From contig NZ_LBMG01000002.1 in assembly GCF_001005315.1 (NCBI RefSeq), positions 62,001 through 126,000 of the forward strand: DNA of 64,000 bases. Direction: 5' to 3'. Both the position numbers and the translations under genes were made by a program. The number at the start of each line of letters is the position of its first letter. Position 1 is the first letter of the stretch. Positions 1 through 64,000 of the stretch are shown one piece after another. The stretch is from Kordia jejudonensis (GTDB lineage Bacteria > Bacteroidota > Bacteroidia > Flavobacteriales > Flavobacteriaceae). The notes under the pieces are model-generated. The model was given only the letters and a program-made list of their open reading frames with translations, ran no database searches and had not been told where the DNA came from.

Positions 1-1909
1 TTTTTTGTTGTGTTGGATTCTTGAACTTGGAAGGAGATGTGTTTACATCATTTTTTTCTTGAATATTTTTTGTTTTGGCATTGCTTGCATTCGTAACAAT
101 TCGTTCTTCTTCAATGATCGTGAGTTTCCTTCCATCTTCCGCATAGGCAATTAAGGTTAAATTTGTGGCGTCACTAAACTTAAAAGAAAAATGTCCGTTT
201 TTTGCACTTTTAAAGACTAAAACTTTGTTTCCAAATTGATCAAATAGTAATAAGTTGGCTTGAACAGGATTCCCTTTTTTATCAACAATTTTACCCGATT
301 GCATAGTGAATCGCTCAGGTTGGTATTGTGCTCCTTGTATTGAAATTGGCGCCGTTATATAATCTCTCCAACCATGTGTAAGCATTACATAATTTAAGGC
401 TTCATATGATTTTTCTTCTTCTGGATTGAAATAAAAATTTGGCTCGTGTATTTTAGCTTTTAACTCTGATGAAACCAACAAGTATGACAAAATATGATCT
501 TGTTTATCATCCGCATAGGAAAGTAATTTATTATCAACAACAGCTACCGATATATTTGACGGAATAGGATTTTCGTCTTTGTCTTTTGTTGTAATTGTTA
601 CGTTTACTTTTTCACGTGTTAGGTAATTTTTTTTATCAAGTTTAATGTCTACTTGAAGCTGTTTATGTGCGTTTAAAAACGCAAGTCTTTCTGCTAATGG
701 TGTATTATTTTCATCAATGATTCTAAACTTTGTAATTCCAATAGGAAATTTGCTTGTCTGTATTGTAATAGCATGTTCATTAGCTGTTATTCTTTTTTTA
801 AATAATACAGTATCAGCATTCAACACTTCTATATACAATTGTTTGTCAAGGTTAGCGTTTACTTGAATTTTTGTTGATACACTATCGGTTTGTAACGTGA
901 AATTTACCCCTTTTTGATAAATTTTTGGAAGTGCAATTTTTTCCGTGGAAGTAAAAGGAGCTTTTATGTTGGCGAAGTATTTTTTCGTTGAAATAGGATT
1001 CAAATAAAAAGCGCCCATTCCATCATGAAAACTTTCAAATGAAGTTACGATACTTCCATTCTCGTCAACAATAGTTCCTTGTACATCTACAGGTTTGCCA
1101 AATTCATCAATAGCTTTGAAAGCAACTCTGTTTTTTGCATTATATAGTAGTTTTCCACTTTCTGGAAAAAACTGCAAGTCAATAGTATCCAACACCATTG
1201 GAACACTTCTAGAAATAGATTCTGTAGTGCCTTTGTGCGGAATTAGAACATTCAACACCACATCTCTTGTAGCGACATCATTTGGAAGTTGAAATGTTAA
1301 ATTAGCTTTTCCTGCCACATTCGTTTTACTCGTTTTAGCGATGACAATTTCTCCTTTTATGGAAACTTCATATGAGATTTCAGTATTGGTTAGCGGATTA
1401 TTTTTTAAATCTTTTGCTTCAAAATTAGTAATCACTGAAGATGATTTTCCATATCCTTTTTTCCCAAAATCTAGTGTTAATAGTACATTCGGTTTTACTA
1501 CTTTTTGAATTGTAATTTTTTTGGTAAAGAAAGCTTCTTCTCCATAATTCTGCATCCAATTGGTGTACATTCGTAAGGTGTAGATTCCGCCTGCCCAATT
1601 TTTATCTATTGTAAAATCGCCATAAGCATATCCTTGATTAATTGCTAATTTTATCGTTTTTACGGTACTTCCTCTGGGCGAGATTAATTCTGCATACATC
1701 GCATCATTTATCGTAGAAATTGTATGATTTGCACTCACAATATAAGATTTGAACCATATCGTTTCACCAGGAAAATAAAAGGGTCTATCCGTTTGTGTAT
1801 AGATTTTTTCTAAGTTTTGAGTTGCATCTTGTGCATTTGTCTGCATTGCAAAACTTGTCAACAATACGATACAAATTATTTTTACAATACTATTTTGTAC
1901 TATTTTCAT
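1..1909 (-). CDS. MG2 (alpha-2-macroglobulin-like) domain surface protein, C-terminus beyond window
   Basis: Open reading frame from an ATG at 1909 that stays open to base 1 (636 codons seen, no stop), so the C-terminus is missing. The N-terminus is a signal peptide ending near 'TNAQD', followed by the MG2 hallmark 'YTQTDRPFYFPGETIW' at about residues 37-52. Several beta-rich macroglobulin-type repeats follow, and a CarboxypepD_reg-like stretch ('SGKIVDKKGNPVQANLLL') lies near the edge. Members of this family in Bacteroidota often end in a TonB-dependent receptor plug domain; that part would lie outside this window, so I infer but cannot see it. It starts 3 bp after the stop of the upstream SusC-like barrel gene, so the two are almost certainly one operon. 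Likely periplasmic or outer-membrane; substrate unknown. Confidence 0.8.
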   Translation of the reverse strand, partial: MKIVQNSIVKIICIVLLTSFAMQTNAQDATQNLEKIYTQTDRPFYFPGETIWFKSYIVSANHTISTINDAMYAELISPRGSTVKTIKLAINQGYAYGDFTIDKNWAGGIYTLRMYTNWMQNYGEEAFFTKKITIQKVVKPNVLLTLDFGKKGYGKSSSVITNFEAKDLKNNPLTNTEISYEVSIKGEIVIAKTSKTNVAGKANLTFQLPNDVATRDVVLNVLIPHKGTTESISRSVPMVLDTIDLQFFPESGKLLYNAKNRVAFKAIDEFGKPVDVQGTIVDENGSIVTSFESFHDGMGAFYLNPISTKKYFANIKAPFTSTEKIALPKIYQKGVNFTLQTDSVSTKIQVNANLDKQLYIEVLNADTVLFKKRITANEHAITIQTSKFPIGITKFRIIDENNTPLAERLAFLNAHKQLQVDIKLDKKNYLTREKVNVTITTKDKDENPIPSNISVAVVDNKLLSYADDKQDHILSYLLVSSELKAKIHEPNFYFNPEEEKSYEALNYVMLTHGWRDYITAPISIQGAQYQPERFTMQSGKIVDKKGNPVQANLLLFDQFGNKVLVFKSAKNGHFSFKFSDATNLTLIAYAEDGRKLTIIEEERIVTNASNAKTKNIQEKNDVNTSPSKFKNPTQQK

Positions 1910-1912
1910 AGT

Positions 1913-4744
1913 TTAAATTTTTATGTTTAGTGTCAATCCAACTTCACTTAAAAGTGGTGTATTGAAAAAATTAAGTTCTTGTGCTGAGCGATTTCCATAC
2001 AAAGCGCCATACGGTGAGTTTCCTCTAAATTTTGACCACGTGAATAGGTTTTTTGCGTACAAACCCAGTTTACATTCCCTAATAAATGTTTTACTTCGAT
2101 ACTGATTTTCAAAAGAATATGAAATGTCTAACGATTTTATATTCACATAGCTTGCATCTACAATGGCGTCTTCAGCTACGCCTTCAAAACCGTAACGAAC
2201 AAATCTATTTTCCGTAATAGGATTCGCAGCATTGTAAAAGTCAACAGGAATTGTATTTGGATTTCCTTGTTGATTCACTCCATTGAAAATAAAATTGGTA
2301 ATGTTTCTATCTGTGGCCGATTGTTGTGAAGTTCCAACATAGTTAAGAACATTTTGAGTTCCATTCCAAATGTCGCCTCCTTTTTGAATATCAATGACAA
2401 TATTCAATTCAAAATTTTTCCATTCAAAATTATTGCTAAACCCTAGATTATAATCAGGAATTGGATCGCCAATAATTTGAGGAGTTGAATTTACTAAAGG
2501 AAAACCAGCATCGCCAATTACCACATTATTTTGTGCATCTCTTTGATATGCAGAACCTACGATGACACCTGCAGGTTGACCAACAATTAAATTTTTAGAA
2601 GTAGTTGAAAATCCAGCAATAGGAATGCGTTCTTCATCATGTAGCAGCCTTTCGACTTCCGTTGTATACGTAGCAAAGGAAATTTTGGGTTTATAGTAAA
2701 ATTCGTCAGCTATTCGTATTCTTGAATCGATATTAAATTCAAATCCTGAACTTTTAATATCGGCTACATTATCTAAGATAAAAACGTCGTTATTGATGAT
2801 AGGAAACACGCTTCCCTTTGTTTTTGAATTAAAGTAGGTAGCCTCTACATCTGTTCGCCAACCATAAGAAGAAAATCCAAATGCAAGGCTTGTTTCATAG
2901 TTTAAAAGTTCTTCTAATCTGACATTAGAATTGATAAATAAATCATTGTTAGTCGTATAACCTAAACTTTCTTGTGGAGAAATGAGTAAACTGTTATGAC
3001 TTAAATTGTTGTAATAAAGCGACGTATCATTGACATCAAAAGAGACATTTGAAGACACTGAGAATTGGTAGATATCTCCATAAATGTCTAGTAACTCTTT
3101 TAAATCCAATCGCGTGTTGAATGAAGGTAAAAACCATTTGTTATTTTGTACAGACGAGTAATAGGAGTTATTTACAAGTGTAAACTTTAATTTGTGATCC
3201 AATTCATATTTAAATTGATTCAGCAATCGGACTACACTTCTTGATTTTAATTGATTATTTTCAACAGTACTTGTCGCATTTTCATAGGAGAAAGGATCAA
3301 AACCTGAAGCTGTTAACAGTGAAAAATCTAAATCACTAAAAGTGTAATTAATAACTGATTTTATATCGATTTCATTATTATCACGCTTAAAATATCTAAA
3401 ATTAGCGACAGCATTTAGGTTATGTTGCTTGATCATTTTATCGCTTGCAAAACCATCTTCAAAACCTGCTGTGCCAGTTACTGCTCCAAATTTTTGTTCC
3501 TCATTGGTATGTCTGTAATTTAAGTTTCCTTTTAAAGTGATATCGTCTGAAATATCGATTTCATTTTGAACACTGGCAACAAAAGATGTATTCTGAACTG
3601 CATTTCGGTTCGTATTCAGTAACCATTCTGGATTATTGAATTGTGAGTTAAAACGTCTTTGTGTATTGTCTGATAAAATAGAACCTTGATTGTTACTAAA
3701 TGAAGGTGGCGTTGCCCATAAATTCAACAGTAAATTTTGCTGAAAACCATTAATATTTGGTTGGTTATTTCTATCCGTTTGATATACCAAAAATGCTTCC
3801 CAACCGAGTTGATTCGTTTTTTTATTCCTTTTATAATTTAATGAAAGTTTGTTACTGAAACTACGTTCTCTGTTGTATACATCTTTATAATTTTGATTGA
3901 AAAAGTCAAACCCAATTTGTTCTGAATCAGTGGATACATTAAAGAATAGTTGATGTGAATTGACAATTACATGTTCAAACAATGAGTTGTTATAGGAATT
4001 CGCTGGAACTCCATTTCCGTTTCCCATATTGACCAATTGTCCATTGGTATCGTAGTTATAATTGGCGCCATTAAACTCAAGCGAATTTAATGCCGGACCA
4101 TACGAAAATATATTTCCTGTTTCTGCTCCTTGAAATGCAAGTGTTCCCGCAACTGGAATTCCTTGACTGAAAGTATTCTGCAATTCTGGAAGGTTTCTTT
4201 CGTTGACAAATTGAACTCCAAAACTCGCATTGTAGCCAACTTCATAAAATAAATCTGGACTAAAATAAGTCAGTTTTACGTTGTCTTTTTTAACATCAAT
4301 ATTTCTGATTCTATCATACTGAAAATCGCCGCTATTTTTATTGTATGTCCATTTTGAGTTTTCTATACTTTGTACTGCATCTCCTTTTTTTGTTACTTTT
4401 TTGACAGCGTTCAAATACGCATTCGATTGTATTTTTTTTACAGTTATATAACTTAGTTTTTCGTCCGTAGTTTCTCCAAACATTTCAGGAACAACCCGAA
4501 CTTCTTTTGTCGCCATTCCTACAAAAGCAAAAACTAGGATGTCATTCACACTACATTCTATAGTATAATTTCCGTCAAAATCTGTGTAAACGCCATTCGA
4601 AGTTCCTTTTACAACAATATTAACTCCAGGCAAAGGCAAACCGCTATCATCTGTTAATACTCCAGAAACTTTTCCTTGCTGTGCAAATAACATGGATGAG
4701 ACGAACAGACTTACCACGACTAGTATTTTATTTTTTAAACTCAT
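1913..4744 (-). CDS. SusC/RagA-like TonB-dependent outer-membrane barrel, apparently without plug domain
   Basis: 943-aa protein with a signal peptide (cleavage after about 'MLFAQ') and an N-terminal CarboxypepD_reg domain (residues about 24-85, 'GKVSGVLTDDSGLPLPGVNI'). It ends in a typical SusC barrel terminus ('LGLYAKNLFTW...VGLTLNIKI'). In ordinary SusC proteins a plug of about 110-130 residues follows the first domain, with a 'VLKDASATAIYG'-like signature. Here only about 60 residues separate the two, and the sequence goes straight into barrel-start motifs ('NLPELQNTFSQGIPV', 'FSYGPALNSLEF'). No SusD partner is adjacent. The next gene, 3 bp downstream, is an MG2-domain protein of a family that often carries the plug, so the receptor may be split between two polypeptides. 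The absence of the plug is read directly from the sequence; the split is inference. Confidence 0.85.
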   Translation of the reverse strand: MSLKNKILVVVSLFVSSMLFAQQGKVSGVLTDDSGLPLPGVNIVVKGTSNGVYTDFDGNYTIECSVNDILVFAFVGMATKEVRVVPEMFGETTDEKLSYITVKKIQSNAYLNAVKKVTKKGDAVQSIENSKWTYNKNSGDFQYDRIRNIDVKKDNVKLTYFSPDLFYEVGYNASFGVQFVNERNLPELQNTFSQGIPVAGTLAFQGAETGNIFSYGPALNSLEFNGANYNYDTNGQLVNMGNGNGVPANSYNNSLFEHVIVNSHQLFFNVSTDSEQIGFDFFNQNYKDVYNRERSFSNKLSLNYKRNKKTNQLGWEAFLVYQTDRNNQPNINGFQQNLLLNLWATPPSFSNNQGSILSDNTQRRFNSQFNNPEWLLNTNRNAVQNTSFVASVQNEIDISDDITLKGNLNYRHTNEEQKFGAVTGTAGFEDGFASDKMIKQHNLNAVANFRYFKRDNNEIDIKSVINYTFSDLDFSLLTASGFDPFSYENATSTVENNQLKSRSVVRLLNQFKYELDHKLKFTLVNNSYYSSVQNNKWFLPSFNTRLDLKELLDIYGDIYQFSVSSNVSFDVNDTSLYYNNLSHNSLLISPQESLGYTTNNDLFINSNVRLEELLNYETSLAFGFSSYGWRTDVEATYFNSKTKGSVFPIINNDVFILDNVADIKSSGFEFNIDSRIRIADEFYYKPKISFATYTTEVERLLHDEERIPIAGFSTTSKNLIVGQPAGVIVGSAYQRDAQNNVVIGDAGFPLVNSTPQIIGDPIPDYNLGFSNNFEWKNFELNIVIDIQKGGDIWNGTQNVLNYVGTSQQSATDRNITNFIFNGVNQQGNPNTIPVDFYNAANPITENRFVRYGFEGVAEDAIVDASYVNIKSLDISYSFENQYRSKTFIRECKLGLYAKNLFTWSKFRGNSPYGALYGNRSAQELNFFNTPLLSEVGLTLNIKI

Positions 4745-4909
4745 TGACGACTTATATTTTTGAAATATTAATTTCTTGCATCAAATATATTGACACATTT
4801 TAAGATATAAAATCAATAATGAGTGAATAGCCGTTTCTGTTTAGGGAAGTGTTGTAAAGGTACTTATTTACATTTTATGTGAATGTATCTGAGATTATAG
4901 CTCTTTTTG

Positions 4910-5462
4910 TAGAAAAAATTGGAGTACATTCATAAAGATCCTGCTCTGCAGCAGGATGAGTTCAACTTACAACTTGCTGCGCATCCTTCGGATTTCTATA
5001 AAACTAAGTTGTAAAATAAATACTGTAAAGAAAAATTGAAGAATATTCTTGAAGATCCTGCTATGCAGCAGGATGAGTTCAACTTACAACTTGCTGTGCA
5101 TCCTTCGGATTTCTATAAAACTAAGTTGTAAAATAAATACTGTAAAGAAAAATTGAAGAATATTCTTGAAGATCCTGCTCTGCAGCAGGATGAGTTCAAC
5201 TTACAACTTGCTGTGCATCCTTCGGATTTCTATAAAACTAGGTTGTAAAAAAATGCTGTAAAGAAAAATTGGAGTACATTCGTAAAGATCCTGCTATGCA
5301 GCAGGATGAGTTCAACTTACAACTTGCTATGCATCCTTCGGATTTCTCTATAGAACTATATTGTAAATAATACTAGAAATAAAAATTGGAGTACATTCAT
5401 AAAGATCCTGCTCTGCAGCAGGATGAGTTCAACTTACAACTTGCTGCGCATCCTTCGGATTT
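4910..5462. repeat. Array of five ~117-bp direct repeats with nested hairpins
   Basis: Units begin with GATCCTGCT at 4937, 5054, 5171, 5287 and 5404 (period 116-117 bp). The fifth is truncated after the 'CATCCTTCGGATTTC' block. Each unit holds an 8-bp stem ATCCTGCT/AGCAGGAT with a 4-nt loop. A 9-bp arm pair TTACAACTT/AAGTTGTAA (perfect in units 1 and 2) encloses a small ATCC-TTC-GGAT hairpin. Units 1 and 2 are nearly identical, while 3 and 4 have diverged in the spacer. The array lies between the promoter side of the SusC-like gene and tRNA-Asp and encodes no ORF. It looks like an expanded REP-like structured repeat. Confidence 0.9.
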
Positions 5463-5534
5463 CAGCAAGTTGAGTTTCACTCAAATAAAAAAGCATCCCA
5501 ATCTTCTATAAAGAAAAAAGGAAAGCTTTTCATT

Positions 5535-5574
5535 GGTTTAACTACTAAACCAAGGTAAATCAAGGATTTACCTT
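5535..5574. other. Two short inverted repeats of unknown role
   Basis: GGTTTA/TAAACC (5535-5551) is followed immediately by the 10-bp perfect pair AAGGTAAATC/GATTTACCTT with a 3-nt loop (5552-5574). They lie between the repeat array and the tRNA-Asp terminator, with no gene on either side within 60 bp. Confidence 0.5.
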
Positions 5575-5600
5575 AAACAACACAACTAAATCATTTTGCC

Positions 5601-5631
5601 AAAAAAAGCTTCTCTTCGAAAGAGAAGCTTT
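5601..5631 (-). terminator. Rho-independent terminator after tRNA-Asp
   Basis: 12-bp perfect stem AAAGCTTCTCTT / AAGAGAAGCTTT with a CGA loop. On the minus strand it is followed by a run of T. It lies 13 bp past the 3' end of tRNA-Asp. Confidence 0.8.
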
Positions 5632-5643
5632 GAGCAATTTTAG

Positions 5644-5717
5644 CGGTCTGGACGGGATTCGAACCCGCGACCCCATGCGTGACAGGCATGTATTCTAACC
5701 AGCTGAACTACCAAACC
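5644..5717 (-). tRNA. tRNA-Asp (anticodon GTC)
   Basis: On the minus strand, starting GGTTTGGTAGTTCAGCTGG, this folds as a cloverleaf with anticodon loop CTGTCAC (anticodon GTC), a T arm GCGGGTTCGAATCCCGT and acceptor pairs GGTTTGG/CCAGACC with discriminator G. The CCA is not encoded. A strong terminator follows. Confidence 0.95.
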
Positions 5718-5803
5718 GTTGCTTGATTGCGGATGCAAATATACACCACAATTCTATTTATGCAAACATATTTGAATAAAAAATTAAACTTTTTTTCATC
5801 TCT

Positions 5804-6733
5804 CTATGCAAACTTTTGTCTTTCAACTAAATACGTTAACAATATTTTTTCAAAATTTTTCGTAATGTCTGCAGCAACATACTTAATTTTATATTGCGCA
5901 CATTTCATTTTTAATTGTGAAAAATACGCTGACACCGCTTTTTGATAGTTTTCCTGAACAGAATCTGCATATAAATCTATATGTTCTCCAGATTCTACAT
6001 CAATAAATCGTTTGGGTTTGTTATCAAAATCGAAGTTTAATTCTTTTTCTGAATCAAATACATGAAATAAAATAACTTCATGTTTGTTGTATTTTAAATG
6101 CTGTAAGGCTTCAAATAGTTTTTCATCTTCAACACCATCTTGAAACATATCCGTAAAGAGGAAAATAAGGCTTCTACGGTGTATTTTCTCCGCAATTTGA
6201 TGCAAATAGGTGTAGGTGTCTGTTTTTTTATTGATTCGCTTTGTAGTAACCGTTTTATCAAGCGCATTTAATAACAATTGATGATGCCGTTCGCTTCCTT
6301 TTTCAGGTGCATAAAAATCGTAATTATCAGAATACACACTTAGTCCAATCGCATCGCGTTGCTTTTTTAAAATATTCATCAACGAAGCTGTTGCCAATAC
6401 TGAAAAACCAATTTTATTCAAGTTTTCCAACGATGGATTTTCAATAGTTGGATAATGCATTGACGAAGAATTATCTAAAATGATATGACATCTTAAATTG
6501 GTTTCTTCCTCATATTTTTTTGTGTATAATTTATCCGTTTTTGCAAATAATTTCCAGTCAATATGCTTAGTACTTTCGCCTTGATTGTAAATTTTATGTT
6601 CAGCAAATTCGGCTGAAAATCCATGAAACGGACTTTTATGCATTCCAGAAATAAATCCTTCAACTACTTGTTTTGCAAGCAATTCTAAGTTTTTAAATCC
6701 TGAAGTTTTATTAAATTCTTGTTGTAAATTCAC
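5804..6733 (-). CDS. DUF58 domain (MoxR-partner, vWA-like) protein
   Basis: 309-aa soluble protein. The DUF58 core is recognised by 'YNQGESTKHIDWKLFAKT' (about residues 49-66) followed by a von Willebrand A-type strand with a MIDAS-like D-x-S-x-S (D87, S89, S91 in 'DNSSSM'). DUF58 proteins commonly work with MoxR-type AAA+ ATPases in assembly or regulation of membrane or periplasmic complexes. No moxR gene lies next to it here, so the partner must be elsewhere. It is transcribed in the same direction as trxA, about 220 bp downstream of it and separated from it by a terminator hairpin. Confidence 0.88.
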   Translation of the reverse strand: MNLQQEFNKTSGFKNLELLAKQVVEGFISGMHKSPFHGFSAEFAEHKIYNQGESTKHIDWKLFAKTDKLYTKKYEEETNLRCHIILDNSSSMHYPTIENPSLENLNKIGFSVLATASLMNILKKQRDAIGLSVYSDNYDFYAPEKGSERHHQLLLNALDKTVTTKRINKKTDTYTYLHQIAEKIHRRSLIFLFTDMFQDGVEDEKLFEALQHLKYNKHEVILFHVFDSEKELNFDFDNKPKRFIDVESGEHIDLYADSVQENYQKAVSAYFSQLKMKCAQYKIKYVAADITKNFEKILLTYLVERQKFA

Positions 6734-6898
6734 AAGTGTTTTTCTTTAGTAAAATATATTTTTATGAAATATACTGATTTTTAGTGTTATGCAATAGTAC
6801 TTTGAGTTAAAGTAAAGGTAATATTTAGCGTGAAGTTTACCTCATCAAATAATAATCATATACTTTAAAAGTTTTAGCAGAATCCTGAGTTTCATTAA

Positions 6899-6928
6899 AT
6901 AAAAAAGGCTTGACAATTGCCAAACCCT
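6899..6928 (-). terminator. Terminator after trxA
   Basis: Minus strand: GGTTTGGC-AATT-GTCAAGCC (8 bp including two G-U pairs), then T6. It lies about 30 bp past the trxA stop. Confidence 0.7.
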
Positions 6929-6955
6929 TCTATTTTTATGATACAAATTATTCTA

Positions 6956-7276
6956 TTAAGCTAATAACTTGTCTAAAGCTTGTGTGTATGTACTTTTCGG
7001 TGCAACACCAACTTGACGTCCTACTAATTCTCCGTTTTGGAAAATTAATACAGTTGGAATGTTACGCACTCCAAACTGCGCTGCATATCGTTGGTTAGCA
7101 TCAACATCTAACTTTCCAACAACAGCTTTCCCATCATACTCTTCTGCAATTTGATTTACTACAGGACCTAACATTTTACAAGGTCCGCACCAAACTGCCC
7201 AAAAGTCAACCATTACTGGTTTGTCACTATTCATTACTATTTCTTCGAAGTTAGCATCTGTGATTTCTAAAGCCAT
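6956..7276 (-). CDS. trxA: Thioredoxin
   Basis: 106 aa, the normal length of a single-domain thioredoxin. The redox centre WCGPCK (W29 to K34) and the cis-proline loop 'RNIPTVLIF' are intact. There is no signal peptide, so this is the cytoplasmic general disulfide reductase. The gene stands alone, with a terminator behind it. Confidence 0.96.
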   Translation of the reverse strand: MALEITDANFEEIVMNSDKPVMVDFWAVWCGPCKMLGPVVNQIAEEYDGKAVVGKLDVDANQRYAAQFGVRNIPTVLIFQNGELVGRQVGVAPKSTYTQALDKLLA

Positions 7277-7749
7277 AATATATGTATTTTTAAATTTTAA
7301 ATTTATTTTTTAAGTTAATATGCAATATTAGTCAAATATTCTGCCAAAACTTACACCACAAGTATACATTTTGATTATACATGAATTGGTTTTTCTTATT
7401 ATTATTTAACGTCAGTTTGATATAAGTGATTCAATTCATATTTGTAATTGAGTTTAGAAACTCTTTGCTAAATACCACATTTTCTGTGTCTTATTTTCAT
7501 TTTCTTTGCTTTCCCAAAGAAAAGAAACAAAAGAAAGGGAACTTTTCCAGAGGTATTTTTAGTTTTTCTTTTTTGGAAAAACTAAAATCGCATGAATTTC
7601 CCTAAATTTTTTCCAAGGCTTCAAAAATTTTTAACGGAAAATCCCTGCTATACTTCGGAAAAGAAAAGTATCAAACTAAATTTTTATGTCGAATTCACAT
7701 TATATAACAAACAGCAAAAGAGTCTTCCCAAAATGATATAACTCGATTT
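7277..7749. other. Intergenic region with REP-like hairpin sequence
   Basis: About 470 bp without a credible ORF. It contains TTCTTTG-ctttcc-CAAAGAA (about 7500-7520) followed by a purine-rich 'AAAGAAACAAAAGAAAGGG' stretch, then the inverted pair AGTTTTTC/GAAAAACT near 7570-7590. It resembles common dispersed intergenic repeats of flavobacteria. The trxA promoter should lie in the part nearest 7277, but I could not identify a clear -7/-33 pair. Confidence 0.4.
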
Positions 7750-8760
7750 TCATTTTTCTACTTTGAAAGAATAGGAAGAAATTAAATCGTCATTAATGTA
7801 TAAATGCACATCGTAATATCCTCTGTATTTAAAAGTATGCTTTAACGTAAGTTTTTGATTTTCAATAGCTACAAATTCTGGAGTTACCTTGTTTTCATGT
7901 TCGTTTTTTTCAACAATTAAATATACCTCATCTTTTTCTACAGGTATTTTTAGTTGATATGAAAAGGTAACTTTTTCATGTTGTTTTACAGTATTGTCCA
8001 ATGTTTTTGGTGTAATGTGACTTCGAAAGTACGTATATGCATTTCCATAAATTACAGGCGCTTCCAGAAACATGTCAAATGTTGGTTGCTTATTTTCTAA
8101 TAGAAACCACTTTTTATCTTCAGGATGATGATTTACAGAAAATAGTTTTGGATCGGCAAGAAAGAAGCCATCGTTGTATTGAAATTGAAAACGATACGAC
8201 GTCGGATTTGGCACGCCGCTTGCCCAAGTTGGATCGCAGAGATACCATTTGTTATTGAGTTTTACAGCATTCCATGAATGATTTGGCGCATACAAAGATG
8301 CAATTTCAATGGTACTTGTACGTGCGTATCCATTGACAATTTCACATTCTATATCGGCCAAATTTGCCAATTGTTTGATAAGATATGCGTAGCCAGTACA
8401 AACTGTTCTATTTTTTTTGACAAGTTTTTGAAAGGCAATTTTCTTGAATTTTTTGTTCCACTCGGCAAGTTTCAAACTATCATCTTTATACTGTTTGCGT
8501 TTTCGCATGTTGCGTCTAAACATGCTGTAATCGTTTGAAACATTACTGCAAACCCATTTAAAAATAGCTCTAAAGCGTTCAACATCTGTTGTGAGTTCAG
8601 ATGTAAGCTTGTATGATAGTAAAGGTAAATTGGAAAGATTTTCATCTTTGTATTTCAATGCAATTTTATCTGCTTTTTCAAAATTTATCGCTTCAAAATC
8701 AGCAATTTGTGCATTGGACTGAAATACAAAGATGAATAGAAATATGTATATTATTTTCAT
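7750..8760 (-). CDS. Secreted transglutaminase-like (papain-fold) domain protein
   Basis: 336 aa with an N-terminal signal peptide ('MKIIYIFLFIFVFQSNAQ'). The transglutaminase-like core spans about residues 55-185. It has a complete Cys-His-Asp triad: C121 in 'RTVCTGYAYL', H161 in 'PNHSWNAV' and D176 in 'YLCDPTWASG'. This arrangement is typical of bacterial transglutaminase-like or kyphoscoliosis-type peptidases. The C-terminal 130 residues look like a beta-sandwich. The gene starts 21 bp after the stop of the small CarboxypepD_reg protein gene upstream, so the two probably form an operon. Substrate unknown. Confidence 0.82.
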   Translation of the reverse strand: MKIIYIFLFIFVFQSNAQIADFEAINFEKADKIALKYKDENLSNLPLLSYKLTSELTTDVERFRAIFKWVCSNVSNDYSMFRRNMRKRKQYKDDSLKLAEWNKKFKKIAFQKLVKKNRTVCTGYAYLIKQLANLADIECEIVNGYARTSTIEIASLYAPNHSWNAVKLNNKWYLCDPTWASGVPNPTSYRFQFQYNDGFFLADPKLFSVNHHPEDKKWFLLENKQPTFDMFLEAPVIYGNAYTYFRSHITPKTLDNTVKQHEKVTFSYQLKIPVEKDEVYLIVEKNEHENKVTPEFVAIENQKLTLKHTFKYRGYYDVHLYINDDLISSYSFKVEK

Positions 8761-8781
8761 TAAAATACTACTGTAGTATCT

Positions 8782-9186
8782 TTAATTACTACGTTTAGAT
8801 TTGTAACGCTTTTCAGAATTTGGTGCTCCTGTAAATTCGAATACTTCTTCGTAGATTGTTAATTCTATAAACGTTGTATTGTCTTTAATTTTGAATTCTT
8901 TGGTTTTATAACCTACGTAACTAATGAGCAATACATCGCCCGTTTTTAGTGCCACTGGAAAAGTAAATTCTCCTTTTTCATTGGTCACAACGCCCATGTT
9001 AGAATCTTTTAGCGTAACATTGGCACCAAGAATTGGTCCTTCGTCATTGCTTATAACTCCTTTGATCGTTTTTCCTTTTTGAGTTGCAGTGTTCGATTGT
9101 CCGTGCATTGGAACAAATGCAAAAATGGCAAATACTAACAATGCAGTATACCATAATTTTCGTGTACTTGTGAATTGAATCTTCAT
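8782..9186 (-). CDS. Small secreted CarboxypepD_reg-like domain protein
   Basis: 134 aa. A signal peptide or membrane anchor (about residues 1-30, ending 'MHGQS') precedes one CarboxypepD_reg-like beta-sandwich ('KTIKGVISNDEGPILGANVTL ... GDVLLISYVGYKTKEFKI'), the domain usually found at the N-terminus of TonB-dependent receptors. Here it stands alone and ends in a short basic tail ('SEKRYKSKRSN'). It lies 21 bp before a transglutaminase-like protein and may be an accessory of it. Function unknown. Confidence 0.8.
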   Translation of the reverse strand: MKIQFTSTRKLWYTALLVFAIFAFVPMHGQSNTATQKGKTIKGVISNDEGPILGANVTLKDSNMGVVTNEKGEFTFPVALKTGDVLLISYVGYKTKEFKIKDNTTFIELTIYEEVFEFTGAPNSEKRYKSKRSN

Positions 9187-9321
9187 AATGCTAAATATTT
9201 TAGTTGATCAAATTTATGATTTGAAATACGCTTAAAAAAACGTTATTGAGTAAACGTTCACTTTGAATGAGTGAATGCAATTTTTATACAATTTACAACT
9301 TTCAGCCGATATCTGTTTGAT

Positions 9322-9714
9322 TCACAATAATTTTAACTCAAATTCTTTAAAATGTGTGAAATGTATTTTTGCACCTTTTGCAGCGAGTTTTTCTCGATTA
9401 TCTTTACCAATTCCTATAAATTCGAGCCCCAAATTGTTTGCCGTTTTTACATCCCAAACGCCATCTCCTAAGGAAATAACACGTTTGAAATGATTTACAT
9501 TGAAATAGTTTTTTGCTTTTACGATGGAAGCATGTACAATTTCTTCACGTGTAAAATAGTGTGTGGATGTGACTAACAATTCTTCCTCAAAACGAATATT
9601 TGCGGCATTCAACTTAAAAAGTACTGGTTTTAACAACGAACCTGTTTGATGTATATTTTCGCTATCGAGCAAGGTTCCATCAATGTCAAAAACGAGAAGG
9701 TTTTCTTTTTTCAT
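9322..9714 (-). CDS. Short HAD-superfamily hydrolase
   Basis: 130 aa from the ATG at 9714; an upstream in-frame start at 9756 would add 14 residues that lie inside the preceding gene. HAD motif I is intact (DIDGT, nucleophile D10 and acid D12), and a motif IV-like 'SLGDGVWDVKTANN' (D84, D88) is present. The protein is much shorter than usual HAD phosphatases (about 200 aa or more), and the cap and motif II/III region is compressed or missing. The ATGA overlap with the serine hydrolase gene shows translational coupling. Substrate unknown. Confidence 0.75.
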   Translation of the reverse strand: MKKENLLVFDIDGTLLDSENIHQTGSLLKPVLFKLNAANIRFEEELLVTSTHYFTREEIVHASIVKAKNYFNVNHFKRVISLGDGVWDVKTANNLGLEFIGIGKDNREKLAAKGAKIHFTHFKEFELKLL

Positions 9715-11207
9715 TGCGAGTTCTTTAACCAATCTTCTGCTTCTTGGGTATACCAATTTTTTGAAAAATTCTTAGCATTTACAATACTTTCAAAATGATA
9801 TCTAGCTTTTACCTGATCTCCTTTTCTATCATAATATGTGCCCATGTATGAATGTAAATAAGGGTTTTCAGGTGTTTCGCTTAGTAATTTTTCTCCTATT
9901 TGAACTATTTGAGCATCAAATTCATTGAATTCGCCAAGTTCCATATAAAAGGCTACATCTTTTAAGAATATAAGGTTGTGAAGTAAATTTAAATCTGCAT
10001 AAGCTACATAATCTGGATACTGCGAAAAAACTTTCTTTAGTAATTTGGCACTTGATTGTAATTTTTTAGGTTGAAATCTCGCCATATAGGATTCAGCCAG
10101 CGCTTCTGCTAGTATTTTTTTTCTATAAAATTCTTGATTCGAAAAATCATTTTTTGATATTTCATCTGGATTTTCAAACAACTCCATTTCATCAAGTTCA
10201 AATATGTAATTCTTTAAAAAACTCATCACAAAGAGCGAAGAACTCGCATCTCCGTAAATTAATCGAGCAGGATCACTTAAAAGATTCGTGTTGGCAAGTA
10301 CTGTTAAAGTGATATTTTCAGCAGGTATTTTTAATAAAAGACTCGAATAACAATCATATTGACCATACGCCCAAACAATATCTATATTCTCAAATTGTTG
10401 GTTAAAAATGCCATATCCATACGGTAAATTGCCATTAAATGATGAAAACATCTTTTCTTTTGACTCCTGTGATATTAGCACGTTTTGATCCAAAGCGGTA
10501 TTGAAAATTGCTAAATCATTGAGATTTGAAACAATGCCTGCTGAAGTAGAATATCCAAAATCTATAAAACCATTTTCAATACCATTGTTCAACATATAAG
10601 GTTTTGCTACTATTCGTTTTTCTTGCGATAACTGTGCTGAATCTTTAAGTAAAAAAGTGTTTTTGAGTTTTAGTGGCGATATAATTTCTTCATCCATTAC
10701 TTCAACAAATGACTTTCCAGAAACGTGTTCAATTACTTGAGTTAACAGTCCAAATCTTGAACTATAATAAAACTCCTTCCCTACTTTTCCTTGTGAAGTG
10801 TGAGATAGTACATGTTTTACAAGAACGGAATCTTCAAAGATAGGTTCTGACAAATATGTATTAATGGGCGCGTCTAATGAAAGTTTTTCTTGCGCTACAA
10901 GTTTCATAATCAAAACTCCTGAAAACACCTTTGTTATCGACGCAATTGGAAATAACACTGTAGAATCTAATTTAGTTTGGTTAGCTACATCCGAAAAACC
11001 CAAGTAGTTTTGATAGATGATTTCTCCTTCTTTTTCAATGGAAACTGCTAATCCAGGAATTTGGAAATAGTCTTTTAATTCCTGAATTTCAGAAGTAAAT
11101 TTTTCTACGTTTCGATGTGTATGAGTTTCTAATTCTGAACAGCCAAAAACCATTAAAATCAAAATAACCAGTTTTAATCCTAAAATCGTTTTCCAGTATT
11201 TCTTCAT
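9711..11207 (-). CDS. Serine hydrolase lipoprotein (class C beta-lactamase fold), motifs 2 and 3 degenerate
   Basis: 498 aa. The lipobox 'MVFGC' (C23) predicts a lipoprotein. The penicillin-binding-type fold follows, with nucleophile motif S90-I-T-K93 ('FPIASITKVFSGVL'). The usual Y-x-N is Y148-S-S150 ('FYYSSRFGLL'), and the third H/K-x-G box appears as 'WAYGQYDCYSS'. Activity is therefore plausible but altered. After about residue 360 a helical, TPR-like C-terminal region follows. The start is 5 bp after the dnaE stop and the end overlaps the HAD gene, giving an operon dnaE-hydrolase-HAD. Family members include D-aminopeptidases, esterases and peptidoglycan-related enzymes. Confidence 0.82.
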   Translation of the reverse strand: MKKYWKTILGLKLVILILMVFGCSELETHTHRNVEKFTSEIQELKDYFQIPGLAVSIEKEGEIIYQNYLGFSDVANQTKLDSTVLFPIASITKVFSGVLIMKLVAQEKLSLDAPINTYLSEPIFEDSVLVKHVLSHTSQGKVGKEFYYSSRFGLLTQVIEHVSGKSFVEVMDEEIISPLKLKNTFLLKDSAQLSQEKRIVAKPYMLNNGIENGFIDFGYSTSAGIVSNLNDLAIFNTALDQNVLISQESKEKMFSSFNGNLPYGYGIFNQQFENIDIVWAYGQYDCYSSLLLKIPAENITLTVLANTNLLSDPARLIYGDASSSLFVMSFLKNYIFELDEMELFENPDEISKNDFSNQEFYRKKILAEALAESYMARFQPKKLQSSAKLLKKVFSQYPDYVAYADLNLLHNLIFLKDVAFYMELGEFNEFDAQIVQIGEKLLSETPENPYLHSYMGTYYDRKGDQVKARYHFESIVNAKNFSKNWYTQEAEDWLKNSQ

Positions 11208-11212
11208 AAACT

Positions 11213-14200
11213 CTAATTAATCCGATATTTTACATCTTCAGCTTCTAGCGCATCTAGTAATTCTTGTGTAATATGTACTTTTTTCTTCTTGCTTGGCGCT
11301 TGTAGTTTTATCTTTTCTTTCGCTTCATATAAAGTAAAATGCAATGATTTATCGCCTTTGTGTGTTTCTAAAATTTCATAGATAAAATCTAGCTTTTGCT
11401 CTTCTAACTTATTCACATCCAACTGAATCGTTAATTTTCGCGCAGTAGCGTCCATCACGTCTTGTAATAATTGCATCGAATTGAATTGAATTCTAGGATC
11501 GCCACGTTTTCCCGTATCTTTATTGACCCAACCTTCTTTTATGAATGCTTTTATGAATACGAATGAATTTGGCACAAAAAAGTGTCTAAATTTTAAATAA
11601 TCTTCTCCGAAAATCCTGAATTCATACGATTCTGTATAATCTTCAACGGTAAATAACGCCCAACCTTTTCCATTTTTAGAAACTCTATGTTGCACATCTG
11701 TTACAACGCCCGCAAAGGGAATTTCACGATTGACATAGTTTTCCATTTGGGAGAAATACGATAAGTCGCCTTTACAGAAAAATTTCATTTCCGCTTTAAA
11801 ATCATCTAGCGGATGCCCAGAAATATAAATCCCGACAACTTCTTTTTCGCGTGCCAATTTTTCCATAGTTCCCCATTCTTCACATGGTGGCACTTTTGGT
11901 TCTTCTATTTGTACTTCGCTTGCTTCTCCAAACAAACTTACTTGAGCTGAATTTTGATTTTCTTGAAATTTTGCTCCGTATTTTACAGCTTTTTCTAAGA
12001 ATGTAATGTTGTCATTTTCGGTGTGAAAATATTGTGCTCTGTGTGTATTTCCAAACGAATCAAATCCGCCCGCGAGCGCTAAATTTTCAAATGCTTTCTT
12101 GTTTGCTGCGCGAAGATCTATACGTTTTGCCAAATCGAACACAGACTTATATTTTCCTTCCGAACGTTCTTTTACAATTGTTTTCACAGCGCCATGTCCG
12201 ACACCTTTTATGGCACCCATTCCAAAACGAACGGCACCTTGATCGTTTACCGTAAATTTGTAGAACGATTCGTTTACATCTGGACCTAAAACGTCCAGTT
12301 TCATACGTTTGCATTCTTCCATAAAGAATGTTACCGTTTTGATATCGTTCATATTGTTAGAAAGTACTGCCGCCATATATTCCGCAGGATAATGCGCTTT
12401 TAAATAAGCTGTTTGATAGGCAATCCAAGCGTAACATGTAGAGTGCGATTTGTTAAATGCGTAGGCTGCAAATGCTTCCCAGTCTTTCCAAATTTTTTCG
12501 AGTTTGTCCTCGGCATGTCCTTTTTCAGAAGCTTGCTTGATGAATTTAGGCTTCATCTTATCAAGTACAGCTTTCTGTTTTTTACCCATCGCTTTACGCA
12601 AAACATCGGCTTCACCTTTGGTAAAATCTGCTAATTTCTGCGACAGCAACATTACTTGCTCCTGATAAACTGTAATTCCGTACGTTTCTTCTAAATATTC
12701 TTCACAGGCATCTAAATCGTACTCAATATCTTCTTCTCCATGTTTTCTGCGAATGAAACTTGGAATGTATTCCATTGGACCTGGACGATACAAGGCGTTC
12801 ATTGCAATGAGATCGGCAAACGTTGTTGGTTTGAGCGATTTCATGTGTTTTTGCATTCCAGGCGATTCGTACTGAAACACTCCTACCGTTTCTCCTCGCT
12901 GGAATAGTTCATATGTTTTTTCGTCTTCTAACGAAATGTTATCGATATCAATGTCAATTCCGTGCTTGTATTTTACAAGTTTTACGGTATCTTTTATTAA
13001 GGTTAGGGTTTTTAGTCCTAAGAAATCCATTTTTAGCAGACCTGCATCTTCCACAACTGAGTTGTCAAATTGTGTACAATACATTTCTGAATCTTTCGCC
13101 AATGCAACAGGAACGAATTTTGTAATATCATCAGGTGTAATGATAACTCCACATGCGTGAATTCCTGTATTACGCACCGAACCTTCTAACACACGTGCCA
13201 TGTTGACGGTTTCGGCTGCTAATCCTTCTTCTTCAGAAATATTGACCAACTCATTGATGAGCAATACTTCTTCTGAACGGAATTTTTGTTTGAGTTCTGC
13301 TTCTGATTTTCCAAAAATCTTTGCCAGTTTTGTGTTTGGAATCAGTTTGGCGATTCTGTCCGCTTCACTTAATGGCAAATCTAACACACGTGCAGTATCA
13401 CGAATAGATGATTTTGCTGCCATAGTTCCGTATGTGATGATTTGCGCAACTTGATTTTCGCCATATTTATCAATTACATAATCCATCACACGACTTCGCC
13501 CTTCATCATCAAAATCAATATCAATATCGGGCATCGATACACGATCAGGATTTAAGAAACGCTCAAAAAGTAAGTCGTACTTTATAGGATCAATATTTGT
13601 AATCCATAAACAGTATGCAACTACCGAACCTGCCGCCGATCCACGACCTGGACCAACCGAAACGTCCATATTTCGTGCTTCGCGAATAAAATCTTCTACA
13701 ATTAAGAAATATCCTGGATATCCTGTCTTTTCAATGGTTCCCAACTCAAAATCGAGTCGTTCTTCAATTTCTGGTGTAATTTCTCCATAACGTTTTTTGG
13801 CACCTTCGTATGTTAAGTGACGTAAGTATTTGTTTTCTCCACGCTTTCCTCCATCGTGCTTGTCTTCTTCAAACTGAAATTCTTCAGGAATATCAAACGC
13901 GGGTAATAGGACATCACGTGCCAATTCAAATGGTTCAACTTTGTCAATGATTTCTTGTATGGAAAGAATGGCATCTGGCAAATCTTTGAACAAGGTTTTC
14001 ATTTCGTTTGGCGACTTGAAATAGTATTCCTGATTTGGCAATCCATACCGATATCCACGACCGCGACCAATTGGTGTTGCTTGTTTTTCGCCATCTTTTA
14101 CACATAATAAAACATCGTGCGCAGTAGCATCTTCTTGTGCAATGTAGTAAGTGTTATTTGTTGCAACGAGTTTGACATCGTGCTTTTTTGCCAATTTGAC

Positions 14201-15595
14201 TATGACTTCATTGACACGATTTTCATCTTCTTGATTATGGCGCATGATTTCCACATACAAATCATCTTGAAAGGTATCTTTCCACCAAAGTAGTGCTTCT
14301 TCGGCTTGCGATTCTCCCATGTTTAGTACTTTGTTTGGAACTTCTCCGTAGAGATTTCCTGTAAGTACCATGATATCATCTTTGTATTGTTCTATGACCT
14401 TTTTGTCAATTCGTGGCACGTAATAAAAACCTTTTGTGTACGCTATGGAAGACATTTTTGCCAAGTTGTGATAGCCTTTTTTGTTTTTGGCTAAAAGCAC
14501 AATTTGATATCCGTTGTCTTTTCGGGTTTTATCTAAATGATCTTCACAAACGAAAAATTCGCAGCCAATAATAGGTTTTAGCAGTTTTGCATCTGTAGTT
14601 TCTCCTTTTGCGGATGCTTCCTCAATTTTTGCCTTTACGGCTTTATTATGTGTATTGACTTGCTTTACAAAATGAAACGCACCCATCATGTTGGCATGAT
14701 CGGTAATGGAAACTGCTTGCATGTTGTATTTTGCTGCCGCTTTTACTAAATCGGGAATGCTTGCTGTTGATTGCAATACCGAGAATTGCGAATGGTTGTG
14801 TAAATGTACAAATTCGGCATTTTGTAAAGCTTCAAGGTTTTCTGCAATTTCTTCTTTGGAAATTCCGCCATCGCCTTGTTCTTTTGCCAAACGTTTCCGA
14901 ATTTTCTCAGAAGCTTTTTTAAGATTGATATGCTTCAATCCGATCATTTCGATCGGTTGCGGATTGTTTTCTGAGAAACGTTCAAAGTAATCTGGTGCAA
15001 CATCTAATTGCTCCACCGTATATTCTTTTCTTCGAATGAGTTCTAAGAAACAACGTGTCGTTGCTTCTACATCGGCGGTAGCGTTGTGCGCTTCGCCAAA
15101 ACCTACTCCGAATAGGTATTGGTGTAATTCCGTAAGTGTTGGAAGTTTAAATTTTCCAAAACGTCCTCCTGGCAATTGACACAAACTAGCAGTTGCTTCT
15201 GTACACGTATCTAATACGGGAAGTTCTTGCAGTTTGTTTGCAACATTTCCGCGATAGAATTCTGCGCCCATGATGTTGACATCAAAGCCCACATTTTGTC
15301 CGACTATAAATTTTGTTTTGGACAGTGCAATGTTGAATTTCGCCAATACTTCTTCCAGTGAAATTCCTTGTTCTGCTGCGAGTTCAGTAGAAATTCCGTG
15401 AATTTTTTCCGCATCATACGGAATGTTGAATCCGTCTGGTTGTACCAAATAATCTTGATGTTCGATAAGGTTTCCCAATTCGTCATGCAATTGCCAGGCA
15501 ATTTGTATACATCGTGGCCAATTGTCGGTGTCTGAAATTGGTGCGTCCCATCGTTTTGGTAATCCTGTTGTTTCGGTATCAAATATTAAGTACAT
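11213..15595 (-). CDS. dnaE: DNA polymerase III alpha subunit with N-terminal DnaQ-like exonuclease fusion
   Basis: 1460 aa, about 300 longer than E. coli DnaE because of an N-terminal DEDDh exonuclease. Its residues are D6/E8 in 'FDTETTG', D105 in 'VGFDVNIM' and H170/D175 in 'AHNATADVEAT'. The PHP domain starts at about residue 262 ('HLHNHSQFS'), followed by the polymerase palm with 'PDIDIDFDDEGR', the helix-hairpin-helix region, and an OB-fold towards the C-terminus. It is the replicative polymerase; the fused exonuclease could supply proofreading in cis. Such fusions are known in Bacteroidota. The gene is divergent from rpsP and is followed 5 bp later by a serine hydrolase gene. Confidence 0.95.
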   Translation of the reverse strand: MYLIFDTETTGLPKRWDAPISDTDNWPRCIQIAWQLHDELGNLIEHQDYLVQPDGFNIPYDAEKIHGISTELAAEQGISLEEVLAKFNIALSKTKFIVGQNVGFDVNIMGAEFYRGNVANKLQELPVLDTCTEATASLCQLPGGRFGKFKLPTLTELHQYLFGVGFGEAHNATADVEATTRCFLELIRRKEYTVEQLDVAPDYFERFSENNPQPIEMIGLKHINLKKASEKIRKRLAKEQGDGGISKEEIAENLEALQNAEFVHLHNHSQFSVLQSTASIPDLVKAAAKYNMQAVSITDHANMMGAFHFVKQVNTHNKAVKAKIEEASAKGETTDAKLLKPIIGCEFFVCEDHLDKTRKDNGYQIVLLAKNKKGYHNLAKMSSIAYTKGFYYVPRIDKKVIEQYKDDIMVLTGNLYGEVPNKVLNMGESQAEEALLWWKDTFQDDLYVEIMRHNQEDENRVNEVIVKLAKKHDVKLVATNNTYYIAQEDATAHDVLLCVKDGEKQATPIGRGRGYRYGLPNQEYYFKSPNEMKTLFKDLPDAILSIQEIIDKVEPFELARDVLLPAFDIPEEFQFEEDKHDGGKRGENKYLRHLTYEGAKKRYGEITPEIEERLDFELGTIEKTGYPGYFLIVEDFIREARNMDVSVGPGRGSAAGSVVAYCLWITNIDPIKYDLLFERFLNPDRVSMPDIDIDFDDEGRSRVMDYVIDKYGENQVAQIITYGTMAAKSSIRDTARVLDLPLSEADRIAKLIPNTKLAKIFGKSEAELKQKFRSEEVLLINELVNISEEEGLAAETVNMARVLEGSVRNTGIHACGVIITPDDITKFVPVALAKDSEMYCTQFDNSVVEDAGLLKMDFLGLKTLTLIKDTVKLVKYKHGIDIDIDNISLEDEKTYELFQRGETVGVFQYESPGMQKHMKSLKPTTFADLIAMNALYRPGPMEYIPSFIRRKHGEEDIEYDLDACEEYLEETYGITVYQEQVMLLSQKLADFTKGEADVLRKAMGKKQKAVLDKMKPKFIKQASEKGHAEDKLEKIWKDWEAFAAYAFNKSHSTCYAWIAYQTAYLKAHYPAEYMAAVLSNNMNDIKTVTFFMEECKRMKLDVLGPDVNESFYKFTVNDQGAVRFGMGAIKGVGHGAVKTIVKERSEGKYKSVFDLAKRIDLRAANKKAFENLALAGGFDSFGNTHRAQYFHTENDNITFLEKAVKYGAKFQENQNSAQVSLFGEASEVQIEEPKVPPCEEWGTMEKLAREKEVVGIYISGHPLDDFKAEMKFFCKGDLSYFSQMENYVNREIPFAGVVTDVQHRVSKNGKGWALFTVEDYTESYEFRIFGEDYLKFRHFFVPNSFVFIKAFIKEGWVNKDTGKRGDPRIQFNSMQLLQDVMDATARKLTIQLDVNKLEEQKLDFIYEILETHKGDKSLHFTLYEAKEKIKLQAPSKKKKVHITQELLDALEAEDVKYRIN

Positions 15596-15699
15596 ATGTT
15601 GCTTTTGTGTGGCGGAGATTCAAGCGATAAAATTACAAATTTATTTCTTCACTTTGCTATGAAGTTATGAACACCGTATTAGTGGTTGAGCGGCATGTT

Positions 15700-15775
15700 G
15701 GAGCTCTTTTTAGCCATAAAAAAGGAACTCGGATTTGTAAAGTTATTAACTATTTTATGGCTAGAAAAGCGACTA
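15700..15775. ncRNA. Long hairpin in the dnaE-rpsP intergenic region
   Basis: TAGCCATAAAA (15711-15721) and its exact reverse complement TTTTATGGCTA (15753-15763) form an 11-bp stem, extended outward with mismatches by GCTCTTTT and GAAAAGC. The surrounding 15667-15830 sequence is less AT-rich than its neighbours. The only ORF here is 68 aa and resembles nothing I know. It may be a structured RNA or a dispersed repeat. Confidence 0.4.
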
Positions 15776-15833
15776 GCGAAGACACGACCGCACTTTTTCG
15801 TGGGGAAATACCAAAAAAAATGATTTTAAGTGG

Positions 15834-15861
15834 TTGTGTTTCAGAAAATATAGTATTTTTG
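15834..15861 (+). promoter_or_regulatory. Probable rpsP promoter
   Basis: TTG at 15834-15836, a 17-nt spacer and TATTTTTG at 15854-15861, matching the Bacteroidota -33/-7 pattern (TTG, about 19 nt, TAnnTTTG). It lies 48 bp before the rpsP start. Confidence 0.55.
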
Positions 15862-15908
15862 CAAGCTCATTAATAATAGAGGTCGAGAACCTCACAAATT
15901 AATTTTTT

Positions 15909-16412
15909 ATGCCTGTTAAAATTAGATTACAGAGACACGGTAAAAAAGGAAAACCTTTTTACTGGATTGTTGCCGCTGATGCGCGTGCAAAAAGAGATGG
16001 TAGATATTTAGAGAAATTAGGTATTTACAATCCAAACACTAACCCTGCAACCATTGAATTGAATGTTGATGGTGCTGTAACATGGTTACAAAACGGTGCT
16101 CAACCAACTGATACTGCACGAGCGATCCTTTCTTATAAAGGTGCTATGTACAAGAATCACTTACTTGGTGGAGTTCGTAAAGGTGCTTTGACTGAAGAGC
16201 AAGTTGATGAAAAGTTTACTGCTTGGATTGAAGCTAAAGAAGGAAAAGTACAAGGTAAAGTTGAGTCGTTAGCACAAGCTGAAGCTGATGCAAAAGCAAA
16301 AGCTTTTGAAGCAGAGAAAGCTGTAAACGAAGCTCGTATTGCCGCAAATGCTCCTGTAGTAGAAGATGCAGCGGAAGATGCTGGAGAAACTGCTTCTGGT
16401 GAAGAAGAATAA
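15909..16412 (+). CDS. rpsP: 30S ribosomal protein S16 with long acidic C-terminal extension
   Basis: 167 aa. Residues 1-80 are canonical S16 ('MPVKIRLQRHGKKGKPFYWI', 'DGRYLEKLGIYNP'). The rest is an Ala/Glu/Lys-rich extension ending 'ETASGEEE', a form common in Bacteroidota (typical S16 is 80-90 aa). It is a component of the small ribosomal subunit. It is followed by an attenuator-like terminator and then rimM. Confidence 0.97.
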   Translation: MPVKIRLQRHGKKGKPFYWIVAADARAKRDGRYLEKLGIYNPNTNPATIELNVDGAVTWLQNGAQPTDTARAILSYKGAMYKNHLLGGVRKGALTEEQVDEKFTAWIEAKEGKVQGKVESLAQAEADAKAKAFEAEKAVNEARIAANAPVVEDAAEDAGETASGEEE

Positions 16413-16435
16413 ATTATAGACTTACATATAATTTT

Positions 16436-16470
16436 AGCCTAGTAAATACTAAATTTGCTAGGCTTTTTTT
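16436..16470 (+). terminator. Terminator/attenuator between rpsP and rimM
   Basis: AGCCTAG (16436-16442) pairs with CTAGGCT (16458-16464) and is followed by T7. It lies between the rpsP stop and the rimM ATG (16482), so rimM is expressed either by read-through or from its own promoter. Confidence 0.75.
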
Positions 16471-16481
16471 ATGATATAGAT

Positions 16482-17009
16482 ATGCGAATTGAAGATTGTT
16501 TTTATTTAGGAAAAATTGTTAAGAAGTATAGTTTTAAAGGCGAATTGCTTGCAAAACTCGATACAGATCAACCTGATTTGTATGATGACTTGGATGCTGT
16601 TTTTATACAGCTTGGACGTGATTTTTTACCTTTTTTTATTGAGAAATCGTCGTTACATAAGTCAGATTTGTTACGATTGAAGTTTGAAGATATTGATACG
16701 GAAGAAGATGCCGATCAGTTACTGAAATGTGAATTGTATTTACCATTGGAGTTTTTGCCCAAGTTGGAAGGAAATAAGTTTTATTACCATGAAATCATCG
16801 GTTTTACAGTGGAAGACGCGTCTTTTGGCACCGTTGGTAAGATTATAGGTGTGAATGATAATACGTCGCAACCGCTATTTGAGATTGCACATGAATCGAT
16901 TGAAATTTTAGTTCCTGTGAATGATGATATTATTAAGAAAGTAGATCGTGAAAACAAAACCATTCATATTGAAGCGCCTGAAGGTTTGATAGATTTGTAT
17001 TTGGAATAA
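16482..17009 (+). CDS. rimM: 16S rRNA processing/ribosome maturation factor RimM
   Basis: 175 aa from the ATG at 16482. An in-frame TTG at 16455 lies inside the terminator hairpin and is rejected. The N-terminal RimM domain ('FYLGKIVKKYSFKGEL', about residues 6-21) and the C-terminal PRC-barrel ('KFYYHEIIGFTVED ... LVPVNDDIIKKVD') are both complete. RimM helps maturation of the 30S head domain. It follows rpsP, as in many bacteria, but trmD is not next; a GTP cyclohydrolase II homologue takes that place. Confidence 0.92.
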   Translation: MRIEDCFYLGKIVKKYSFKGELLAKLDTDQPDLYDDLDAVFIQLGRDFLPFFIEKSSLHKSDLLRLKFEDIDTEEDADQLLKCELYLPLEFLPKLEGNKFYYHEIIGFTVEDASFGTVGKIIGVNDNTSQPLFEIAHESIEILVPVNDDIIKKVDRENKTIHIEAPEGLIDLYLE

Positions 17010-17021
17010 AAAAGTATTGTG

Positions 17022-17531
17022 ATGATAAAAATGGCGGAAGTCGATTTGAAAACCAAATACGGAACTTTTCACGAAGTTTTGTTTTATGATGGACAGAAAG
17101 AAGCTATTGCTTTTTACATGGGTAATATTTCGGAACATGATGCTATTTTATGTAGAGTACATTCGTCATGCATTCATGCTCATATTTTTAATAGTATTGA
17201 ATGTGAATGTCGAGAAGAAATGGCAATTGCACAACAATTGATTCAGCAAGAAGGGCGCGGAATTATTATTTGGCTTGAACAAGAAGGAAAAGGAAATGGA
17301 CATTATGCTTTGCTAAAAAGTATTCCTTTTAAAAGAGCAGGAATGCCACAAGCAGAAGCGTATGAAGCGGTAGGTTTTCAAAAAGATGCTAGAGATTTTT
17401 CGGCTGCAGCCAAAATTTTGAAAGCGTTAAACGTAAAATCAATTACGCTGTTGACCAATAATCAAAAGAAAGTAAACGTACTTTCGCAACACGGAATTCA
17501 CATTTCGCAAACAAGAGACCTAAAACTTTAA
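17022..17531 (+). CDS. GTP cyclohydrolase II-like protein (RibA domain only)
   Basis: About 169 aa. Key RibA features are present: 'CRVHSSC ... IECEC' supplies the three Zn-binding cysteines (C50, C61, C63), and 'GFQKDARDFSAAAKIL' and 'ITLLTNNQKKVNVL' match the family. The substrate loop usually 'RQEGRGIGL' reads 'EQEGKGNGH', and no RibB domain is fused. The gene starts 12 bp after rimM, so they are probably co-transcribed. It may be a divergent cyclohydrolase rather than the riboflavin enzyme. A GTG start at 17019 or an ATG at 17031 are also possible. Confidence 0.75.
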   Translation: MIKMAEVDLKTKYGTFHEVLFYDGQKEAIAFYMGNISEHDAILCRVHSSCIHAHIFNSIECECREEMAIAQQLIQQEGRGIIIWLEQEGKGNGHYALLKSIPFKRAGMPQAEAYEAVGFQKDARDFSAAAKILKALNVKSITLLTNNQKKVNVLSQHGIHISQTRDLKL

Positions 17532-17551
17532 TACGATTTACTCCAAAATAC

Positions 17552-17576
17552 AAAAACGAGGAATTTCCTCGTTTTT
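17552..17576. terminator. Bidirectional terminator
   Basis: AAAAACGAGGAA / TTCCTCGTTTTT palindromic stem between two convergent genes (RibA-like protein, plus; precursor peptide, minus). A/T runs on both sides would work in both directions. Confidence 0.8.
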
Positions 17577-17607
17577 GATATACTATTTAAAATTTAAAGG
17601 CTTTTAA

Positions 17608-17823
17608 TTACCAACCTGCATTTCCTCCACTTGCTTGCGCTTCGCACATTGGACGATGTACGGAAAGTCCACAACCTTCATGTAAAAATGTCACAGGTCC
17701 TTTGTCTGGTCCAACTGGAGCGTCATTCCCATTATTTGGCGCCGCTCCTCCAAGAGCATTTGCAGCATCTAATGTTGAAATTCTTTCTTTGACTAACGTT
17801 AACTTTTTGATCTGTTTTTTCAT
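17608..17823 (-). CDS. GG-leader RiPP-like precursor peptide (AAPNNG type)
   Basis: 71 aa. The leader, residues 1-26 ('KKLTLVKERISTLDAANALGG'-like), follows the Bacteroidota pattern of a basic start, LxLxKxxIsxL and a double glycine. The core begins AAPNNG and contains 'VTFLHEGCGLS', only two Cys and several Pro/Gly. It is a paralogue of the peptide at 17974-18207: both cores share AAPNNG, a Pro-rich linker and TFL-x-EGCG-x-S. No modification enzyme is nearby. It could be a lanthipeptide-like or other ribosomal natural-product precursor; a role as a small secreted or structural peptide is not excluded. Confidence 0.7.
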   Translation of the reverse strand: MKKQIKKLTLVKERISTLDAANALGGAAPNNGNDAPVGPDKGPVTFLHEGCGLSVHRPMCEAQASGGNAGW

Positions 17824-17924
17824 TATTTAATTTTTTTTGATTTATATACTTTTCAGTTCATGCTTTTGCTGTCTGTTACCCAAATTATAGAGACAAACAC
17901 AAAAAACTTCATTTATATACAACT

Positions 17925-17952
17925 AAAAAAGCGAGGAAATTCCTCGCTTTTT
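17925..17952 (-). terminator. Terminator after second AAPNNG precursor
   Basis: AAAAAAGCGAGGAA / TTCCTCGCTTTTT hairpin, 22 bp past the stop of the precursor at 17974-18207. Confidence 0.8.
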
Positions 17953-17973
17953 CTTTGTATTATCATTTACTTT

Positions 17974-18207
17974 CTAATATTGACAAGATCCGCATGAGTC
18001 ATCAAAATATGAATTTGGATAACATATACATGCCGAATAGTTTATAGAAGTTCCACAACCTTCACGAAGGAACGTTTGTGGCTTTGCAGGTTCTGGACCA
18101 TAAGGTTCTCCACCATTATTTGGTGCAGCCCCACCTCTGATTCTTCTCCCATTTAACGTGGAAATCGTTTTTTTAGAGATCATTAACTTTTTTGCCTGTT
18201 TTTTCAT
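17974..18207 (-). CDS. GG-leader RiPP-like precursor peptide (AAPNNG type, Cys-rich)
   Basis: 77 aa. The leader 'KKLMISKKTISTLNGRRIRGG' ends in GG, and the core starts AAPNNGG with 'TFLREGCGTS' as in its neighbour. The C-terminus differs, with four further Cys ('SACICY', 'DSCGSCQY'). The upstream DNA of the two genes is also conserved: GGGTAACAGA, then CAAAAG and AACT-AAAAGT-TAT, just before the leaders. They therefore look like a recent duplication of promoter plus gene, with divergence of the core tail. Confidence 0.72.
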   Translation of the reverse strand: MKKQAKKLMISKKTISTLNGRRIRGGAAPNNGGEPYGPEPAKPQTFLREGCGTSINYSACICYPNSYFDDSCGSCQY

Positions 18208-18287
18208 TGTATAAAGTTTTTTAGATTAATACACTTTTTAGTTACTACTTTTGTAATTCTGTTACCCTCGTTTTATTTTTTTAACAT

Positions 18288-19001
18288 ATGAACAAACCTT
18301 TTCGATTTAAAGAATTTACTATTCAGCAAGACAAAACTGCCATGAAAGTTGGAACTGACGGCGTTTTACTTGGCGCTTGGACTTCTGTAGAACACAATCC
18401 GTTTGCTGTGTTAGATATTGGCGCAGGAACTGGTTTGATAGCGCTTCAACTGGCACAACGTTGTCACGCAGAAGTCATTGATGCTATCGAAATTGATTAT
18501 AATGCATACGAACAAGCCGTGGATAATTTTGAAAATTCTCCTTGGAGCGATCGATTGTTTTGCTATCATGCGAGTTTGGATGAATTTGTTGCAGAAATTG
18601 AAGATACGTATGATTTAATTGTGTCCAATCCGCCATTTTACACAGAGAATTATAAAACGGAGAATACACAGCGCGATACAGCACGTTTTACAGATGCGTT
18701 GCCTTTTGACGAACTTTTGAAAGGTGTTTCAAAATTACTAGAACCGACAGGCATATTTTCTACTATTATTCCATGTAAAGAACAGGAACATTTTATCAAT
18801 CTGGCGGAAGCCAATGGATTGTTTCCTCACAAAATATGCAATGTAAGGGGAAATCCTAAAGCCGATTTTAAACGTAGTTTGCTATCCTTTTCTTTTCAAA
18901 AAACGGAAATCGTTACTGAGGAATTAATTATAGAAACAGAGAGACATCAATATACAGATGCTTATATTTCACTAACGAAAGATTTTTATTTAAAATTATA
19001 A
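18288..19001 (+). CDS. trmN6: tRNA1(Val) (adenine(37)-N6)-methyltransferase
   Basis: 237 aa. The class I SAM-binding motif is D43-I-G-A-G-T-G49 and the N6-adenine catalytic motif is N114-P-P-F117. The N-terminal 'FRFKEFTIQQDKTAMKVGTDGVLLGAW' pattern is characteristic of TrmN6/YfiC. It methylates A37 of tRNA-Val. It is transcribed away from the AAPNNG precursor genes. Confidence 0.9.
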   Translation: MNKPFRFKEFTIQQDKTAMKVGTDGVLLGAWTSVEHNPFAVLDIGAGTGLIALQLAQRCHAEVIDAIEIDYNAYEQAVDNFENSPWSDRLFCYHASLDEFVAEIEDTYDLIVSNPPFYTENYKTENTQRDTARFTDALPFDELLKGVSKLLEPTGIFSTIIPCKEQEHFINLAEANGLFPHKICNVRGNPKADFKRSLLSFSFQKTEIVTEELIIETERHQYTDAYISLTKDFYLKL

Positions 19002-19066
19002 CAATTTGTCTTTGTTTTGTGAGATTTCATTAATTACTTTTGTGAATGCGATTTACAAACATTGCG

Positions 19067-19074
19067 TACATTTG
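19067..19074 (+). promoter_or_regulatory. Candidate -7 element for the acyl-CoA dehydrogenase gene
   Basis: TACATTTG matches TAnnTTTG, 31 bp before the ATG. A possible TTG -33 lies at 19040-19042 with a long (24-nt) spacer, so this is tentative. Confidence 0.4.
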
Positions 19075-19105
19075 AGTATAAAAAAATGCTATAAACATAC
19101 AGTCC

Positions 19106-20284
19106 ATGAAACCAGATTTATTCCAAGCTCCTGATTATTACAACTTAGACGAGCTATTGACAGATGAACATAAATTAGTTAGAGACGCTGCCCGCGAGTG
19201 GGTAAAAAGAGACGTTTCGCCTATTATAGAAGATTATGCACAGCGTGCTGAGTTTCCAGAGCAAATTATTGATGGACTGGCAAATATTGGTGCTTTCGGT
19301 CCATATATTCCAGAAGAATATGGTGGCGCAGGATTAGATCAAATTAGTTACGGATTGATTATGCAAGAGATTGAGCGTGGCGATTCTGGAGTTCGTTCTA
19401 CCGCGTCTGTACAATCATCATTGGTGATGTATCCTATTTGGAAGTATGGAAATGAAGAACAGCGTCAAAAATACTTGCCGAAGTTAGCTTCTGGAGAATG
19501 GATGGGATCTTTTGGGTTGACAGAACCTGATCATGGAAGTAATCCTGGTGGCATGACCACGAATTTTAAAGATATGGGCGACCATTATTTATTAAATGGT
19601 GCTAAAATGTGGATTTCAAACTCTCCGTTTTGTCAAGTTGCAGTAGTTTGGGCAAAAAATGAAGAAGGAAGAATTCACGGATTAATTGTGGAGCGCGGTA
19701 TGGAAGGGTTTACTACACCTGAAACGCACAATAAATGGTCATTGAGAGCTTCTGCTACAGGAGAGTTAATTTTTGATAATGTAAAAGTTCCTAAAGAAAA
19801 TTTATTACCAAACAAATCTGGTTTAGGTGCACCACTTGGTTGTTTAGATTCTGCACGTTTTGGTATTGCTTGGGGAGCAATTGGCGCAGCGATGGATTGC
19901 TACGATACTGCGTTACGCTACAGCAAAGAACGTATTCAATTTGGAAAACCTATTGGTCAGTTTCAATTGCAACAAAAGAAGTTAGCTGAAATGATTACTG
20001 AAATTACCAAAGCTCAATTATTAGCTTGGCGTTTGGGCGTAATGCGTGAAAATGGTACGGCAACTTCTGCGCAAATTTCTATGGCAAAGCGTAATAATGT
20101 TGAAATGGCATTAAAAATTGCTCGTGAAGCACGCCAAATGTTAGGCGGAATGGGAATTAGTGGCGAATATTCAATTATGAGACATATGATGAATTTAGAA
20201 AGTGTTGTGACTTATGAAGGAACACACGACATTCACTTATTGATCACAGGTTTAGATGTTACTGGATTGAATGCTTTTAAATAA
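19106..20284 (+). CDS. Acyl-CoA dehydrogenase, glutaryl-CoA dehydrogenase type
   Basis: 392 aa, the usual length. The family features 'GSFGLTEPDHGSNPGGM', 'YSKERIQFGKPIGQFQLQQ' and 'ARQMLGGMGISGEY' are present. The catalytic Glu is E371 in 'VVTYEGTHDIH', followed by the GCDH-like ending 'ITGLDVTGLNAF'. Glutaryl-CoA dehydrogenase oxidises and decarboxylates glutaryl-CoA to crotonyl-CoA in lysine/tryptophan breakdown, using FAD. It is monocistronic, with a strong terminator behind it. Confidence 0.88.
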   Translation: MKPDLFQAPDYYNLDELLTDEHKLVRDAAREWVKRDVSPIIEDYAQRAEFPEQIIDGLANIGAFGPYIPEEYGGAGLDQISYGLIMQEIERGDSGVRSTASVQSSLVMYPIWKYGNEEQRQKYLPKLASGEWMGSFGLTEPDHGSNPGGMTTNFKDMGDHYLLNGAKMWISNSPFCQVAVVWAKNEEGRIHGLIVERGMEGFTTPETHNKWSLRASATGELIFDNVKVPKENLLPNKSGLGAPLGCLDSARFGIAWGAIGAAMDCYDTALRYSKERIQFGKPIGQFQLQQKKLAEMITEITKAQLLAWRLGVMRENGTATSAQISMAKRNNVEMALKIAREARQMLGGMGISGEYSIMRHMMNLESVVTYEGTHDIHLLITGLDVTGLNAFK

Positions 20285-20310
20285 AATAAACAATATACAT
20301 ATATAGACAA

Positions 20311-20337
20311 AAGGAGCGATGATCGCTCCTTTTTTTG
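20311..20337 (+). terminator. Terminator after acyl-CoA dehydrogenase
   Basis: GGAGCG-ATGAT-CGCTCC stem followed by T8. Confidence 0.85.
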
Positions 20338-20422
20338 TGCGCATTTTTTACCGTTGCTTACTGACATTTATCATATTTCTTTTGTTAAAAAAATATAATA
20401 TTAGTAGTACTAAAAAGGAACT

Positions 20423-21274
20423 ATGTTGACATCAGAAGATTTTCAAAATTTTAAAAATAAGCAAGCGTTTATGCAGCTTTTTAAAACGAAGGAAAGTGAT
20501 ACAAAAGTGCAGGAAATATTGAACTCTATTCGTTATGAAAAAGAGTTGCTTCAACTTCAAGGCGAATTGGTAGATTTACAACGTTGGGTTGCTGATCATG
20601 GCAAACGCGTATGCATCATCTTTGAAGGAAGAGATGCCGCTGGAAAAGGCGGTTCTATTCGTCGTTTTGTAGAACATTTAAATCCACGCTCAATGCGAGT
20701 TGTAGCGCTAACAAAACCTACCAATATTGAACGTGGACAATGGTATTTTAGACGCTATATAAAAGAACTTCCTAATCCTGGCGAAATAGTCTTCTTTGAC
20801 AGAAGTTGGTACAACCGAGCTGTTGTAGAACCTGTAATGGGCTTCTGTACCGAAAGAGAATATCAAAAATTTATGGTACAAGTCACGGAATTTGAACACA
20901 TGTTGTATGAAGACGGTGTAATTCTTATCAAATTTTGGTTTTCTATCGCAAAAGAAGAACAGGAAAAACGATTCATTTCAAGACTCAATAGCCCATTGAA
21001 AAGATGGAAATTTAGTCCTGTAGATCAGGAAGGACAAAATCGTTGGGACGATTATACTTTTTACAAAGAAAAAATGTTTAGCAAAACGCACACGACAATT
21101 AGTCCATGGATCATTATAAAAACCAACAATAAGAAACAGGCTCGATTAGAAAGTATGCGCTATGTACTTTCTAAATTCAATTACAAAGAAACTGACAACA
21201 ACGCCAAGCAACTTATCATTCCAGATCCAAATATTGTACAACGCTATCATCGAACTGCAAAACAAATCGATTAA
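20423..21274 (+). CDS. Polyphosphate kinase 2 family protein (copy 1)
   Basis: 283 aa. Walker A is 'FEGRDAAGKGGSIRR' (G69-K75 region) and Walker B is 'IVFFDRSWYNRAVVEPV' (D126/R127). The length and motifs match single-domain PPK2 enzymes, which transfer phosphate between polyphosphate and nucleotides. The stop is 3 bp before the start of a second PPK2 gene, so both are made from one transcript. Which nucleotide is preferred cannot be told from the sequence alone. Confidence 0.9.
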   Translation: MLTSEDFQNFKNKQAFMQLFKTKESDTKVQEILNSIRYEKELLQLQGELVDLQRWVADHGKRVCIIFEGRDAAGKGGSIRRFVEHLNPRSMRVVALTKPTNIERGQWYFRRYIKELPNPGEIVFFDRSWYNRAVVEPVMGFCTEREYQKFMVQVTEFEHMLYEDGVILIKFWFSIAKEEQEKRFISRLNSPLKRWKFSPVDQEGQNRWDDYTFYKEKMFSKTHTTISPWIIIKTNNKKQARLESMRYVLSKFNYKETDNNAKQLIIPDPNIVQRYHRTAKQID

Positions 21275-21277
21275 TTT

Positions 21278-22066
21278 ATGGGAACAAAACTAACAGATAG
21301 AGAGTTAAAAAAATTAAACTCTAAAAAAGGTTTGAAAATATTCTTAAAAGAAGACAATCCTTCCATTTCCAAAGTTTTACGAACACTTGCATACGAAGAA
21401 CAATTAGTAAAATTACAAGAAGAGCTCATAAAACTCCAAAACTGGGTTGTTGAAAATAATAAAAAGGTACTTATTCTTTTTGAAGGAAGAGATGCGGCTG
21501 GAAAAGGTGGTGCTATCAGAAGAATTACAGAACATTTAAATCCAAGAGAATTTAGAGTTGTTGCGCTTCCAAAACCGACTGAGGAAGAAACTGGTCAATG
21601 GTATTTTCAACGCTACATTAATCAATTACCAAAAGAAGGAAAGATCGTCTTTTTTGACAGAAGCTGGTACAACAGAGCTATTGTGGAGCCTGTAAATGAT
21701 TTTTGCACTAAAGAAGCGTATGAAATATTTATGAATCAAGTAAATGATTTTGAACGTATGATTACTGAATCAGGTATTATACTAATCAAATTTTACTTTT
21801 CGATTTCTAAAGATGAGCAAGCGAAACGTTTTGAAGATATAAAAACGAGTATTGTGAAAAAGTGGAAATTTAGCAATGTAGATCGAAGAGCTTTAGAGTT
21901 GTGGGATCAATATACCAGTTATAAAAAGAAGATGTTTCAAAAAACGGATACAAAGATTGCTCCGTGGATTATTGTAAAAGCTAACAAGAAATCAAAAGCT
22001 CGGATAGAAGCTATTGCACATATTTTAAGACGCATTCCGTATACAGGGAAAAAGCTGAATAACTAA
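21278..22066 (+). CDS. Polyphosphate kinase 2 family protein (copy 2)
   Basis: 262 aa paralogue of the gene before it, with the same 'LFEGRDAAGKGGAIRR' and 'IVFFDRSWYNRAIVEPV' motifs. The N- and C-termini are diverged ('GTKLTDRELKKLNSKKGLK' at the start). Two different PPK2s in tandem could form a hetero-oligomer or cover different nucleotides. Its stop codon overlaps the stop of a small convergent gene on the other strand. Confidence 0.9.
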   Translation: MGTKLTDRELKKLNSKKGLKIFLKEDNPSISKVLRTLAYEEQLVKLQEELIKLQNWVVENNKKVLILFEGRDAAGKGGAIRRITEHLNPREFRVVALPKPTEEETGQWYFQRYINQLPKEGKIVFFDRSWYNRAIVEPVNDFCTKEAYEIFMNQVNDFERMITESGIILIKFYFSISKDEQAKRFEDIKTSIVKKWKFSNVDRRALELWDQYTSYKKKMFQKTDTKIAPWIIVKANKKSKARIEAIAHILRRIPYTGKKLNN

Positions 22067-22221
22067 CTTGCATTTTTTAACAAATCGAACAAAGGGCAGC
22101 GTTTACAGCGTTTGCCCTTTTTATATTTTTTACAGCATTTGCTTTTACAATTCTTTACAGGCTTAATAGCATGTTTTTTTGGCTTCTTTTGAATTTTTTC
22201 AATATCAATTAACAAAGACAT
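22063..22221 (-). CDS. Small Lys/Cys-rich protein (52 aa)
   Basis: ATG at 22221, TAG at 22063. It begins MSLLIDIEKIQKKPKKHA and continues 'KNCKSKCCKKYKKGKRCKRC', with five Cys in C-x3-CC and C-x2-C spacing among many Lys/Arg. This gives a possible metal- or nucleic-acid-binding knuckle. It is convergent with the second PPK2 gene, and the two stop codons overlap by 3 bp. Function unknown; I recall similar short proteins in other flavobacteria but cannot verify that here. Confidence 0.65.
   Translation of the reverse strand: MSLLIDIEKIQKKPKKHAIKPVKNCKSKCCKKYKKGKRCKRCPLFDLLKNAS
22091..22130 (+). terminator. Terminator of the PPK2 operon, inside the opposite small gene
   Basis: AAAGGGCA / TGCCCTTT stem with a 14-nt loop, then a T-rich tract on the plus strand. 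It lies within the coding region of the 52-aa protein, so the same bases serve two purposes. Confidence 0.65.
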
Positions 22222-22452
22222 AAAACGACTGTTTACATTTCGAGTACAAATATAATTATTTAAATTTAATCTAAATAAAACTGTATGATTTTTGCGTAAA
22301 AAATTTTTAGGTGGATTTTCAAGACTTTAAAAGTTTGGGAAATCCCTTTTTAGGTTTAAGGAAGTTATTTTAATTACTAAATGAGACCCCCTAATTTCTC
22401 AATTTAATACATAACTAACTTTTATATTTCTCTAAGTTTCCTCAGCAACACT

Positions 22453-22494
22453 AAAAAAAAAAGGGAGTAATCACAAGAATGATCTCCCTTTTAT
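22453..22494 (-). terminator. Terminator-like hairpin with no assigned gene
   Basis: AAGGGAG / CTCCCTT stem. On the minus strand it is followed by ten T. It would end a transcript coming from the right (22500-22780), where I find no ORF longer than about 17 codons. An untranslated RNA is possible. Confidence 0.5.
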
Positions 22495-22598
22495 CTAATA
22501 GAATAATACTATTATAATGAGATTCCCCTAAACCTCAATATGTTTGTTGCTAAATTAAGACATATGAAAAACTCTCAATAACAATAAACACTACTTGT

Positions 22599-22778
22599 GT
22601 TACGGTTTTACCGTAATTATAATAAGTTTGTGTGGTTTAAAATTATAATTCATTAAAAAACAAATAGTTACACTATTTAGAAAACTATATTTCACGAACA
22701 GTATCCTATATTTTGCTTAAAATTTAGTCAATTTACTTACTATTTGTAATAACTAAGTACGGTAAAACCGTAATTACA
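22599..22778. repeat. 180-bp segment bounded by palindromic inverted repeats
   Basis: ACGGTTTTACCGT at 22602-22614 and ACGGTAAAACCGT at 22759-22771 are both near-palindromes, in inverted orientation, with similar flanks. The segment between them has no ORF. It may be a pair of operator sites or a very small inverted-repeat element. Confidence 0.45.
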
Positions 22779-22784
22779 GAAATA

Positions 22785-22813
22785 AAAAAAGCGAACCTAG
22801 CGGCTCGCTTTTA
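22785..22813 (-). terminator. Terminator after precursor peptide at 22842-23105
   Basis: AAAGCGA / TCGCTTT stem. The minus strand continues with T7. Confidence 0.75.
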
Positions 22814-22841
22814 ATAATTCATTTCGTGTAATCCATTAGAA

Positions 22842-23105
22842 TTATAGCGGAGTATCAACTCTAGCATCAAAACCAGATGGCTCCATTGGTGCTTGTTGCG
22901 CTGGCGCACAATAGTAATACGAAGGACAACCTCCTAAACGAGAATCGCACATGTGATTAGAACATGCTGCAATTAACGTGTTTGTTGGACAACCATTCGT
23001 AACACAAAGCATGTTTCCACTGGCTGCTCCTCCAGTTACTTCGTCTGAAAGGTTAGACACTAATTTTTTGTTTAAGCGTAAGCTTTTCAAATTCTTTTTT
23101 TTCAT
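22842..23105 (-). CDS. GG-leader class I lanthipeptide-like precursor
   Basis: 87 aa. The leader 'MKKKNLKSLRLNKKLVSNL' carries the FNLD-equivalent 'LRLNKK', and 'EVTGG' marks the likely cleavage site. The core has six Cys ('MLCVTNGCPTNTL', 'AACSNHMCDS', 'GGCPSYYYC') with Thr/Ser available for thioether rings, and ends in a Pro/Asp-rich tail. It has its own terminator and a TAGATTTG -7 box 29 bp upstream. Leader type and Cys density support a ribosomal natural-product precursor; no processing enzyme is nearby. Confidence 0.75.
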   Translation of the reverse strand: MKKKNLKSLRLNKKLVSNLSDEVTGGAASGNMLCVTNGCPTNTLIAACSNHMCDSRLGGCPSYYYCAPAQQAPMEPSGFDARVDTPL

Positions 23106-23133
23106 GATTCCTATATTTAATGTTTCAATGGAG

Positions 23134-23163
23134 CAAATCTAGGAATGATGACATATCCAAAAA
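23134..23163 (-). promoter_or_regulatory. Precursor-type promoter
   Basis: Minus strand: TTT, 19 nt, TAGATTTG. The -7 box (23134-23141) is 29 bp before the ATG. It has the same form and distance as at four other precursor genes. Confidence 0.55.
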
Positions 23164-23229
23164 GAAGGGAAATCACTAGAATCAATAGGTCTTTTTCCCT
23201 TTTTTAACGAAAATAAACTTAAAAATTAG

Positions 23230-23421
23230 TTAGCAAACCATTCCGTCAATAGACTCTACACCACATTCTGTAATGATTTTAGTTCTTGTTTTTACAGTAG
23301 GATTGCATCTTTCCACCGACACAAGATCTGCATTATTTAACTCACCACCGTTAATGTTGTAAGGATTCACTAATACTGCAATGCTTAATTTTTTTAGATT
23401 TAGTTTTCTGTGTTTTTTCAT
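23230..23421 (-). CDS. Divergent GG-leader precursor-like peptide
   Basis: 63 aa. The leader 'MKKHRKLNLKKLSIAVL' followed by 'NPYNINGGE' keeps LxLKK and GG but lacks the usual ISNL. The core has three Cys ('ERCNPTVK', 'TECGVES', 'MVC') and several Thr. It sits between another precursor and a TPR-AraC regulator, all on the minus strand. It is less typical than the others, so it could also be a different GG-leader class. Confidence 0.6.
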   Translation of the reverse strand: MKKHRKLNLKKLSIAVLVNPYNINGGELNNADLVSVERCNPTVKTRTKIITECGVESIDGMVC

Positions 23422-23486
23422 CGTGTTATAGTTTTAAGGATTATTTTTTTATACTAGCATGATTACATTTAGAATCAGCTAAACTG

Positions 23487-25226
23487 TTACTCATTTGTGA
23501 TTTTATTGAGATTTTTAATGTAATAAGATGGATAAATTCCTGTTCTTTTTTTGAATGCTTTAGAAAACGATTCAGAGGTACGAAAACCAAGCTCCGAAGC
23601 TATTGATTTAATATCATATGTGCGAAATTTTGAATCATTTTTTAATTGCACTAAAACGTAATCCAACCGTAAATCAGTAATATACTGAACGAATTTTTTC
23701 TGTTTATGCGATTGTAATGTTTTAGATAAATATGTACTATTCGTGTTAATTTTTTTAGCTACATAATTCAGTGAGCATTTTTTTTGAAGAAACATTTTTT
23801 TAGCTTCAAATCGCTCAAGTCCTTTCAAAATCTTTTGAATATTTTCATCTGTAATTACATAATTTTGCAATTGCTGTTGCGAAGTATCTTGTGTGGTTTC
23901 TTTTGCTTTTAATTCCTGTAAAACTGCATCAAATCGATCCTTATTCACGCGTTCTCTTCGCTTGTAATAGTAAAATCCGAAAATAGAAATGATTGCCAAT
24001 CCTAGAGAAATATAAGTTAGTGTTCTTGACTTTTTTTCTTGTTGTTGCGATTCGTTTCGTAACTTTTCAATTTTAGTTTTAAATGAGGAAACATCATATT
24101 CTTTGTAGATTTTCTCAGAAACTTTATGTTTCAAAATATCATTTACTGCATCTTTCTCTTCGTATAATTTGAAATATTCTAATGCTTTTTCAGTATTATT
24201 TTGCTGTTCATAAGATTTAGCCAATAAAATGTAGGTTTCCTGAATTGAAGGCGAATTCACATCTTTTTCATTGACAAGTTCAATCACTTTTTCCAAATAA
24301 CGAATTGCAGTATCATACTCATTTTGAAGAAAAAAGTTTTTCCCCATATACAGATATAAAACGGTCAGTTGATTTTGAAAACCCAATGTATTAATTTGCT
24401 TTTCTACCTTTATAAAATCTGCCGCAGCCGCATCATAATTTCCCTTTGTTTGCTGTATAATTGCCTGTAAGGTCAGAAAAATAGAATTTCCTTCCATATC
24501 ATTTAACACCAAACTATTCTCCAAACCTTTCGTATTGTAAGACTGTGCAGAATCTAAATATTGCACTTTATACTTTGGAAATTGAGTTGCTAAATTTGTA
24601 TACGTATTACTCAAATTTATAAGTGTATTTAAGTAATCCATAGGGTATTTTTCAATAGGCAACACTGCATTTTGGTACAATTGAAGATTTTTCTTTGCCA
24701 AACTTGCCGCTTGTTTGGGTTGCCCAACTTGATTCTTAATCAATGCAATACTATGACGAATTTCAGCAAGTTTTGCAATATCATTTCCTTCTTTCGCCAA
24801 TTCGTACACTTTTGCATACATATCGCTCGCTTCATCGTACTTATCCGAGTCATAAAAAATAGAACCTTTAAGGTATAAACTATTGATATATTCTTTTGAA
24901 TGCGAATTTGCTTCTGCGTTTTCAATGGCAATATCTACATAATAATGCGCACTATCTTTTTGCTCTAAAACGCTGTAAATCTGTGCAGTTGCATACGCAG
25001 ATTCACAAATATGTACATTGTCATTTTCTGCTACAGCTTTGGAATAATACGCCAATACATACGTTTTTGCGCGTTTAGGATTTTCATACAGATTTGTTTC
25101 TACCAAGTTTTTCAATGCCGCAAGCGAAAAATTTCTTAAGGAATCATTGGGTTGCTTCATTTCATTCTGAGCATCTACAACAAACAGGGACAATGAAGAA
25201 AAAAGAATAAAACATAGTATTTTCAT
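23487..25226 (-). CDS. TPR-membrane-AraC family transcriptional regulator
   Basis: 579 aa. A signal peptide ('FILFSSLSLFVVDAQ') precedes a long helical TPR region (about residues 30-370), one transmembrane helix ('YISLGLAIISIFGFYYY', near residue 410) and a C-terminal AraC double HTH ('LNYVAKKINTNSTYLSKTL', 'SIASELGFRTSESFSKAFKK'). The sensing part is periplasmic and the DNA-binding part cytoplasmic. This is a one-component membrane regulator type common in flavobacteria. It is flanked on both sides by precursor peptide genes on the same strand, so it may control some of them; that is inference. Confidence 0.85.
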   Translation of the reverse strand: MKILCFILFSSLSLFVVDAQNEMKQPNDSLRNFSLAALKNLVETNLYENPKRAKTYVLAYYSKAVAENDNVHICESAYATAQIYSVLEQKDSAHYYVDIAIENAEANSHSKEYINSLYLKGSIFYDSDKYDEASDMYAKVYELAKEGNDIAKLAEIRHSIALIKNQVGQPKQAASLAKKNLQLYQNAVLPIEKYPMDYLNTLINLSNTYTNLATQFPKYKVQYLDSAQSYNTKGLENSLVLNDMEGNSIFLTLQAIIQQTKGNYDAAAADFIKVEKQINTLGFQNQLTVLYLYMGKNFFLQNEYDTAIRYLEKVIELVNEKDVNSPSIQETYILLAKSYEQQNNTEKALEYFKLYEEKDAVNDILKHKVSEKIYKEYDVSSFKTKIEKLRNESQQQEKKSRTLTYISLGLAIISIFGFYYYKRRERVNKDRFDAVLQELKAKETTQDTSQQQLQNYVITDENIQKILKGLERFEAKKMFLQKKCSLNYVAKKINTNSTYLSKTLQSHKQKKFVQYITDLRLDYVLVQLKNDSKFRTYDIKSIASELGFRTSESFSKAFKKRTGIYPSYYIKNLNKITNE

Positions 25227-25311
25227 AATTATTAAAAATACTATGTTTTGATAAAAATTGTGATATCATAACTAGAAATTTTTGATACCAGCAATCTTTA
25301 CTAAGAAGGAA

Positions 25312-25339
25312 GTTGCCTGAAACGCACATTTCAGACAAC
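25312..25339 (-). terminator. Terminator after precursor at 25354-25593
   Basis: GTTGCCTGAAA / TTTCAGACAAC stem (11 bp, one G-U pair) with a weak T-rich tail on the minus strand. Confidence 0.55.
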
Positions 25340-25353
25340 CTTATTACTTGAAA

Positions 25354-25593
25354 TTATACCTCTTGTATATCTGCTCTACACGGGTGAAAAATAACTGGTA
25401 ACGAAATACAATCTGTCATTGGAATAGAAATATCACAAGCTTCTTGCGTACATCCTACAGTTGGACACGAAATTATTGACCAACAAGGAACAAAACTAAT
25501 TGACTCTGCTTGTCCACCTACGGCATTTCTTTTTTCTAAGTTAGAAATCGATCTTTTGTTAAGTTTTAAGCTTTTAAGGTTCTTTTTTTTCAT
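25354..25593 (-). CDS. GG-leader class I lanthipeptide-like precursor
   Basis: 79 aa from the ATG at 25593. An upstream in-frame ATG (25623) would place ten residues over the promoter and before the conserved 'MKKKNLKSLKLNKRSISNL' start, so it is rejected. Cleavage is likely after 'NAVGG'. The core has six Cys ('VPCWSIISCPTVGCTQEAC', then 'DCIS' and 'HPCRAD') and many Ser/Thr. It is monocistronic and just upstream (in transcription) of the TPR-AraC regulator. Confidence 0.75.
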   Translation of the reverse strand: MKKKNLKSLKLNKRSISNLEKRNAVGGQAESISFVPCWSIISCPTVGCTQEACDISIPMTDCISLPVIFHPCRADIQEV

Positions 25594-25620
25594 ACTATTT
25601 GATTTTAAATTAAACTGATT

Positions 25621-25650
25621 CAAACCTAACTAACAATGGACGAAATGAAA
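25621..25650 (-). promoter_or_regulatory. Precursor-type promoter
   Basis: Minus strand: TTT, 19 nt, TAGGTTTG. The -7 box is at 25621-25628, 28 bp before the chosen ATG, which also supports that start over the longer one. Confidence 0.55.
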
Positions 25651-25915
25651 AGAAACAGAAGTCGTATTTATTTAAATACTTGCAATAAAAATGAGTGGTA
25701 ATATACTGAAAAACAAGATTTTGAATCGAAAAAAAAGGCAGCACATTCAAATTATGAATAGCATTTATTTTACAAGAATAAACACTACGAATTTGATTAA
25801 AATATACGTTTTAGTGAATGTAAATAGTGAAAAAAAAGAATGCATTTAAAGTTTCTAAAAACTGTATTCCATAAAAAAACCCTTCAAAATCAAAAAAGAT
25901 TAAGAAGGGCTTTCG

Positions 25916-25999
25916 TACTCGAGGCGGGACTTGAACCCGCACGGCCCAAAGGCCATTGGATTTTAAGTCCAACGTGTCTACCAATTCCACCACTCGAGC
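25916..25999 (-). tRNA. tRNA-Leu (anticodon TAA)
   Basis: Minus strand from GCTCGAGTGGTGGAATTGG. It is a class II tRNA with a long variable arm, anticodon loop CTTAAAA (anticodon TAA), T arm GCGGGTTCAAGTCCCGC and discriminator A. Confidence 0.93.
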
Positions 26000-26014
26000 G
26001 TGGATTTTATATTG

Positions 26015-26087
26015 AGCGAAAAACGGGGCTCGAACCCGCGACCTCAACCTTGGCAAGGTTGCGCTCTACCAGCTGAGCTATTTTCGC
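26015..26087 (-). tRNA. tRNA-Gly (anticodon GCC)
   Basis: Minus strand from GCGAAAATAGCTCAGCTGG, with anticodon loop TTGCCAA (GCC), T arm GCGGGTTCGAGCCCCGT and acceptor GCGAAAA/TTTTCGC. It lies 15 bp from tRNA-Leu and they are probably co-transcribed (Gly then Leu). Confidence 0.95.
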
Positions 26088-26209
26088 AATTTGTTAAAGA
26101 GCGTGCAATACTACTACTGTATTGCGGATGCAAATTTAACACATTTCTTTAAATACCAAAACGTTTTAAAGAAAAAGAATAAATTATTTTTTAATTCACT
26201 AGAAATCAA

Positions 26210-28819
26210 TCACTTTTTTTGGCGCACCAACATACGTTTGATCTCGTTGAGCTTCATTAACGCCTCAACAGGTGTCAATGTATCAATGTCTGTCATTAAA
26301 ATTTCTTGTTTGATTTCTTCCAATAACGGATCGTCCATATTGAAAAAACTCAACTGCATGTCATTTTCTACCTTTTTTAAATCGTCTGCCAATTCTTCAC
26401 TTGAATGTGATTTTTCCAAACGCTTCAATATTTTATTGGCTTTGTGAATGACTTGTTGCGGCATTCCAGCCATTTTTGCTACGTGAATTCCAAAACTATG
26501 TTCGCTTCCACCTTTTACCAATTTACGCAGAAACAACACATTGTCTTTTAATTCTTTTACAGAAACATTGTAATTCTTGATGCGATCAAAAATCTCCGTC
26601 ATTTCATTCAATTCGTGATAATGCGTTGCAAATAAGGTTTTTGCACGTGACGGATGTTCATGTAAATATTCCGAAATTGCCCACGCAATGGAAATTCCGT
26701 CATATGTACTTGTTCCACGACCAATTTCATCTAACAGCACCAAACTACGTTCTGAAATATTATTCAAAATGGAAGCCGTTTCGTTCATTTCTACCATAAA
26801 AGTAGATTCGCCCATCGAAATATTATCGCTCGCACCTACTCTTGTAAAAATTTTATCTACCAAACCAATTCTAGCGGAATCTGCAGGCACAAAACTTCCC
26901 ATTTGCGCCAAAAGTACAATCAATGCTGTTTGACGTAATATAGCAGATTTTCCACTCATATTTGGTCCTGTAATCATGATAATTTGTTGTGTATCTCTAT
27001 CTAAATACACATCATTTGCAATGTAACTTTCGCCAATTGGCAATTGCTTTTCAATGACAGGATGACGTCCATTTTTGATTTCTAAATCAAACGAATCATC
27101 AATTTCAGGATATGTATACTTGTTTTCTTTTGCCAAGGTTGCAAATCCGCACAAACAATCTAACTTCGCAATAATATTTGCGTTTTGTTGCACTGCTTTT
27201 ATGTACTGATTGATCCAAACGACCAAATCCGAAAAAAGTTCCTGTTCTATCTGTGCAATTTTCTCTTCAGCACCTAAAATCTTCGTTTCGTATTCTTTGA
27301 GTTCTTCCGTAATGTAACGCTCCGCATTGACCAATGTTTGCTTCCGTGTCCATGCTTCAGGCACTTTTGCTTTGTGTGTATTTCTAACTTCTATGTAATA
27401 ACCAAAGACATTGTTCGACGCTATTTTCAACGATGGAATTCCTGTCGCTTCACATTCGCGTTCAAGCATTTTGTCCAAATAATCTTTTCCAGAGAAGGCA
27501 ATTCCGCGCAATTCATCCAATTTGTCCGAATAACCACTTGCAATCGCATTTCCTTTTAAAATGTTGACAGGCGCTTCTTCATTGAGCGTTTCCTTGATTT
27601 TAGATCGAAGTAACTCACATTCATGAATCGTATCTCCAATTACTTTTATTGCTTCATTAGCACTTTTGCTCGTGATTTGTTTGATAGGAATGATGGCTTC
27701 CAACGAGTTTTTCAATTGAATCACTTCTCTTGGCGAGATTTTCCCCGTGGCAACTTTGGAAATTAAGCGTTCGATGTCACTAATTTGTTTGATATGATGC
27801 TGAATTTTTCCCAATTCTTCATCTTGATGCAACAAAAAACTTACAACTTCATGGCGTTGTTTTATCTGTTGACTATTTTTTAACGGTAATGCCAACCAAC
27901 GTTTTAACAAGCGTCCGCCCATTGGCGAAATTGTCTTGTCAATAACATCTAATAATGTGATGGCATTGAACGAAGTTGAAGCATATAATTCTAAGTTTCT
28001 AACTGTAAAACGATCCATCCAAACGTATGCATCTTCTGCAATTCGGGCAATGGATGTAATGTGTTGTAGTTTGTTATGACGTGTTTCCGACAAGTAATGC
28101 AACACTGCTCCTGAAGCAATAATTCCTTCACTTAAATCTTCTACACCAAAACCTTTAAGTGAACTTGTGTCAAAATGTGTGATGAGTTTTTCTGTGGCAA
28201 AATCTGCTTTAAACACCCAATCTTCCAAATAAAATACATGATGATTTGTGCCAAATGTATCCGAAAAGGCACGTTTTTTCTGTTTCGGAATTAAAATTTC
28301 GCTCGGCTTGAAGTTTTGCAACAGTTTGTCAATATATTCTTCTGAGCCTTGCGTTGTCATAAATTCTCCTGTAGAAACATCTAAAAAGGAAATTCCTAAG
28401 AGTTTTTTCCCATAATGGATGGCACACAAAAAGTTATTCGTTTTTGCCTGCAATACTTCGTCATTAAACGCGACTCCTGGCGTTACCAATTCGGTTACAC
28501 CACGTTTTACGATCTTTTTAGTTTGTTTTGGATCTTCCAATTGATCGCAAATTGCCACACGTTCGCCCGCTTTTACGAGTTTTGGCAAATAGGTGTTGAG
28601 CGAATGATGCGGAAATCCGGCAAGCTCTACATTATCGCCACCATTATTACGATGCGTGAGTACAATTCCTAAAATGTTTGCTGCTTTGACAGCATCTTGT
28701 CCAAAAGTTTCGTAAAAATCGCCTACTCTAAATAATAACAACGCATCAGGATATTTTCCTTTGATACTATTGTATTGCTTCATTAGAGGCGTTACTTTTT
28801 TCGCGGTGGTTTTTGCCAA
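26210..28819 (-). CDS. mutS: DNA mismatch repair protein MutS
   Basis: 869 aa, full length. The mismatch-reading F-x-E is F35-Y36-E37 ('GDFYETFG'). The Walker A motif is G618-PNMSGK-S625, followed by Walker B '[16 protein letters not shown]' and the 'ATHYHEL' motif. It binds mismatches and recruits MutL. It is divergent from the SpoU methylase gene, with about 80 bp between the two starts. Confidence 0.97.
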
Positions 28820-28846
28820 TGTTTGGTTTTTTTAGTGTTATTTTTG
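28813..28846 (+). promoter_or_regulatory. Probable promoter of the SpoU methylase gene
   Basis: TTG at 28813-28815 and TATTTTTG at 28839-28846 (spacer 23 nt). The -7 match is good; the -33 is tentative. Confidence 0.45.
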
Positions 28847-28901
28847 CAGCAATAGATGAATTGCGAATTTAATAAATTCAAGGAAATCTCACGAATTACC
28901 T

Positions 28902-29432
28902 ATGAGAAAACTTAAAAATAGTGAACTAAACCGATTGAGCGTTGACGAATTTAAATCGTCACAAAAAACTTCTTTGATTGTTATTTTGGACAATATTCGA
29001 AGTTTAAATAATATTGGTTCGGTTTTTAGAACCAGTGATGCGTTTTTGATTGAGAAAATTTACTTGTGTGGAATTACTGCAAAACCGCCACATAAAGATA
29101 TCCGCAGAACCGCGTTAGGCGCTACAGATTCGGTTGCTTGGGAATACCGTGAAGATACGCTAAAATTAGTTAACGAGTTACAAGAAAACGGCGTAAAAGT
29201 AGCTGCTATTGAGCAAGCTGAAAATGCTACGATGTTGCATGAGTTTGCTCCTGATAAATCAAATACTTATGCTTTGGTATTTGGAAACGAAGTCAAAGGT
29301 GTGCAACAAGAAGTGGTTTCGGCTAGTGATTATGTGTTAGAAATTCCGCAATTTGGCACCAAACATTCGTTGAATATTTCCGTAAGTGCTGGTGTGGTGA
29401 TTTGGGATATTTTTGAGAAACTACGTTTTTAG
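28902..29432 (+). CDS. TrmH/SpoU-family RNA 2'-O-methyltransferase
   Basis: 176 aa. The SPOUT motif 1 N-x5-R is 'NIGSVFRTSDA' (N37, R43). The C-terminal knot motifs 'LVFGNEVKGV' and 'IPQFGTKHSLNISVSAGVVIWD' are intact. It methylates ribose in tRNA or rRNA; the exact position is not evident. It is divergent from mutS, and a REP-like repeat region follows. Confidence 0.88.
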   Translation: MRKLKNSELNRLSVDEFKSSQKTSLIVILDNIRSLNNIGSVFRTSDAFLIEKIYLCGITAKPPHKDIRRTALGATDSVAWEYREDTLKLVNELQENGVKVAAIEQAENATMLHEFAPDKSNTYALVFGNEVKGVQQEVVSASDYVLEIPQFGTKHSLNISVSAGVVIWDIFEKLRF

Positions 29433-29460
29433 ATTGTTGGATTGTTGGACTTTTAAACAG

Positions 29461-29548
29461 ATTCCGCATCAAGTGCGGAATGACAGATAGATAAGAACCA
29501 AGCGAAGCGACCAAAAAGAGATTCCCGCCTTCGCGAGAACAGGCCAAA
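29461..29548. repeat. REP-like hairpin pair (degenerate copy)
   Basis: ATTCCGCA / TGCGGAAT hairpin at 29461-29481, then a 'GATTCCCGCCTTCGCGAGAAC' hairpin near 29518-29540. The same two-hairpin arrangement occurs at 39556-39626. Confidence 0.65.
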
Positions 29549-29612
29549 AAGCGAAGCGACCAAAAAGCAAAGCGACCAAAATATCGACCTAAATATCGAC
29601 CTAAATATCTAC
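29501..29612. repeat. Short tandem repeats reaching into a stop codon
   Basis: Three imperfect copies of AGCGAAGCGACCAAAA (one with AGCAAAGCG) are followed by three copies of a 12-bp unit ATATCGACCTAA. The last copy overlaps the final codons of the folK-dNK gene, so the in-frame ending 'VDI-stop' is repeated just past the real stop. Confidence 0.65.
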
Positions 29613-30728
29613 CTTGTGAATTTCCGAAATGATTTTCTGGTAATCATTTGAATTAGCGACAAAGTCTAAATCAGAAACATCAATGATTTTTACGTTTAAA
29701 TCTTTGTGTGTTCGGATGAATTCTAAATATCCATTGTTGATTTTGTCTAAGTATTCCGAAGGAATTTTTTGCTCGTAATCGCGCCCACGCTTTTTTATGT
29801 TTCGCAATAAACGTTCTGTATTTTGATAGAGATACACGTACAAATCTGGCTTTGGAATTTCCTTGTACATAATATCAAACAACTTTCGATACAACTTGTA
29901 TTCTTCACGCTGTAGCGTCACTTTTGCAAAGATTAATGATTTGAAGATATCATAATCTGACACAATGAAATCTTTGAATAAATCTAACTGCGATAAATCG
30001 TCCGAAATTTGTTGATATCTGTCAGCCAAAAACGACATTTCTAGTGGAAACGCATAGCGTCCGTTGTCTTCATAGAATTTTGGCAAAAACGGATTGTCTG
30101 CAAAACGCTCTAAAATCAATTTTCCATTGAAATCTTCTGCAATTTTGGTAGCTAACGAGGTTTTTCCCGCACCGATATTTCCTTCTATGGCAATGTAATT
30201 GAACCGTGAAAAATCTTTCTTCCCATCTGGATTTTGTAGTGTTTCTTCACTTTTCTCAATTCCATCGAATGAAATGAATTCATTCAATTGAGCAACCGTT
30301 TTTTTATAAGTTGGGTGAATTTTACTCGGTGCAATATCACACAACGGCTGCATGACAAATTTACGTTCGTGCGCTAACGGATGCGGTAATTTTACCAATG
30401 TAGAATCTATAATTTCATCTTCATAGAAAATAATATCAATATCAATAGTACGATTTTGATAGCCTTTTTTGTCATTTCTGATTCGTCCTAATGAAGCTTC
30501 TATTTCCAAAATTTTTGTCATCACTTCCGCAGGTGACATTTCGGTACTTACACACAAACAAGCATTGTAAAAATCGTCCCCTTCAAAACCCCAAGATGGT
30601 GTTTCATAAATAGGTGAAACCTTCAAAACACGTCCAATTTCCTTAGAAAGCTTTTGTACAGCGTTTTGCAAATGTGCACGTCTATCGCCAACATTACTTC
30701 CTATAGATATATATGTAGTGTGTAACAA
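29601..30728 (-). CDS. folK: Fusion: HPPK (FolK) and deoxynucleoside kinase
   Basis: 375 aa with two enzymes. Residues 1 to about 165 are 6-hydroxymethyl-7,8-dihydropterin pyrophosphokinase ('YISIGSNVGDRRAHL', 'RTIDIDIIFYED' at 93-104, 'HPLAHERKFV' at 116-125), a step in folate synthesis. Residues about 175-375 are a deoxynucleoside kinase with P-loop 'IEGNIGAGKTS' (G183-T190), 'LILERFADNPF' and 'RGRDYEQKIP', phosphorylating deoxynucleosides for salvage. Both halves look intact. This fusion is known in Bacteroidota. No terminator hairpin follows; the 3' end runs into tandem repeats. Confidence 0.92.
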   Translation of the reverse strand: MLHTTYISIGSNVGDRRAHLQNAVQKLSKEIGRVLKVSPIYETPSWGFEGDDFYNACLCVSTEMSPAEVMTKILEIEASLGRIRNDKKGYQNRTIDIDIIFYEDEIIDSTLVKLPHPLAHERKFVMQPLCDIAPSKIHPTYKKTVAQLNEFISFDGIEKSEETLQNPDGKKDFSRFNYIAIEGNIGAGKTSLATKIAEDFNGKLILERFADNPFLPKFYEDNGRYAFPLEMSFLADRYQQISDDLSQLDLFKDFIVSDYDIFKSLIFAKVTLQREEYKLYRKLFDIMYKEIPKPDLYVYLYQNTERLLRNIKKRGRDYEQKIPSEYLDKINNGYLEFIRTHKDLNVKIIDVSDLDFVANSNDYQKIISEIHKVDI

Positions 30729-30992
30729 ATGTGGATGAAATTATAAGGTTTTGCGTGCTAAAAATTGATCCGCCAAATATAATTAAAATATATGGATAGC
30801 ATCGTCAAAAAGGTAGGATTAGCAATCTTTTTTCTGCTGTTGAAATAGAATGAAATCTACTTGGCTTTCGGTTTAAAAATGTAATTGACAATATTTTCAC
30901 AAAAAGTGTAACGTTTTATGATAAATGCACACTTACTTCATAATTATGCGATTAATCAATATTTTTACAAAAATTTACAAAATATAAAAGCT

Positions 30993-32759
30993 ATGAACTT
31001 TTTAAAACGTGTACTATCAACAATTATCGGAGTTGGTATTTTCTTTGGAATTTGCTTCTTTTTGCTGATTCTTTTAATTTCTATTTCAGGAGGATCGGAC
31101 TCTGACATGATTGTCGTAAAAAGTAATTCCGTCTTAGAACTTAATCTTGACAAACCTATTAATGATTATGCAGGAAAGTTTGATTATGGCGACTTGACAT
31201 TTTTTCCAAATGAGCCTGATTATGATGGTTTATTCAATATTATTGATGCTATTGCATATGCAAAGAACGATGATAAGATTAAGGGAATTACAATTTCAAA
31301 CAACAGTATTATTGCTGGAATGGCACAAACAAAAGCTATCCGTGATGCGTTGGTAGATTTTAAAGAATCTGGAAAATTTATTGTAGCGTACGGAGATTAC
31401 ATTTCACAAAAAGATTATTACTTAAATTCAGTTGCAGATACAATTTACTTAAATCCAGTGGGCGCTTTAGATTTTAAAGGTTTGGCAATGGAACGCATGT
31501 ATTACAAGGAGTTTCAAGAAAAATATGGCGTAAAAATGGAAGTAATTCGTCACGGAAAATATAAAAGTGCCGTTGAAGGTTATATAAGTCAGGAAATGAG
31601 TGACGCGAATAGAGAACAAATTTCTGTATTCTTAAATTCTATTTGGGACGAAATGCGAAAGGAAATAGGAGAAAGCAGAAACCTAACGCCAGAGCAACTA
31701 AACACCTTAGCTGACGAACTAGCAGGAAGAACTGCAGAACTTGCGTTGAGTTCAAAATTAATAGACAAAATTGGATATCAAGATGAATTTCAAGCGGGCA
31801 TTCAAAAAGCGATGGGACAAAATAGTGATGTAAATAGTATTGATATTTACGACTATGCGGAATATGCTGGTAAAAAACCAAAATCGACAAGTGCTAGTGA
31901 TCGTATCGCGGTTATTTATGCACAAGGAGAAATTATATATGGCGAAGGAGATGAAGCAACTATTGGACAAGGTGTTATTAACAAAGCGTTAAAGAAAGTA
32001 CGTGAAGATAAAAATGTAAAAGCAATTGTATTACGTGTAAATTCGCCTGGAGGAAGTGCTTTGGCAAGTGAGTTGATCTGGAGAGAAATTGAAGTGACGA
32101 AAAAAACAAAACCCGTAATTGTTTCTATGGGAGATTTGGCAGCTTCTGGCGGATATTACATTGCGTGTAATGCCGATAAGATTTTTGCCGAACCAAATAC
32201 CATTACAGGAAGTATTGGTGTTTTTGGAACGGTTCCAAACATGCACGAATTGGCTAATGACTTAGGAATTAACGCAGAACAAGTTGGCACTAATAAAAAT
32301 GCTGTTGATTACAGCGTTTTTGAACCAATGACCGACGAACAACGTGCCTTGATAAAAGAAGGAATTGAAGACATTTATGACTTGTTTACACAACGTGTTG
32401 CAGATGGAAGAAATATGACACAAACTGGAGTAGATGAAATTGCACAAGGACGTGTTTGGACAGGAAACGATGCCTTAAAAATTGGATTGGTTGATGAAAT
32501 TGGAGGTTTAGATATGGCTATCTTGGAAGCTGCAAAAACAGCTGGAATTGAAGAATACCGCATTAAAGAATTGCCTGTGTATGAAAAAGATTTCCAAAGT
32601 ATCTTAGATCAGTATACTGGTGGATTTATTCAATCTAAAGAAGCTATCTTAAAAGAAGAATTGGGAGACAAACATTACATGATGTTACAGAAGATGAAGA
32701 AAATGACGCAGATGGAAGGACCACAATTATTATTACCATACGACATAGAGATTAAATAA
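30993..32759 (+). CDS. sppA: Signal peptide peptidase SppA (67K type)
   Basis: 588 aa from the ATG at 30993. An upstream in-frame ATG at 30918 would put 25 polar residues before the membrane anchor 'FLKRVLSTIIGVGIFFGICF', so the later start is preferred. Two S49 domains are present. The catalytic Lys is in 'RHGKYKSAVEGY' and the Ser near residue 384 is in 'GDLAASGGYYIA', the Ser-Lys dyad of SppA. It degrades cleaved signal peptides in the inner membrane. Confidence 0.93.
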   Translation: MNFLKRVLSTIIGVGIFFGICFFLLILLISISGGSDSDMIVVKSNSVLELNLDKPINDYAGKFDYGDLTFFPNEPDYDGLFNIIDAIAYAKNDDKIKGITISNNSIIAGMAQTKAIRDALVDFKESGKFIVAYGDYISQKDYYLNSVADTIYLNPVGALDFKGLAMERMYYKEFQEKYGVKMEVIRHGKYKSAVEGYISQEMSDANREQISVFLNSIWDEMRKEIGESRNLTPEQLNTLADELAGRTAELALSSKLIDKIGYQDEFQAGIQKAMGQNSDVNSIDIYDYAEYAGKKPKSTSASDRIAVIYAQGEIIYGEGDEATIGQGVINKALKKVREDKNVKAIVLRVNSPGGSALASELIWREIEVTKKTKPVIVSMGDLAASGGYYIACNADKIFAEPNTITGSIGVFGTVPNMHELANDLGINAEQVGTNKNAVDYSVFEPMTDEQRALIKEGIEDIYDLFTQRVADGRNMTQTGVDEIAQGRVWTGNDALKIGLVDEIGGLDMAILEAAKTAGIEEYRIKELPVYEKDFQSILDQYTGGFIQSKEAILKEELGDKHYMMLQKMKKMTQMEGPQLLLPYDIEIK

Positions 32760-32780
32760 TTTTGTTAGTTATTAATCACT

Positions 32781-32815
32781 AAAAAAGCCTTTCCAGTACA
32801 ATGGAAAGGCTTTTT
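32781..32815. terminator. Bidirectional terminator between sppA and precursor gene
   Basis: A6-GCCTTTCC / GGAAAGGC-T5, between converging genes. Confidence 0.85.
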
Positions 32816-32832
32816 GTTATGTAGTAATTCTA

Positions 32833-33036
32833 CTATTTGTCATAACATGCTGGAACCGTAGAAGGTGCTGGACCAGTAGTATTACCGCACGCTAATGTAC
32901 AAGCAAAGCTACAAAACCTTACACTTCCTGGACAAAAAGTATTGTCGCTTACTAATCCTCCTTTTACTTCGTTATCAACCAAGTTAGAGATTTTGTTTTT
33001 GTTTAATGATAAACTTTTTAAATGTTGCTTTTTCAT
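32833..33036 (-). CDS. GG-leader class I lanthipeptide-like precursor
   Basis: 67 aa. The leader 'MKKQHLKSLSLNKNKISNL' and 'NEVKGG' precede a core with five Cys ('NTFCPGSVRFCSFACTLAC', 'PACYDK') and many Ser/Thr. Its 5' region (promoter plus about 100 bp) is a close copy of that of the next gene upstream (33367-33546), while the cores are unrelated. It is the last of six precursor genes on this strand. Confidence 0.77.
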   Translation of the reverse strand: MKKQHLKSLSLNKNKISNLVDNEVKGGLVSDNTFCPGSVRFCSFACTLACGNTTGPAPSTVPACYDK

Positions 33037-33066
33037 AATAATAATTTTTTGTGATTAATATTGAGA

Positions 33067-33097
33067 CGAATCTAATTCAGTTTCAACTCAAAACAAA
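33067..33097 (-). promoter_or_regulatory. Precursor-type promoter
   Basis: Minus strand: TTTG, 19 nt, TAGATTCG. The spacing is exact and the -7 box ends 31 bp before the ATG. Confidence 0.6.
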
Positions 33098-33117
33098 ATA
33101 CTTACAATCAACTATTT

Positions 33118-33164
33118 ATAAATAACGAGTCGTGATTTATATATGACGACAATGTGTATCATTG
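33118..33164. repeat. Duplicated upstream element, copy 1
   Basis: The block beginning ACTATTTATAAATAACGAGT and ending with ATGACGACAA recurs almost unchanged at 33621-33664, the same position relative to the neighbouring precursor gene. It lies beyond the -33 box and may be a regulator site or simply a relic of the duplication. Confidence 0.6.
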
Positions 33165-33300
33165 AAAAAGTCTTTCCCCAAAAACACAATACGCCTACCT
33201 GAATTTATTTGTTAATTTACTGATGGAATTATTAAAAGAAAGGAAGATGTAGGACAAAAAATTGCCTGCTGAAATATCCTTCACAGACGCTTTATCAAAT

Positions 33301-33331
33301 AAAAAAAGGTTGCCTAAAAATATAGACAACC
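33301..33331 (-). terminator. Terminator after the 59-aa precursor
   Basis: GGTTGCCTA / TAGACAACC stem (one G-U pair); the minus strand continues with T7. Confidence 0.75.
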
Positions 33332-33366
33332 TCTACTATGCAATACTATAGTACATTTATAAAAAA

Positions 33367-33546
33367 TTACTTTTTATTACATGCATCATCTGTTGGCTTT
33401 GGTTGCGTATCCGCAGTACATGTTACACTTATATACGTACAAAGAAATGTTATTGGAAGTGACGTACCACCTAATAACTGTCCATCAACTAAACTAGATA
33501 CTTTTCTTTTGTTTAATACCAACGATTTTAATGTTCGCTTTTTCAT
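33367..33546 (-). CDS. GG-leader class I lanthipeptide-like precursor (59 aa)
   Basis: Starts ATG at 33546, stops TAA at 33367. It begins MKKRTLKSLVLNKRKVSSL, then 'DGQLLGG' and a core with three Cys ('FLCTYISVTCTADT', 'DDACNKK') and several Thr. It is below common ORF length cut-offs and easily missed. It has its own consensus promoter and terminator, and its 5' region is a duplicate of that of the gene at 32833-33036. Confidence 0.77.
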   Translation of the reverse strand: MKKRTLKSLVLNKRKVSSLVDGQLLGGTSLPITFLCTYISVTCTADTQPKPTDDACNKK

Positions 33547-33576
33547 AATAATAAAATTTTGTGATTAATATTGAAA

Positions 33577-33607
33577 CAAATTTACGCTCCAGAAAAGTAG
33601 CTTCAAA
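33577..33607 (-). promoter_or_regulatory. Consensus promoter of the 59-aa precursor
   Basis: Minus strand: TTTG, exactly 19 nt, TAAATTTG, a perfect match to the Bacteroidota housekeeping promoter. The -7 box is 31 bp before the ATG. Confidence 0.7.
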
Positions 33608-33620
33608 GCACATACAATCC

Positions 33621-33664
33621 ACTATTTATAAATAACGAGTCGTGATTTACATATGACGACAACC
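33621..33664. repeat. Duplicated upstream element, copy 2
   Basis: Near-identical to 33118-33164 (ACTATTTATAAATAACGAGT to ATGACGACAA). Confidence 0.6.
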
Positions 33665-33680
33665 ACAATATTACTTCATA

Positions 33681-33712
33681 AAAAAAGCCCTTTCAATTTC
33701 TTGAAAAGGCTT
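33681..33712 (-). terminator. Terminator downstream of precursor at 33789-34019
   Basis: AAGCCCTTTC / GAAAAGGCTT imperfect stem with A-run on the left (T-run on the minus strand). It lies about 80 bp past the stop. Confidence 0.6.
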
Positions 33713-33788
33713 CTATTTAGAAGTTCGGTTGTAACGAAAACTACAAATTAAAAAAAATTAATTTACGTTTACCGCTTTTAAAAAATAA

Positions 33789-34019
33789 TTAGTCTGGAGC
33801 TTGAAGATCAAGATCTTTAGGTGCAGTAGTACAAATATAAGAAGCGCCACCGCCACAGTCGTTTGTACAATTTCCTCTAGAACAATTCCAAGCTGTTTGA
33901 AAAGGCGTACATCCGTCAGTACATCCATTTGTAACTCCTCCTCCATTAATTTTTTCTGGATTTAAGTTAGAAACTGATTTCTTGTTTAATGCAAGTCCTT
34001 TTAAATCTTTTTTCTTCAT
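33789..34019 (-). CDS. GG-leader precursor peptide, CTDGC family
   Basis: 76 aa. The leader 'MKKKDLKGLALNKKSVSNL' and 'EKINGG' precede a core 'NGCTDGCTPFQTAWNC' with six Cys, followed by a Lys/Asp tail. It shares the C-T-D-G-C-T/S-P, W-x-C and DC-xGG-xS/A pattern with the three tandem genes next to it but has diverged ('SRGNCTNDCGGG', 'YICTT'). It has its own promoter, so it is transcribed separately. Confidence 0.78.
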   Translation of the reverse strand: MKKKDLKGLALNKKSVSNLNPEKINGGGVTNGCTDGCTPFQTAWNCSRGNCTNDCGGGASYICTTAPKDLDLQAPD

Positions 34020-34054
34020 AATTATAAGTTTAAATTTAGTTAATTAAAGTTGAT

Positions 34055-34084
34055 CAAATCTAAAAAACTGAAACCTGCCTAAAA
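34055..34084 (-). promoter_or_regulatory. Precursor-type promoter
   Basis: Minus strand: TTT, 19 nt, TAGATTTG (-7 box at 34055-34062), 36 bp before the ATG of the 33789-34019 gene. Confidence 0.55.
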
Positions 34085-34132
34085 AGTTTTTCCTCTCGGG
34101 TTTTATGAATTCCGAGCCTATATTTTCATCAA

Positions 34133-34167
34133 AAAAAGCGCATAAAAACTAGTCTTATGCGCTTTTT
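34133..34167. terminator. Terminator of the three-gene precursor operon
   Basis: A7-GCGCATAA / TTATGCGC-T7 hairpin just past the stop of the 34184-34411 gene. Confidence 0.85.
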
Positions 34168-34183
34168 TTAAATAGATATTTAT

Positions 34184-34411
34184 TTATACTGTTAATGCAT
34201 CGTCTGGTGCCTGTATTGTATGACAAATACGAGAAACACCACCTGTACAATCTGCCGTACAATTTGCTTGTGTACAGTTGAACCACGTTTGTGCTGGCGT
34301 ACATCCATCTGTACAACCGTCTGAAAATCCGCCACCATTGATTGCGTCACTATTTAAGTTAGAAATTGATTTTTTATTTAATTCGAGTCCTTTTAATGCT
34401 TTTTTCTTCAT
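34184..34411 (-). CDS. GG-leader precursor peptide, CTDGC family (operon gene 3)
   Basis: 75 aa. The leader 'MKKKALKGLELNKKSISNL' and 'DAINGG' precede a core 'CTDGCTPAQTWFNC', 'ANCTADC' and 'RICHT' with six Cys and many Thr/Ser. It is nearly identical to the upstream gene (34449) until the last few residues ('IQAPDDALTV'). It is 37 bp downstream of that gene with no terminator between, so this is a tandem-duplicated operon ending in a strong terminator. Confidence 0.8.
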   Translation of the reverse strand: MKKKALKGLELNKKSISNLNSDAINGGGFSDGCTDGCTPAQTWFNCTQANCTADCTGGVSRICHTIQAPDDALTV

Positions 34412-34448
34412 AATATAAAGTTTTGTGAGTTGTTTATTTTTTTACTTA

Positions 34449-34670
34449 TTAAATATGATCATTTTGTGCTTGTAATGTGTCGCAAATACGAGAAACACCA
34501 CCTGTACAATCTGCCGTACAATTTGCTTGTGTACAGTTGAACCAAGTTTGTGCTGGTGTACATCCATCTGTACAACCATCTGAAAATCCGCCACCATTGA
34601 TTGCGTCACTATTTAAGTTAGAAATTGATTTTTTGTTTAATTCGAGTCCTGTTAATGCTTTTTTCTTCAT
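34449..34670 (-). CDS. GG-leader precursor peptide, CTDGC family (operon gene 2)
   Basis: 73 aa. The leader differs from gene 3 at one position in its first 20 residues (T for K at position 7), and the core is the same except in the tail ('CDTLQAQNDHI'). Six Cys, with Thr directly before or after several of them. It lies 33 bp from gene 1 and 37 bp from gene 3; the spacers are also duplicates ('ATATAAAGTTTTGTGAGTTG'). Confidence 0.8.
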   Translation of the reverse strand: MKKKALTGLELNKKSISNLNSDAINGGGFSDGCTDGCTPAQTWFNCTQANCTADCTGGVSRICDTLQAQNDHI

Positions 34671-34703
34671 GATATAAAGTTTTGTGAGTTGTTTTTTTAC
34701 TTA

Positions 34704-34925
34704 TTAAATATGATCATTTTGTGCTTGTAATGTGTCGCAAATGCTTGAAGCGCCACCGTGGCAATCTGCTGTACAATCTGCTTGTGTACAGTTTAACCAA
34801 GTTTGTGCTGGTGAACAACCGTCTGTACAACCATCTGAAAATCCGCCACCGTTGATAGCTTCTTTATTTAAGTTAGAAATTGATTTTTTGTTTAAAGCGA
34901 GTCCTTTTAATGCTTTTTTCTTCAT
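34704..34925 (-). CDS. GG-leader precursor peptide, CTDGC family (operon gene 1)
   Basis: 73 aa. The leader 'MKKKALKGLALNKKSISNL' and 'EAINGG' precede a core 'CTDGCSPAQTWLNC', 'ADCTADC', 'HGGASSIC' with six Cys. Its tail 'CDTLQAQNDHI' equals that of gene 2, so gene 2 looks like a hybrid between 1 and 3 (leader and core of 3, tail of 1). It is the first gene of the operon; the promoter upstream (TAGCCTTG near 34978) is weak. Confidence 0.8.
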   Translation of the reverse strand: MKKKALKGLALNKKSISNLNKEAINGGGFSDGCTDGCSPAQTWLNCTQADCTADCHGGASSICDTLQAQNDHI

Positions 34926-35122
34926 GACATTATAATTTTAAATGAGTTAATAATTTAGTGTGTTTGTTATTTTTCAACAAGGCTAAACTACTCATGTTCA
35001 ATCAGCTAAAAAAGCCATGTATCGTGGCATTTATAAATATCATCATGCTATTTATGAATTCGTAGCACGTGTTTAAGTGCAGAGAAAAATTTTACAAAAA
35101 GAAAGTTTAGTATCTTTACAAC

Positions 35123-35839
35123 ATGACGATAGCAGACAAAAAATTAGCTTCAAAAATATACTTGTATTTAGCAGCACTCTTTATTACTTCTTTGGTTGTT
35201 TCAAATTTAATTTTTCAAAAATTTTTCTATTGGTATCCATTTGATATTGAGATTTTTGGAGAAAGTTTGTTTAAAATATCGGTAGGATTACTTCCCTATC
35301 CAATTACATTTTTGATTACAGATGCCATTTCTGAGATTTACGGAAAGAAAAAAGCAAATCAGGTGGTAATTGCTGGAATTTTTGCCTCTTTTTTCTCGTT
35401 AGGAATTATTTATGTCTCGCAAAATGTTCCTGCTTTACCCAATTCGCCCGTGAGCGATGAAACATTTACACAAGTATTTGGAAACGCACCATTAGCCGTA
35501 TTTGCGTCGATGTTGTCCTATTTGTTTGCTCAGTTTATTGACATTCAACTGTATCACTTTTGGAAAAATTTGACCAAAGGAAGACATTTATGGTTACGGA
35601 ATAACTTTTCTACATTTGCTTCTCAATTTGTAGATACATTCTCCGTAATTACACTTTTATGTGTATTTGAAATATTGCCGTGGGATTTATATTTGGGCTT
35701 ACTTGCTAGCGGATTTATCTTTAAAGTATTAGTCGCATTTATAGACACTCCTTTTTTATATTTAATAGTATATATATTCAGAAAACGTTTTGGCTTGGAA
35801 ATCGGAGAAGAGATTGATTTAGATAGTCATACCGCATAA
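35123..35839 (+). CDS. Queuosine precursor transporter (VUT/YhhQ family)
   Basis: 238 aa integral membrane protein with about six hydrophobic helices. The motif 'LLPYPITFLITDAISEIYGKKKA' is characteristic of YhhQ/VUT proteins, which import queuine or preQ0/preQ1 for tRNA modification. It is divergent from the precursor operon, with about 200 bp between. The region upstream shows no preQ1 riboswitch that I can recognise. Confidence 0.87.
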   Translation: MTIADKKLASKIYLYLAALFITSLVVSNLIFQKFFYWYPFDIEIFGESLFKISVGLLPYPITFLITDAISEIYGKKKANQVVIAGIFASFFSLGIIYVSQNVPALPNSPVSDETFTQVFGNAPLAVFASMLSYLFAQFIDIQLYHFWKNLTKGRHLWLRNNFSTFASQFVDTFSVITLLCVFEILPWDLYLGLLASGFIFKVLVAFIDTPFLYLIVYIFRKRFGLEIGEEIDLDSHTA

Positions 35840-36000
35840 ATTTTTTATTTTTTTCCAGCTAAATTTTGGATGAAACTTGCCAAAATTAACTCAAAAGATT
35901 CTAATGTTAACGCGAATGCTGTAATTGGAAAAATTTATCATCTTCTTAACAGTGATTTTTTTAAAATTCACTTTCTTAGATTCTCAAAAAAGAGGAAAGC

Positions 36001-38667
36001 ATGAACGTGAAAAAAATATTGAAAATAACTGGAATAACACTCCTACTATTAATCGTTGCCTTACTAACGGCACCCTATTTATTTAAAGATAAAATCATTG
36101 CTATGGTAAAAGAAACCATCAATGAAAATATAAATGCGCGTGTTGATTTTGCCGATGCTGACGTGAGTTTTTTTAGAAATTTCCCGAAAGCTTCGATTAT
36201 TTTAGATGATATTTCGGTAATAAACAACGCTCCATTTGAAAACGACACACTATTTTTTGGTAAAGAAGTTTCAGTAACTACAGCTATTGGCGAACTTTTC
36301 AAAGGTCCAAACGAAGCGATTCAGATTTATAGCTTCACGGTTGATGATGCCAAATTAAATATTCTTGTTGACGAAAACGGAACAGCAAATTACGATATTG
36401 CAAAACCTAGCGAGACTGTACAAACTGCGGAAACTGTTTCAGAAACGTCCGATTTTAAATTCAACATAGACAATTATCATATCCTTAATACAGACATTAA
36501 TTATTATGATGCAAAAAGCAAAACTAAACTTGTACTGACAGATGTGCAGCATGAAGGTTTTGGCGATTTTTCATTGGATACATCTGAATTGAACACTACC
36601 ACAAATGCGGAAGTTTCTTTTGGAATTGATGGTATGAATTATATTGAACAACAACAAGTTGCACTGGAAGCGTTGATTGGAATGGATTTGACAAATGGAA
36701 CATATACATTTCTTGAAAATGATGCTTTAATCAATCAATTGCCGTTAAAATTTGATGGTTTTGTAAAAGTAAATCCAGATTCGCAAGAAGTAGACATCAC
36801 ATTGCAAACGCCATCTTCGGATTTTAAAAATTTCTTAGGTGTAATTCCAAAAGCTTATGCAAAAAACATTGAAAGCGTGGAAACGGCAGGAAATTTTGAA
36901 GTTTCTGGAAAAATTAAAGGACTTGTAACCGAAACCACTATTCCTACTATTGACATCAAAGTAGTTTCTAATAATGCTTCTTTTAAATATCCTGATTTGC
37001 CAAAAAGTGTTCAGAATATTAACATTGATGCACAGCTAAAAAATACCACTGGAAAAACGGAAGATACATTTCTAAAAATTGGCAACTTAGCCTTTAAAAT
37101 TGATGAAGATTCATTTCGTGGAAATGGAACAATTGCGGCATTAACCACAAATCCAAAAGTAAATGCTACCATAGTTGGAAAACTGAATTTAGGAAATATC
37201 TCAAAAGCCTATCCAATAGAACTAAACAAAGAGTTAAGTGGAATTTTAGATGCCAATTTGACGACAAATTTTGACATGAATTCCATTCAAAAAGAACAAT
37301 ATGGAAATATCAAAAACACGGGGAATCTTTCCATTTCTGACTTCTTATTTTCGTCCAAAGATGTGGTAAATCCGTTAGCAATTTCAGAAGCTAAAATTGA
37401 CTTTATTCCTGGAAAAATTTCTTTAAAAAAGTTTGATGCAACAAGTGGAAAAAGTGATTTTAAGGCAACAGGAACAATTGAAAATTTACTTGGTTTTTTA
37501 TTTAATGAAGGCAAACTGAAAGGAAACTTCAATGTAAATTCAAACAATTTTTATGTAAATGATTTTATGGTCGCAACCGAAGAAGGAAGTGAAAATAAAA
37601 GTACTGAAATTACCGAAGGAGAAGCCTTAAAAATTCCAGCTTTTTTAGATTGTTCTATTTATGTAAATTCTAACAAGGTATATTACGATAATATTATACT
37701 AGATCAGGTAAAAGGTAACTTAGTCTTAGAAGACGGAGAAGCTATTTTAACTGATGTTACTTCTGAAGTATTTGGCGGAAGAATCAAAATGTCAGGCTTG
37801 GTTTCTACAAAGAATACTACACCAACTTTTGCGATGGATTTAAATATGGACGAGTTTGATATTTCAAAATCATTCAACGGATTGGAGTTGCTTCAAACTA
37901 TTGCACCTGTTGCCAAAGCATTGAACGGAAAGTTGAATACAACAATTTCATTACAAGGAGATTTAACCCAAAGTTACACACCTAATTTGACTACAATTTC
38001 TGGTAACGCGTTCGCGGAATTGATCACGACGACTTTAAAATCTACAAATATTGATTTTTTCAACACCATTAATGACAAACTAACGTTTATCGATTTAAAT
38101 AAAATAAACATAGAAGACATCAAGGCAAAATTATCTTTTGATGATGGAAAAGTAAGTGTAAAACCGTTTTCGTTTAACTATAAAGATATTGATATTACCG
38201 TTGCAGGAAGTCATGGTTTTGATCAATCGTTAAATTACGATGCTACTTTTGAAATTCCTGCTTCGTATTTAGGAACGGAAGTCACAAAATTACTATCTGA
38301 AATCAAATCGGAAGAAGCAAAAAGTATCAAAGTTCCTGTATCTACTAAAATTACAGGAAGTTATAGAAGCCCAAATTTTACTACAAATTTAGTAAGCGCG
38401 ACAACAGATTTAGTCAAAAAGTTGGCCAAACTAAAAGCGCAAGAAGCACTTAGCAACATCAACACAGGAAGTGATACTGTTGATGGAATTTTGGGTAATT
38501 TAATCAAAGGAAACGATACAAAAAAAGATTCTACCGTTACCACGCCCAATTCTACAGGAGATAAAGTAAAGAGTGTTTTGGGAAGCTTATTGGGGAATCG
38601 AAAAAAGAAAAAAGAAGCGGAAGAAAAAGCAGCAGCACAGGAAAAGAAGCAAGATTCTGTGAAGTAA
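36001..38667 (+). CDS. AsmA-like protein (envelope lipid-transfer family)
   Basis: 888 aa. One N-terminal transmembrane anchor ('ITGITLLLLIVALLTAPYLF') precedes long repetitive beta-structure, consistent with the AsmA family and its C-terminal AsmA_2-type domain ('NGKLNTTISLQGDLTQS'). It ends in a Lys/Glu/Ala-rich tail ('GNRKKKKEAEEKAAAQEKKQ'). Such proteins bridge inner and outer membranes and move phospholipids. It is monocistronic. Confidence 0.82.
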   Translation: MNVKKILKITGITLLLLIVALLTAPYLFKDKIIAMVKETINENINARVDFADADVSFFRNFPKASIILDDISVINNAPFENDTLFFGKEVSVTTAIGELFKGPNEAIQIYSFTVDDAKLNILVDENGTANYDIAKPSETVQTAETVSETSDFKFNIDNYHILNTDINYYDAKSKTKLVLTDVQHEGFGDFSLDTSELNTTTNAEVSFGIDGMNYIEQQQVALEALIGMDLTNGTYTFLENDALINQLPLKFDGFVKVNPDSQEVDITLQTPSSDFKNFLGVIPKAYAKNIESVETAGNFEVSGKIKGLVTETTIPTIDIKVVSNNASFKYPDLPKSVQNINIDAQLKNTTGKTEDTFLKIGNLAFKIDEDSFRGNGTIAALTTNPKVNATIVGKLNLGNISKAYPIELNKELSGILDANLTTNFDMNSIQKEQYGNIKNTGNLSISDFLFSSKDVVNPLAISEAKIDFIPGKISLKKFDATSGKSDFKATGTIENLLGFLFNEGKLKGNFNVNSNNFYVNDFMVATEEGSENKSTEITEGEALKIPAFLDCSIYVNSNKVYYDNIILDQVKGNLVLEDGEAILTDVTSEVFGGRIKMSGLVSTKNTTPTFAMDLNMDEFDISKSFNGLELLQTIAPVAKALNGKLNTTISLQGDLTQSYTPNLTTISGNAFAELITTTLKSTNIDFFNTINDKLTFIDLNKINIEDIKAKLSFDDGKVSVKPFSFNYKDIDITVAGSHGFDQSLNYDATFEIPASYLGTEVTKLLSEIKSEEAKSIKVPVSTKITGSYRSPNFTTNLVSATTDLVKKLAKLKAQEALSNINTGSDTVDGILGNLIKGNDTKKDSTVTTPNSTGDKVKSVLGSLLGNRKKKKEAEEKAAAQEKKQDSVK

Positions 38668-38789
38668 GATGTGGATTTTGTTTATTTGTTGAGTTGTTAA
38701 TTCGTTATGACTTTCATTTTTCAACTTCAAATTCAAATTCTTTTTTCTAACTAGTGTAATGATTCCGAAAAACTTCCTACCAATACCTC

Positions 38790-39410
38790 ATGGATTTTAT
38801 TTGGTATTTCATTATCGGTGTTTTAGTAACATTCTTGGGCGCAATTCCTTTAGGAACAGTTAATATTTCAGTCATTAATACTACAGTACGCGTAGATGCA
38901 CGAAACGCAATGAAGATAGCATTAACGGCTGGAATTGCAGAAATTATCATTTCATTTTACGCATTGCATTGCAGTATGGTCGTTGCTGATTTTATAGATA
39001 TGAATCAGTGGATTCAGATGGCAATTGCGGTTGTTTTATTCTTAATTGGTGGCGTTTTATTCTTCAAAAAGAAAAAAGAAACACAGGAAAAGAAGTTCAA
39101 AATGTCCAAATACATCACGGGATTATTTCTTGGATTGTTGAATCCGCCAGTATTAGTATATTGGATTTTTATGATTTCGTATCTAAACAAAAATGCTTTC
39201 CAACTCAATATGAATACGTCATTAACAATTCTGTTTGTCTTCTTTTCAGGTGTGTATTTAGGAAAATTGTTAACACTTTACGGATATAGCCGATTTAGTG
39301 TTTTGATTAAAAACAAAGTGCAGAATATTGCGGCTATGATTAATAAAGTGATCGGTATTTTGTTGTTTGTGATTGGAAGTATTCAGTTGGTAAAATATAT
39401 GTTTAGTTAA
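38790..39410 (+). CDS. LysE-family amino acid exporter
   Basis: 206 aa with five or six hydrophobic helices. The N-terminal 'FLGAIPLGTVNISVINTTV' is the LysE/RhtB signature region (variant of G-x-x-P-G-P). The helices around 'KYITGLFLGLLNPPVLVYWIF' carry the conserved N-P-P/K. It is predicted to export amino acids or derivatives; the substrate is unknown. Confidence 0.8.
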   Translation: MDFIWYFIIGVLVTFLGAIPLGTVNISVINTTVRVDARNAMKIALTAGIAEIIISFYALHCSMVVADFIDMNQWIQMAIAVVLFLIGGVLFFKKKKETQEKKFKMSKYITGLFLGLLNPPVLVYWIFMISYLNKNAFQLNMNTSLTILFVFFSGVYLGKLLTLYGYSRFSVLIKNKVQNIAAMINKVIGILLFVIGSIQLVKYMFS

Positions 39411-39555
39411 TATGGAATGGTGGACTGTTAGATTTTTAGATACGCTTCGCTTTGGTAGCGCTGACGCTGTTGAAGTTTTTGGTAACTAAATTTCAAAAGC
39501 ATTTAGATTTCAAAGTAGCTCTCGATGTGTTTTTTGTTAATTCGTTTAAAGTATT

Positions 39556-39626
39556 GTCATTCCGCACTTGATGCGGAATCCACTTTTTTACGAAATAGAT
39601 AGATTCCTGCCTGCGCAGGAATGACA
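39556..39626. repeat. REP-like two-hairpin element
   Basis: ATTCCGCA-CTTGA-TGCGGAAT (39559-39579) and ATTCCTGC-CTGC-GCAGGAAT (39603-39622) are framed by inverted GTCATTCC/GGAATGAC. It is a second copy of the element type at 29461-29548, lying between convergent genes. Confidence 0.75.
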
Positions 39627-39629
39627 AAT

Positions 39630-40424
39630 TTAACTAATACCTAAACTCACCACAAAACCTTCATTTCCGCGAACGTTGAACACGGTATTGTCTTCAAATA
39701 TTAAATATTGTCCTTTGATGCCTTTTAAAACTCCTTCAAAGCTTGGTGTTTTGGAAAGATTCAAACTTTTTACTTTTTCAGGATACGAAAGCACGGGGAA
39801 ATCAAGTTCTACCACTTCTCTATTGTTTAAGAAATACGGTTGCGCTTCCGCTGGAATAAACGCTTTCAATTCTTCTCGCTTCTCGGCTAAATCGGCATCT
39901 TCATTGAGATTTTGAAGCATTTTTCGCCAATTTGTTTTATCGGATACATGTGATTTTAGCGCAACTTCCGTGATTCCTGCCAAATATCTATTTGGAACTT
40001 CTGCAATTTCCACAGCTTTTACAGCTCCTTGATCTATCCAACGTGTTGGCACTTGTCGCTTACGAGTGACTCCAACTTTTATTTCACTCGATAAAGCCAA
40101 ATATACAATATGTGGTTGCAATTGTACTTTTTTCTCGTATTCCAAATCACGATCTTCTACATCTAAATGTGCTGTGCTCAATTCTGGTCGCATGATCCAA
40201 TCGCCAGCCGTTGGAATTTCAAAAAAACAGCTTTTACAAAACCCTTGACGGTAAATTTGCTTGTCTAAATGACAATTTAAACATTCAAATTTCTCAAAAT
40301 TTAAACGTAGTGTTTTATTAAGTAATTGGTTCATATTCAAGAAATCATCTTCAAAATTTAGGTAATATTGAATCGGTTTTCCGAACTCCGTTTGCATTTT
40401 TGTTAAAACACCTTGATACATCAT
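39630..40424 (-). CDS. DUF2797 domain protein with Zn-ribbon
   Basis: 264 aa. A four-Cys cluster ('FECLNCHLDKQIYRQGFCKSC', about residues 47-67) suggests a zinc ribbon. It is followed by 'HIVYLALSSEIKVGVTRKRQVPTRW', reminiscent of a GIY-YIG-like fold as annotated for DUF2797. Nucleic-acid-related function is likely but unproven. It is convergent with the LysE gene across a REP-like element. The start could be the second Met. Confidence 0.78.
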   Translation of the reverse strand: MMYQGVLTKMQTEFGKPIQYYLNFEDDFLNMNQLLNKTLRLNFEKFECLNCHLDKQIYRQGFCKSCFFEIPTAGDWIMRPELSTAHLDVEDRDLEYEKKVQLQPHIVYLALSSEIKVGVTRKRQVPTRWIDQGAVKAVEIAEVPNRYLAGITEVALKSHVSDKTNWRKMLQNLNEDADLAEKREELKAFIPAEAQPYFLNNREVVELDFPVLSYPEKVKSLNLSKTPSFEGVLKGIKGQYLIFEDNTVFNVRGNEGFVVSLGIS

Positions 40425-40553
40425 TAAAGATTTTTGCTATTTTTATTCACTTAAAGTATGATTGCGTTAAAAGCAGATCGTTGACGAAAGTATAAAACTT
40501 TTTGCTTGCAACCATATTTTATCAACTAAAAACAACCGAATAACGTACACATA

Positions 40554-42074
40554 ATGCCAATACCATTAGTAAATTCTATCGCTTCGTGGTTTTTAAAAAA
40601 ACGCATCTCTCAAATAGAGCTTTTTTTACAAAACCCGCATGAAGTACAGTTGGAGTTATTGATGTCATTACTAACTACAGCAAAGAAGACGGAAGTTGGC
40701 AAACAGTACGATTTTGCAAGTATTACCAATTATAAAACGTTTACCGAACGTATTCCTGTCACATCTTACGAGCAAATTCAGCCAATGATTGAACGTTCAC
40801 GCAGAGGCGAAAGCAATATTTATTGGCCAAAACCAATTCGATGGTTTGCAAAATCGAGCGGAACTACAGATGCGAAGAGTAAATTTATTCCCGTAAGTGA
40901 AGATTCATTAGAATTGTGTCATTATGCCGCAAGTAAAGATTTGTTGTGCATGTATTTAAACAATAATGAAGGTTCACAATTATTTAATGGAAAAAGTTTA
41001 CGCTTGGGCGGAAGCAAAGAATTGTACGAGCAAAATGGTACATTTTTTGGCGATTTGTCAGCAATTTTGATCGATAATTTACCGCTTTGGGCAGAATTTA
41101 GCAGTACACCAAGCAACAAAGTTTCCTTAATGGGCGACTGGGAAGTGAAGATTGATGCAATTATTGCCGAAACCTTAAAAGAAAATGTGACAAGTTTGGC
41201 TGGCGTTCCTTCGTGGATGTTGGTTTTGTTGAATGAAGTCATCGTACAAACACAAAAAGCACATTTATTTGAAGTTTGGGAAAACTTAGAAGTATATTTT
41301 CATGGTGGCGTAAGTTTTGTCCCATATGAAGAACAATATCACAACTTATTACCAAAACCAGATTTTAAGTATTATGAAATTTACAATGCTTCCGAAGGTT
41401 TCTTTGCGATTCAAGATCGAAACAACTCAGACGAGCTTTTATTAATGCTTGATTATGGTATTTTTTACGAATTTATTCCGATGGAAAGTTTTCATTTTTT
41501 GGATCAGAAAATAATTCCATTATCAGACGTTGAAGTTGGCAAAAACTACGCGGTTGTTATTACGACAAATGCAGGTTTATGGCGTTATATGATTGGCGAC
41601 ACTATCCGATTTACCTCAACAAATCCATACCGAATTAAAGTTACAGGACGCACAAAGCATCATATCAATGTGTTTGGCGAAGAGCTAATTATTGAAAATG
41701 CGGAAGATGCGCTAAAACGTGTTTGCATCGCGACAAAATCGGAAATTGTTGAATATACAGCTGGTCCTATTTTTATGCAAAATAAAGAAAAAGGTGCCCA
41801 CGAATGGATTATTGAATTTAAGAAAAAGCCAGAAAATATTAGTGAATTTGCCTTTTTGTTAGATGAAGCTTTGCAGAATATCAATTCGGATTATGAAGCT
41901 AAACGATTTAATAATTTAACGTTAAACAGCTTGAAACTTCATGTGGCACGTCCACAATTATTCTACGATTGGTTAAAGAAAAACGACAAGCTTGGCGGAC
42001 AGCATAAAATTCCTAGATTGTCCAATCAGCGTGTGTATTTGGACGAATTACTGCAAATGAACAGTATTCAATAA
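40554..42074 (+). CDS. GH3-family acyl-acid adenylating enzyme
   Basis: 506 aa. It belongs to the GH3 family named from plant auxin-responsive proteins, with ATP-binding motif 'FAKSSGTTDAKSKFIPVS' (about residues 103-120), 'YNASEGFFAIQD' and 'LWRYMIGDTIRF'. GH3 enzymes couple carboxylic acids to amino acids through an acyl-adenylate. The bacterial substrate is unknown. It is monocistronic and divergent from the DUF2797 gene. Confidence 0.85.
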   Translation: MPIPLVNSIASWFLKKRISQIELFLQNPHEVQLELLMSLLTTAKKTEVGKQYDFASITNYKTFTERIPVTSYEQIQPMIERSRRGESNIYWPKPIRWFAKSSGTTDAKSKFIPVSEDSLELCHYAASKDLLCMYLNNNEGSQLFNGKSLRLGGSKELYEQNGTFFGDLSAILIDNLPLWAEFSSTPSNKVSLMGDWEVKIDAIIAETLKENVTSLAGVPSWMLVLLNEVIVQTQKAHLFEVWENLEVYFHGGVSFVPYEEQYHNLLPKPDFKYYEIYNASEGFFAIQDRNNSDELLLMLDYGIFYEFIPMESFHFLDQKIIPLSDVEVGKNYAVVITTNAGLWRYMIGDTIRFTSTNPYRIKVTGRTKHHINVFGEELIIENAEDALKRVCIATKSEIVEYTAGPIFMQNKEKGAHEWIIEFKKKPENISEFAFLLDEALQNINSDYEAKRFNNLTLNSLKLHVARPQLFYDWLKKNDKLGGQHKIPRLSNQRVYLDELLQMNSIQ

Positions 42075-42211
42075 AACATTGTTTTTCAGCAACCTACCAT
42101 TTTTCTAGGTAGAAATACTTGGTTTTTATTTCATTTATCTTTCCTAAATTACCACTCGTCGAATTTCTGTGTCTTTTAACCAATAAAAAACAGGTAACAA
42201 AATTGCTACTC

Positions 42212-42219
42212 TATATTTG
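42212..42219 (+). promoter_or_regulatory. Candidate -7 element for the OmpA-family gene
   Basis: TATATTTG, 41 bp before the ATG; no TTG at the expected -33 distance. Confidence 0.4.
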
Positions 42220-42260
42220 AGGTATCAGATTATTAATATAGTACAATACCCAATTTTAGA

Positions 42261-43877
42261 ATGAAAAAGTTTACACCTACAATGTTGCTTTTGTTAGCAA
42301 CATTTACTGTAACTTTCGTAACTGCACAAGGGCCAGAGGCAGAAGCGTTAGACGACAGTAACTTCTACACAGAAACGACCAAAAAAGAATTCGCAAACAG
42401 AGCTATTAAGGCATTAGATCCAAACGGATTTATGTACGAATTCGAAAATTTAAATATCAATACTCCATATTCTGAGCATGCAACTGCTTTTTTTAGAGAT
42501 AAAGTTATTGTTTCTTCAGCGAAGAGAATTGGAGGTTTTACAAGCAAAAAAGATGGTTTCTACAATTTATATTGTGGAGATTTAAATCAAAAAGGAGATA
42601 TTAAAAATTTAGTGAACTTCTCAAGAGCTATCAATACCAAAGAAAATCACGAAGGTTCTGTAGCACTTTCAAATGCACAAGATGTTGTTTTCTTTACAAG
42701 AAGTGTTGAAGAGAACGGAGAATACAATTTGAAGATTTTTAGAGCAGAAATGATTGAGTACGAATGGACAAATTTTGAAATGTTACCATTCAACATGGAA
42801 GGATATGCTATTGAAAATCCTGTTTTATCTCCAGATGACAAAACAATTTACTTTTCAGCAAACATTCCAGGTTCAAAAGGAGGATTTGATTTATTTTCTG
42901 TTGCAATCAACGAAGATGGAACATATGGAACTCCTGTAAACTTGGGAAGCGAAATCAATACACATAAAGATGAAAGATTTCCATACGTTATGGGAGACAA
43001 TAGTGCTTTGTACTTTTCTTCTAACGGACACTACAATTTAGGTGGTTTGGATATTTTTGAAAGTAAAATTATCGATGGAAAATTTAATTTCCCTGTAAAT
43101 ATGGGAAGTTCTTTAAACAGTCCTGAAGATGATTTCGGTTTCTTAATGGATCAGTCAAATTCTGGATTCTTTACATCAAACAGAGCAGGTGGAAAAGGTG
43201 GAAACGACATCTACTATTTTAAGAGAGAAAAAACATTACAATCATTACAAGGAACTATTGTTGATTATAAAACAAACATGATTTTACCAAATGCTACTGT
43301 AACTGTAGTTGATGCGTATGGACGTATTGTTGATAAAATTAAAACAAACGATCAAGGTATTTTTACCACAAAGGTAATTCCTTACAACTCTTATACGTTA
43401 CACGCTTCTAAAGATGGTTTCATTGAAACTGACGAAGATTTCGAATCGTACAGAGGAGATGATTTCACACATAAGTTAACTATTAAACTTCCACAAGCGA
43501 AAGCTGAAATCGTAGAAGTTGAAGAGAAGTTAATGATTAAAATTGAAAACATTTATTTCGATTATAACAAGTGGGTTATTAAAGACGAGTCAACATTATC
43601 TTTGAACAAGATTATTGAAGTGTTGAATGAAAACCCAACAATGGTTATTGAAATCAATGCACATACAGATACAAGAGGAAAAGCTGGTTATAACTACACG
43701 TTATCAAACAAAAGAGCTGCTTCTGCTAAAAAATATTTAATAGAAAATGGAATTAACGCGAGTCGTTTAGTTTCAAAAGGATACGGTGAAACACAGCCAC
43801 TTGAAAAGTGCGGTGCTAACTGTTCAGAAACCCAGCATGAAACAAACCGTAGAATCGAGTTTGTTATTGTTGAGTAG
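42261..43877 (+). CDS. OmpA-family protein with PD40-type repeats
   Basis: 538 aa. Signal peptide ('LLLATFTVTFVTAQ'), then PD40/WD40-like beta repeats ('SPDDKTIYFSANIPGSKGGFDLF', 'NRAGGKGGNDIYYF'; residues about 70-320), a CarboxypepD_reg-like domain (about 325-400) and a C-terminal OmpA peptidoglycan-binding domain ('INAHTDTRGKAGYNYTLSNKRA', about 430-538). This domain order resembles flavobacterial proteins linked to gliding and type IX secretion (PorE-like). It probably anchors an outer-membrane complex to peptidoglycan. A strong terminator follows. Confidence 0.87.
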   Translation: MKKFTPTMLLLLATFTVTFVTAQGPEAEALDDSNFYTETTKKEFANRAIKALDPNGFMYEFENLNINTPYSEHATAFFRDKVIVSSAKRIGGFTSKKDGFYNLYCGDLNQKGDIKNLVNFSRAINTKENHEGSVALSNAQDVVFFTRSVEENGEYNLKIFRAEMIEYEWTNFEMLPFNMEGYAIENPVLSPDDKTIYFSANIPGSKGGFDLFSVAINEDGTYGTPVNLGSEINTHKDERFPYVMGDNSALYFSSNGHYNLGGLDIFESKIIDGKFNFPVNMGSSLNSPEDDFGFLMDQSNSGFFTSNRAGGKGGNDIYYFKREKTLQSLQGTIVDYKTNMILPNATVTVVDAYGRIVDKIKTNDQGIFTTKVIPYNSYTLHASKDGFIETDEDFESYRGDDFTHKLTIKLPQAKAEIVEVEEKLMIKIENIYFDYNKWVIKDESTLSLNKIIEVLNENPTMVIEINAHTDTRGKAGYNYTLSNKRAASAKKYLIENGINASRLVSKGYGETQPLEKCGANCSETQHETNRRIEFVIVE

Positions 43878-43903
43878 TACTTAGTAATAAACTGATAGAT
43901 AGA

Positions 43904-43934
43904 AAAGCGCTTGTGAAAACAGGCGCTTTTTTTA
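43904..43934 (+). terminator. Terminator after OmpA-family gene
   Basis: AAGCGCTTG / CAGGCGCTT stem then T-run. Confidence 0.8.
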
Positions 43935-43975
43935 TTATATATTAGACCTCTTATCTATTTTGAAATCTTTAATTT

Positions 43976-45850
43976 TTACTTACTGTTTTGTTTTTTTATA
44001 TCATATTTCCCAACTCTTAATAATACAGCAATTAATAACAACATTTTATCTGAATGATATTCGCTTACGTGATAAAAACAATGAGCTACATTATTTCTCA
44101 AATTTAAGCCCCCATCACTAGAGAATAAATAATTAAAAAGCAGCCTATCATCCTCATTAAAAAATTCAATAATTATTTCATTATCAAAAACATTATGGAT
44201 ATAAGCTTCTTGCATTCCTTTCTCTCTATTAAGACTAGTAGGGACACCAACTCTTTCGCAGAAGCTTCTAAAAATCCCTTCCATTTTTAAAGTTAAACTA
44301 TCAATACATAAAATAAAGCTAGGCTTATAATATTTAGTGCTTTGCCAAGCTTGTATCTGTAAGTAAAATTCGATTATTGCTGGGCTTATTTGCTGAACTA
44401 AATTAACAAGTTTTTCATCTCCCCCTAGATCGTATTGTATATGAAGTTTTCCAATCCATGTTTTTTCAACTAAAAAACCAATTAAATTTTCAAAAGTAAG
44501 TTTGCCAGATTTAATGCCAAATATTAAAATATAGTGCAGATAAGGTAAAGCACTTATTTCCAAATGAAATTGATAAGACTCAAATACTTTTCTTAATTCT
44601 TTATTATTTGCTTTTTGATTTGTTATATTTTTATTCTTATCGAAACTAATTGTCGTTGCAAAATCTAAAAAAGTATTCCCTTTTTTCTCAGAAGCTTTGA
44701 TCACATCGTTATAATCAGGAAAAAAAGTTCCCGACGATACAAATCTATATATATCATGAGAACTTTTTTTTAGAATATTTCTAGCTTTAATTTTTATATT
44801 TTCTTGATGTTTTTTTAATAAATCTTGAATTTCTTCCGTATAAGAAATTGTATGAGTAGGTAGTTTTATTTGAGGTTTTAAATTCGCATAAAGTATTTCC
44901 GCTTTTTTACGATATTCTAAATTACCTGATAATTTGAATGCTTCTATTGCTTTAGCATGGTAATCCTGTTTAATCCAAAACTTTTCTTCTTGAGTTATCT
45001 CTTCTGCCATTCTTAGAAAAGCTAATCCAATTTCATTTTGCCAATTTTTTGTATCTGACTTTATTTTCGCAGCAATTTTAATTGCTGACGGTAAATACTC
45101 GTTTACAAGAAGAAAATCTTCTTTTCCTCCTTTACTTTCCTCCAATTGTGTTTGAAATAATGAAAGAGTATTTTCAAAATCTTTAGGTTTAAAAATCTTT
45201 TTGCATGACAACATATCTTCAAGAATACTATGAAGAGTATAAAACTTTAATCTTTTTGCCTTAAACAATAAAAAAATGGTTAATTCCTTCAACTTAGTCT
45301 TGTCTGATTTAACCTCACTACTTAGCAATACTAAGATTTCAAATAATTCTCCTATTTGAAAAGAGTTATCTTGATTCCCATAGATATCGTCTAATTCATA
45401 ATACTTACTTATTGAAAGTATATAATTATCAATAGCATTCAAAGCATACATTAATCGTTTTATTCCTTTAGGACATTTCCATAATAAATGATTATATCGA
45501 GCAAGTAGAATTGAATTATTTGAAGATTTTATTCTTTCTTTCAGATATTCAATTACATCAATTTGAAACTTACTTAAATCAGGATATTTATTTATCTCTG
45601 ATTCATCTTTTTTGATAGAGTAAATTTGAGAGAACAATCGTTCTCCCTTTATTTCAAACATAAAACAATCGATTTCCCATTGGGATTTTTTCTTTTCATC
45701 TTCATCTTTAGTGTAATCTCTATACTTTACCCAAAGATTTACTAAGTCATAATTTCTTCTCAAATCAAAGACATTGTCTTCTATAAATTGGAACACATCA
45801 TTTATTGATTGAAATTGTTCTATGTTGATATCTCTATGCTTAATTTTCAT
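43976..45850 (-). CDS. DUF4209-like protein with C-terminal HEPN-type RNxxxH motif
   Basis: 624 aa, cytoplasmic, helical. The C-terminal part resembles DUF4209: 'LTLKMEGIFRSFCERVGVPTS' and 'GGLNLRNNVAHCFYHVSEYH', with R585-N-N-V-A-H590 fitting the R-x4-6-H pattern of HEPN RNases. The rest is a long helical array without a recognisable enzyme. The codon usage looks more AT-rich than the neighbouring genes, and the gene sits between unrelated housekeeping-type genes with a 375-bp upstream gap that holds a 24-bp perfect palindrome. It is probably an acquired accessory gene, possibly defence-related; this is inference. Confidence 0.65.
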   Translation of the reverse strand: MKIKHRDINIEQFQSINDVFQFIEDNVFDLRRNYDLVNLWVKYRDYTKDEDEKKKSQWEIDCFMFEIKGERLFSQIYSIKKDESEINKYPDLSKFQIDVIEYLKERIKSSNNSILLARYNHLLWKCPKGIKRLMYALNAIDNYILSISKYYELDDIYGNQDNSFQIGELFEILVLLSSEVKSDKTKLKELTIFLLFKAKRLKFYTLHSILEDMLSCKKIFKPKDFENTLSLFQTQLEESKGGKEDFLLVNEYLPSAIKIAAKIKSDTKNWQNEIGLAFLRMAEEITQEEKFWIKQDYHAKAIEAFKLSGNLEYRKKAEILYANLKPQIKLPTHTISYTEEIQDLLKKHQENIKIKARNILKKSSHDIYRFVSSGTFFPDYNDVIKASEKKGNTFLDFATTISFDKNKNITNQKANNKELRKVFESYQFHLEISALPYLHYILIFGIKSGKLTFENLIGFLVEKTWIGKLHIQYDLGGDEKLVNLVQQISPAIIEFYLQIQAWQSTKYYKPSFILCIDSLTLKMEGIFRSFCERVGVPTSLNREKGMQEAYIHNVFDNEIIIEFFNEDDRLLFNYLFSSDGGLNLRNNVAHCFYHVSEYHSDKMLLLIAVLLRVGKYDIKKQNSK

Positions 45851-45891
45851 ATAAGAAACACTTGATTCAAATTGTAATATTCTAATTCAAC

Positions 45892-45910
45892 TGTCTTTAA
45901 AGTTAAGACA
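45892..45910. promoter_or_regulatory. Short inverted repeat near the DUF4209-like gene start
   Basis: TGTCTT-7 nt-AAGACA, 42-60 bp before the ATG; possible operator. Confidence 0.35.
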
Positions 45911-46115
45911 ATAACTTACACAAAACAATGTGGTTTCCCGTAAAAACTCTCAAAATCACTTATTTTTTATCACATCAGATGTTATATCTATACTGAGGCT
46001 TATTTAATCCTTCAAATCAATTCATTAAAGTATCACTCTAGCTTTGCTTAGTATTTTTAATCAAAATATATTTTAATCTTAATAGTGTTCGATAAAACCA
46101 TTAGAAAATTATACA

Positions 46116-46139
46116 TGATAGTATCATATGATACTATCA
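46116..46139. promoter_or_regulatory. 24-bp perfect palindrome
   Basis: Half-site TGATAGTATCAT followed at once by its exact reverse complement, then CGCGTTTTTT. It lies between the serine hydrolase and the DUF4209-like gene, both on the minus strand. A dimeric-repressor operator is one reading; a terminator with T-run for plus-strand RNA is another. Confidence 0.5.
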
Positions 46140-46167
46140 CGCGTTTTTTATAGAGTATAAAGACAAC

Positions 46168-46201
46168 AAAACGCACATTCAAGATTGAGAATGTACGTTT
46201 T
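46168..46201. terminator. Terminator-like hairpin after the serine hydrolase
   Basis: AAACGCACATTC / GAATGTACGTTT stem (one mismatch) about 25 bp past the stop at 46227. Confidence 0.5.
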
Positions 46202-46226
46202 AGTATCGTTTAGTTGTGTCTTGTAA

Positions 46227-47480
46227 TTATTTAGTTGAAGCTGTTTTATCTTTCTTCAACATTTTTTTATAACGACCATTTCCAACATAGGTATAAATTA
46301 ATTCAGATAGATAGAACTTGTCATCACGCCACGAGTCGCCCAAACGCACTACAATGATGTTTTCCGTTGGATTCACATATACATGTTGTCCAAGTATTCC
46401 GAGCGCGTTGTAATCGTCTCCTTGAAAGTAAGAAACATAACGACCACTTTTTAGTTTGTTAGATTTTAAGTATTGTTTATTATTTGCTTCTGCATACGCT
46501 TTTCCTTCTTCGGCAGTATCAAATACATCATAGTGTGAACTTGTCCACCATTTGTTTTTGTATCCAAAGTGTTGGTTTATTTTTTTACCACTATCCGTTT
46601 TAGCAACCCAAGCGGCTGGCACTATCTGGACACCATTGTATTTTCCACCATTGAGATATAAACGTCCAAACTTTGCAAAGTCTTCCGCAGTAGCATTGAG
46701 ACAACAGAATGCTTTTACCATTTTGTTACGCTCGCTATCAACCGTCCAAGTAGCATCAGATTTCATCCCTAAAGGTTTCCATATTTTTTGCGATAGGTAT
46801 TCCTCCAAAGGCATTTTTGTAACACGTTCTAAGATAACACCTAAAACTTGCGTGTCAATACTTCTGTAATTGAAACGTCCTGGTGCTTCTTCAATAGTCA
46901 TTCCGTTGGTAATTTTTGTACGAATATTGGTTCCGTAGTATAAACGTGCCATTCCTGTAAATGGATTGATGCGTGGATATTCGTCAAATTTGATTCCACT
47001 TTGCATATTCAACAAGTGTTTTACCGTGATGTTAGCAAAGTCTTTATCTTGTTTTAGCAATTCTGGCAAATAGGTTGTAATTGGCGCATTTTCGTCTAGT
47101 AAACCTTCTTCTTGTGCTATTCCTACCAATGCTGATACAAATGATTTTGCAACCGAAAATGAGGTTAGTAATGAGTTTTCATCATATTCGTTAAAATACT
47201 TTTCATAGATAATTGTATCATTTTTGATAACCATGAACGCATTTGTGTTGGTTCCTTCCAGGTTTTCATCTAAGAAAGACGCTAAATCTGCATCCGTTTT
47301 TGCAGCAAATATAAAGTCATCTTGACCTTTTTCGACAGTTACCTTTGGTTGCCATTCATTGTCTGTAATGTCTGCTTGACCATGACGAACAGTTCTGTAG
47401 ATCATTGTGCAACTTTCGCAATATATTGCAGTAATTAGGATAAGTGTTAAGGCAGTTATTTTAAATATTGACTTTTTCAT
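46227..47480 (-). CDS. Serine hydrolase (class C beta-lactamase fold), probable lipoprotein
   Basis: 417 aa. A signal sequence with Cys-containing end ('LILITAIYCESC') suggests a lipoprotein. The nucleophile motif is S109-V-A-K112 ('TSFSVAKSFVSALVG'); the second box is 'YRSIDTQVLGVILE' and the third 'HFGYKNKWWTS'. It belongs to the beta-lactamase/D-aminopeptidase-like family; not necessarily a resistance gene. It lies downstream of a LytTR membrane regulator on the same strand, about 120 bp away. Confidence 0.85.
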   Translation of the reverse strand: MKKSIFKITALTLILITAIYCESCTMIYRTVRHGQADITDNEWQPKVTVEKGQDDFIFAAKTDADLASFLDENLEGTNTNAFMVIKNDTIIYEKYFNEYDENSLLTSFSVAKSFVSALVGIAQEEGLLDENAPITTYLPELLKQDKDFANITVKHLLNMQSGIKFDEYPRINPFTGMARLYYGTNIRTKITNGMTIEEAPGRFNYRSIDTQVLGVILERVTKMPLEEYLSQKIWKPLGMKSDATWTVDSERNKMVKAFCCLNATAEDFAKFGRLYLNGGKYNGVQIVPAAWVAKTDSGKKINQHFGYKNKWWTSSHYDVFDTAEEGKAYAEANNKQYLKSNKLKSGRYVSYFQGDDYNALGILGQHVYVNPTENIIVVRLGDSWRDDKFYLSELIYTYVGNGRYKKMLKKDKTASTK

Positions 47481-47598
47481 AACAAATTGTTTTTATTGTT
47501 TCAACAGTTCAATATTCCGACTTTATCCTAGTGTTTACAACTATTTGTGGCGAATGGATCGGTTTGAGTGGTCGATTTTTTTGCCTTTGGCGAACCGT

Positions 47599-48411
47599 TT
47601 ATTCTACGGGATTAATGAAATGTTGCACCAATGCCTTTTTGTAGGTTTTGGAAACAGGAATTTCGGTCACATTTGGCTTTAAGATCAAAATAGTTTGTGC
47701 AGATTCACGTTTCCATTCTAAAAAGTGAGCAGGATTTATTAGAAACGAACGATGTGTTTTTAGCAAGAATGGAAATTGAGCTTGCAAGACAGATATTTTG
47801 TTTCGAAAGAGATCGCTTTTCAATTCATCTTGTAATAAGTAATGTACTTTTACATAGTTGTTTGCCGATTCAATAAAAACGAGTTCCGCTTCTTTTATGT
47901 GTAATACTTCAGCTTTGTTTTCTCCTTTGATGACAATGTTTGTTTCTTTCGGCTCGACCGATATGGTTTCCGAATTTGGTCTATTTCCAAACATCCAACG
48001 TAAAAATAGCATAACTGGAAGAATCAGGAAAACTGTTGGAATGACTTGTTGGAAAAAGAAGTATGAAAATTTGTGCGCATACGGATCATTTTCTAACAGG
48101 ATGAATTTGAAAAAAGCATATCCAATTCCTCCTGAAAAAATCATCATTGAAAGTATGAATAGTAGTTCTTGAACGATGCTCCATTTTCCAGAAAATTTAT
48201 ATAAAAATCTCTGTATGGGAATGGTAATGATATAGGTTAGAATTCCAACCATGGCATATCCGAAACACGCTAATAGTCGTTCTGCTTTTGGCAATTCGTA
48301 TAGATCAAAAGGTTCTACATAGTAGAAAAAGAGAAATAACCAAAACCCAATAAAAAATCCAACCAATAGCTGTTTCCGTATTGATTGGATGTAAAAATTT
48401 TGTATCTGCAT
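47599..48411 (-). CDS. Membrane-bound LytTR-family transcriptional regulator
   Basis: 270 aa. Four predicted transmembrane helices in residues 1-150 ('LLVGFFIGFWLFLFFYYV', 'YAMVGILTYIITIPI', 'LLFILSMMIFSGGIGYAFF', 'VIPTVFLILPVMLFL') precede a LytTR DNA-binding domain (about 165-265: 'EAELVFIESANNYVKVHY', 'FLLKTHRSFLINPAHF', 'IPVSKTYKKAL'). There is no receiver domain, so it is a one-component sensor-regulator. It may control the serine hydrolase next to it. It starts 17 bp after the clpX stop on the same strand. Confidence 0.85.
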   Translation of the reverse strand: MQIQNFYIQSIRKQLLVGFFIGFWLFLFFYYVEPFDLYELPKAERLLACFGYAMVGILTYIITIPIQRFLYKFSGKWSIVQELLFILSMMIFSGGIGYAFFKFILLENDPYAHKFSYFFFQQVIPTVFLILPVMLFLRWMFGNRPNSETISVEPKETNIVIKGENKAEVLHIKEAELVFIESANNYVKVHYLLQDELKSDLFRNKISVLQAQFPFLLKTHRSFLINPAHFLEWKRESAQTILILKPNVTEIPVSKTYKKALVQHFINPVE

Positions 48412-48428
48412 TATTTACTAGAAATTAT

Positions 48429-49661
48429 TTACGATACTGCTTTTAGTTTTTTGATGGCTACTTTTGATAGCTTTTTCTCAGCGTATGTTTTGCTGATTTT
48501 CAGTTCTTTTTCATCAGATCCTGGCAATTCGAACATCGCATCCGTTAAGATCGTTTCACATAACGAACGTAATCCACGTGCACCAAGTTTGTATTCTATT
48601 GCTTTTTCTACGATGAATTCTAACGCGCCTTCTGTAATATCAAACTCAATATTATCCATTGCAAATAATTTTGCATATTGTTTGATGATTGCATTTTTTG
48701 GCTCCGTTAAGATCGCACGTAATGTGTTTGCATCTAACGGATTCATATGCGTCAACACAGGCAAACGACCAATTATTTCAGGAATTAAACCGAAATCTTT
48801 TAAGTCTTTTGGAATGATGTATTGCAACAGATTGTCCGCATCAATTACCTCTTCATCTTTGGAAGCACTGTAACCAACGGCTTGCATATTCAATCGTCGT
48901 GTAATGACTCTTTTGATACCATCAAAAGCTCCACCCGCAATAAATAAGATGTTTTCTGTATTTACTTCAATGAATTTTTGATCAGGATGTTTACGTCCTC
49001 CTTTTGGCGGAACATTTACAACCGTTCCTTCTAAAAGTTTTAGCAACGCTTGTTGTACACCTTCTCCAGAAACATCACGTGTAATGGATGGATTGTCACT
49101 TTTACGTGCAATTTTATCAATTTCATCAATAAATACAATACCGCGTTCAGCTTTTTCAAGATTGTAATCTGCGGCTTGTAATAAACGTGTTAAGATACTT
49201 TCGACATCTTCTCCTACATAACCAGCTTCTGTTAAAACGGTAGCATCTACAATAGCCAGCGGAACATTTAGCATACGTGCAATGGTTTTTGCCATTAACG
49301 TTTTTCCTGTTCCTGTTTCTCCAACCATGATGATATTACTTTTTTGAATTTCAATACTATCACTTGATGGTGGTTGTAACAGTCGTTTGTAGTGATTGTA
49401 CACGGCAACCGACATTACTTTTTTGGTGGCTTCTTGCCCGATGATGAATTCGTCTAAGAATTCTTTGATTTGTTTTGGTTTGCGCAGTACCAATTCTGAT
49501 GATAATTCATCATTACTGGCTTGTTTTGATTCTTCTAAAACAATTCCATGCGCTTGTTCAATACATCTGTCGCAGATATGAGCATCTAAACCTGCGATTA
49601 ACAGATTTGTTTCTGGCTTTTTTCTACCACAGAATGAACATTCTAATTCTTCTTTCGCCAT
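48429..49661 (-). CDS. clpX: ATP-dependent Clp protease ATP-binding subunit ClpX
   Basis: 410 aa. N-terminal C4 zinc finger ('[14 protein letters not shown]...ICDRC', residues about 9-33), Walker A '[15 protein letters not shown]', Walker B '[14 protein letters not shown]' and the AAA+ C-terminal domain. It unfolds substrates for ClpP. It is in the conserved order tig-clpP-clpX. Confidence 0.97.
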
Positions 49662-49694
49662 TATTTGTTGTTATTTACTTGTAGCGCTTTTAGT

Positions 49695-50387
49695 TTATTC
49701 TCTTACAAGTATTTCATCAATCATTCCGTATGCTTTTGCTTTGTCGGCTTTCATCCAATAGTCACGATCAGAATCGTTGTAAACTTTATCGTAATCTTGC
49801 CCTGAGTGCTTAGAAATGATTTTGTATAATTCTTCTTTTAGTATTAAAATTTCTCTTGCTGTAATTTCAATATCACTCGCTTGTCCTTGTGCACCTCCTA
49901 ATGGTTGGTGAATCATAACTCTTGAGTGTGTTAATCCTGAACGTTTTCCAGCTTGTCCAGCACATAATAATACAGCTCCCATAGAAGCAGCCATTCCTGT
50001 ACAGATAGTTGCTACGTCTGGTTTTATAAATTGCATTGTATCATAGATTCCTAGACCAGCATATACGCCACCACCTGGAGAGTTGATGTAGATTTGAATG
50101 TCTTTAGACGAGTCTACACTTTCCATGAATAGTAATTGTGCTTGTACAATATTTGCAACTTGATCGTCAATTCCTGTTCCTAAGAATATGATTCTATCCA
50201 TCATTAAACGTGAGAAAACGTCCATTTGAGCAACGTTCATTTGGCGTTCTTCAATAATATATGGTGTCATTCCGACAGGGTTTGTAAATGTAGAAGGAGA
50301 CATACGACTTACTATTTTGTCGTAGTACATATTGTTGATACCGTGATGTTTAGTCGCGTATTTATGAAATTCTTTTTTATAATCCAT
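49695..50387 (-). CDS. clpP: ATP-dependent Clp protease proteolytic subunit ClpP
   Basis: 230 aa. Catalytic Ser135 in 'GMAASMGAVLL', His160 in 'RVMIHQPLGGAQG' and the Asp in 'SDRDYWM'. An N-terminal extension of about 30 residues precedes the conserved core, typical of Bacteroidota ClpP. It lies 33 bp before clpX and 78 bp after tig, with a terminator hairpin after tig. Confidence 0.97.
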   Translation of the reverse strand: MDYKKEFHKYATKHHGINNMYYDKIVSRMSPSTFTNPVGMTPYIIEERQMNVAQMDVFSRLMMDRIIFLGTGIDDQVANIVQAQLLFMESVDSSKDIQIYINSPGGGVYAGLGIYDTMQFIKPDVATICTGMAASMGAVLLCAGQAGKRSGLTHSRVMIHQPLGGAQGQASDIEITAREILILKEELYKIISKHSGQDYDKVYNDSDRDYWMKADKAKAYGMIDEILVRE

Positions 50388-50411
50388 TTGATGTCTTTAT
50401 ATTTTTTGATT

Positions 50412-50445
50412 AAAAAAGGCGCTAAAATGTTGATTTTAACGCCTT
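50412..50445 (-). terminator. Terminator after tig
   Basis: AAGGCGCTAAAA / TTTTAACGCCTT stem (one G-T pair); T6 on the minus strand. It separates tig from clpP. Confidence 0.75.
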
Positions 50446-50465
50446 AAATATAAGTATTTTATTTC

Positions 50466-51794
50466 TTAATGACTATCTCCGTATACTTCTTTAACGAAGT
50501 TTTCGTAAGTCACTTCTTTCTTTTTAAGGTTTGCCTTTTCTTTGAAAAGTTCTAATAGTTTTTGACTTAGCAACTGATCTGTTAATCTTCGTACCTCATC
50601 TTGGTTCGATAAAATTCTTGCTGCGATGTCGTCTAACTCTTGATCACTTGGGTTCATTTGTCCAAATTGCGCCATTTGCGCTCTGATCATTTGTCTTGCA
50701 AATTCTTTTAAGTCTTCAAACTCAACTTTTACTTCATTATCTTTAACCAAACGGTCTTGAATGAGTTGGTAACGCAATCCTTTTTCAGATTTTGTGTATT
50801 CTTCTTCAGCTTCTTCTACAGATAATTCTTTTTCTCCAGCAGACTGAATCCATTTTTTCAAGAAACCATCAGGTAAATCAAATTTCGTATTTTCAATTAA
50901 ATCTTCTGTTACATCATTAAGTAAACGTTGATCTGATTGTTGCACAAATTGTTTTTCTGCATCTTCTTTGATCTTTTGTTTTACTTCTTCTAATGTATTT
51001 ACATTTCCTTCACCAAATAATTTATCGAATAATTCTTGGTTTAGTTCTGCTAATTCTCTTGTGTTTGCTTCGTTTATTTTGAAAGAAACTTCAATATCTA
51101 AATCGTGTGCATCATCATGAGAAACTTTTAAGAAGTTCATTACATCATGATCGTCATTGAACAATCCTTTTGTTTTTAAGGTAAGTGTATCTCCAACTTT
51201 TGCACCAACAAACTTGTTTACGTTTCTTTTTCCTTTGATTTTATCCAAACCAAAAGTTACGCTGTTTTCAATTTCTTTTTCTTCGTTTGTAAAAACACCT
51301 GTTACTTCTGACTCTTCAGTAACTTCGTCTTGACTGATAAGTTTTCCGTATTGTTTTCTGATATTTTCTACTTGCCCATCGATCATTTTCTCATCAGCAA
51401 CGATATCGTATTGTGTAACGGCATTTTTCTTTAGGTCAACATTAAATTCAGGAGCTAATCCTAATTCAAATTCGAAAGAGAAATTTTCAGCGTCCCAGTT
51501 GAATTCTTCTTGCATTCTTGGCAATGGATTTCCAAGGATATCTAGTTTTTCTTCTACTAAATATTTGTTCAATCCTTCTTGTAATAATTTGTTTACTTCA
51601 TCAACAAGTACTGCTTTTCCGTACTGCTTTTTTACCAATCCCATTGGTACATGACCTTTTCTAAATCCTGGGATGTTAGCTGTTTTTCTGTAGTCCGTTA
51701 AAATTTTAGTTACTTTGTCGTTGTAGTCTTCTTTTGCAATTTCAACTGTAACAACCGCATTTAGCGCGTCTATATTTTCTCTTGTTATATTCAT
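50466..51794 (-). CDS. tig: Trigger factor
   Basis: 442 aa from the ATG at 51794 ('MNITRENIDALNAVVTVEI'); an upstream start at 51827 would add 11 hydrophobic residues and is rejected. Ribosome-binding motif 'GFRKGHVPMGLVKKQYG' (about 44-60), a degenerate central PPIase domain and a long helical C-terminal arm. Ribosome-associated chaperone for nascent proteins. Confidence 0.95.
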   Translation of the reverse strand: MNITRENIDALNAVVTVEIAKEDYNDKVTKILTDYRKTANIPGFRKGHVPMGLVKKQYGKAVLVDEVNKLLQEGLNKYLVEEKLDILGNPLPRMQEEFNWDAENFSFEFELGLAPEFNVDLKKNAVTQYDIVADEKMIDGQVENIRKQYGKLISQDEVTEESEVTGVFTNEEKEIENSVTFGLDKIKGKRNVNKFVGAKVGDTLTLKTKGLFNDDHDVMNFLKVSHDDAHDLDIEVSFKINEANTRELAELNQELFDKLFGEGNVNTLEEVKQKIKEDAEKQFVQQSDQRLLNDVTEDLIENTKFDLPDGFLKKWIQSAGEKELSVEEAEEEYTKSEKGLRYQLIQDRLVKDNEVKVEFEDLKEFARQMIRAQMAQFGQMNPSDQELDDIAARILSNQDEVRRLTDQLLSQKLLELFKEKANLKKKEVTYENFVKEVYGDSH

Positions 51795-51952
51795 TTCTTT
51801 TATTATGATATAAAAATTGGCTTGCAAAAGTACATTATTTTTAGAAGCGAATCAAGTTATTTAAGTATTTGTGTATCAGTTTATTTTTACTGCAATTATA
51901 GAAATTAGCATGTGAATTATTTGTGAATTGAGTTTTTCACGAAAGATGCTAT

Positions 51953-51979
51953 AAAAAAAGCACCGATTTCTCAGTGCTT
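51953..51979 (-). terminator. Terminator after the GDSL-type lipoprotein gene
   Basis: AGCACCG / CAGTGCT stem, T7 on the minus strand, 30 bp past the stop at 52010. Confidence 0.75.
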
Positions 51980-52009
51980 CTTCAAAATTATATTTTATGA
52001 TCTGTACTA

Positions 52010-53524
52010 CTAGTTCGTTGGAACTACAGTAACTCCAGGGTAATATCCGGCAGTAACTCCAGGAACATCTGAACCATATTTTTCGTTGATTACTCTAATG
52101 AATTCATTTGCTACAATTGCATATCCTCTAGAATTTGGATGTACACCATCTAAAGAGAATACTGCTGTAGAGATAGCATTTGAAGAACCATCGAAGTAGT
52201 TGTTTGTATAAATTTGTCCATCAGCTGTACGCAAACCAGAAACTAATACTTCTAGTGTTGCTGCCATGTCTGCAATTGCTAAGTCTTTCTCAGTTGCAAT
52301 AGCTATAATTGCATTATTGTAAGCAGTTCTCGCATTTCTTACCAATTGAATTTCATCTGCCGTTAATACCCAATTATCTGCTAAAGGTATTCCTACACCA
52401 TTAACACTTGAAGGATCGTTTGGATCTGCTTGTGTTCCGATAAAACCAGAAGAAGGCAATATAAGTAAGTCGTTTACTGTTGACATTCTGTAACTTGGAA
52501 TTCCAAATCCTGAAAGGTTTGTTAGATCTTCATCAACAATTACAACTGGATTTTGTCCTGCTGCAAATGTAATTGTACGTTGTGCAGCTTCAGCAGCAGT
52601 AATTAAACCATTTCCAGCTGCAAATTGCAAGCCTCCATTATACGTTGCATAAGCGTTGTTTACAAATGCTGCCGTTCCTGCATCCATTGGCACAGGATTG
52701 TAAGGTACTGTTGTAAAGTAAGGAATAGAGGTTACATCAGGAAGTGTAGCTACCACTCCTTTTGCGCCGTTTGCTGTTAATGCATCTACTAAACCTTGGT
52801 AGGTGAATGCAAATACACCTGGATCCGTAATATCGTTTCCTCCATACCCTAATACATTCGGATCTCCTGTTCGGTCTACACCAACTCCACCTGAAGTTGC
52901 ATAGGATAAGATGTCATTGTTTCCAATCCATAATGTAAAGAATGTTGGGTTTAACGACGTTGCATCTTCTATAACTGTGATATTTGGACTTGTTGCATGT
53001 CTAACAAAGTAAGGATTTGCTGCTCCAAAAGCTAAGTTTTCAATGTTTCCATATCCTGGTGCTCCTAAATGGAACGATTTTGCTCCTGGAACTCCCATAT
53101 TATTGTATGCTGTTTGTTGCAAATTTGATACTTCAACTGTTGAAGTAACATTTAAGTTTTCAGGACCACCTTCACTCGCATCAATTACTAAACGTGTTCC
53201 AAATCCTGGTAATGGACTTCCTTGTAATAAAAATCCTCCTGCATCATTTACATCATCTTCAAAAGATGGTTGTGTAAATGTTCCTCCGCCAACTAAAGCG
53301 AATTTCTCTGCCATAATATTTGGAAATGAATTTTGTTGTCCACTTCTAAATACAGTTCCATCCATGTAACCAGCAGTTAGTGAATTTCCAACGGCTACAA
53401 ATGTTGAAAAGTCTGCTGATCCACTTGTATATGCTCCACTTTCGTCAATTGGATTATCGAATTCTGGTTCACACGCGAATAATCCTAAAGCTAATATTGC
53501 TAAATATTTTATATTGTTTTTCAT
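52010..53524 (-). CDS. SGNH/GDSL-type hydrolase lipoprotein
   Basis: 504 aa. Lipobox 'LGLFAC' (C18). Block I is 'VAVGNSLTAGY' (nucleophile S48, with Asn where GDSL enzymes have Asp), an 'IGNND' block follows, and the C-terminal D459-G-V-H462 completes the active site. Predicted esterase or lipase on the outer membrane. It lies 20 bp downstream of a FadL-type porin gene, suggesting joint handling of lipids or hydrophobic esters. Confidence 0.83.
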   Translation of the reverse strand: MKNNIKYLAILALGLFACEPEFDNPIDESGAYTSGSADFSTFVAVGNSLTAGYMDGTVFRSGQQNSFPNIMAEKFALVGGGTFTQPSFEDDVNDAGGFLLQGSPLPGFGTRLVIDASEGGPENLNVTSTVEVSNLQQTAYNNMGVPGAKSFHLGAPGYGNIENLAFGAANPYFVRHATSPNITVIEDATSLNPTFFTLWIGNNDILSYATSGGVGVDRTGDPNVLGYGGNDITDPGVFAFTYQGLVDALTANGAKGVVATLPDVTSIPYFTTVPYNPVPMDAGTAAFVNNAYATYNGGLQFAAGNGLITAAEAAQRTITFAAGQNPVVIVDEDLTNLSGFGIPSYRMSTVNDLLILPSSGFIGTQADPNDPSSVNGVGIPLADNWVLTADEIQLVRNARTAYNNAIIAIATEKDLAIADMAATLEVLVSGLRTADGQIYTNNYFDGSSNAISTAVFSLDGVHPNSRGYAIVANEFIRVINEKYGSDVPGVTAGYYPGVTVVPTN

Positions 53525-53544
53525 CTTTATTCTGCTCTTTACTA

Positions 53545-54798
53545 TTATAATTTATATGAAACTCCGATTCCTGCTACTAAAGCATTTGACTTGTATTCTC
53601 CTGCAAAAGACAATCGCTGTCCTGCTTCTTCAAAATAGTCATATGAGTTTTGAATTTCATTAGAATGTACATATAATACAGATGCGTCAATTGCCCATTT
53701 ACTGTTTAGGTTATACGAAAATCCTGCTGTAAAGTTTACAGAATCTGGTCGTGGCGTTTCTGGTGCAAAAAATCCATCTCTAATTGGCGACTCGTCAAAG
53801 TAGAAACCTGCTCTTACAGTTACTTTTTGAGTTGCTTCATATTGTGCTCCAATTTTGTATATAGAAGAGTTTTTGTAAGCTCTTGGGTTTCTTGATAAAC
53901 CTGCCGAATTGAAAAACTGAACATCTAATGATTGGTATGCATCCCAGAACGTTCTTGTATAATCAAAAGCAACTAACCATTTTTCACTTGGTTTAAAAGA
54001 AGCTCCGAAAGTTAATTCGGCTGGCAACGGTAATGACGCTGTAAAATCGCCATCAGCAAAGCCTGGTGCTAAAGCTGCTGGTAAGTTTTCAAAATCAGCT
54101 GTTCCATCTCCTCTTTCTACATCCATGTCAATTCGTGAACGGTAGTTAAATCCAAGTGTGAAATCTTCCGTTGGACGAAACATTGCTCCGACAGAATATC
54201 CCCAAGCGTTGATTCCTGAAGCGTCAATTGTTACGTTTGAACGTACACCGTTTTCATCCGTTAAACTTCTAGATAAGTTTCTGTTGAAGTTTACAGCTCC
54301 AGTAACATAAATTGGTCCACCACCAACACTTAACTTGTCGCTAATTTTAATGGCAATTGTTGGCTGCACAAAAATGGCAGACAGTTCAATATTGTTTACC
54401 AAGTGCGAACCTTCCCAATCTGTTGGCCATTCTACTCTACTTCCGTAAGGTGTATATATAGCGATTCCAGCAGATAACCAATCGTTAATTTTGTATGCTC
54501 CATACGCGTAAAAAGGTGTTCCCACTGGATTGTCAGCTTCTGACGAATATCCGAACTCTCTATTTTGATATGATGTATTTGAAAGTACTGCTGCTGCTCC
54601 TAATGACACATTTAGCTTTCCATCTAAGTATACCAAACCAGCTGGATTAAAGAAAGCCGATTCAGCGCTTGTTACTACAGCAACTCCTGTATGTCCCATA
54701 GCTAATTGTTTATGACCTTGTACTCCGACTCTATATCCTCCAGCGTACATTACCGAAGCCGAAAAAGCGATGGTCAATACCAATAAAAGTTTTTTCAT
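53545..54798 (-). CDS. FadL/TodX-family outer-membrane transport porin
   Basis: 417 aa. Signal peptide ('LLVLTIAFSASVMYAGG') and the FadL N-terminal signature 'MGHTGVAVVTSAESAFFNPAGLVYL' (hatch region), then beta-strands to a C-terminal aromatic-poor 'GIGVSYKL'. FadL proteins carry hydrophobic compounds across the outer membrane. It is first in an operon with the SGNH lipoprotein. Confidence 0.88.
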   Translation of the reverse strand: MKKLLLVLTIAFSASVMYAGGYRVGVQGHKQLAMGHTGVAVVTSAESAFFNPAGLVYLDGKLNVSLGAAAVLSNTSYQNREFGYSSEADNPVGTPFYAYGAYKINDWLSAGIAIYTPYGSRVEWPTDWEGSHLVNNIELSAIFVQPTIAIKISDKLSVGGGPIYVTGAVNFNRNLSRSLTDENGVRSNVTIDASGINAWGYSVGAMFRPTEDFTLGFNYRSRIDMDVERGDGTADFENLPAALAPGFADGDFTASLPLPAELTFGASFKPSEKWLVAFDYTRTFWDAYQSLDVQFFNSAGLSRNPRAYKNSSIYKIGAQYEATQKVTVRAGFYFDESPIRDGFFAPETPRPDSVNFTAGFSYNLNSKWAIDASVLYVHSNEIQNSYDYFEEAGQRLSFAGEYKSNALVAGIGVSYKL

Positions 54799-54924
54799 AA
54801 TAATTAAATTGATGATTTAAGGTTAAATTTTTGTAAAATCAGTGGTTCAAAATTAGTACAAATTATGATATACACAAGATTTAAACGAATTTATTATGCA
54901 TTCATAGTAAATTTAGAACGATTT

Positions 54925-55695
54925 TTAAGAATTCAAAAAAGAAAGCGTTTTTTCTAAAAATTGTGTAGGGTTTTCCGCATGCAGCCAATGTCCCGAATTT
55001 GAAACCTCTTGAATGGTTGCTTTTGGAAAGTATTGATGAATTAATAATTCATCACCAATTTGTATGTATTCTGACTTGTCTCCTTTTAAGAAAAGTGTTT
55101 CTTTTTCATATATTGTATTGCCCGAAAGCGCTTCTCCAATTTCTTCTACATTATTAATAAGTACTTGAAGATTCACGCGTAAACCCAAGGTTTTGTCTAC
55201 TTTCCAATATAGATTTTTTAGTAAAAACTGTCGCGTACCAAATTCAGGCACAAATTTTTCCATGATATCTTCCGCATCTTTTCTACTAGCAAGCATTTCC
55301 GCTTGAAGCGCCGATAAACCTGCTAAGATTTGTTCGTGATGTGTTGGGTAAAATTTTGGACTGATATCAACAATAACAAGTTTTTCAACCATTGCAGCAT
55401 ATTTCATTGAGAATACCATTGCCGTTTTTCCACCCATGGAATGTCCTATTAGTGAAATGGAAGTCAAATTGTAATGATCGCAATAGTGTTTTATATCTTC
55501 CGCAAGGATGTCATAGTTAAATTCATCTGAATGAAAACTACGACCGTGATTTCGTTGATCTACAAGATGCACTTGAAATCCTTCCTTCGCGAACTTTTTC
55601 CCTAATGTTTTCCAATTGTCAGACATGCCTAAGAAACCGTGAAGTATGATTAGTGGTTTGCCTGCTTCTCCAATGATATTTGAATGTAAAATCAT
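54925..55695 (-). CDS. Alpha/beta-fold hydrolase (YbfF-like esterase)
   Basis: 256 aa. Nucleophile S86 in 'IGHSMGGKT', oxyanion motif 'LHGFLGMSDNW' and His236 in 'NSGHWLHAENP'. Its ATG shares one base with the pdxJ stop (TAATG), so translation is coupled. Substrate unknown. Confidence 0.85.
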   Translation of the reverse strand: MILHSNIIGEAGKPLIILHGFLGMSDNWKTLGKKFAKEGFQVHLVDQRNHGRSFHSDEFNYDILAEDIKHYCDHYNLTSISLIGHSMGGKTAMVFSMKYAAMVEKLVIVDISPKFYPTHHEQILAGLSALQAEMLASRKDAEDIMEKFVPEFGTRQFLLKNLYWKVDKTLGLRVNLQVLINNVEEIGEALSGNTIYEKETLFLKGDKSEYIQIGDELLIHQYFPKATIQEVSNSGHWLHAENPTQFLEKTLSFLNS

Positions 55696-56411
55696 TATTT
55701 TAGTTTGTTTAAATACATATTTACCACATTGTCTATTCCTAAATATATAGACTCTGCAATTAAGGCATGACCGATGGAAACTTCTAATAGGTTTGGAATT
55801 TCTTTTGCGAAGAATTCAATATTGTCTAAACTTAAATCGTGTCCTGCATTGACACCAATTCCCAATTCATTGGCACGAACAGCACAATCAATATACGGTT
55901 GAATCGCCTTTTTATTTCCTATACTGTATTCGTGTGCAAATGCTTCTGTGTACAATTCGATACGATCGGTTCCAACATTTTTGGCGCCATCTATCATTTC
56001 TACCGTTGGATCGACAAAAATAGACGTACGAATTCCATTGTTTTTAAATTCTGCAATTACTTCTGTTAAAAAGTCTTTGTGTTTTATAGTATCCCAACCT
56101 GCATTGGACGTAATGGCATCAACCGCATCAGGCACCAACGTAACTTGTGTAGGTTGTACTTCCAACACTAAATCCATAAATTTCTGAATTGGATTTCCTT
56201 CAATATTATATTCCGTATGTACAATTGGTTTTAAGTCTCGTGCATCTTGGTAACGAATGTGTCGTTCGTCTGGTCGTGGATGAATTGTAATTCCTTGCGC
56301 ACCAAAATTTTGCACATCTTTAGCGAACTTTACTAAATTTGGCACATCGCCACCTCTAGCGTTTCGTAACGTGGCAATTTTATTTATGTTTACACTAAGT
56401 TTTGTAGTCAT
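55695..56411 (-). CDS. pdxJ: Pyridoxine 5'-phosphate synthase
   Basis: 238 aa. 'LSVNINKIATLRNARGG' at the N-terminus, then 'GITIHPRPDERHIRYQD' and 'GVNAGHDLSLDN' with the conserved active-site residues of PdxJ. It condenses deoxyxylulose phosphate and aminoacetone phosphate in vitamin B6 synthesis. It is divergent from the CBS/nadK genes. Confidence 0.95.
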   Translation of the reverse strand: MTTKLSVNINKIATLRNARGGDVPNLVKFAKDVQNFGAQGITIHPRPDERHIRYQDARDLKPIVHTEYNIEGNPIQKFMDLVLEVQPTQVTLVPDAVDAITSNAGWDTIKHKDFLTEVIAEFKNNGIRTSIFVDPTVEMIDGAKNVGTDRIELYTEAFAHEYSIGNKKAIQPYIDCAVRANELGIGVNAGHDLSLDNIEFFAKEIPNLLEVSIGHALIAESIYLGIDNVVNMYLNKLK

Positions 56412-56506
56412 TGCGTTTATATTTTATAACTCTACGCAAAAATACAAAGTTCGCATGCTTAGAAGTAGTTATTTTTAATTAATTTGCGCTCACAAATCTT
56501 TTGTTT

Positions 56507-57163
56507 ATGAATATTGCACACTACATTCTTAATGATGTTACTCCTCTGACTGTGAAAGATCAGGTAAAAGAAGCGCAATTGGTGTTTAATCAACTTACTT
56601 TTTCACACATTCCAATCATGCAAGATGGTGTGTATTTGGGTTGTTTGTCTGAAACAGATTCACATTGTTTTGAAGCAGACAAAGCTATTGATGAATATCG
56701 TTATGCATTGGAGCAGTTTTTTGTGCGCACACATACAAATTGGATTGACGTGTTGGAAGCTTTTGCGCAAAATTCAACGAATGTGATGCCAATTTTGAAC
56801 GAAAAAAATGTGTATGTTGGTTATTACGAACTCAATGATATCATCAATATTTTTAATGATACGCCATTTTTACACGAACTTGGAAGTGTTTTGGTGGTTG
56901 AAAAAGGCATTAAAGATTATTCATTTAGTGAAATTAGTCAAATAATAGAATCGAACAATGCGCGTTTACTCGGTGCGTTTATTTCGAAAACAGAAAATGA
57001 TGTTGTTCAGGTGACCATTAAATTGAATAATGCTGGACTGAACGAAATTGTGCAATCGTTTCGACGCTACAGTTACAATATTGTATCGGAATTTGCAGAA
57101 GATGCATACATGCAGAATTTAAAAGAACGATCGGACTATTTAGATAAATACCTTAATATATAG
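56507..57163 (+). CDS. CBS-domain protein
   Basis: 218 aa from the ATG at 56507 (TTG at 56501 is less likely). Two CBS-like motifs ('SHIPIMQDGVYLGCLSE' and 'VMPILNEKNVYVGYYE') and an ACT-like C-terminal half ('VTIKLNNAGLNEIVQSFRRY'). Probably binds adenine nucleotides. It is 11 bp upstream of nadK, so co-expressed with it. Confidence 0.82.
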   Translation: MNIAHYILNDVTPLTVKDQVKEAQLVFNQLTFSHIPIMQDGVYLGCLSETDSHCFEADKAIDEYRYALEQFFVRTHTNWIDVLEAFAQNSTNVMPILNEKNVYVGYYELNDIINIFNDTPFLHELGSVLVVEKGIKDYSFSEISQIIESNNARLLGAFISKTENDVVQVTIKLNNAGLNEIVQSFRRYSYNIVSEFAEDAYMQNLKERSDYLDKYLNI

Positions 57164-57174
57164 GAGAAGAAATC

Positions 57175-58059
57175 ATGAAAGTTGGTATTTACGGGCAATT
57201 TTATCATAAAGATTCAGGAGAATACATTCAGTATTTACTTGAAACATTACACCATTTTGGCATAGAAATTCATGTTGAAAAACATTTTTATGAAATTTTC
57301 TCTTCCAAACTAAACATTTCAAAAAAGTACAAAACATTTTCTTCGTATGATGATTTGGACAATTCGTTCGAATTATTTTTAAGTCTTGGCGGCGATGGAA
57401 CTATTTTGAGAACCATCACGTTGGTGCAAGATTTAAATATTCCCATCTTAGGAATTAATACAGGTAGACTTGGTTTTTTAGCCACTATTCAAAAAGAAGA
57501 AATTAAAGAAGCTATTTCTAAAATTATTGGTAAAGAGTTTACCGTAATTGAACGAAGTGTATTAGCCGTAGCAACTTCTCCCGAAAATGAAGATATAAAA
57601 AATATGAACTTTGCGTTGAATGAAGTTACGGTTGCCCGAAAGGATACAACTTCGATGATTACCGTAAAGACACATTTAAACGATGAATATTTAAATTCGT
57701 ATTGGGCAGACGGACTTATTGTCGCAACGCCAACAGGTTCTACAGGATATTCGCTAAGTTGTGGCGGACCCGTTATTACGCCAGACAATAATAGTATGGT
57801 GTTGACACCTATTGCGCCGCACAATTTAAACGCGCGTCCGTTAGTTATTCCCGATCATACTACCATACAATTAGAAGTTTCTGGACGTGAAGACAAACAT
57901 TTAATATCGTTAGACTCAAGGATTGCGACGGTAAACATAAATACGATAATTACAGTAAAAAAAGCGCCTTTTACGATCAAACTTGTTGAACTAGAAGGAC
58001 AAAGTTTTCTAAAAACACTTCGAAAAAAGCTCCTTTGGGGAGAAGATAAACGAAATTAA
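57175..58059 (+). CDS. nadK: NAD kinase
   Basis: 294 aa. G72-G-D74-G-T motif, 'NEVTVARKD', and 'TPTGSTGYSLSCGGPV' with the NAD-binding residues. Makes NADP from NAD. An AGGAGA stretch 10 bp before the ATG is an unusually strong Shine-Dalgarno for this phylum. Confidence 0.95.
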   Translation: MKVGIYGQFYHKDSGEYIQYLLETLHHFGIEIHVEKHFYEIFSSKLNISKKYKTFSSYDDLDNSFELFLSLGGDGTILRTITLVQDLNIPILGINTGRLGFLATIQKEEIKEAISKIIGKEFTVIERSVLAVATSPENEDIKNMNFALNEVTVARKDTTSMITVKTHLNDEYLNSYWADGLIVATPTGSTGYSLSCGGPVITPDNNSMVLTPIAPHNLNARPLVIPDHTTIQLEVSGREDKHLISLDSRIATVNINTIITVKKAPFTIKLVELEGQSFLKTLRKKLLWGEDKRN

Positions 58060-58112
58060 AAGCAATAAAATCCTGCAAATTATGTTTAAATCCCATAGGT
58101 TGATTTTTACAA

Positions 58113-58143
58113 TTGCCTATAACAAAAGAGAATACTATATTTG
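58113..58143 (+). promoter_or_regulatory. Promoter of the DUF6089-uppS-bamA-ompH operon
   Basis: TTG at 58113-58115, 20 nt, TATATTTG at 58136-58143; 15 bp before the ATG at 58159. Confidence 0.65.
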
Positions 58144-58158
58144 CAAACTTTTGATACT

Positions 58159-58845
58159 ATGAAGAGACTCGTCTTAATGTTGGTTGCTTTTACTTTAACC
58201 CACGCAGCAAATGCACAACTCCATGAAATTGGAGCGTATATTGGGTATAGTAATTTTATTGGTGATGTTGGTGCTACAACCTACATTAACCCAAACCACC
58301 TGGCGTACGGAGCTATTTACAAATGGAATAGAAGTGAAAGACATTCGTTTAGAGCTTCCATTACACGAACACAGCTTGAAGGAAAAGATATTAAATCCGA
58401 TGATCCAGCACGACAAGCACGTGGATTACAATTTACAAATACCATCACAGAGCTATCTGTAGGATTAGAATTTACCTTCTGGGAATTTAACTTGCACGAC
58501 CTTGATCCTCAAGGAACTCCATACTTATATTCTGGAATTTCTTACTTTAGCTACGATACGCTATTTTTAGATGACGGAAAAATTGTTCCTTACGGAGATG
58601 ATAGTACCTTTGCCATCCCGATGGTTTTAGGATACAAAACCACAATTTCTCCTAGTATGATTTTAGGTCTCGAAATTGGAGCACGATATACATTTACAGA
58701 TGATATTGATGGAAGTAATCCTGTAAAAGACAAAAAAGACTTTGACAATTTAAAGTTTGGAAATATAAACAGTAACGATTGGTATATGTTTATGGGAGTT
58801 ACCCTAACCTATACTTTTGGAAAAAAGCCCTGCTTCTGCTACTAG
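58159..58845 (+). CDS. DUF6089 outer-membrane beta-barrel protein
   Basis: 228 aa. Signal peptide ('LVLMLVAFTLTHAANAQ') and a small barrel ('EIGAYIGYSNFIGDVG' to a final 'MGVTLTYTFGKKPCFCY'). Its position directly before uppS and bamA is typical of Bacteroidota and suggests a role in outer-membrane assembly, not proven. The TTG at 58141 lies within the -7 box, so the ATG at 58159 is the start. Confidence 0.85.
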   Translation: MKRLVLMLVAFTLTHAANAQLHEIGAYIGYSNFIGDVGATTYINPNHLAYGAIYKWNRSERHSFRASITRTQLEGKDIKSDDPARQARGLQFTNTITELSVGLEFTFWEFNLHDLDPQGTPYLYSGISYFSYDTLFLDDGKIVPYGDDSTFAIPMVLGYKTTISPSMILGLEIGARYTFTDDIDGSNPVKDKKDFDNLKFGNINSNDWYMFMGVTLTYTFGKKPCFCY

Positions 58846-58865
58846 CAAAGCATGCAATTATAGAA

Positions 58866-59606
58866 ATGAATTTAGTAGATCAAATACAAAAAGACTTTTT
58901 GCCAAAACATTTAGCCATTATTATGGACGGAAATGGGCGCTGGGCAAAACAGAAAGGCAAGCTTCGTGTATTTGGACATGAAAACGGAACAAAAGCAGTT
59001 CGACGCACTATTGAAACTTGTGCCGAACTCGGTATACCTAATCTTACCCTATATGCATTCTCTACAGAAAACTGGAATCGACCAAAATTAGAAGTAGAAG
59101 CATTGATGCGATTGTTAGTTTCTTCTTTGCGTAAAGAATTAAAACAACTTGTTAAAAATAACATTAAATTACAAGCTATCGGAAACCTAGATTCGCTTCC
59201 TAATAAGGCTAAAAAAGAGTTATTTGAAGTCGTTGAAAAGACTAAAAACAACACGCAAATGACGCTTACACTGGCGTTGAGCTATGGTTCAAGAGCTGAA
59301 ATAAAAAATGCTGTTAAAGAAATATGTAATAAAGTTAAAAATAATATAATTTCTATAGAAACTATTGACGAATCAATTATTAATCAGCATCTTTACACGC
59401 AAAATTTACCTGATGTAGATTTACTTATACGCACCAGTGGTGAGCATCGTATAAGTAATTTTTTGTTATGGCAAATAGCATATGCTGAGCTTTACTTTAC
59501 AGATGTACTATGGCCAGATTTTGACAAAAAGGATTTATACGAAGCGTTGATTAATTATCAAAATAGAGAACGAAGATTTGGAAAAACAAGCGAACAAATT
59601 AATTAG
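58866..59606 (+). CDS. uppS: Isoprenyl transferase (undecaprenyl diphosphate synthase)
   Basis: 246 aa from the ATG at 58866 (a longer reading would overlap the DUF6089 gene). Catalytic D21 in 'IIMDGNGRWAKQK', 'TLYAFSTENWNRP' and 'LIRTSGEHRISNFLLWQ'. Makes the lipid carrier for peptidoglycan and O-antigen. It is 20 bp after DUF6089 and 7 bp before bamA. Confidence 0.95.
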   Translation: MNLVDQIQKDFLPKHLAIIMDGNGRWAKQKGKLRVFGHENGTKAVRRTIETCAELGIPNLTLYAFSTENWNRPKLEVEALMRLLVSSLRKELKQLVKNNIKLQAIGNLDSLPNKAKKELFEVVEKTKNNTQMTLTLALSYGSRAEIKNAVKEICNKVKNNIISIETIDESIINQHLYTQNLPDVDLLIRTSGEHRISNFLLWQIAYAELYFTDVLWPDFDKKDLYEALINYQNRERRFGKTSEQIN

Positions 59607-59613
59607 AATTTTA

Positions 59614-62238
59614 ATGCAAAAAAAGTACCTAAAATTATTTTTACTAGTATCATTACTGTTTTGCAGTATCGCGACACATGCGCAGGAGACGACGTTTGAT
59701 AAAGGAAAGAAGTACACCATTGGCGGTATTAAAGTGACCGGATTGAAAAGTTATAACGAACAAACCGTTGTAACCTATACCCAATTAAGAGAAGGACAAG
59801 AAATCTTAGTGCCAGGAGAAGAAATTAGTGGAGTTATTAAAAAACTCTGGGGATTAGAACTATTTAGTGATATCAATTTCTATATAGAACGCATCGAAGG
59901 TGACAAGATATTTTTAGAACTAAATATCAAAGAATTGCCGACACTTTCAGAAGTAGATGTACGCGGTTTAAAAGAAAGTAAAATTGCGACAATTATTAAA
60001 GAAACGGACCTTAAAAAAGGGAAGAAGATTACGGAAAGTTTTATTGCGAATACAAAAAACTACATTCAAAATAAATATAAAAAACAAGGATATTATCGTA
60101 CTAAAGTAGATATCACTACAGTGGAAGATACGGTAACTACGGAGTCCAAAAATGCCATGAAAATGATTGTAAATATCGATCGTGGTAGCAAAATAAAAGT
60201 AAAGAAAATTCGCTTCACTGGGAATGAGCAATTCAAGGACAAAAAGCTACGAAAAGCCATGCGCAACACGAAGCAAAAGTTCTTTTTACGAGTTTTCAAA
60301 TCTTCTAAATTTATCCCAGAAGACTACAAAGAAGATTTAGCTTCTATTATTGAAAAATACAAAGAAAATGGATTTCGTGATGCCAGAGTTACTAAAGATT
60401 CTATCAGCTGGAACGACGATAATACGATCAATATAGACATTGCACTTGAAGAAGGTAGAAAATACTATTTCGGAGACATTACTTTCTTAGGAAACTCAGT
60501 ATACACGGATGACGAATTAAGACGATTATTAGGAATCAACAAAGGAGACACTTATAATGGTGTATTACTTGAAAAACGTATTGCAGACGAAACTGATCCT
60601 GATGCTGACGATTTAACAAATAAGTATCAAAACAATGGATACTTATTCTCTAACATTAACCCTGTTGAGGTTTCTGCTAAAAATGATACCATCAACTTTG
60701 AAATTCGTATCATCGAAGGAAAACCTGCCTATTTCAACAACATTACAGTTGTAGGAAACGAAAAAACAAACGATCATGTAATTTATCGTGAAATCCGTAC
60801 GAAACCAGGAGAACTATACGGAAAGGAAAAAATTATACGTACCATTCGTGAATTAGGACAATTAGGTTTCTTTGATGCTGAACAAATTAAGCCAGAAATT
60901 AAAAATCCTGATCCAAATAGTGGAACTGTTGACGTTGAGTTTAGTGTTGCAGAACGTGGAGGAAGTCAAATAGAACTACAAGGTGGTTATGGTGGTGGAG
61001 GTTTCATCGGAACCTTAGGACTATCATTCAACAACTTCTCTATTAAAAACCTATTTAATGGTGATGCATACAAACCTTTACCTACAGGAGATGGACAAAA
61101 ACTATCCTTACGTGCACAAGCAAGTAGATTTTTCCAAACCTTTAGTTTCTCATTCACAGAACCATGGTTGGGAGGAAAAAAACCTGTACAGTTTACAACA
61201 TCTTTATCACATACTGTACAATTCTTATTTAACCCACAAACAAATAATGCTGACAAAAGCAGACGTTTCTTAATTACTGGATTATCTGTAGGATTGGCAA
61301 AACGATTAGCTGAACCGGATGATTTCTTTGTATTATCGCAAGCGCTAAGTTTTCAACATTACAACCTAAAAAATTATAACACAGGATTATTTACCTTTGG
61401 TGATGGATTCTCAAACAACTTCTCATATACAGCTGCATTGAGTAGAAACTCATCGGGTCCAAACCCAATATATCCAATGTCTGGATCTGACTTTTCCATC
61501 AGTGCAAAACTTTCTTTACCATACTCTTTATTTAACAATGTAGATTATGGAGATCTTGAAAATCAAGAAGAATTCCAAGAAAGAGATGCCAATGGAAATT
61601 TCTTAAATGCTAATGCCGGGCAACCTGGAGAACCTGCAAATTTAGGTCCTACATTAGAAGAAGGAGAAGTACCGATTGTTGACCAAGGAAAAGTAGATCA
61701 AGAAAAATTTAAGTGGTTAGAATTCTATAAAATTAAATTTAAAGGTGCTTGGTACCAACGAATTGTTGACAAATTAGTCCTAAAAACAGAAGCAAATTTT
61801 GGTTTCTTAGGTGCGTATAACAACGACCGAGGTATTATTCCTTTTGAGCGATTCTTCGTTGGTGGAGACGGTTTAGGACAGTTTAGTTTAGACGGTAGAG
61901 AAGCAATTGCACTTCGTGGATATCCAAATCAATCACTTTCTGATTTAGATGGAGGTACTATTTACAATAAATTTTCGTTAGAGTTACGTTATCCGATTAC
62001 TTTGAAACAAACAGCATCGATTTATGGGTTAACATTTTTAGAAGCTGGTGGATCATTTAATTCGTTTAAAGAATATAGTCCGTTTGAATTAAATCGCTCA
62101 GCTGGAGCAGGATTGCGTATATTTATGCCAGCATTCGGATTATTAGGTATTGATTTTGGATACGGATTTGACCCAATTCCAGGAACAACACAACGAAATG
62201 GATGGGAAACACATTTCATAATCGGGCAGCAATTTTAA
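59614..62238 (+). CDS. bamA: Outer-membrane assembly factor BamA (POTRA-barrel)
   Basis: 874 aa from the ATG at 59614 ('MQKKYLKLFLLVSLLF', signal peptide ending 'ATHAQE'); 59578 would lie in uppS. Five POTRA repeats (about residues 35-450: 'GGIKVTGLKSYNEQTV', 'KVKKIRFTGNEQFKDK', 'NNITVVGNEKTNDHV'), then a 16-strand-type barrel with 'GGDGLGQFSLDGREAIALRGY' and a C-terminal 'HFIIGQQF'. An acidic insertion ('NLGPTLEEGEVPIVDQGKVD') sits in a barrel loop. Essential for insertion of outer-membrane proteins. Confidence 0.94.
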   Translation: MQKKYLKLFLLVSLLFCSIATHAQETTFDKGKKYTIGGIKVTGLKSYNEQTVVTYTQLREGQEILVPGEEISGVIKKLWGLELFSDINFYIERIEGDKIFLELNIKELPTLSEVDVRGLKESKIATIIKETDLKKGKKITESFIANTKNYIQNKYKKQGYYRTKVDITTVEDTVTTESKNAMKMIVNIDRGSKIKVKKIRFTGNEQFKDKKLRKAMRNTKQKFFLRVFKSSKFIPEDYKEDLASIIEKYKENGFRDARVTKDSISWNDDNTINIDIALEEGRKYYFGDITFLGNSVYTDDELRRLLGINKGDTYNGVLLEKRIADETDPDADDLTNKYQNNGYLFSNINPVEVSAKNDTINFEIRIIEGKPAYFNNITVVGNEKTNDHVIYREIRTKPGELYGKEKIIRTIRELGQLGFFDAEQIKPEIKNPDPNSGTVDVEFSVAERGGSQIELQGGYGGGGFIGTLGLSFNNFSIKNLFNGDAYKPLPTGDGQKLSLRAQASRFFQTFSFSFTEPWLGGKKPVQFTTSLSHTVQFLFNPQTNNADKSRRFLITGLSVGLAKRLAEPDDFFVLSQALSFQHYNLKNYNTGLFTFGDGFSNNFSYTAALSRNSSGPNPIYPMSGSDFSISAKLSLPYSLFNNVDYGDLENQEEFQERDANGNFLNANAGQPGEPANLGPTLEEGEVPIVDQGKVDQEKFKWLEFYKIKFKGAWYQRIVDKLVLKTEANFGFLGAYNNDRGIIPFERFFVGGDGLGQFSLDGREAIALRGYPNQSLSDLDGGTIYNKFSLELRYPITLKQTASIYGLTFLEAGGSFNSFKEYSPFELNRSAGAGLRIFMPAFGLLGIDFGYGFDPIPGTTQRNGWETHFIIGQQF

Positions 62239-62287
62239 GCCATTTTTATTTTTGGCACGATATTTTCTATTAACAAACCGACACAGT

Positions 62288-63178
62288 ATGAAAACTAAAG
62301 TTCTTTTATTATTAACAATGCTTTTTGCACTATCATCACAAGCACAAAAACGTGTAAATGGTGCAAGAGTTGGCTACATCGATATGGAGTACATTTTAGA
62401 AAATGTAACTGCGTATAAAGAAGCAAATACACAGCTTGAAGCAAAAGCGCAACGCTGGAAAGCTGAAATGCAAAAAAAGCAAGGTGAGATTGATCAAATG
62501 AAAAAAAATCTCAGCGCCGAGCGTGTATTACTCACAAAAGAATTGGTAGATGAGCGTGAAGAAGAAATTCAACTATTAGCAGAAGAATTAGAAAAATACC
62601 AACAAGATCGTTTTGGTCCTAATGGTAGCTTAATGATTCAACGTCAGAATTTGGTAAAACCAATTCAAGACCAAGTATTAAACGCGGTTCAAGACATTGC
62701 TAAGAAAAGAAGATATGATTTTGTATTTGACAAGTCAGCAGATGTTGTAATGCTCTATTCTTCAAAGAAATTTGATATTAGCGATCTTGTATTAAGAACG
62801 ATTAATAGAGATGTAAAACGAGAAGGAAGAGCAGCCAAACTCAAAAAGCAAAGTGAAAAAACGAAGTTTGATGATACGGAGAAAGAAGTAGATCCTGAAG
62901 TAGAAGCAAAAAAGCAAGCAGTTGCCGATAAGAAAGCGGAACGTCAAAAACTACTCGATGAGCGAAAGCAAAAACGTTTGGAAGATCGTGAAGCGAAGAA
63001 AAAAGCATACGAAGAAAAGCGTAAAAAATTAATCGCTGATCGTGAAGCAAAGAAAAAAGCAGCTGAAGAAAAACGAAAAAAACGCGCTGAAGAAAAAAAG
63101 AAGAAAGAAGAAGAACGCGAGCAGCAGAAAGAAGAAAATGAAAATGAAGGCAGCGGCGGCGCAGGAAATGGAAAATAA
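62288..63178 (+). CDS. OmpH/Skp-family periplasmic chaperone with long charged C-terminal tail
   Basis: 296 aa from the ATG at 62288 (62252 would add a non-signal start). Signal peptide ('VLLLLTMLFALSSQAQ'), then OmpH helices ('RVGYIDMEYILENV ... DIAKKRRYDFVFDKS'). After about residue 200 comes a Lys/Glu/Arg-rich coiled-coil with repeated 'DREAKKKA-EEKRKK' units, ending in Gly-rich 'GSGGAGNGK'. The tail is absent from ordinary Skp (about 160 aa). It is downstream of bamA, as is usual. Confidence 0.88.
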   Translation: MKTKVLLLLTMLFALSSQAQKRVNGARVGYIDMEYILENVTAYKEANTQLEAKAQRWKAEMQKKQGEIDQMKKNLSAERVLLTKELVDEREEEIQLLAEELEKYQQDRFGPNGSLMIQRQNLVKPIQDQVLNAVQDIAKKRRYDFVFDKSADVVMLYSSKKFDISDLVLRTINRDVKREGRAAKLKKQSEKTKFDDTEKEVDPEVEAKKQAVADKKAERQKLLDERKQKRLEDREAKKKAYEEKRKKLIADREAKKKAAEEKRKKRAEEKKKKEEEREQQKEENENEGSGGAGNGK

Positions 63179-63222
63179 CAAAAATTAAATATAAATAACA
63201 CTTAAAGTAAATAATTGAAATC

Positions 63223-63732
63223 ATGAAACAAATGAAAAAGCTAATAGCTATTGCAGTCTTATTTTTTGGAGTAGTAAGTTTTACAAATGCACAAACTAAA
63301 GTTGCCCATATTGATACGCAAAAATTAATTAGTGCAATGCCAGAAATGAAAGCTGCTAAGACAGAATTCGACAAGTTACAACAATCATTAGGAGCAGATA
63401 TTGAAGCGTCAATTACAGAGTACAGAAACAAATTAACTCAATATACAAACGAAGCGCCTACAAAAACTGATGCTGAAAATGCTAGTAGAAAGCAAGAATT
63501 GGCTGAACTAGAAGCACGTATACAAGAAGCAAGAGCTGCTGCTGACAAAACAACACAGCAAAAGTATATTGATCTTACAAAGCCTATTCAAGAAAGAGCT
63601 TTGGCTGCAATTCAAAAAGTTGCCAAAAGTCTTGGTTATGCTTACGTTTTAGATGCAACTGCTGGTTCAGGATTACTTCTTGCAGATGGAAAAGACTTGA
63701 TGGCAGAGGTTAAAAAAGAATTAGGCATTTAA
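63223..63732 (+). CDS. OmpH/Skp-family periplasmic chaperone
   Basis: 169 aa. Signal peptide ('LIAIAVLFFGVVSFTNAQ'), standard Skp length, coiled-coil arms ('EFDKLQQSLGADIEASITEY') and 'IQKVAKSLGYAYVLDAT'. It delivers outer-membrane proteins to BamA. Paralogue of the gene 44 bp before it. Confidence 0.92.
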   Translation: MKQMKKLIAIAVLFFGVVSFTNAQTKVAHIDTQKLISAMPEMKAAKTEFDKLQQSLGADIEASITEYRNKLTQYTNEAPTKTDAENASRKQELAELEARIQEARAAADKTTQQKYIDLTKPIQERALAAIQKVAKSLGYAYVLDATAGSGLLLADGKDLMAEVKKELGI

Positions 63733-63819
63733 TTGCAAAAAACTCAAAAAAATTCATAATAATTTATACTATTTCTTGTAAAAATATGTTATTTTAGAAC
63801 TAACATTAAAATATATATT

Positions 63820-64000
63820 ATGAAGAAAAAAAGTTTAAAAAATTTAGGATTAAAAAAAGAGTCAATCTCTAATTTAAGTAATACTGTTACTGGTGGAGAA
63901 AGAGGAGGAGAAAGTACAAACATGTTTTGTCCTACTACATATTGTAGTCAATTCACTTCTTGTGACTTCTGCCCAACATCAGTATGTGACACGCAAGTTA
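63820..64000 (+). CDS. GG-leader class I lanthipeptide-like precursor, cut by window edge
   Basis: ATG at 63820; open to the window end (60 codons seen). It begins MKKKSLKNLGLKKESISNL, then 'NTVTGG' and a core with five Cys so far ('MFCPTTYCSQFTSCDFCPTS', 'VCDTQ') and many Thr/Ser. It is the only plus-strand member in this window, 87 bp after an ompH/skp gene, with no terminator I can identify between. Confidence 0.75.
   Translation, partial: MKKKSLKNLGLKKESISNLSNTVTGGERGGESTNMFCPTTYCSQFTSCDFCPTSVCDTQV

Follow-up and report, generated by a model that had tools for sequence, protein, structure and literature searches.

The closest described counterparts of a large, scattered pool of lanthipeptide precursors are the prochlorosins and synechococsins, for which 29 precursors are reported with ProcM, 79 with SyncM and 143 where two enzymes are present (PMC10783134). 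Within the Bacteroidetes, class I LanA peptides have been described with an LxLxKx5L motif, a GG leader and a C39 protease that is often part of the cluster, in a survey which covered seven genes around a LanC and which notes that such a limit missed the dispersed prochlorosins (PMC7268733). The TrRiPP study found Kordia to be RiPP-rich, with up to 176 precursors per Bacteroidota genome and a LanC with a nucleotidyltransferase beside Kordia precursors (PMC11118758). Among regulators, RRNPP systems pair an intracellular receptor bearing TPR and helix-turn-helix (HTH) domains with an adjacent gene for a small exported peptide, as surveyed in Firmicutes and viruses (PMC10075063). In gut Bacteroidales, two RiPP clusters contain tetratricopeptide-like genes, another contains an HTH gene, and gene regulation upon pheromone binding is suggested there, after other bacteria (PMC10352776). 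Both the RiPP richness of Kordia and the presence of TPR genes beside RiPP clusters are already published.

The window, the whole stretch of 64,000 nucleotides of Kordia jejudonensis DNA analysed here, carries the following peptide genes and one regulator, scored with NCBIfam or Pfam models and, for the peptides, with a leader HMM of our own:

17608..17823, minus strand: leader peptide, short leader variant, 71 aa; complete ORF; NF038158 and NF038153 below cut-off, own HMM E 7e-7
17974..18207, minus strand: leader peptide, short leader variant, 77 aa; complete ORF; NF038153 below cut-off
22842..23105, minus strand: leader peptide, 87 aa; complete ORF; own HMM E 2e-10
23230..23421, minus strand: divergent leader peptide, candidate signal peptide, 63 aa; 65 bp downstream of the TPR-AraC regulator gene; weak TIGR04149 match
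23487..25226, minus strand: TPR-AraC regulator, 579 aa; Pfam TPR_12 and HTH_18; AlphaFold mean pLDDT 84.9
25354..25593, minus strand: leader peptide, 79 aa; complete ORF; own HMM E 3e-11
32833..33036, minus strand: leader peptide in the S49-Vut_1 interval, 67 aa; complete ORF
33367..33546, minus strand: leader peptide in the S49-Vut_1 interval, 59 aa; complete ORF
33789..34019, minus strand: leader peptide in the S49-Vut_1 interval, 76 aa; complete ORF; NF038153 over cut-off
34184..34411, minus strand: leader peptide in the S49-Vut_1 interval, 75 aa; complete ORF; NF038153 over cut-off
34449..34670, minus strand: leader peptide in the S49-Vut_1 interval, 73 aa; complete ORF; close tandem copy of 34184
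34704..34925, minus strand: leader peptide in the S49-Vut_1 interval, 73 aa; complete ORF; NF038153 over cut-off
63820..64000, plus strand: leader peptide truncated at the window edge, closing outside it at 75 aa (C112:125820-126047)

The twelve peptides reported by the first-pass annotation are real: eleven of its coordinates each mark the lower end of an intact ORF of 59-87 aa that starts with ATG on the minus strand, and the twelfth (63820) is completed beyond the window edge. Its description of them also holds, in that seven of the twelve start MKKK (the remaining five begin MKKQ, MKKR or MKKH) and the long leader LK-x-L-x-LNKK-x-ISNL followed by GG fits nine, some of them approximately (I replaced by V, and in one case K by T). 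A short version of the leader is found in peptides 17608 (KLTLVKERISTL) and 17974 (KLMISKKTISTL), and peptide 23230 is of a divergent sort, LNLKKLSIAVL, with TIGR04149 as its only NCBIfam match, below cut-off. Among the ten window peptides tested against NF038153 (lant_leader_L1a), all but 34449 and 63820, nine match, three over cut-off and six below, and one has no match. In leader motif and GG end the Kordia peptides resemble the Bacteroidetes LanA peptides (PMC7268733), NF038153 and NF038158 being NCBIfam models. As had been claimed, the window itself appears to lack RiPP enzymes, since no LanB, LanC, C39 peptidase, ABC exporter, radical SAM enzyme or YcaO was found by Pfam at E<=0.001 in 40 of its 42 ORFs of at least 150 aa (the other two, 48385-48873 and 62841-63431, both overlap scanned genes).

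A pattern for the leader, written after the peptides had been seen, finds 77 ORFs in the fetched DNA and none in the same DNA reversed. Because NF038153 alone is inadequate for counting (the best 150 of 220 candidates were scored and most leaders fall below cut-off; genome-wide, 27 among the 128 matches listed are over cut-off, 6 of those only with neighbours in frame), our own leader HMM was built. At E<=0.05 its final version gives 182 N-terminal rows among 3,212 small ORFs, or 181 without one duplicate, against none among 2,921 control ORFs (2 N-terminal matches at E<=1), and by pattern and HMM alike the leader matches exceed chance. These 181 genes lie in 0.81 Mb of stretches chosen around family hits; a further 400 kb of random stretches (n=20, drawn from 32 contigs of known length) holds 5, from which a whole-genome pool of about 240 leader genes (199-314) is extrapolated, in keeping with the large, dispersed pool that had been predicted. 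The genes stand singly or in small tandem groups across the genome, and one copy, at C136:45574, encodes 33 aa. Every core contains Cys (181/181), 177 have two or more, 180 combine Ser/Thr with Cys, and GG is at the expected place in 170 precursors and missing from 11; Cys makes up 11.7% of cores, compared with 0.02% in leaders and 0.8% across 319 long ORFs. Upstream of the precursors, the Bacteroidetes -7 promoter box is not enriched, and inverted repeats are commoner than in shuffles but not commoner than before other genes.

The first-pass annotation had placed a central modification and export set elsewhere in the genome, and a genome-wide search for LanB and LanC found both, together with a C39 exporter, so that the outcome named as refuting the idea, a genome devoid of RiPP enzymes and GG-peptidase exporters, did not occur. 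Exactly one LanB N-domain match is present. It lies in a 20-kb stretch of contig C143 with a C39-ABC exporter, an HlyD protein, the LanB C-terminal part, a LanC, a regulator and three leader genes. The LanB is split into two adjacent genes, with PF04738 and PF14028, for the glutamylation and elimination domains of the dehydratase, both over cut-off; the N-terminal part matches NisB and 9g04, and the C-terminal part 9g04 and 5ehk. The LanC has PF05147 over cut-off, and its WCYG and CHG segments, which have a zinc-site role, can be aligned to LanC-like proteins of known structure. For the exporter, the alignment with the bacteriocin transporter 4ry2 runs over the full length, although P-glycoproteins score higher overall. 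The leader HMM that finds the dispersed pool also picks up the three peptides beside LanB, but this contig carries only these 3 of the 181 leader genes, none of them within the window. The set is thus indeed elsewhere; its action on the dispersed peptides is what we infer.

The same organization recurs in other Kordia. In each of 11 Kordia genomes a single LanB is accompanied by no fewer than 112-150 leader matches, and C39-ABC, HlyD, both LanB parts and LanC occur together in 8/8 named Kordia LanB loci, so that the linkage of LanC, C39-ABC and HlyD to LanB is established, as gene order, in this genome and eight named Kordia. Between Kordia species the exporter, at 96-98% identity, is the most conserved of the set (LanC 85-95%). 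Judged from the genes, a shared GG leader, variable Cys- and Ser/Thr-rich cores and, in each of the 11 Kordia genomes, one LanB are firm features. Of 149 Flavobacteriaceae genera, represented by one genome each, 15 have LanB, and the six genomes with leader matches all belong to these (p 3.6e-7; 3.6e-6 when this genome is left out; uncorrected for relatedness). In 9 of the 15 the Kordia leader profile finds nothing, and LanB is therefore no guarantee of this leader. At 19 of 20 named loci, leader peptides are encoded no more than 10 kb from LanB. At none of the six Aquimarina loci was a C39 exporter found that close to it. The pool had also been described as diversifying, and turnover in place bears this out: the conserved S49-Vut_1 interval holds 0 to 6 leader genes across the 11 Kordia genomes, mostly with differing cores.

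The earlier annotation was silent on regulators paired with these peptides, one of which lies inside the window. It has a hydrophobic N-terminus, a TPR superhelix, a long helix and an AraC-type HTH. The long helix carries a predicted transmembrane segment in the paralogues, at about residues 385-415 in 11 of 12 (the window copy is below threshold), and an N-terminal hydrophobic segment is predicted in 7 of 12. In a regulator search made without use of peptides, a leader peptide starts 66-126 bases behind the TPR-AraC gene at 23 of 29 testable loci; the unpaired loci comprise four divergent regulators with no leader gene behind, one with a leader gene only at 383 bp and one with it on the opposite strand. 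A same-strand leader gene 40-140 bp downstream follows 12 of 13 regulators of at least 400 aa and 1 of 241 other ORFs of that length in the fetched stretches (p 1.5e-18). The pairing is seen in 11 of 11 cases at named Kordia LanB loci and, within 500 bp, in 12 of 15 at Aquimarina LanB loci. A leader peptide gene immediately downstream is characteristic of the TPR-AraC family. Sensor and core distances are correlated (Mantel r 0.35, p 0.0006). Receptor-peptide co-evolution cannot be told apart from joint duplication here, as the HTH-core correlation is equal (0.35) and joint duplication therefore explains the result without co-evolution.

Taken as a whole, these arrangements are probably best explained by a central class I lanthipeptide set that serves a dispersed pool, joined to TPR-AraC peptide-sensing pairs, a proposal for modification, export and signalling that is drawn from sequence. 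The peptides would be precursors of class I lanthipeptides, whose LxLxKxxIS leader the single LanB would recognize and whose Ser/Thr it would dehydrate; LanC would close the thioether rings, and the C39 exporter would cleave after GG and export the product, one enzyme set giving hundreds of products. The TPR-AraC protein would be an inner-membrane protein with a periplasmic TPR domain and a cytoplasmic HTH, would sense a peptide, most simply the product of the adjoining gene, and would switch on local peptide genes, and the regulator copy beside LanB may tune the central set.

The order of regulator and peptide genes hints at a peptide signalling system made of putative receptor-peptide pairs. 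The paired peptides are distinct, with lower leader scores and Cys at 7.8% of the core against 12.0% (p 2e-8), which argues for such pairs, although their cores are still lanthipeptide-like. RapF is among the matches of the TPR profile, and a Rap protein together with its peptide is among those of the regulator model, but these rank below other TPR folds, the best being designed TPRs and LGN rather than bacterial peptide receptors; TPR domains, moreover, bind many partners, and adjacency is as much to be expected of a regulator and the gene it controls as of a receptor and its ligand. That these proteins are ordinary regulators of the downstream peptide gene, sensing something else such as a nutrient, stress or prey, is given an even chance. 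A bolder version of the receptor-peptide reading, offered tentatively and with some doubt, is a multichannel communication in Kordia and Aquimarina, in which some two dozen one-piece membrane receptors (periplasmic TPR, cytoplasmic AraC) would each precede their own lanthipeptide-like pheromone. Maturation of all the pheromones would fall to the LanB/LanC set, and in Kordia their export to the C39 transporter, which also serve the large pool that the receptors would switch on.

Several enzyme systems might instead share the pool, with subsets modified by an orphan LanC on contig C160, by grasp-with-spasm proteins or by radical SAM maturases. The C160 LanC does sit among four leader genes with a nucleotidyltransferase, the genome has three grasp-with-spasm maturases and two further radical SAM proteins, and peptide 23230 weakly matches TIGR04149; yet the 1.5 kb on either side of each of the five SPASM genes holds no leader-HMM peptide (E<=0.05). 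LanC needs dehydrated Ser/Thr supplied by a dehydratase, and only one LanB N-domain was found, which makes this sharing unlikely. The other LanC-type genes are a LanC on contig C2 and two LanC-like domain proteins; as regards a class II LanM, all five LanC-like-domain proteins of the genome match TIGR03897 partially, below cut-off. The C2 LanC was ruled out as a member of the central set since it adjoins a kinase and a HopA1 protein, with which it belongs to another lanthipeptide class, a further point against sharing.

Somewhat less likely again is that the GG-peptidase transporter exports the dispersed peptides unmodified, as Cys-rich (disulfide) bacteriocins or effectors, and that LanB/LanC act only on the adjoining precursors. 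In other systems a GG leader is enough for C39 export, few leader genes share the LanB contig, and LanB and LanC have diverged more between Kordia species than the exporter has; against this stand the co-occurrence of leader profile and LanB across genera, the common leader HMM of the peptides beside LanB and the presence, in 168 of 169 pool cores, of a Ser/Thr no more than 9 residues from a Cys. That the dispersed copies are for the most part duplicates fallen silent or in decay, few of them made, is the least probable alternative, for although gene number in the S49-Vut_1 interval varies between species and a 33-aa copy exists, all 181 cores keep Cys, 170 keep GG and the matches persist in each of the 11 Kordia genomes.

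The central set with its dispersed pool, the reading preferred here, is like the prochlorosins and synechococsins in having one modifying enzyme (its action here putative), scattered precursors, a GG leader and variable cores; both of those are made by class II LanM from Nif11-type leaders in cyanobacteria, whereas Kordia has a split LanB plus LanC, an LxLxKxxIS leader and about 240 genes in a member of the Bacteroidota (PMC10783134). By gene content alone, then, a single presumed synthetase, dispersed precursors and variable cores are all present. The available text of the TrRiPP study gives classifier-called lanthipeptide or radical SAM types and does not state one LanB per genome, a shared central set or regulator pairs (PMC11118758). 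In the literature searched (subscription papers, preprints and supplements being outside its scope), one LanB for a genome-wide Kordia pool was not found, nor was a fixed pairing of TPR-AraC and leader peptide, the nearest being PMC10352776 in its available text; the remark made there concerns single clusters and brings in no TPR-AraC family, fixed regulator-peptide order or statistics. Like RRNPP receptors, the candidate receptors have a TPR model and stand beside a small peptide gene (23/29 loci), but they have an AraC HTH, one predicted membrane span where RRNPP receptors are cytoplasmic, and a lanthipeptide-type leader on the peptide, in Bacteroidota (PMC10075063).

If receptor-peptide pairs they are, they offer testable peptide signalling in Bacteroidota and a possible switch for these products. 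Nisin, a lanthipeptide, induces its own pathway through the two-component system NisRK, whereas the TPR-AraC protein would do so, as proposed, as a single protein. Should one LanB/LanC pair accept about 240 substrates, it would be a class I equivalent of ProcM whose natural library of substrates is some three times the 79 of SyncM (PMC10783134), and would be useful for the study of leader-guided enzyme tolerance of variable cores and for lanthipeptide libraries. The Kordia pool is nearly all on contigs other than that of LanB, unlike what the Bacteroidetes LanA survey describes (PMC7268733). A precursor gene beside the enzymes, as in class I lanthipeptide clusters, is found for 3 of the 181 only, and mining methods that search the neighbourhood of enzymes miss nearly all of this pool.

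The central modification and export set that the first-pass annotation had placed elsewhere in the genome is supported by gene content. A search of the whole genome for LanB, LanC and C39-peptidase exporters found each kind on contig C143, which carries the only match to the LanB N-domain. The strong C39 match above cut-off lies on the same contig, followed by one on C101 that barely passes it (22.9 against 22 bits) and a third under the cut-off, and the five LanC-like matches are on C143, on C160, on C2 and in two domains within larger proteins. At this level the central set is well supported, and the proposed system is of the one-to-many lanthipeptide type, here of class I.

Features of the C143 stretch and of the window
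C143, within 20 kb: C39-ABC exporter (735 aa)
C143, same 20-kb stretch: HlyD protein, LanB C-domain, LanB N-domain and LanC
C143, stretch with LanB: three leader genes (small ORFs with the shared GG-type leader) and one TPR-AraC regulator
Window, 23487-25226: TPR-AraC regulator, 65 bp ahead of peptide 23230
Window, plus strand, starting at 63820 and running past the window end: leader peptide, its ORF complete at 75 aa in the DNA beyond

All twelve peptides first noticed in the window are real ORFs, one of them running past its edge; eleven lie on the minus strand and are named by the low end of the ORF. The long leader is present in nine, loosely in some, while peptides 17608 and 17974 have a shorter leader and 23230 a divergent one. 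The reported absence of local processing genes holds for 40 of the 42 window ORFs of at least 150 aa, which were scanned: many are household genes, and neither RiPP enzymes nor C39 peptidases nor ABC exporters are among them. Just past the window end is a further leader gene (C112:126180-126413, minus strand) whose core has repeated CGTNN-like units.

The pool proved as large and dispersed as had been supposed. Profile NF038153 gave 128 matches at E<=1 among the best 150 of 220 candidates, and the fetched neighbourhoods of these matches were then searched with an iterated leader HMM. Among their 3,212 small ORFs it gave 182 rows with an N-terminal match at E<=0.05, or 181 precursors after removal of one duplicate, as against none at that threshold among 2,921 ORFs taken from the reverse of that DNA. 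This count is conservative because ORFs whose match starts behind residue 6, such as those with a longer upstream start, are excluded. Twenty random 20-kb stretches from the 32 contigs whose length was known, non-overlapping with the fetched parts, held 5 additional leader genes in four stretches, which extrapolates to 238 leader genes (Poisson interval 199 to 314). At gaps of up to 600 bp, the 186 genes found form 98 groups, of which 50 are single genes and 45 of the 48 multi-gene groups lie on one strand. The cores of the 181 precursors average 43 aa; all contain Cys, 177 at least two, and 180 have Cys plus Ser/Thr, with GG in 170 precursors. The Cys content is 11.7% in the cores, 0.02% in the leaders and, for comparison, 0.8% in 319 long ORFs.

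Turnover of the pool shows in the interval bounded by the genes for the S49 peptidase (30918-32759) and Vut_1 (35123-35839), which is syntenic across all 11 Kordia genomes and holds 6 (window), 4, 1, 1, 1, 4, 3, 2, 1, 0 and 0 leader genes, minus-strand throughout. The cores are mostly unlike between species; some are common, being near-identical in loci L151 and L153 and recognisably alike in L154, L155 and L156.

Each of the 11 Kordia genomes has one LanB and at least 112-150 leader matches. The LanB of K. jejudonensis shares 97% identity with its counterpart in an uncultured Kordia isolate and 91% with the K. algicida OT-1 protein, and all five C143 proteins recur in the 8 named Kordia LanB loci (exporter 96-98%, HlyD 72-92%, LanB-C 91-97%, LanB-N 87-97%, LanC 85-95% identity). 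In these loci (L046-L052, L063) the exporter is better conserved than LanB and LanC. All but one of the 20 named loci have leader peptides no more than 10 kb from LanB, the exception being an 8-kb contig. The six Aquimarina loci have both LanB and LanC, but neither a C39 exporter nor an HlyD relative lies within reach. Across 149 Flavobacteriaceae genera, LanB occurs in 15; the Kordia leader profile (E<=0.001) matches in six, all with LanB, in statistics that ignore kinship, and is without a match in the other nine LanB genera. NF038153 (E<=0.01) matches in eight genera, seven with LanB, the match in the eighth being internal to a 500-aa frame. Scattered leader genes also occur in two compared genomes, G077 and G138.

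A second arrangement concerns the TPR-AraC regulators, a paralogue of the window regulator lying between LanB and the leader genes on C143. BLAST of the fetched DNA gave 14 paralogues, every one with a leader gene within 400 bp, which in 13 cases shares the regulator's strand. When proteins of 400 aa or longer are counted, a leader gene follows on the same strand at a distance of 40-140 bp for 12 of 13 regulators and for 1 of 241 other ORFs. The fetched regions had mostly been chosen for leader genes, and the genome was therefore searched by regulator alignment alone, which gave 38 matches at E<=1e-20 among the best 150 of 181 candidates. The best 30 were examined, the other 8 including several partial ones. 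In 22 of the 30 a same-strand leader gene starts 66-126 bases downstream, and in L212 one lies about 100 bases behind the regulator (HMM E 0.01), so that 23 of 29 testable loci among the best 30 of 38 are paired, L205 being cut by a contig end and left out. The leader gene is at 383 in L214 and on the opposite strand in L193, and none stands behind the regulator in L208, L210, L211 or L213. Of the 20 named LanB loci, 14 contain regulators. In the Kordia loci all 11 regulators have a peptide 85-91 bases behind, and in the Aquimarina loci 12 of 15 have one within 500 bases, as judged by eye. A tandem of three regulators in Aquimarina acroporae (L057:2614-7774) has a peptide behind the last only.

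The 23 paired peptides differ from 169 other precursors, a pool that may contain unrecognised pairs, in their lower leader scores, in core Cys (7.8% against 12.0%, p 2e-8) and in a leader position that reads IA in 11 and IS in 8, IS being usual in the pool (142/169). To read the pairs as putative receptor and peptide is bolder than to propose the central set. Sensor and core distances correlate across 22 pairs (r 0.35, p 0.0006), no more strongly than HTH and core distances.

The AlphaFold model of the window regulator (27 rows; mean pLDDT 84.9, pTM 0.60) shows a TPR superhelix, a long helix (379-442) and an HTH domain. A TM-like segment near residues 385-415 is present in 11 of 12 paralogues, the window copy being under threshold, and an N-terminal hydrophobic segment exceeds threshold in 7 of 12. 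Many TPR proteins match the regulator profile by whole-sequence score, including RapF (E 2e-10), and Foldseek places designed TPRs and LGN on top, with a peptide-bound Rap protein (4gyo) at rank 37 (E 7.6e-6). The likeness to Rap is one of fold, and peptide binding is putative.

Upstream of 10 of 175 leader genes, at -61 to -76, is a perfect inverted repeat, TAYGG-N5-CCRTA (4 of 304 control genes, 0 of 875 shuffles), exemplified at C112:18607, C137:69389 and C163:16772, that is possibly a shared operator. The motif TTTATAAA precedes 30 of 175 leader genes; 15 of 304 control genes have it too, as do 34 of 875 shuffles. By eye, it often falls within short inverted repeats directly behind paired regulators.

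Earlier papers describe this type of leader together with its connection to C39 (PMC7268733), RiPP richness in Kordia and, on a Bacteroidota genome, up to 176 precursors (PMC11118758), a K. antarctica lanthipeptide cluster (PMC7477175), many clusters in Kordia (PMC10734526) and Bacteroidales RiPP clusters with TPR genes, where pheromone-bound regulation was remarked (PMC10352776). Thus the large precursor number is not new and TPR-based regulation had been voiced; the genus-wide arrangement of one LanB and one exporter, the turnover and the regulator-peptide pairs were not found in the literature searched. The C160 LanC (L015:7559-11831), an orphan with a nucleotidyltransferase among leader peptides, agrees with a remark on Kordia in PMC11118758.

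Three grasp-with-spasm SPASM maturases, all above the TIGR04193 cut-off, lie in L181 (C145), L182 (C150) and L184 (C163), loci with no leader-HMM peptide at E<=0.05. On C2 (L014:542-7522), an S8 peptidase, a 478-aa GPTGTQGCT-type repeat protein, an APH-like kinase, a HopA1 family protein and LanC stand in a row that resembles a class V lanthipeptide locus, with the repeat protein as putative precursor; the comparison is with the make-up of class V loci, for which the literature search gave support. The two larger LanC-like domain proteins (625-650 aa; L137:7344-10140 on C156 and L138:5833-8684 on C146) each adjoin a protein of about 295 aa beginning MKIVQSFWSKP, forming a recurring pair.
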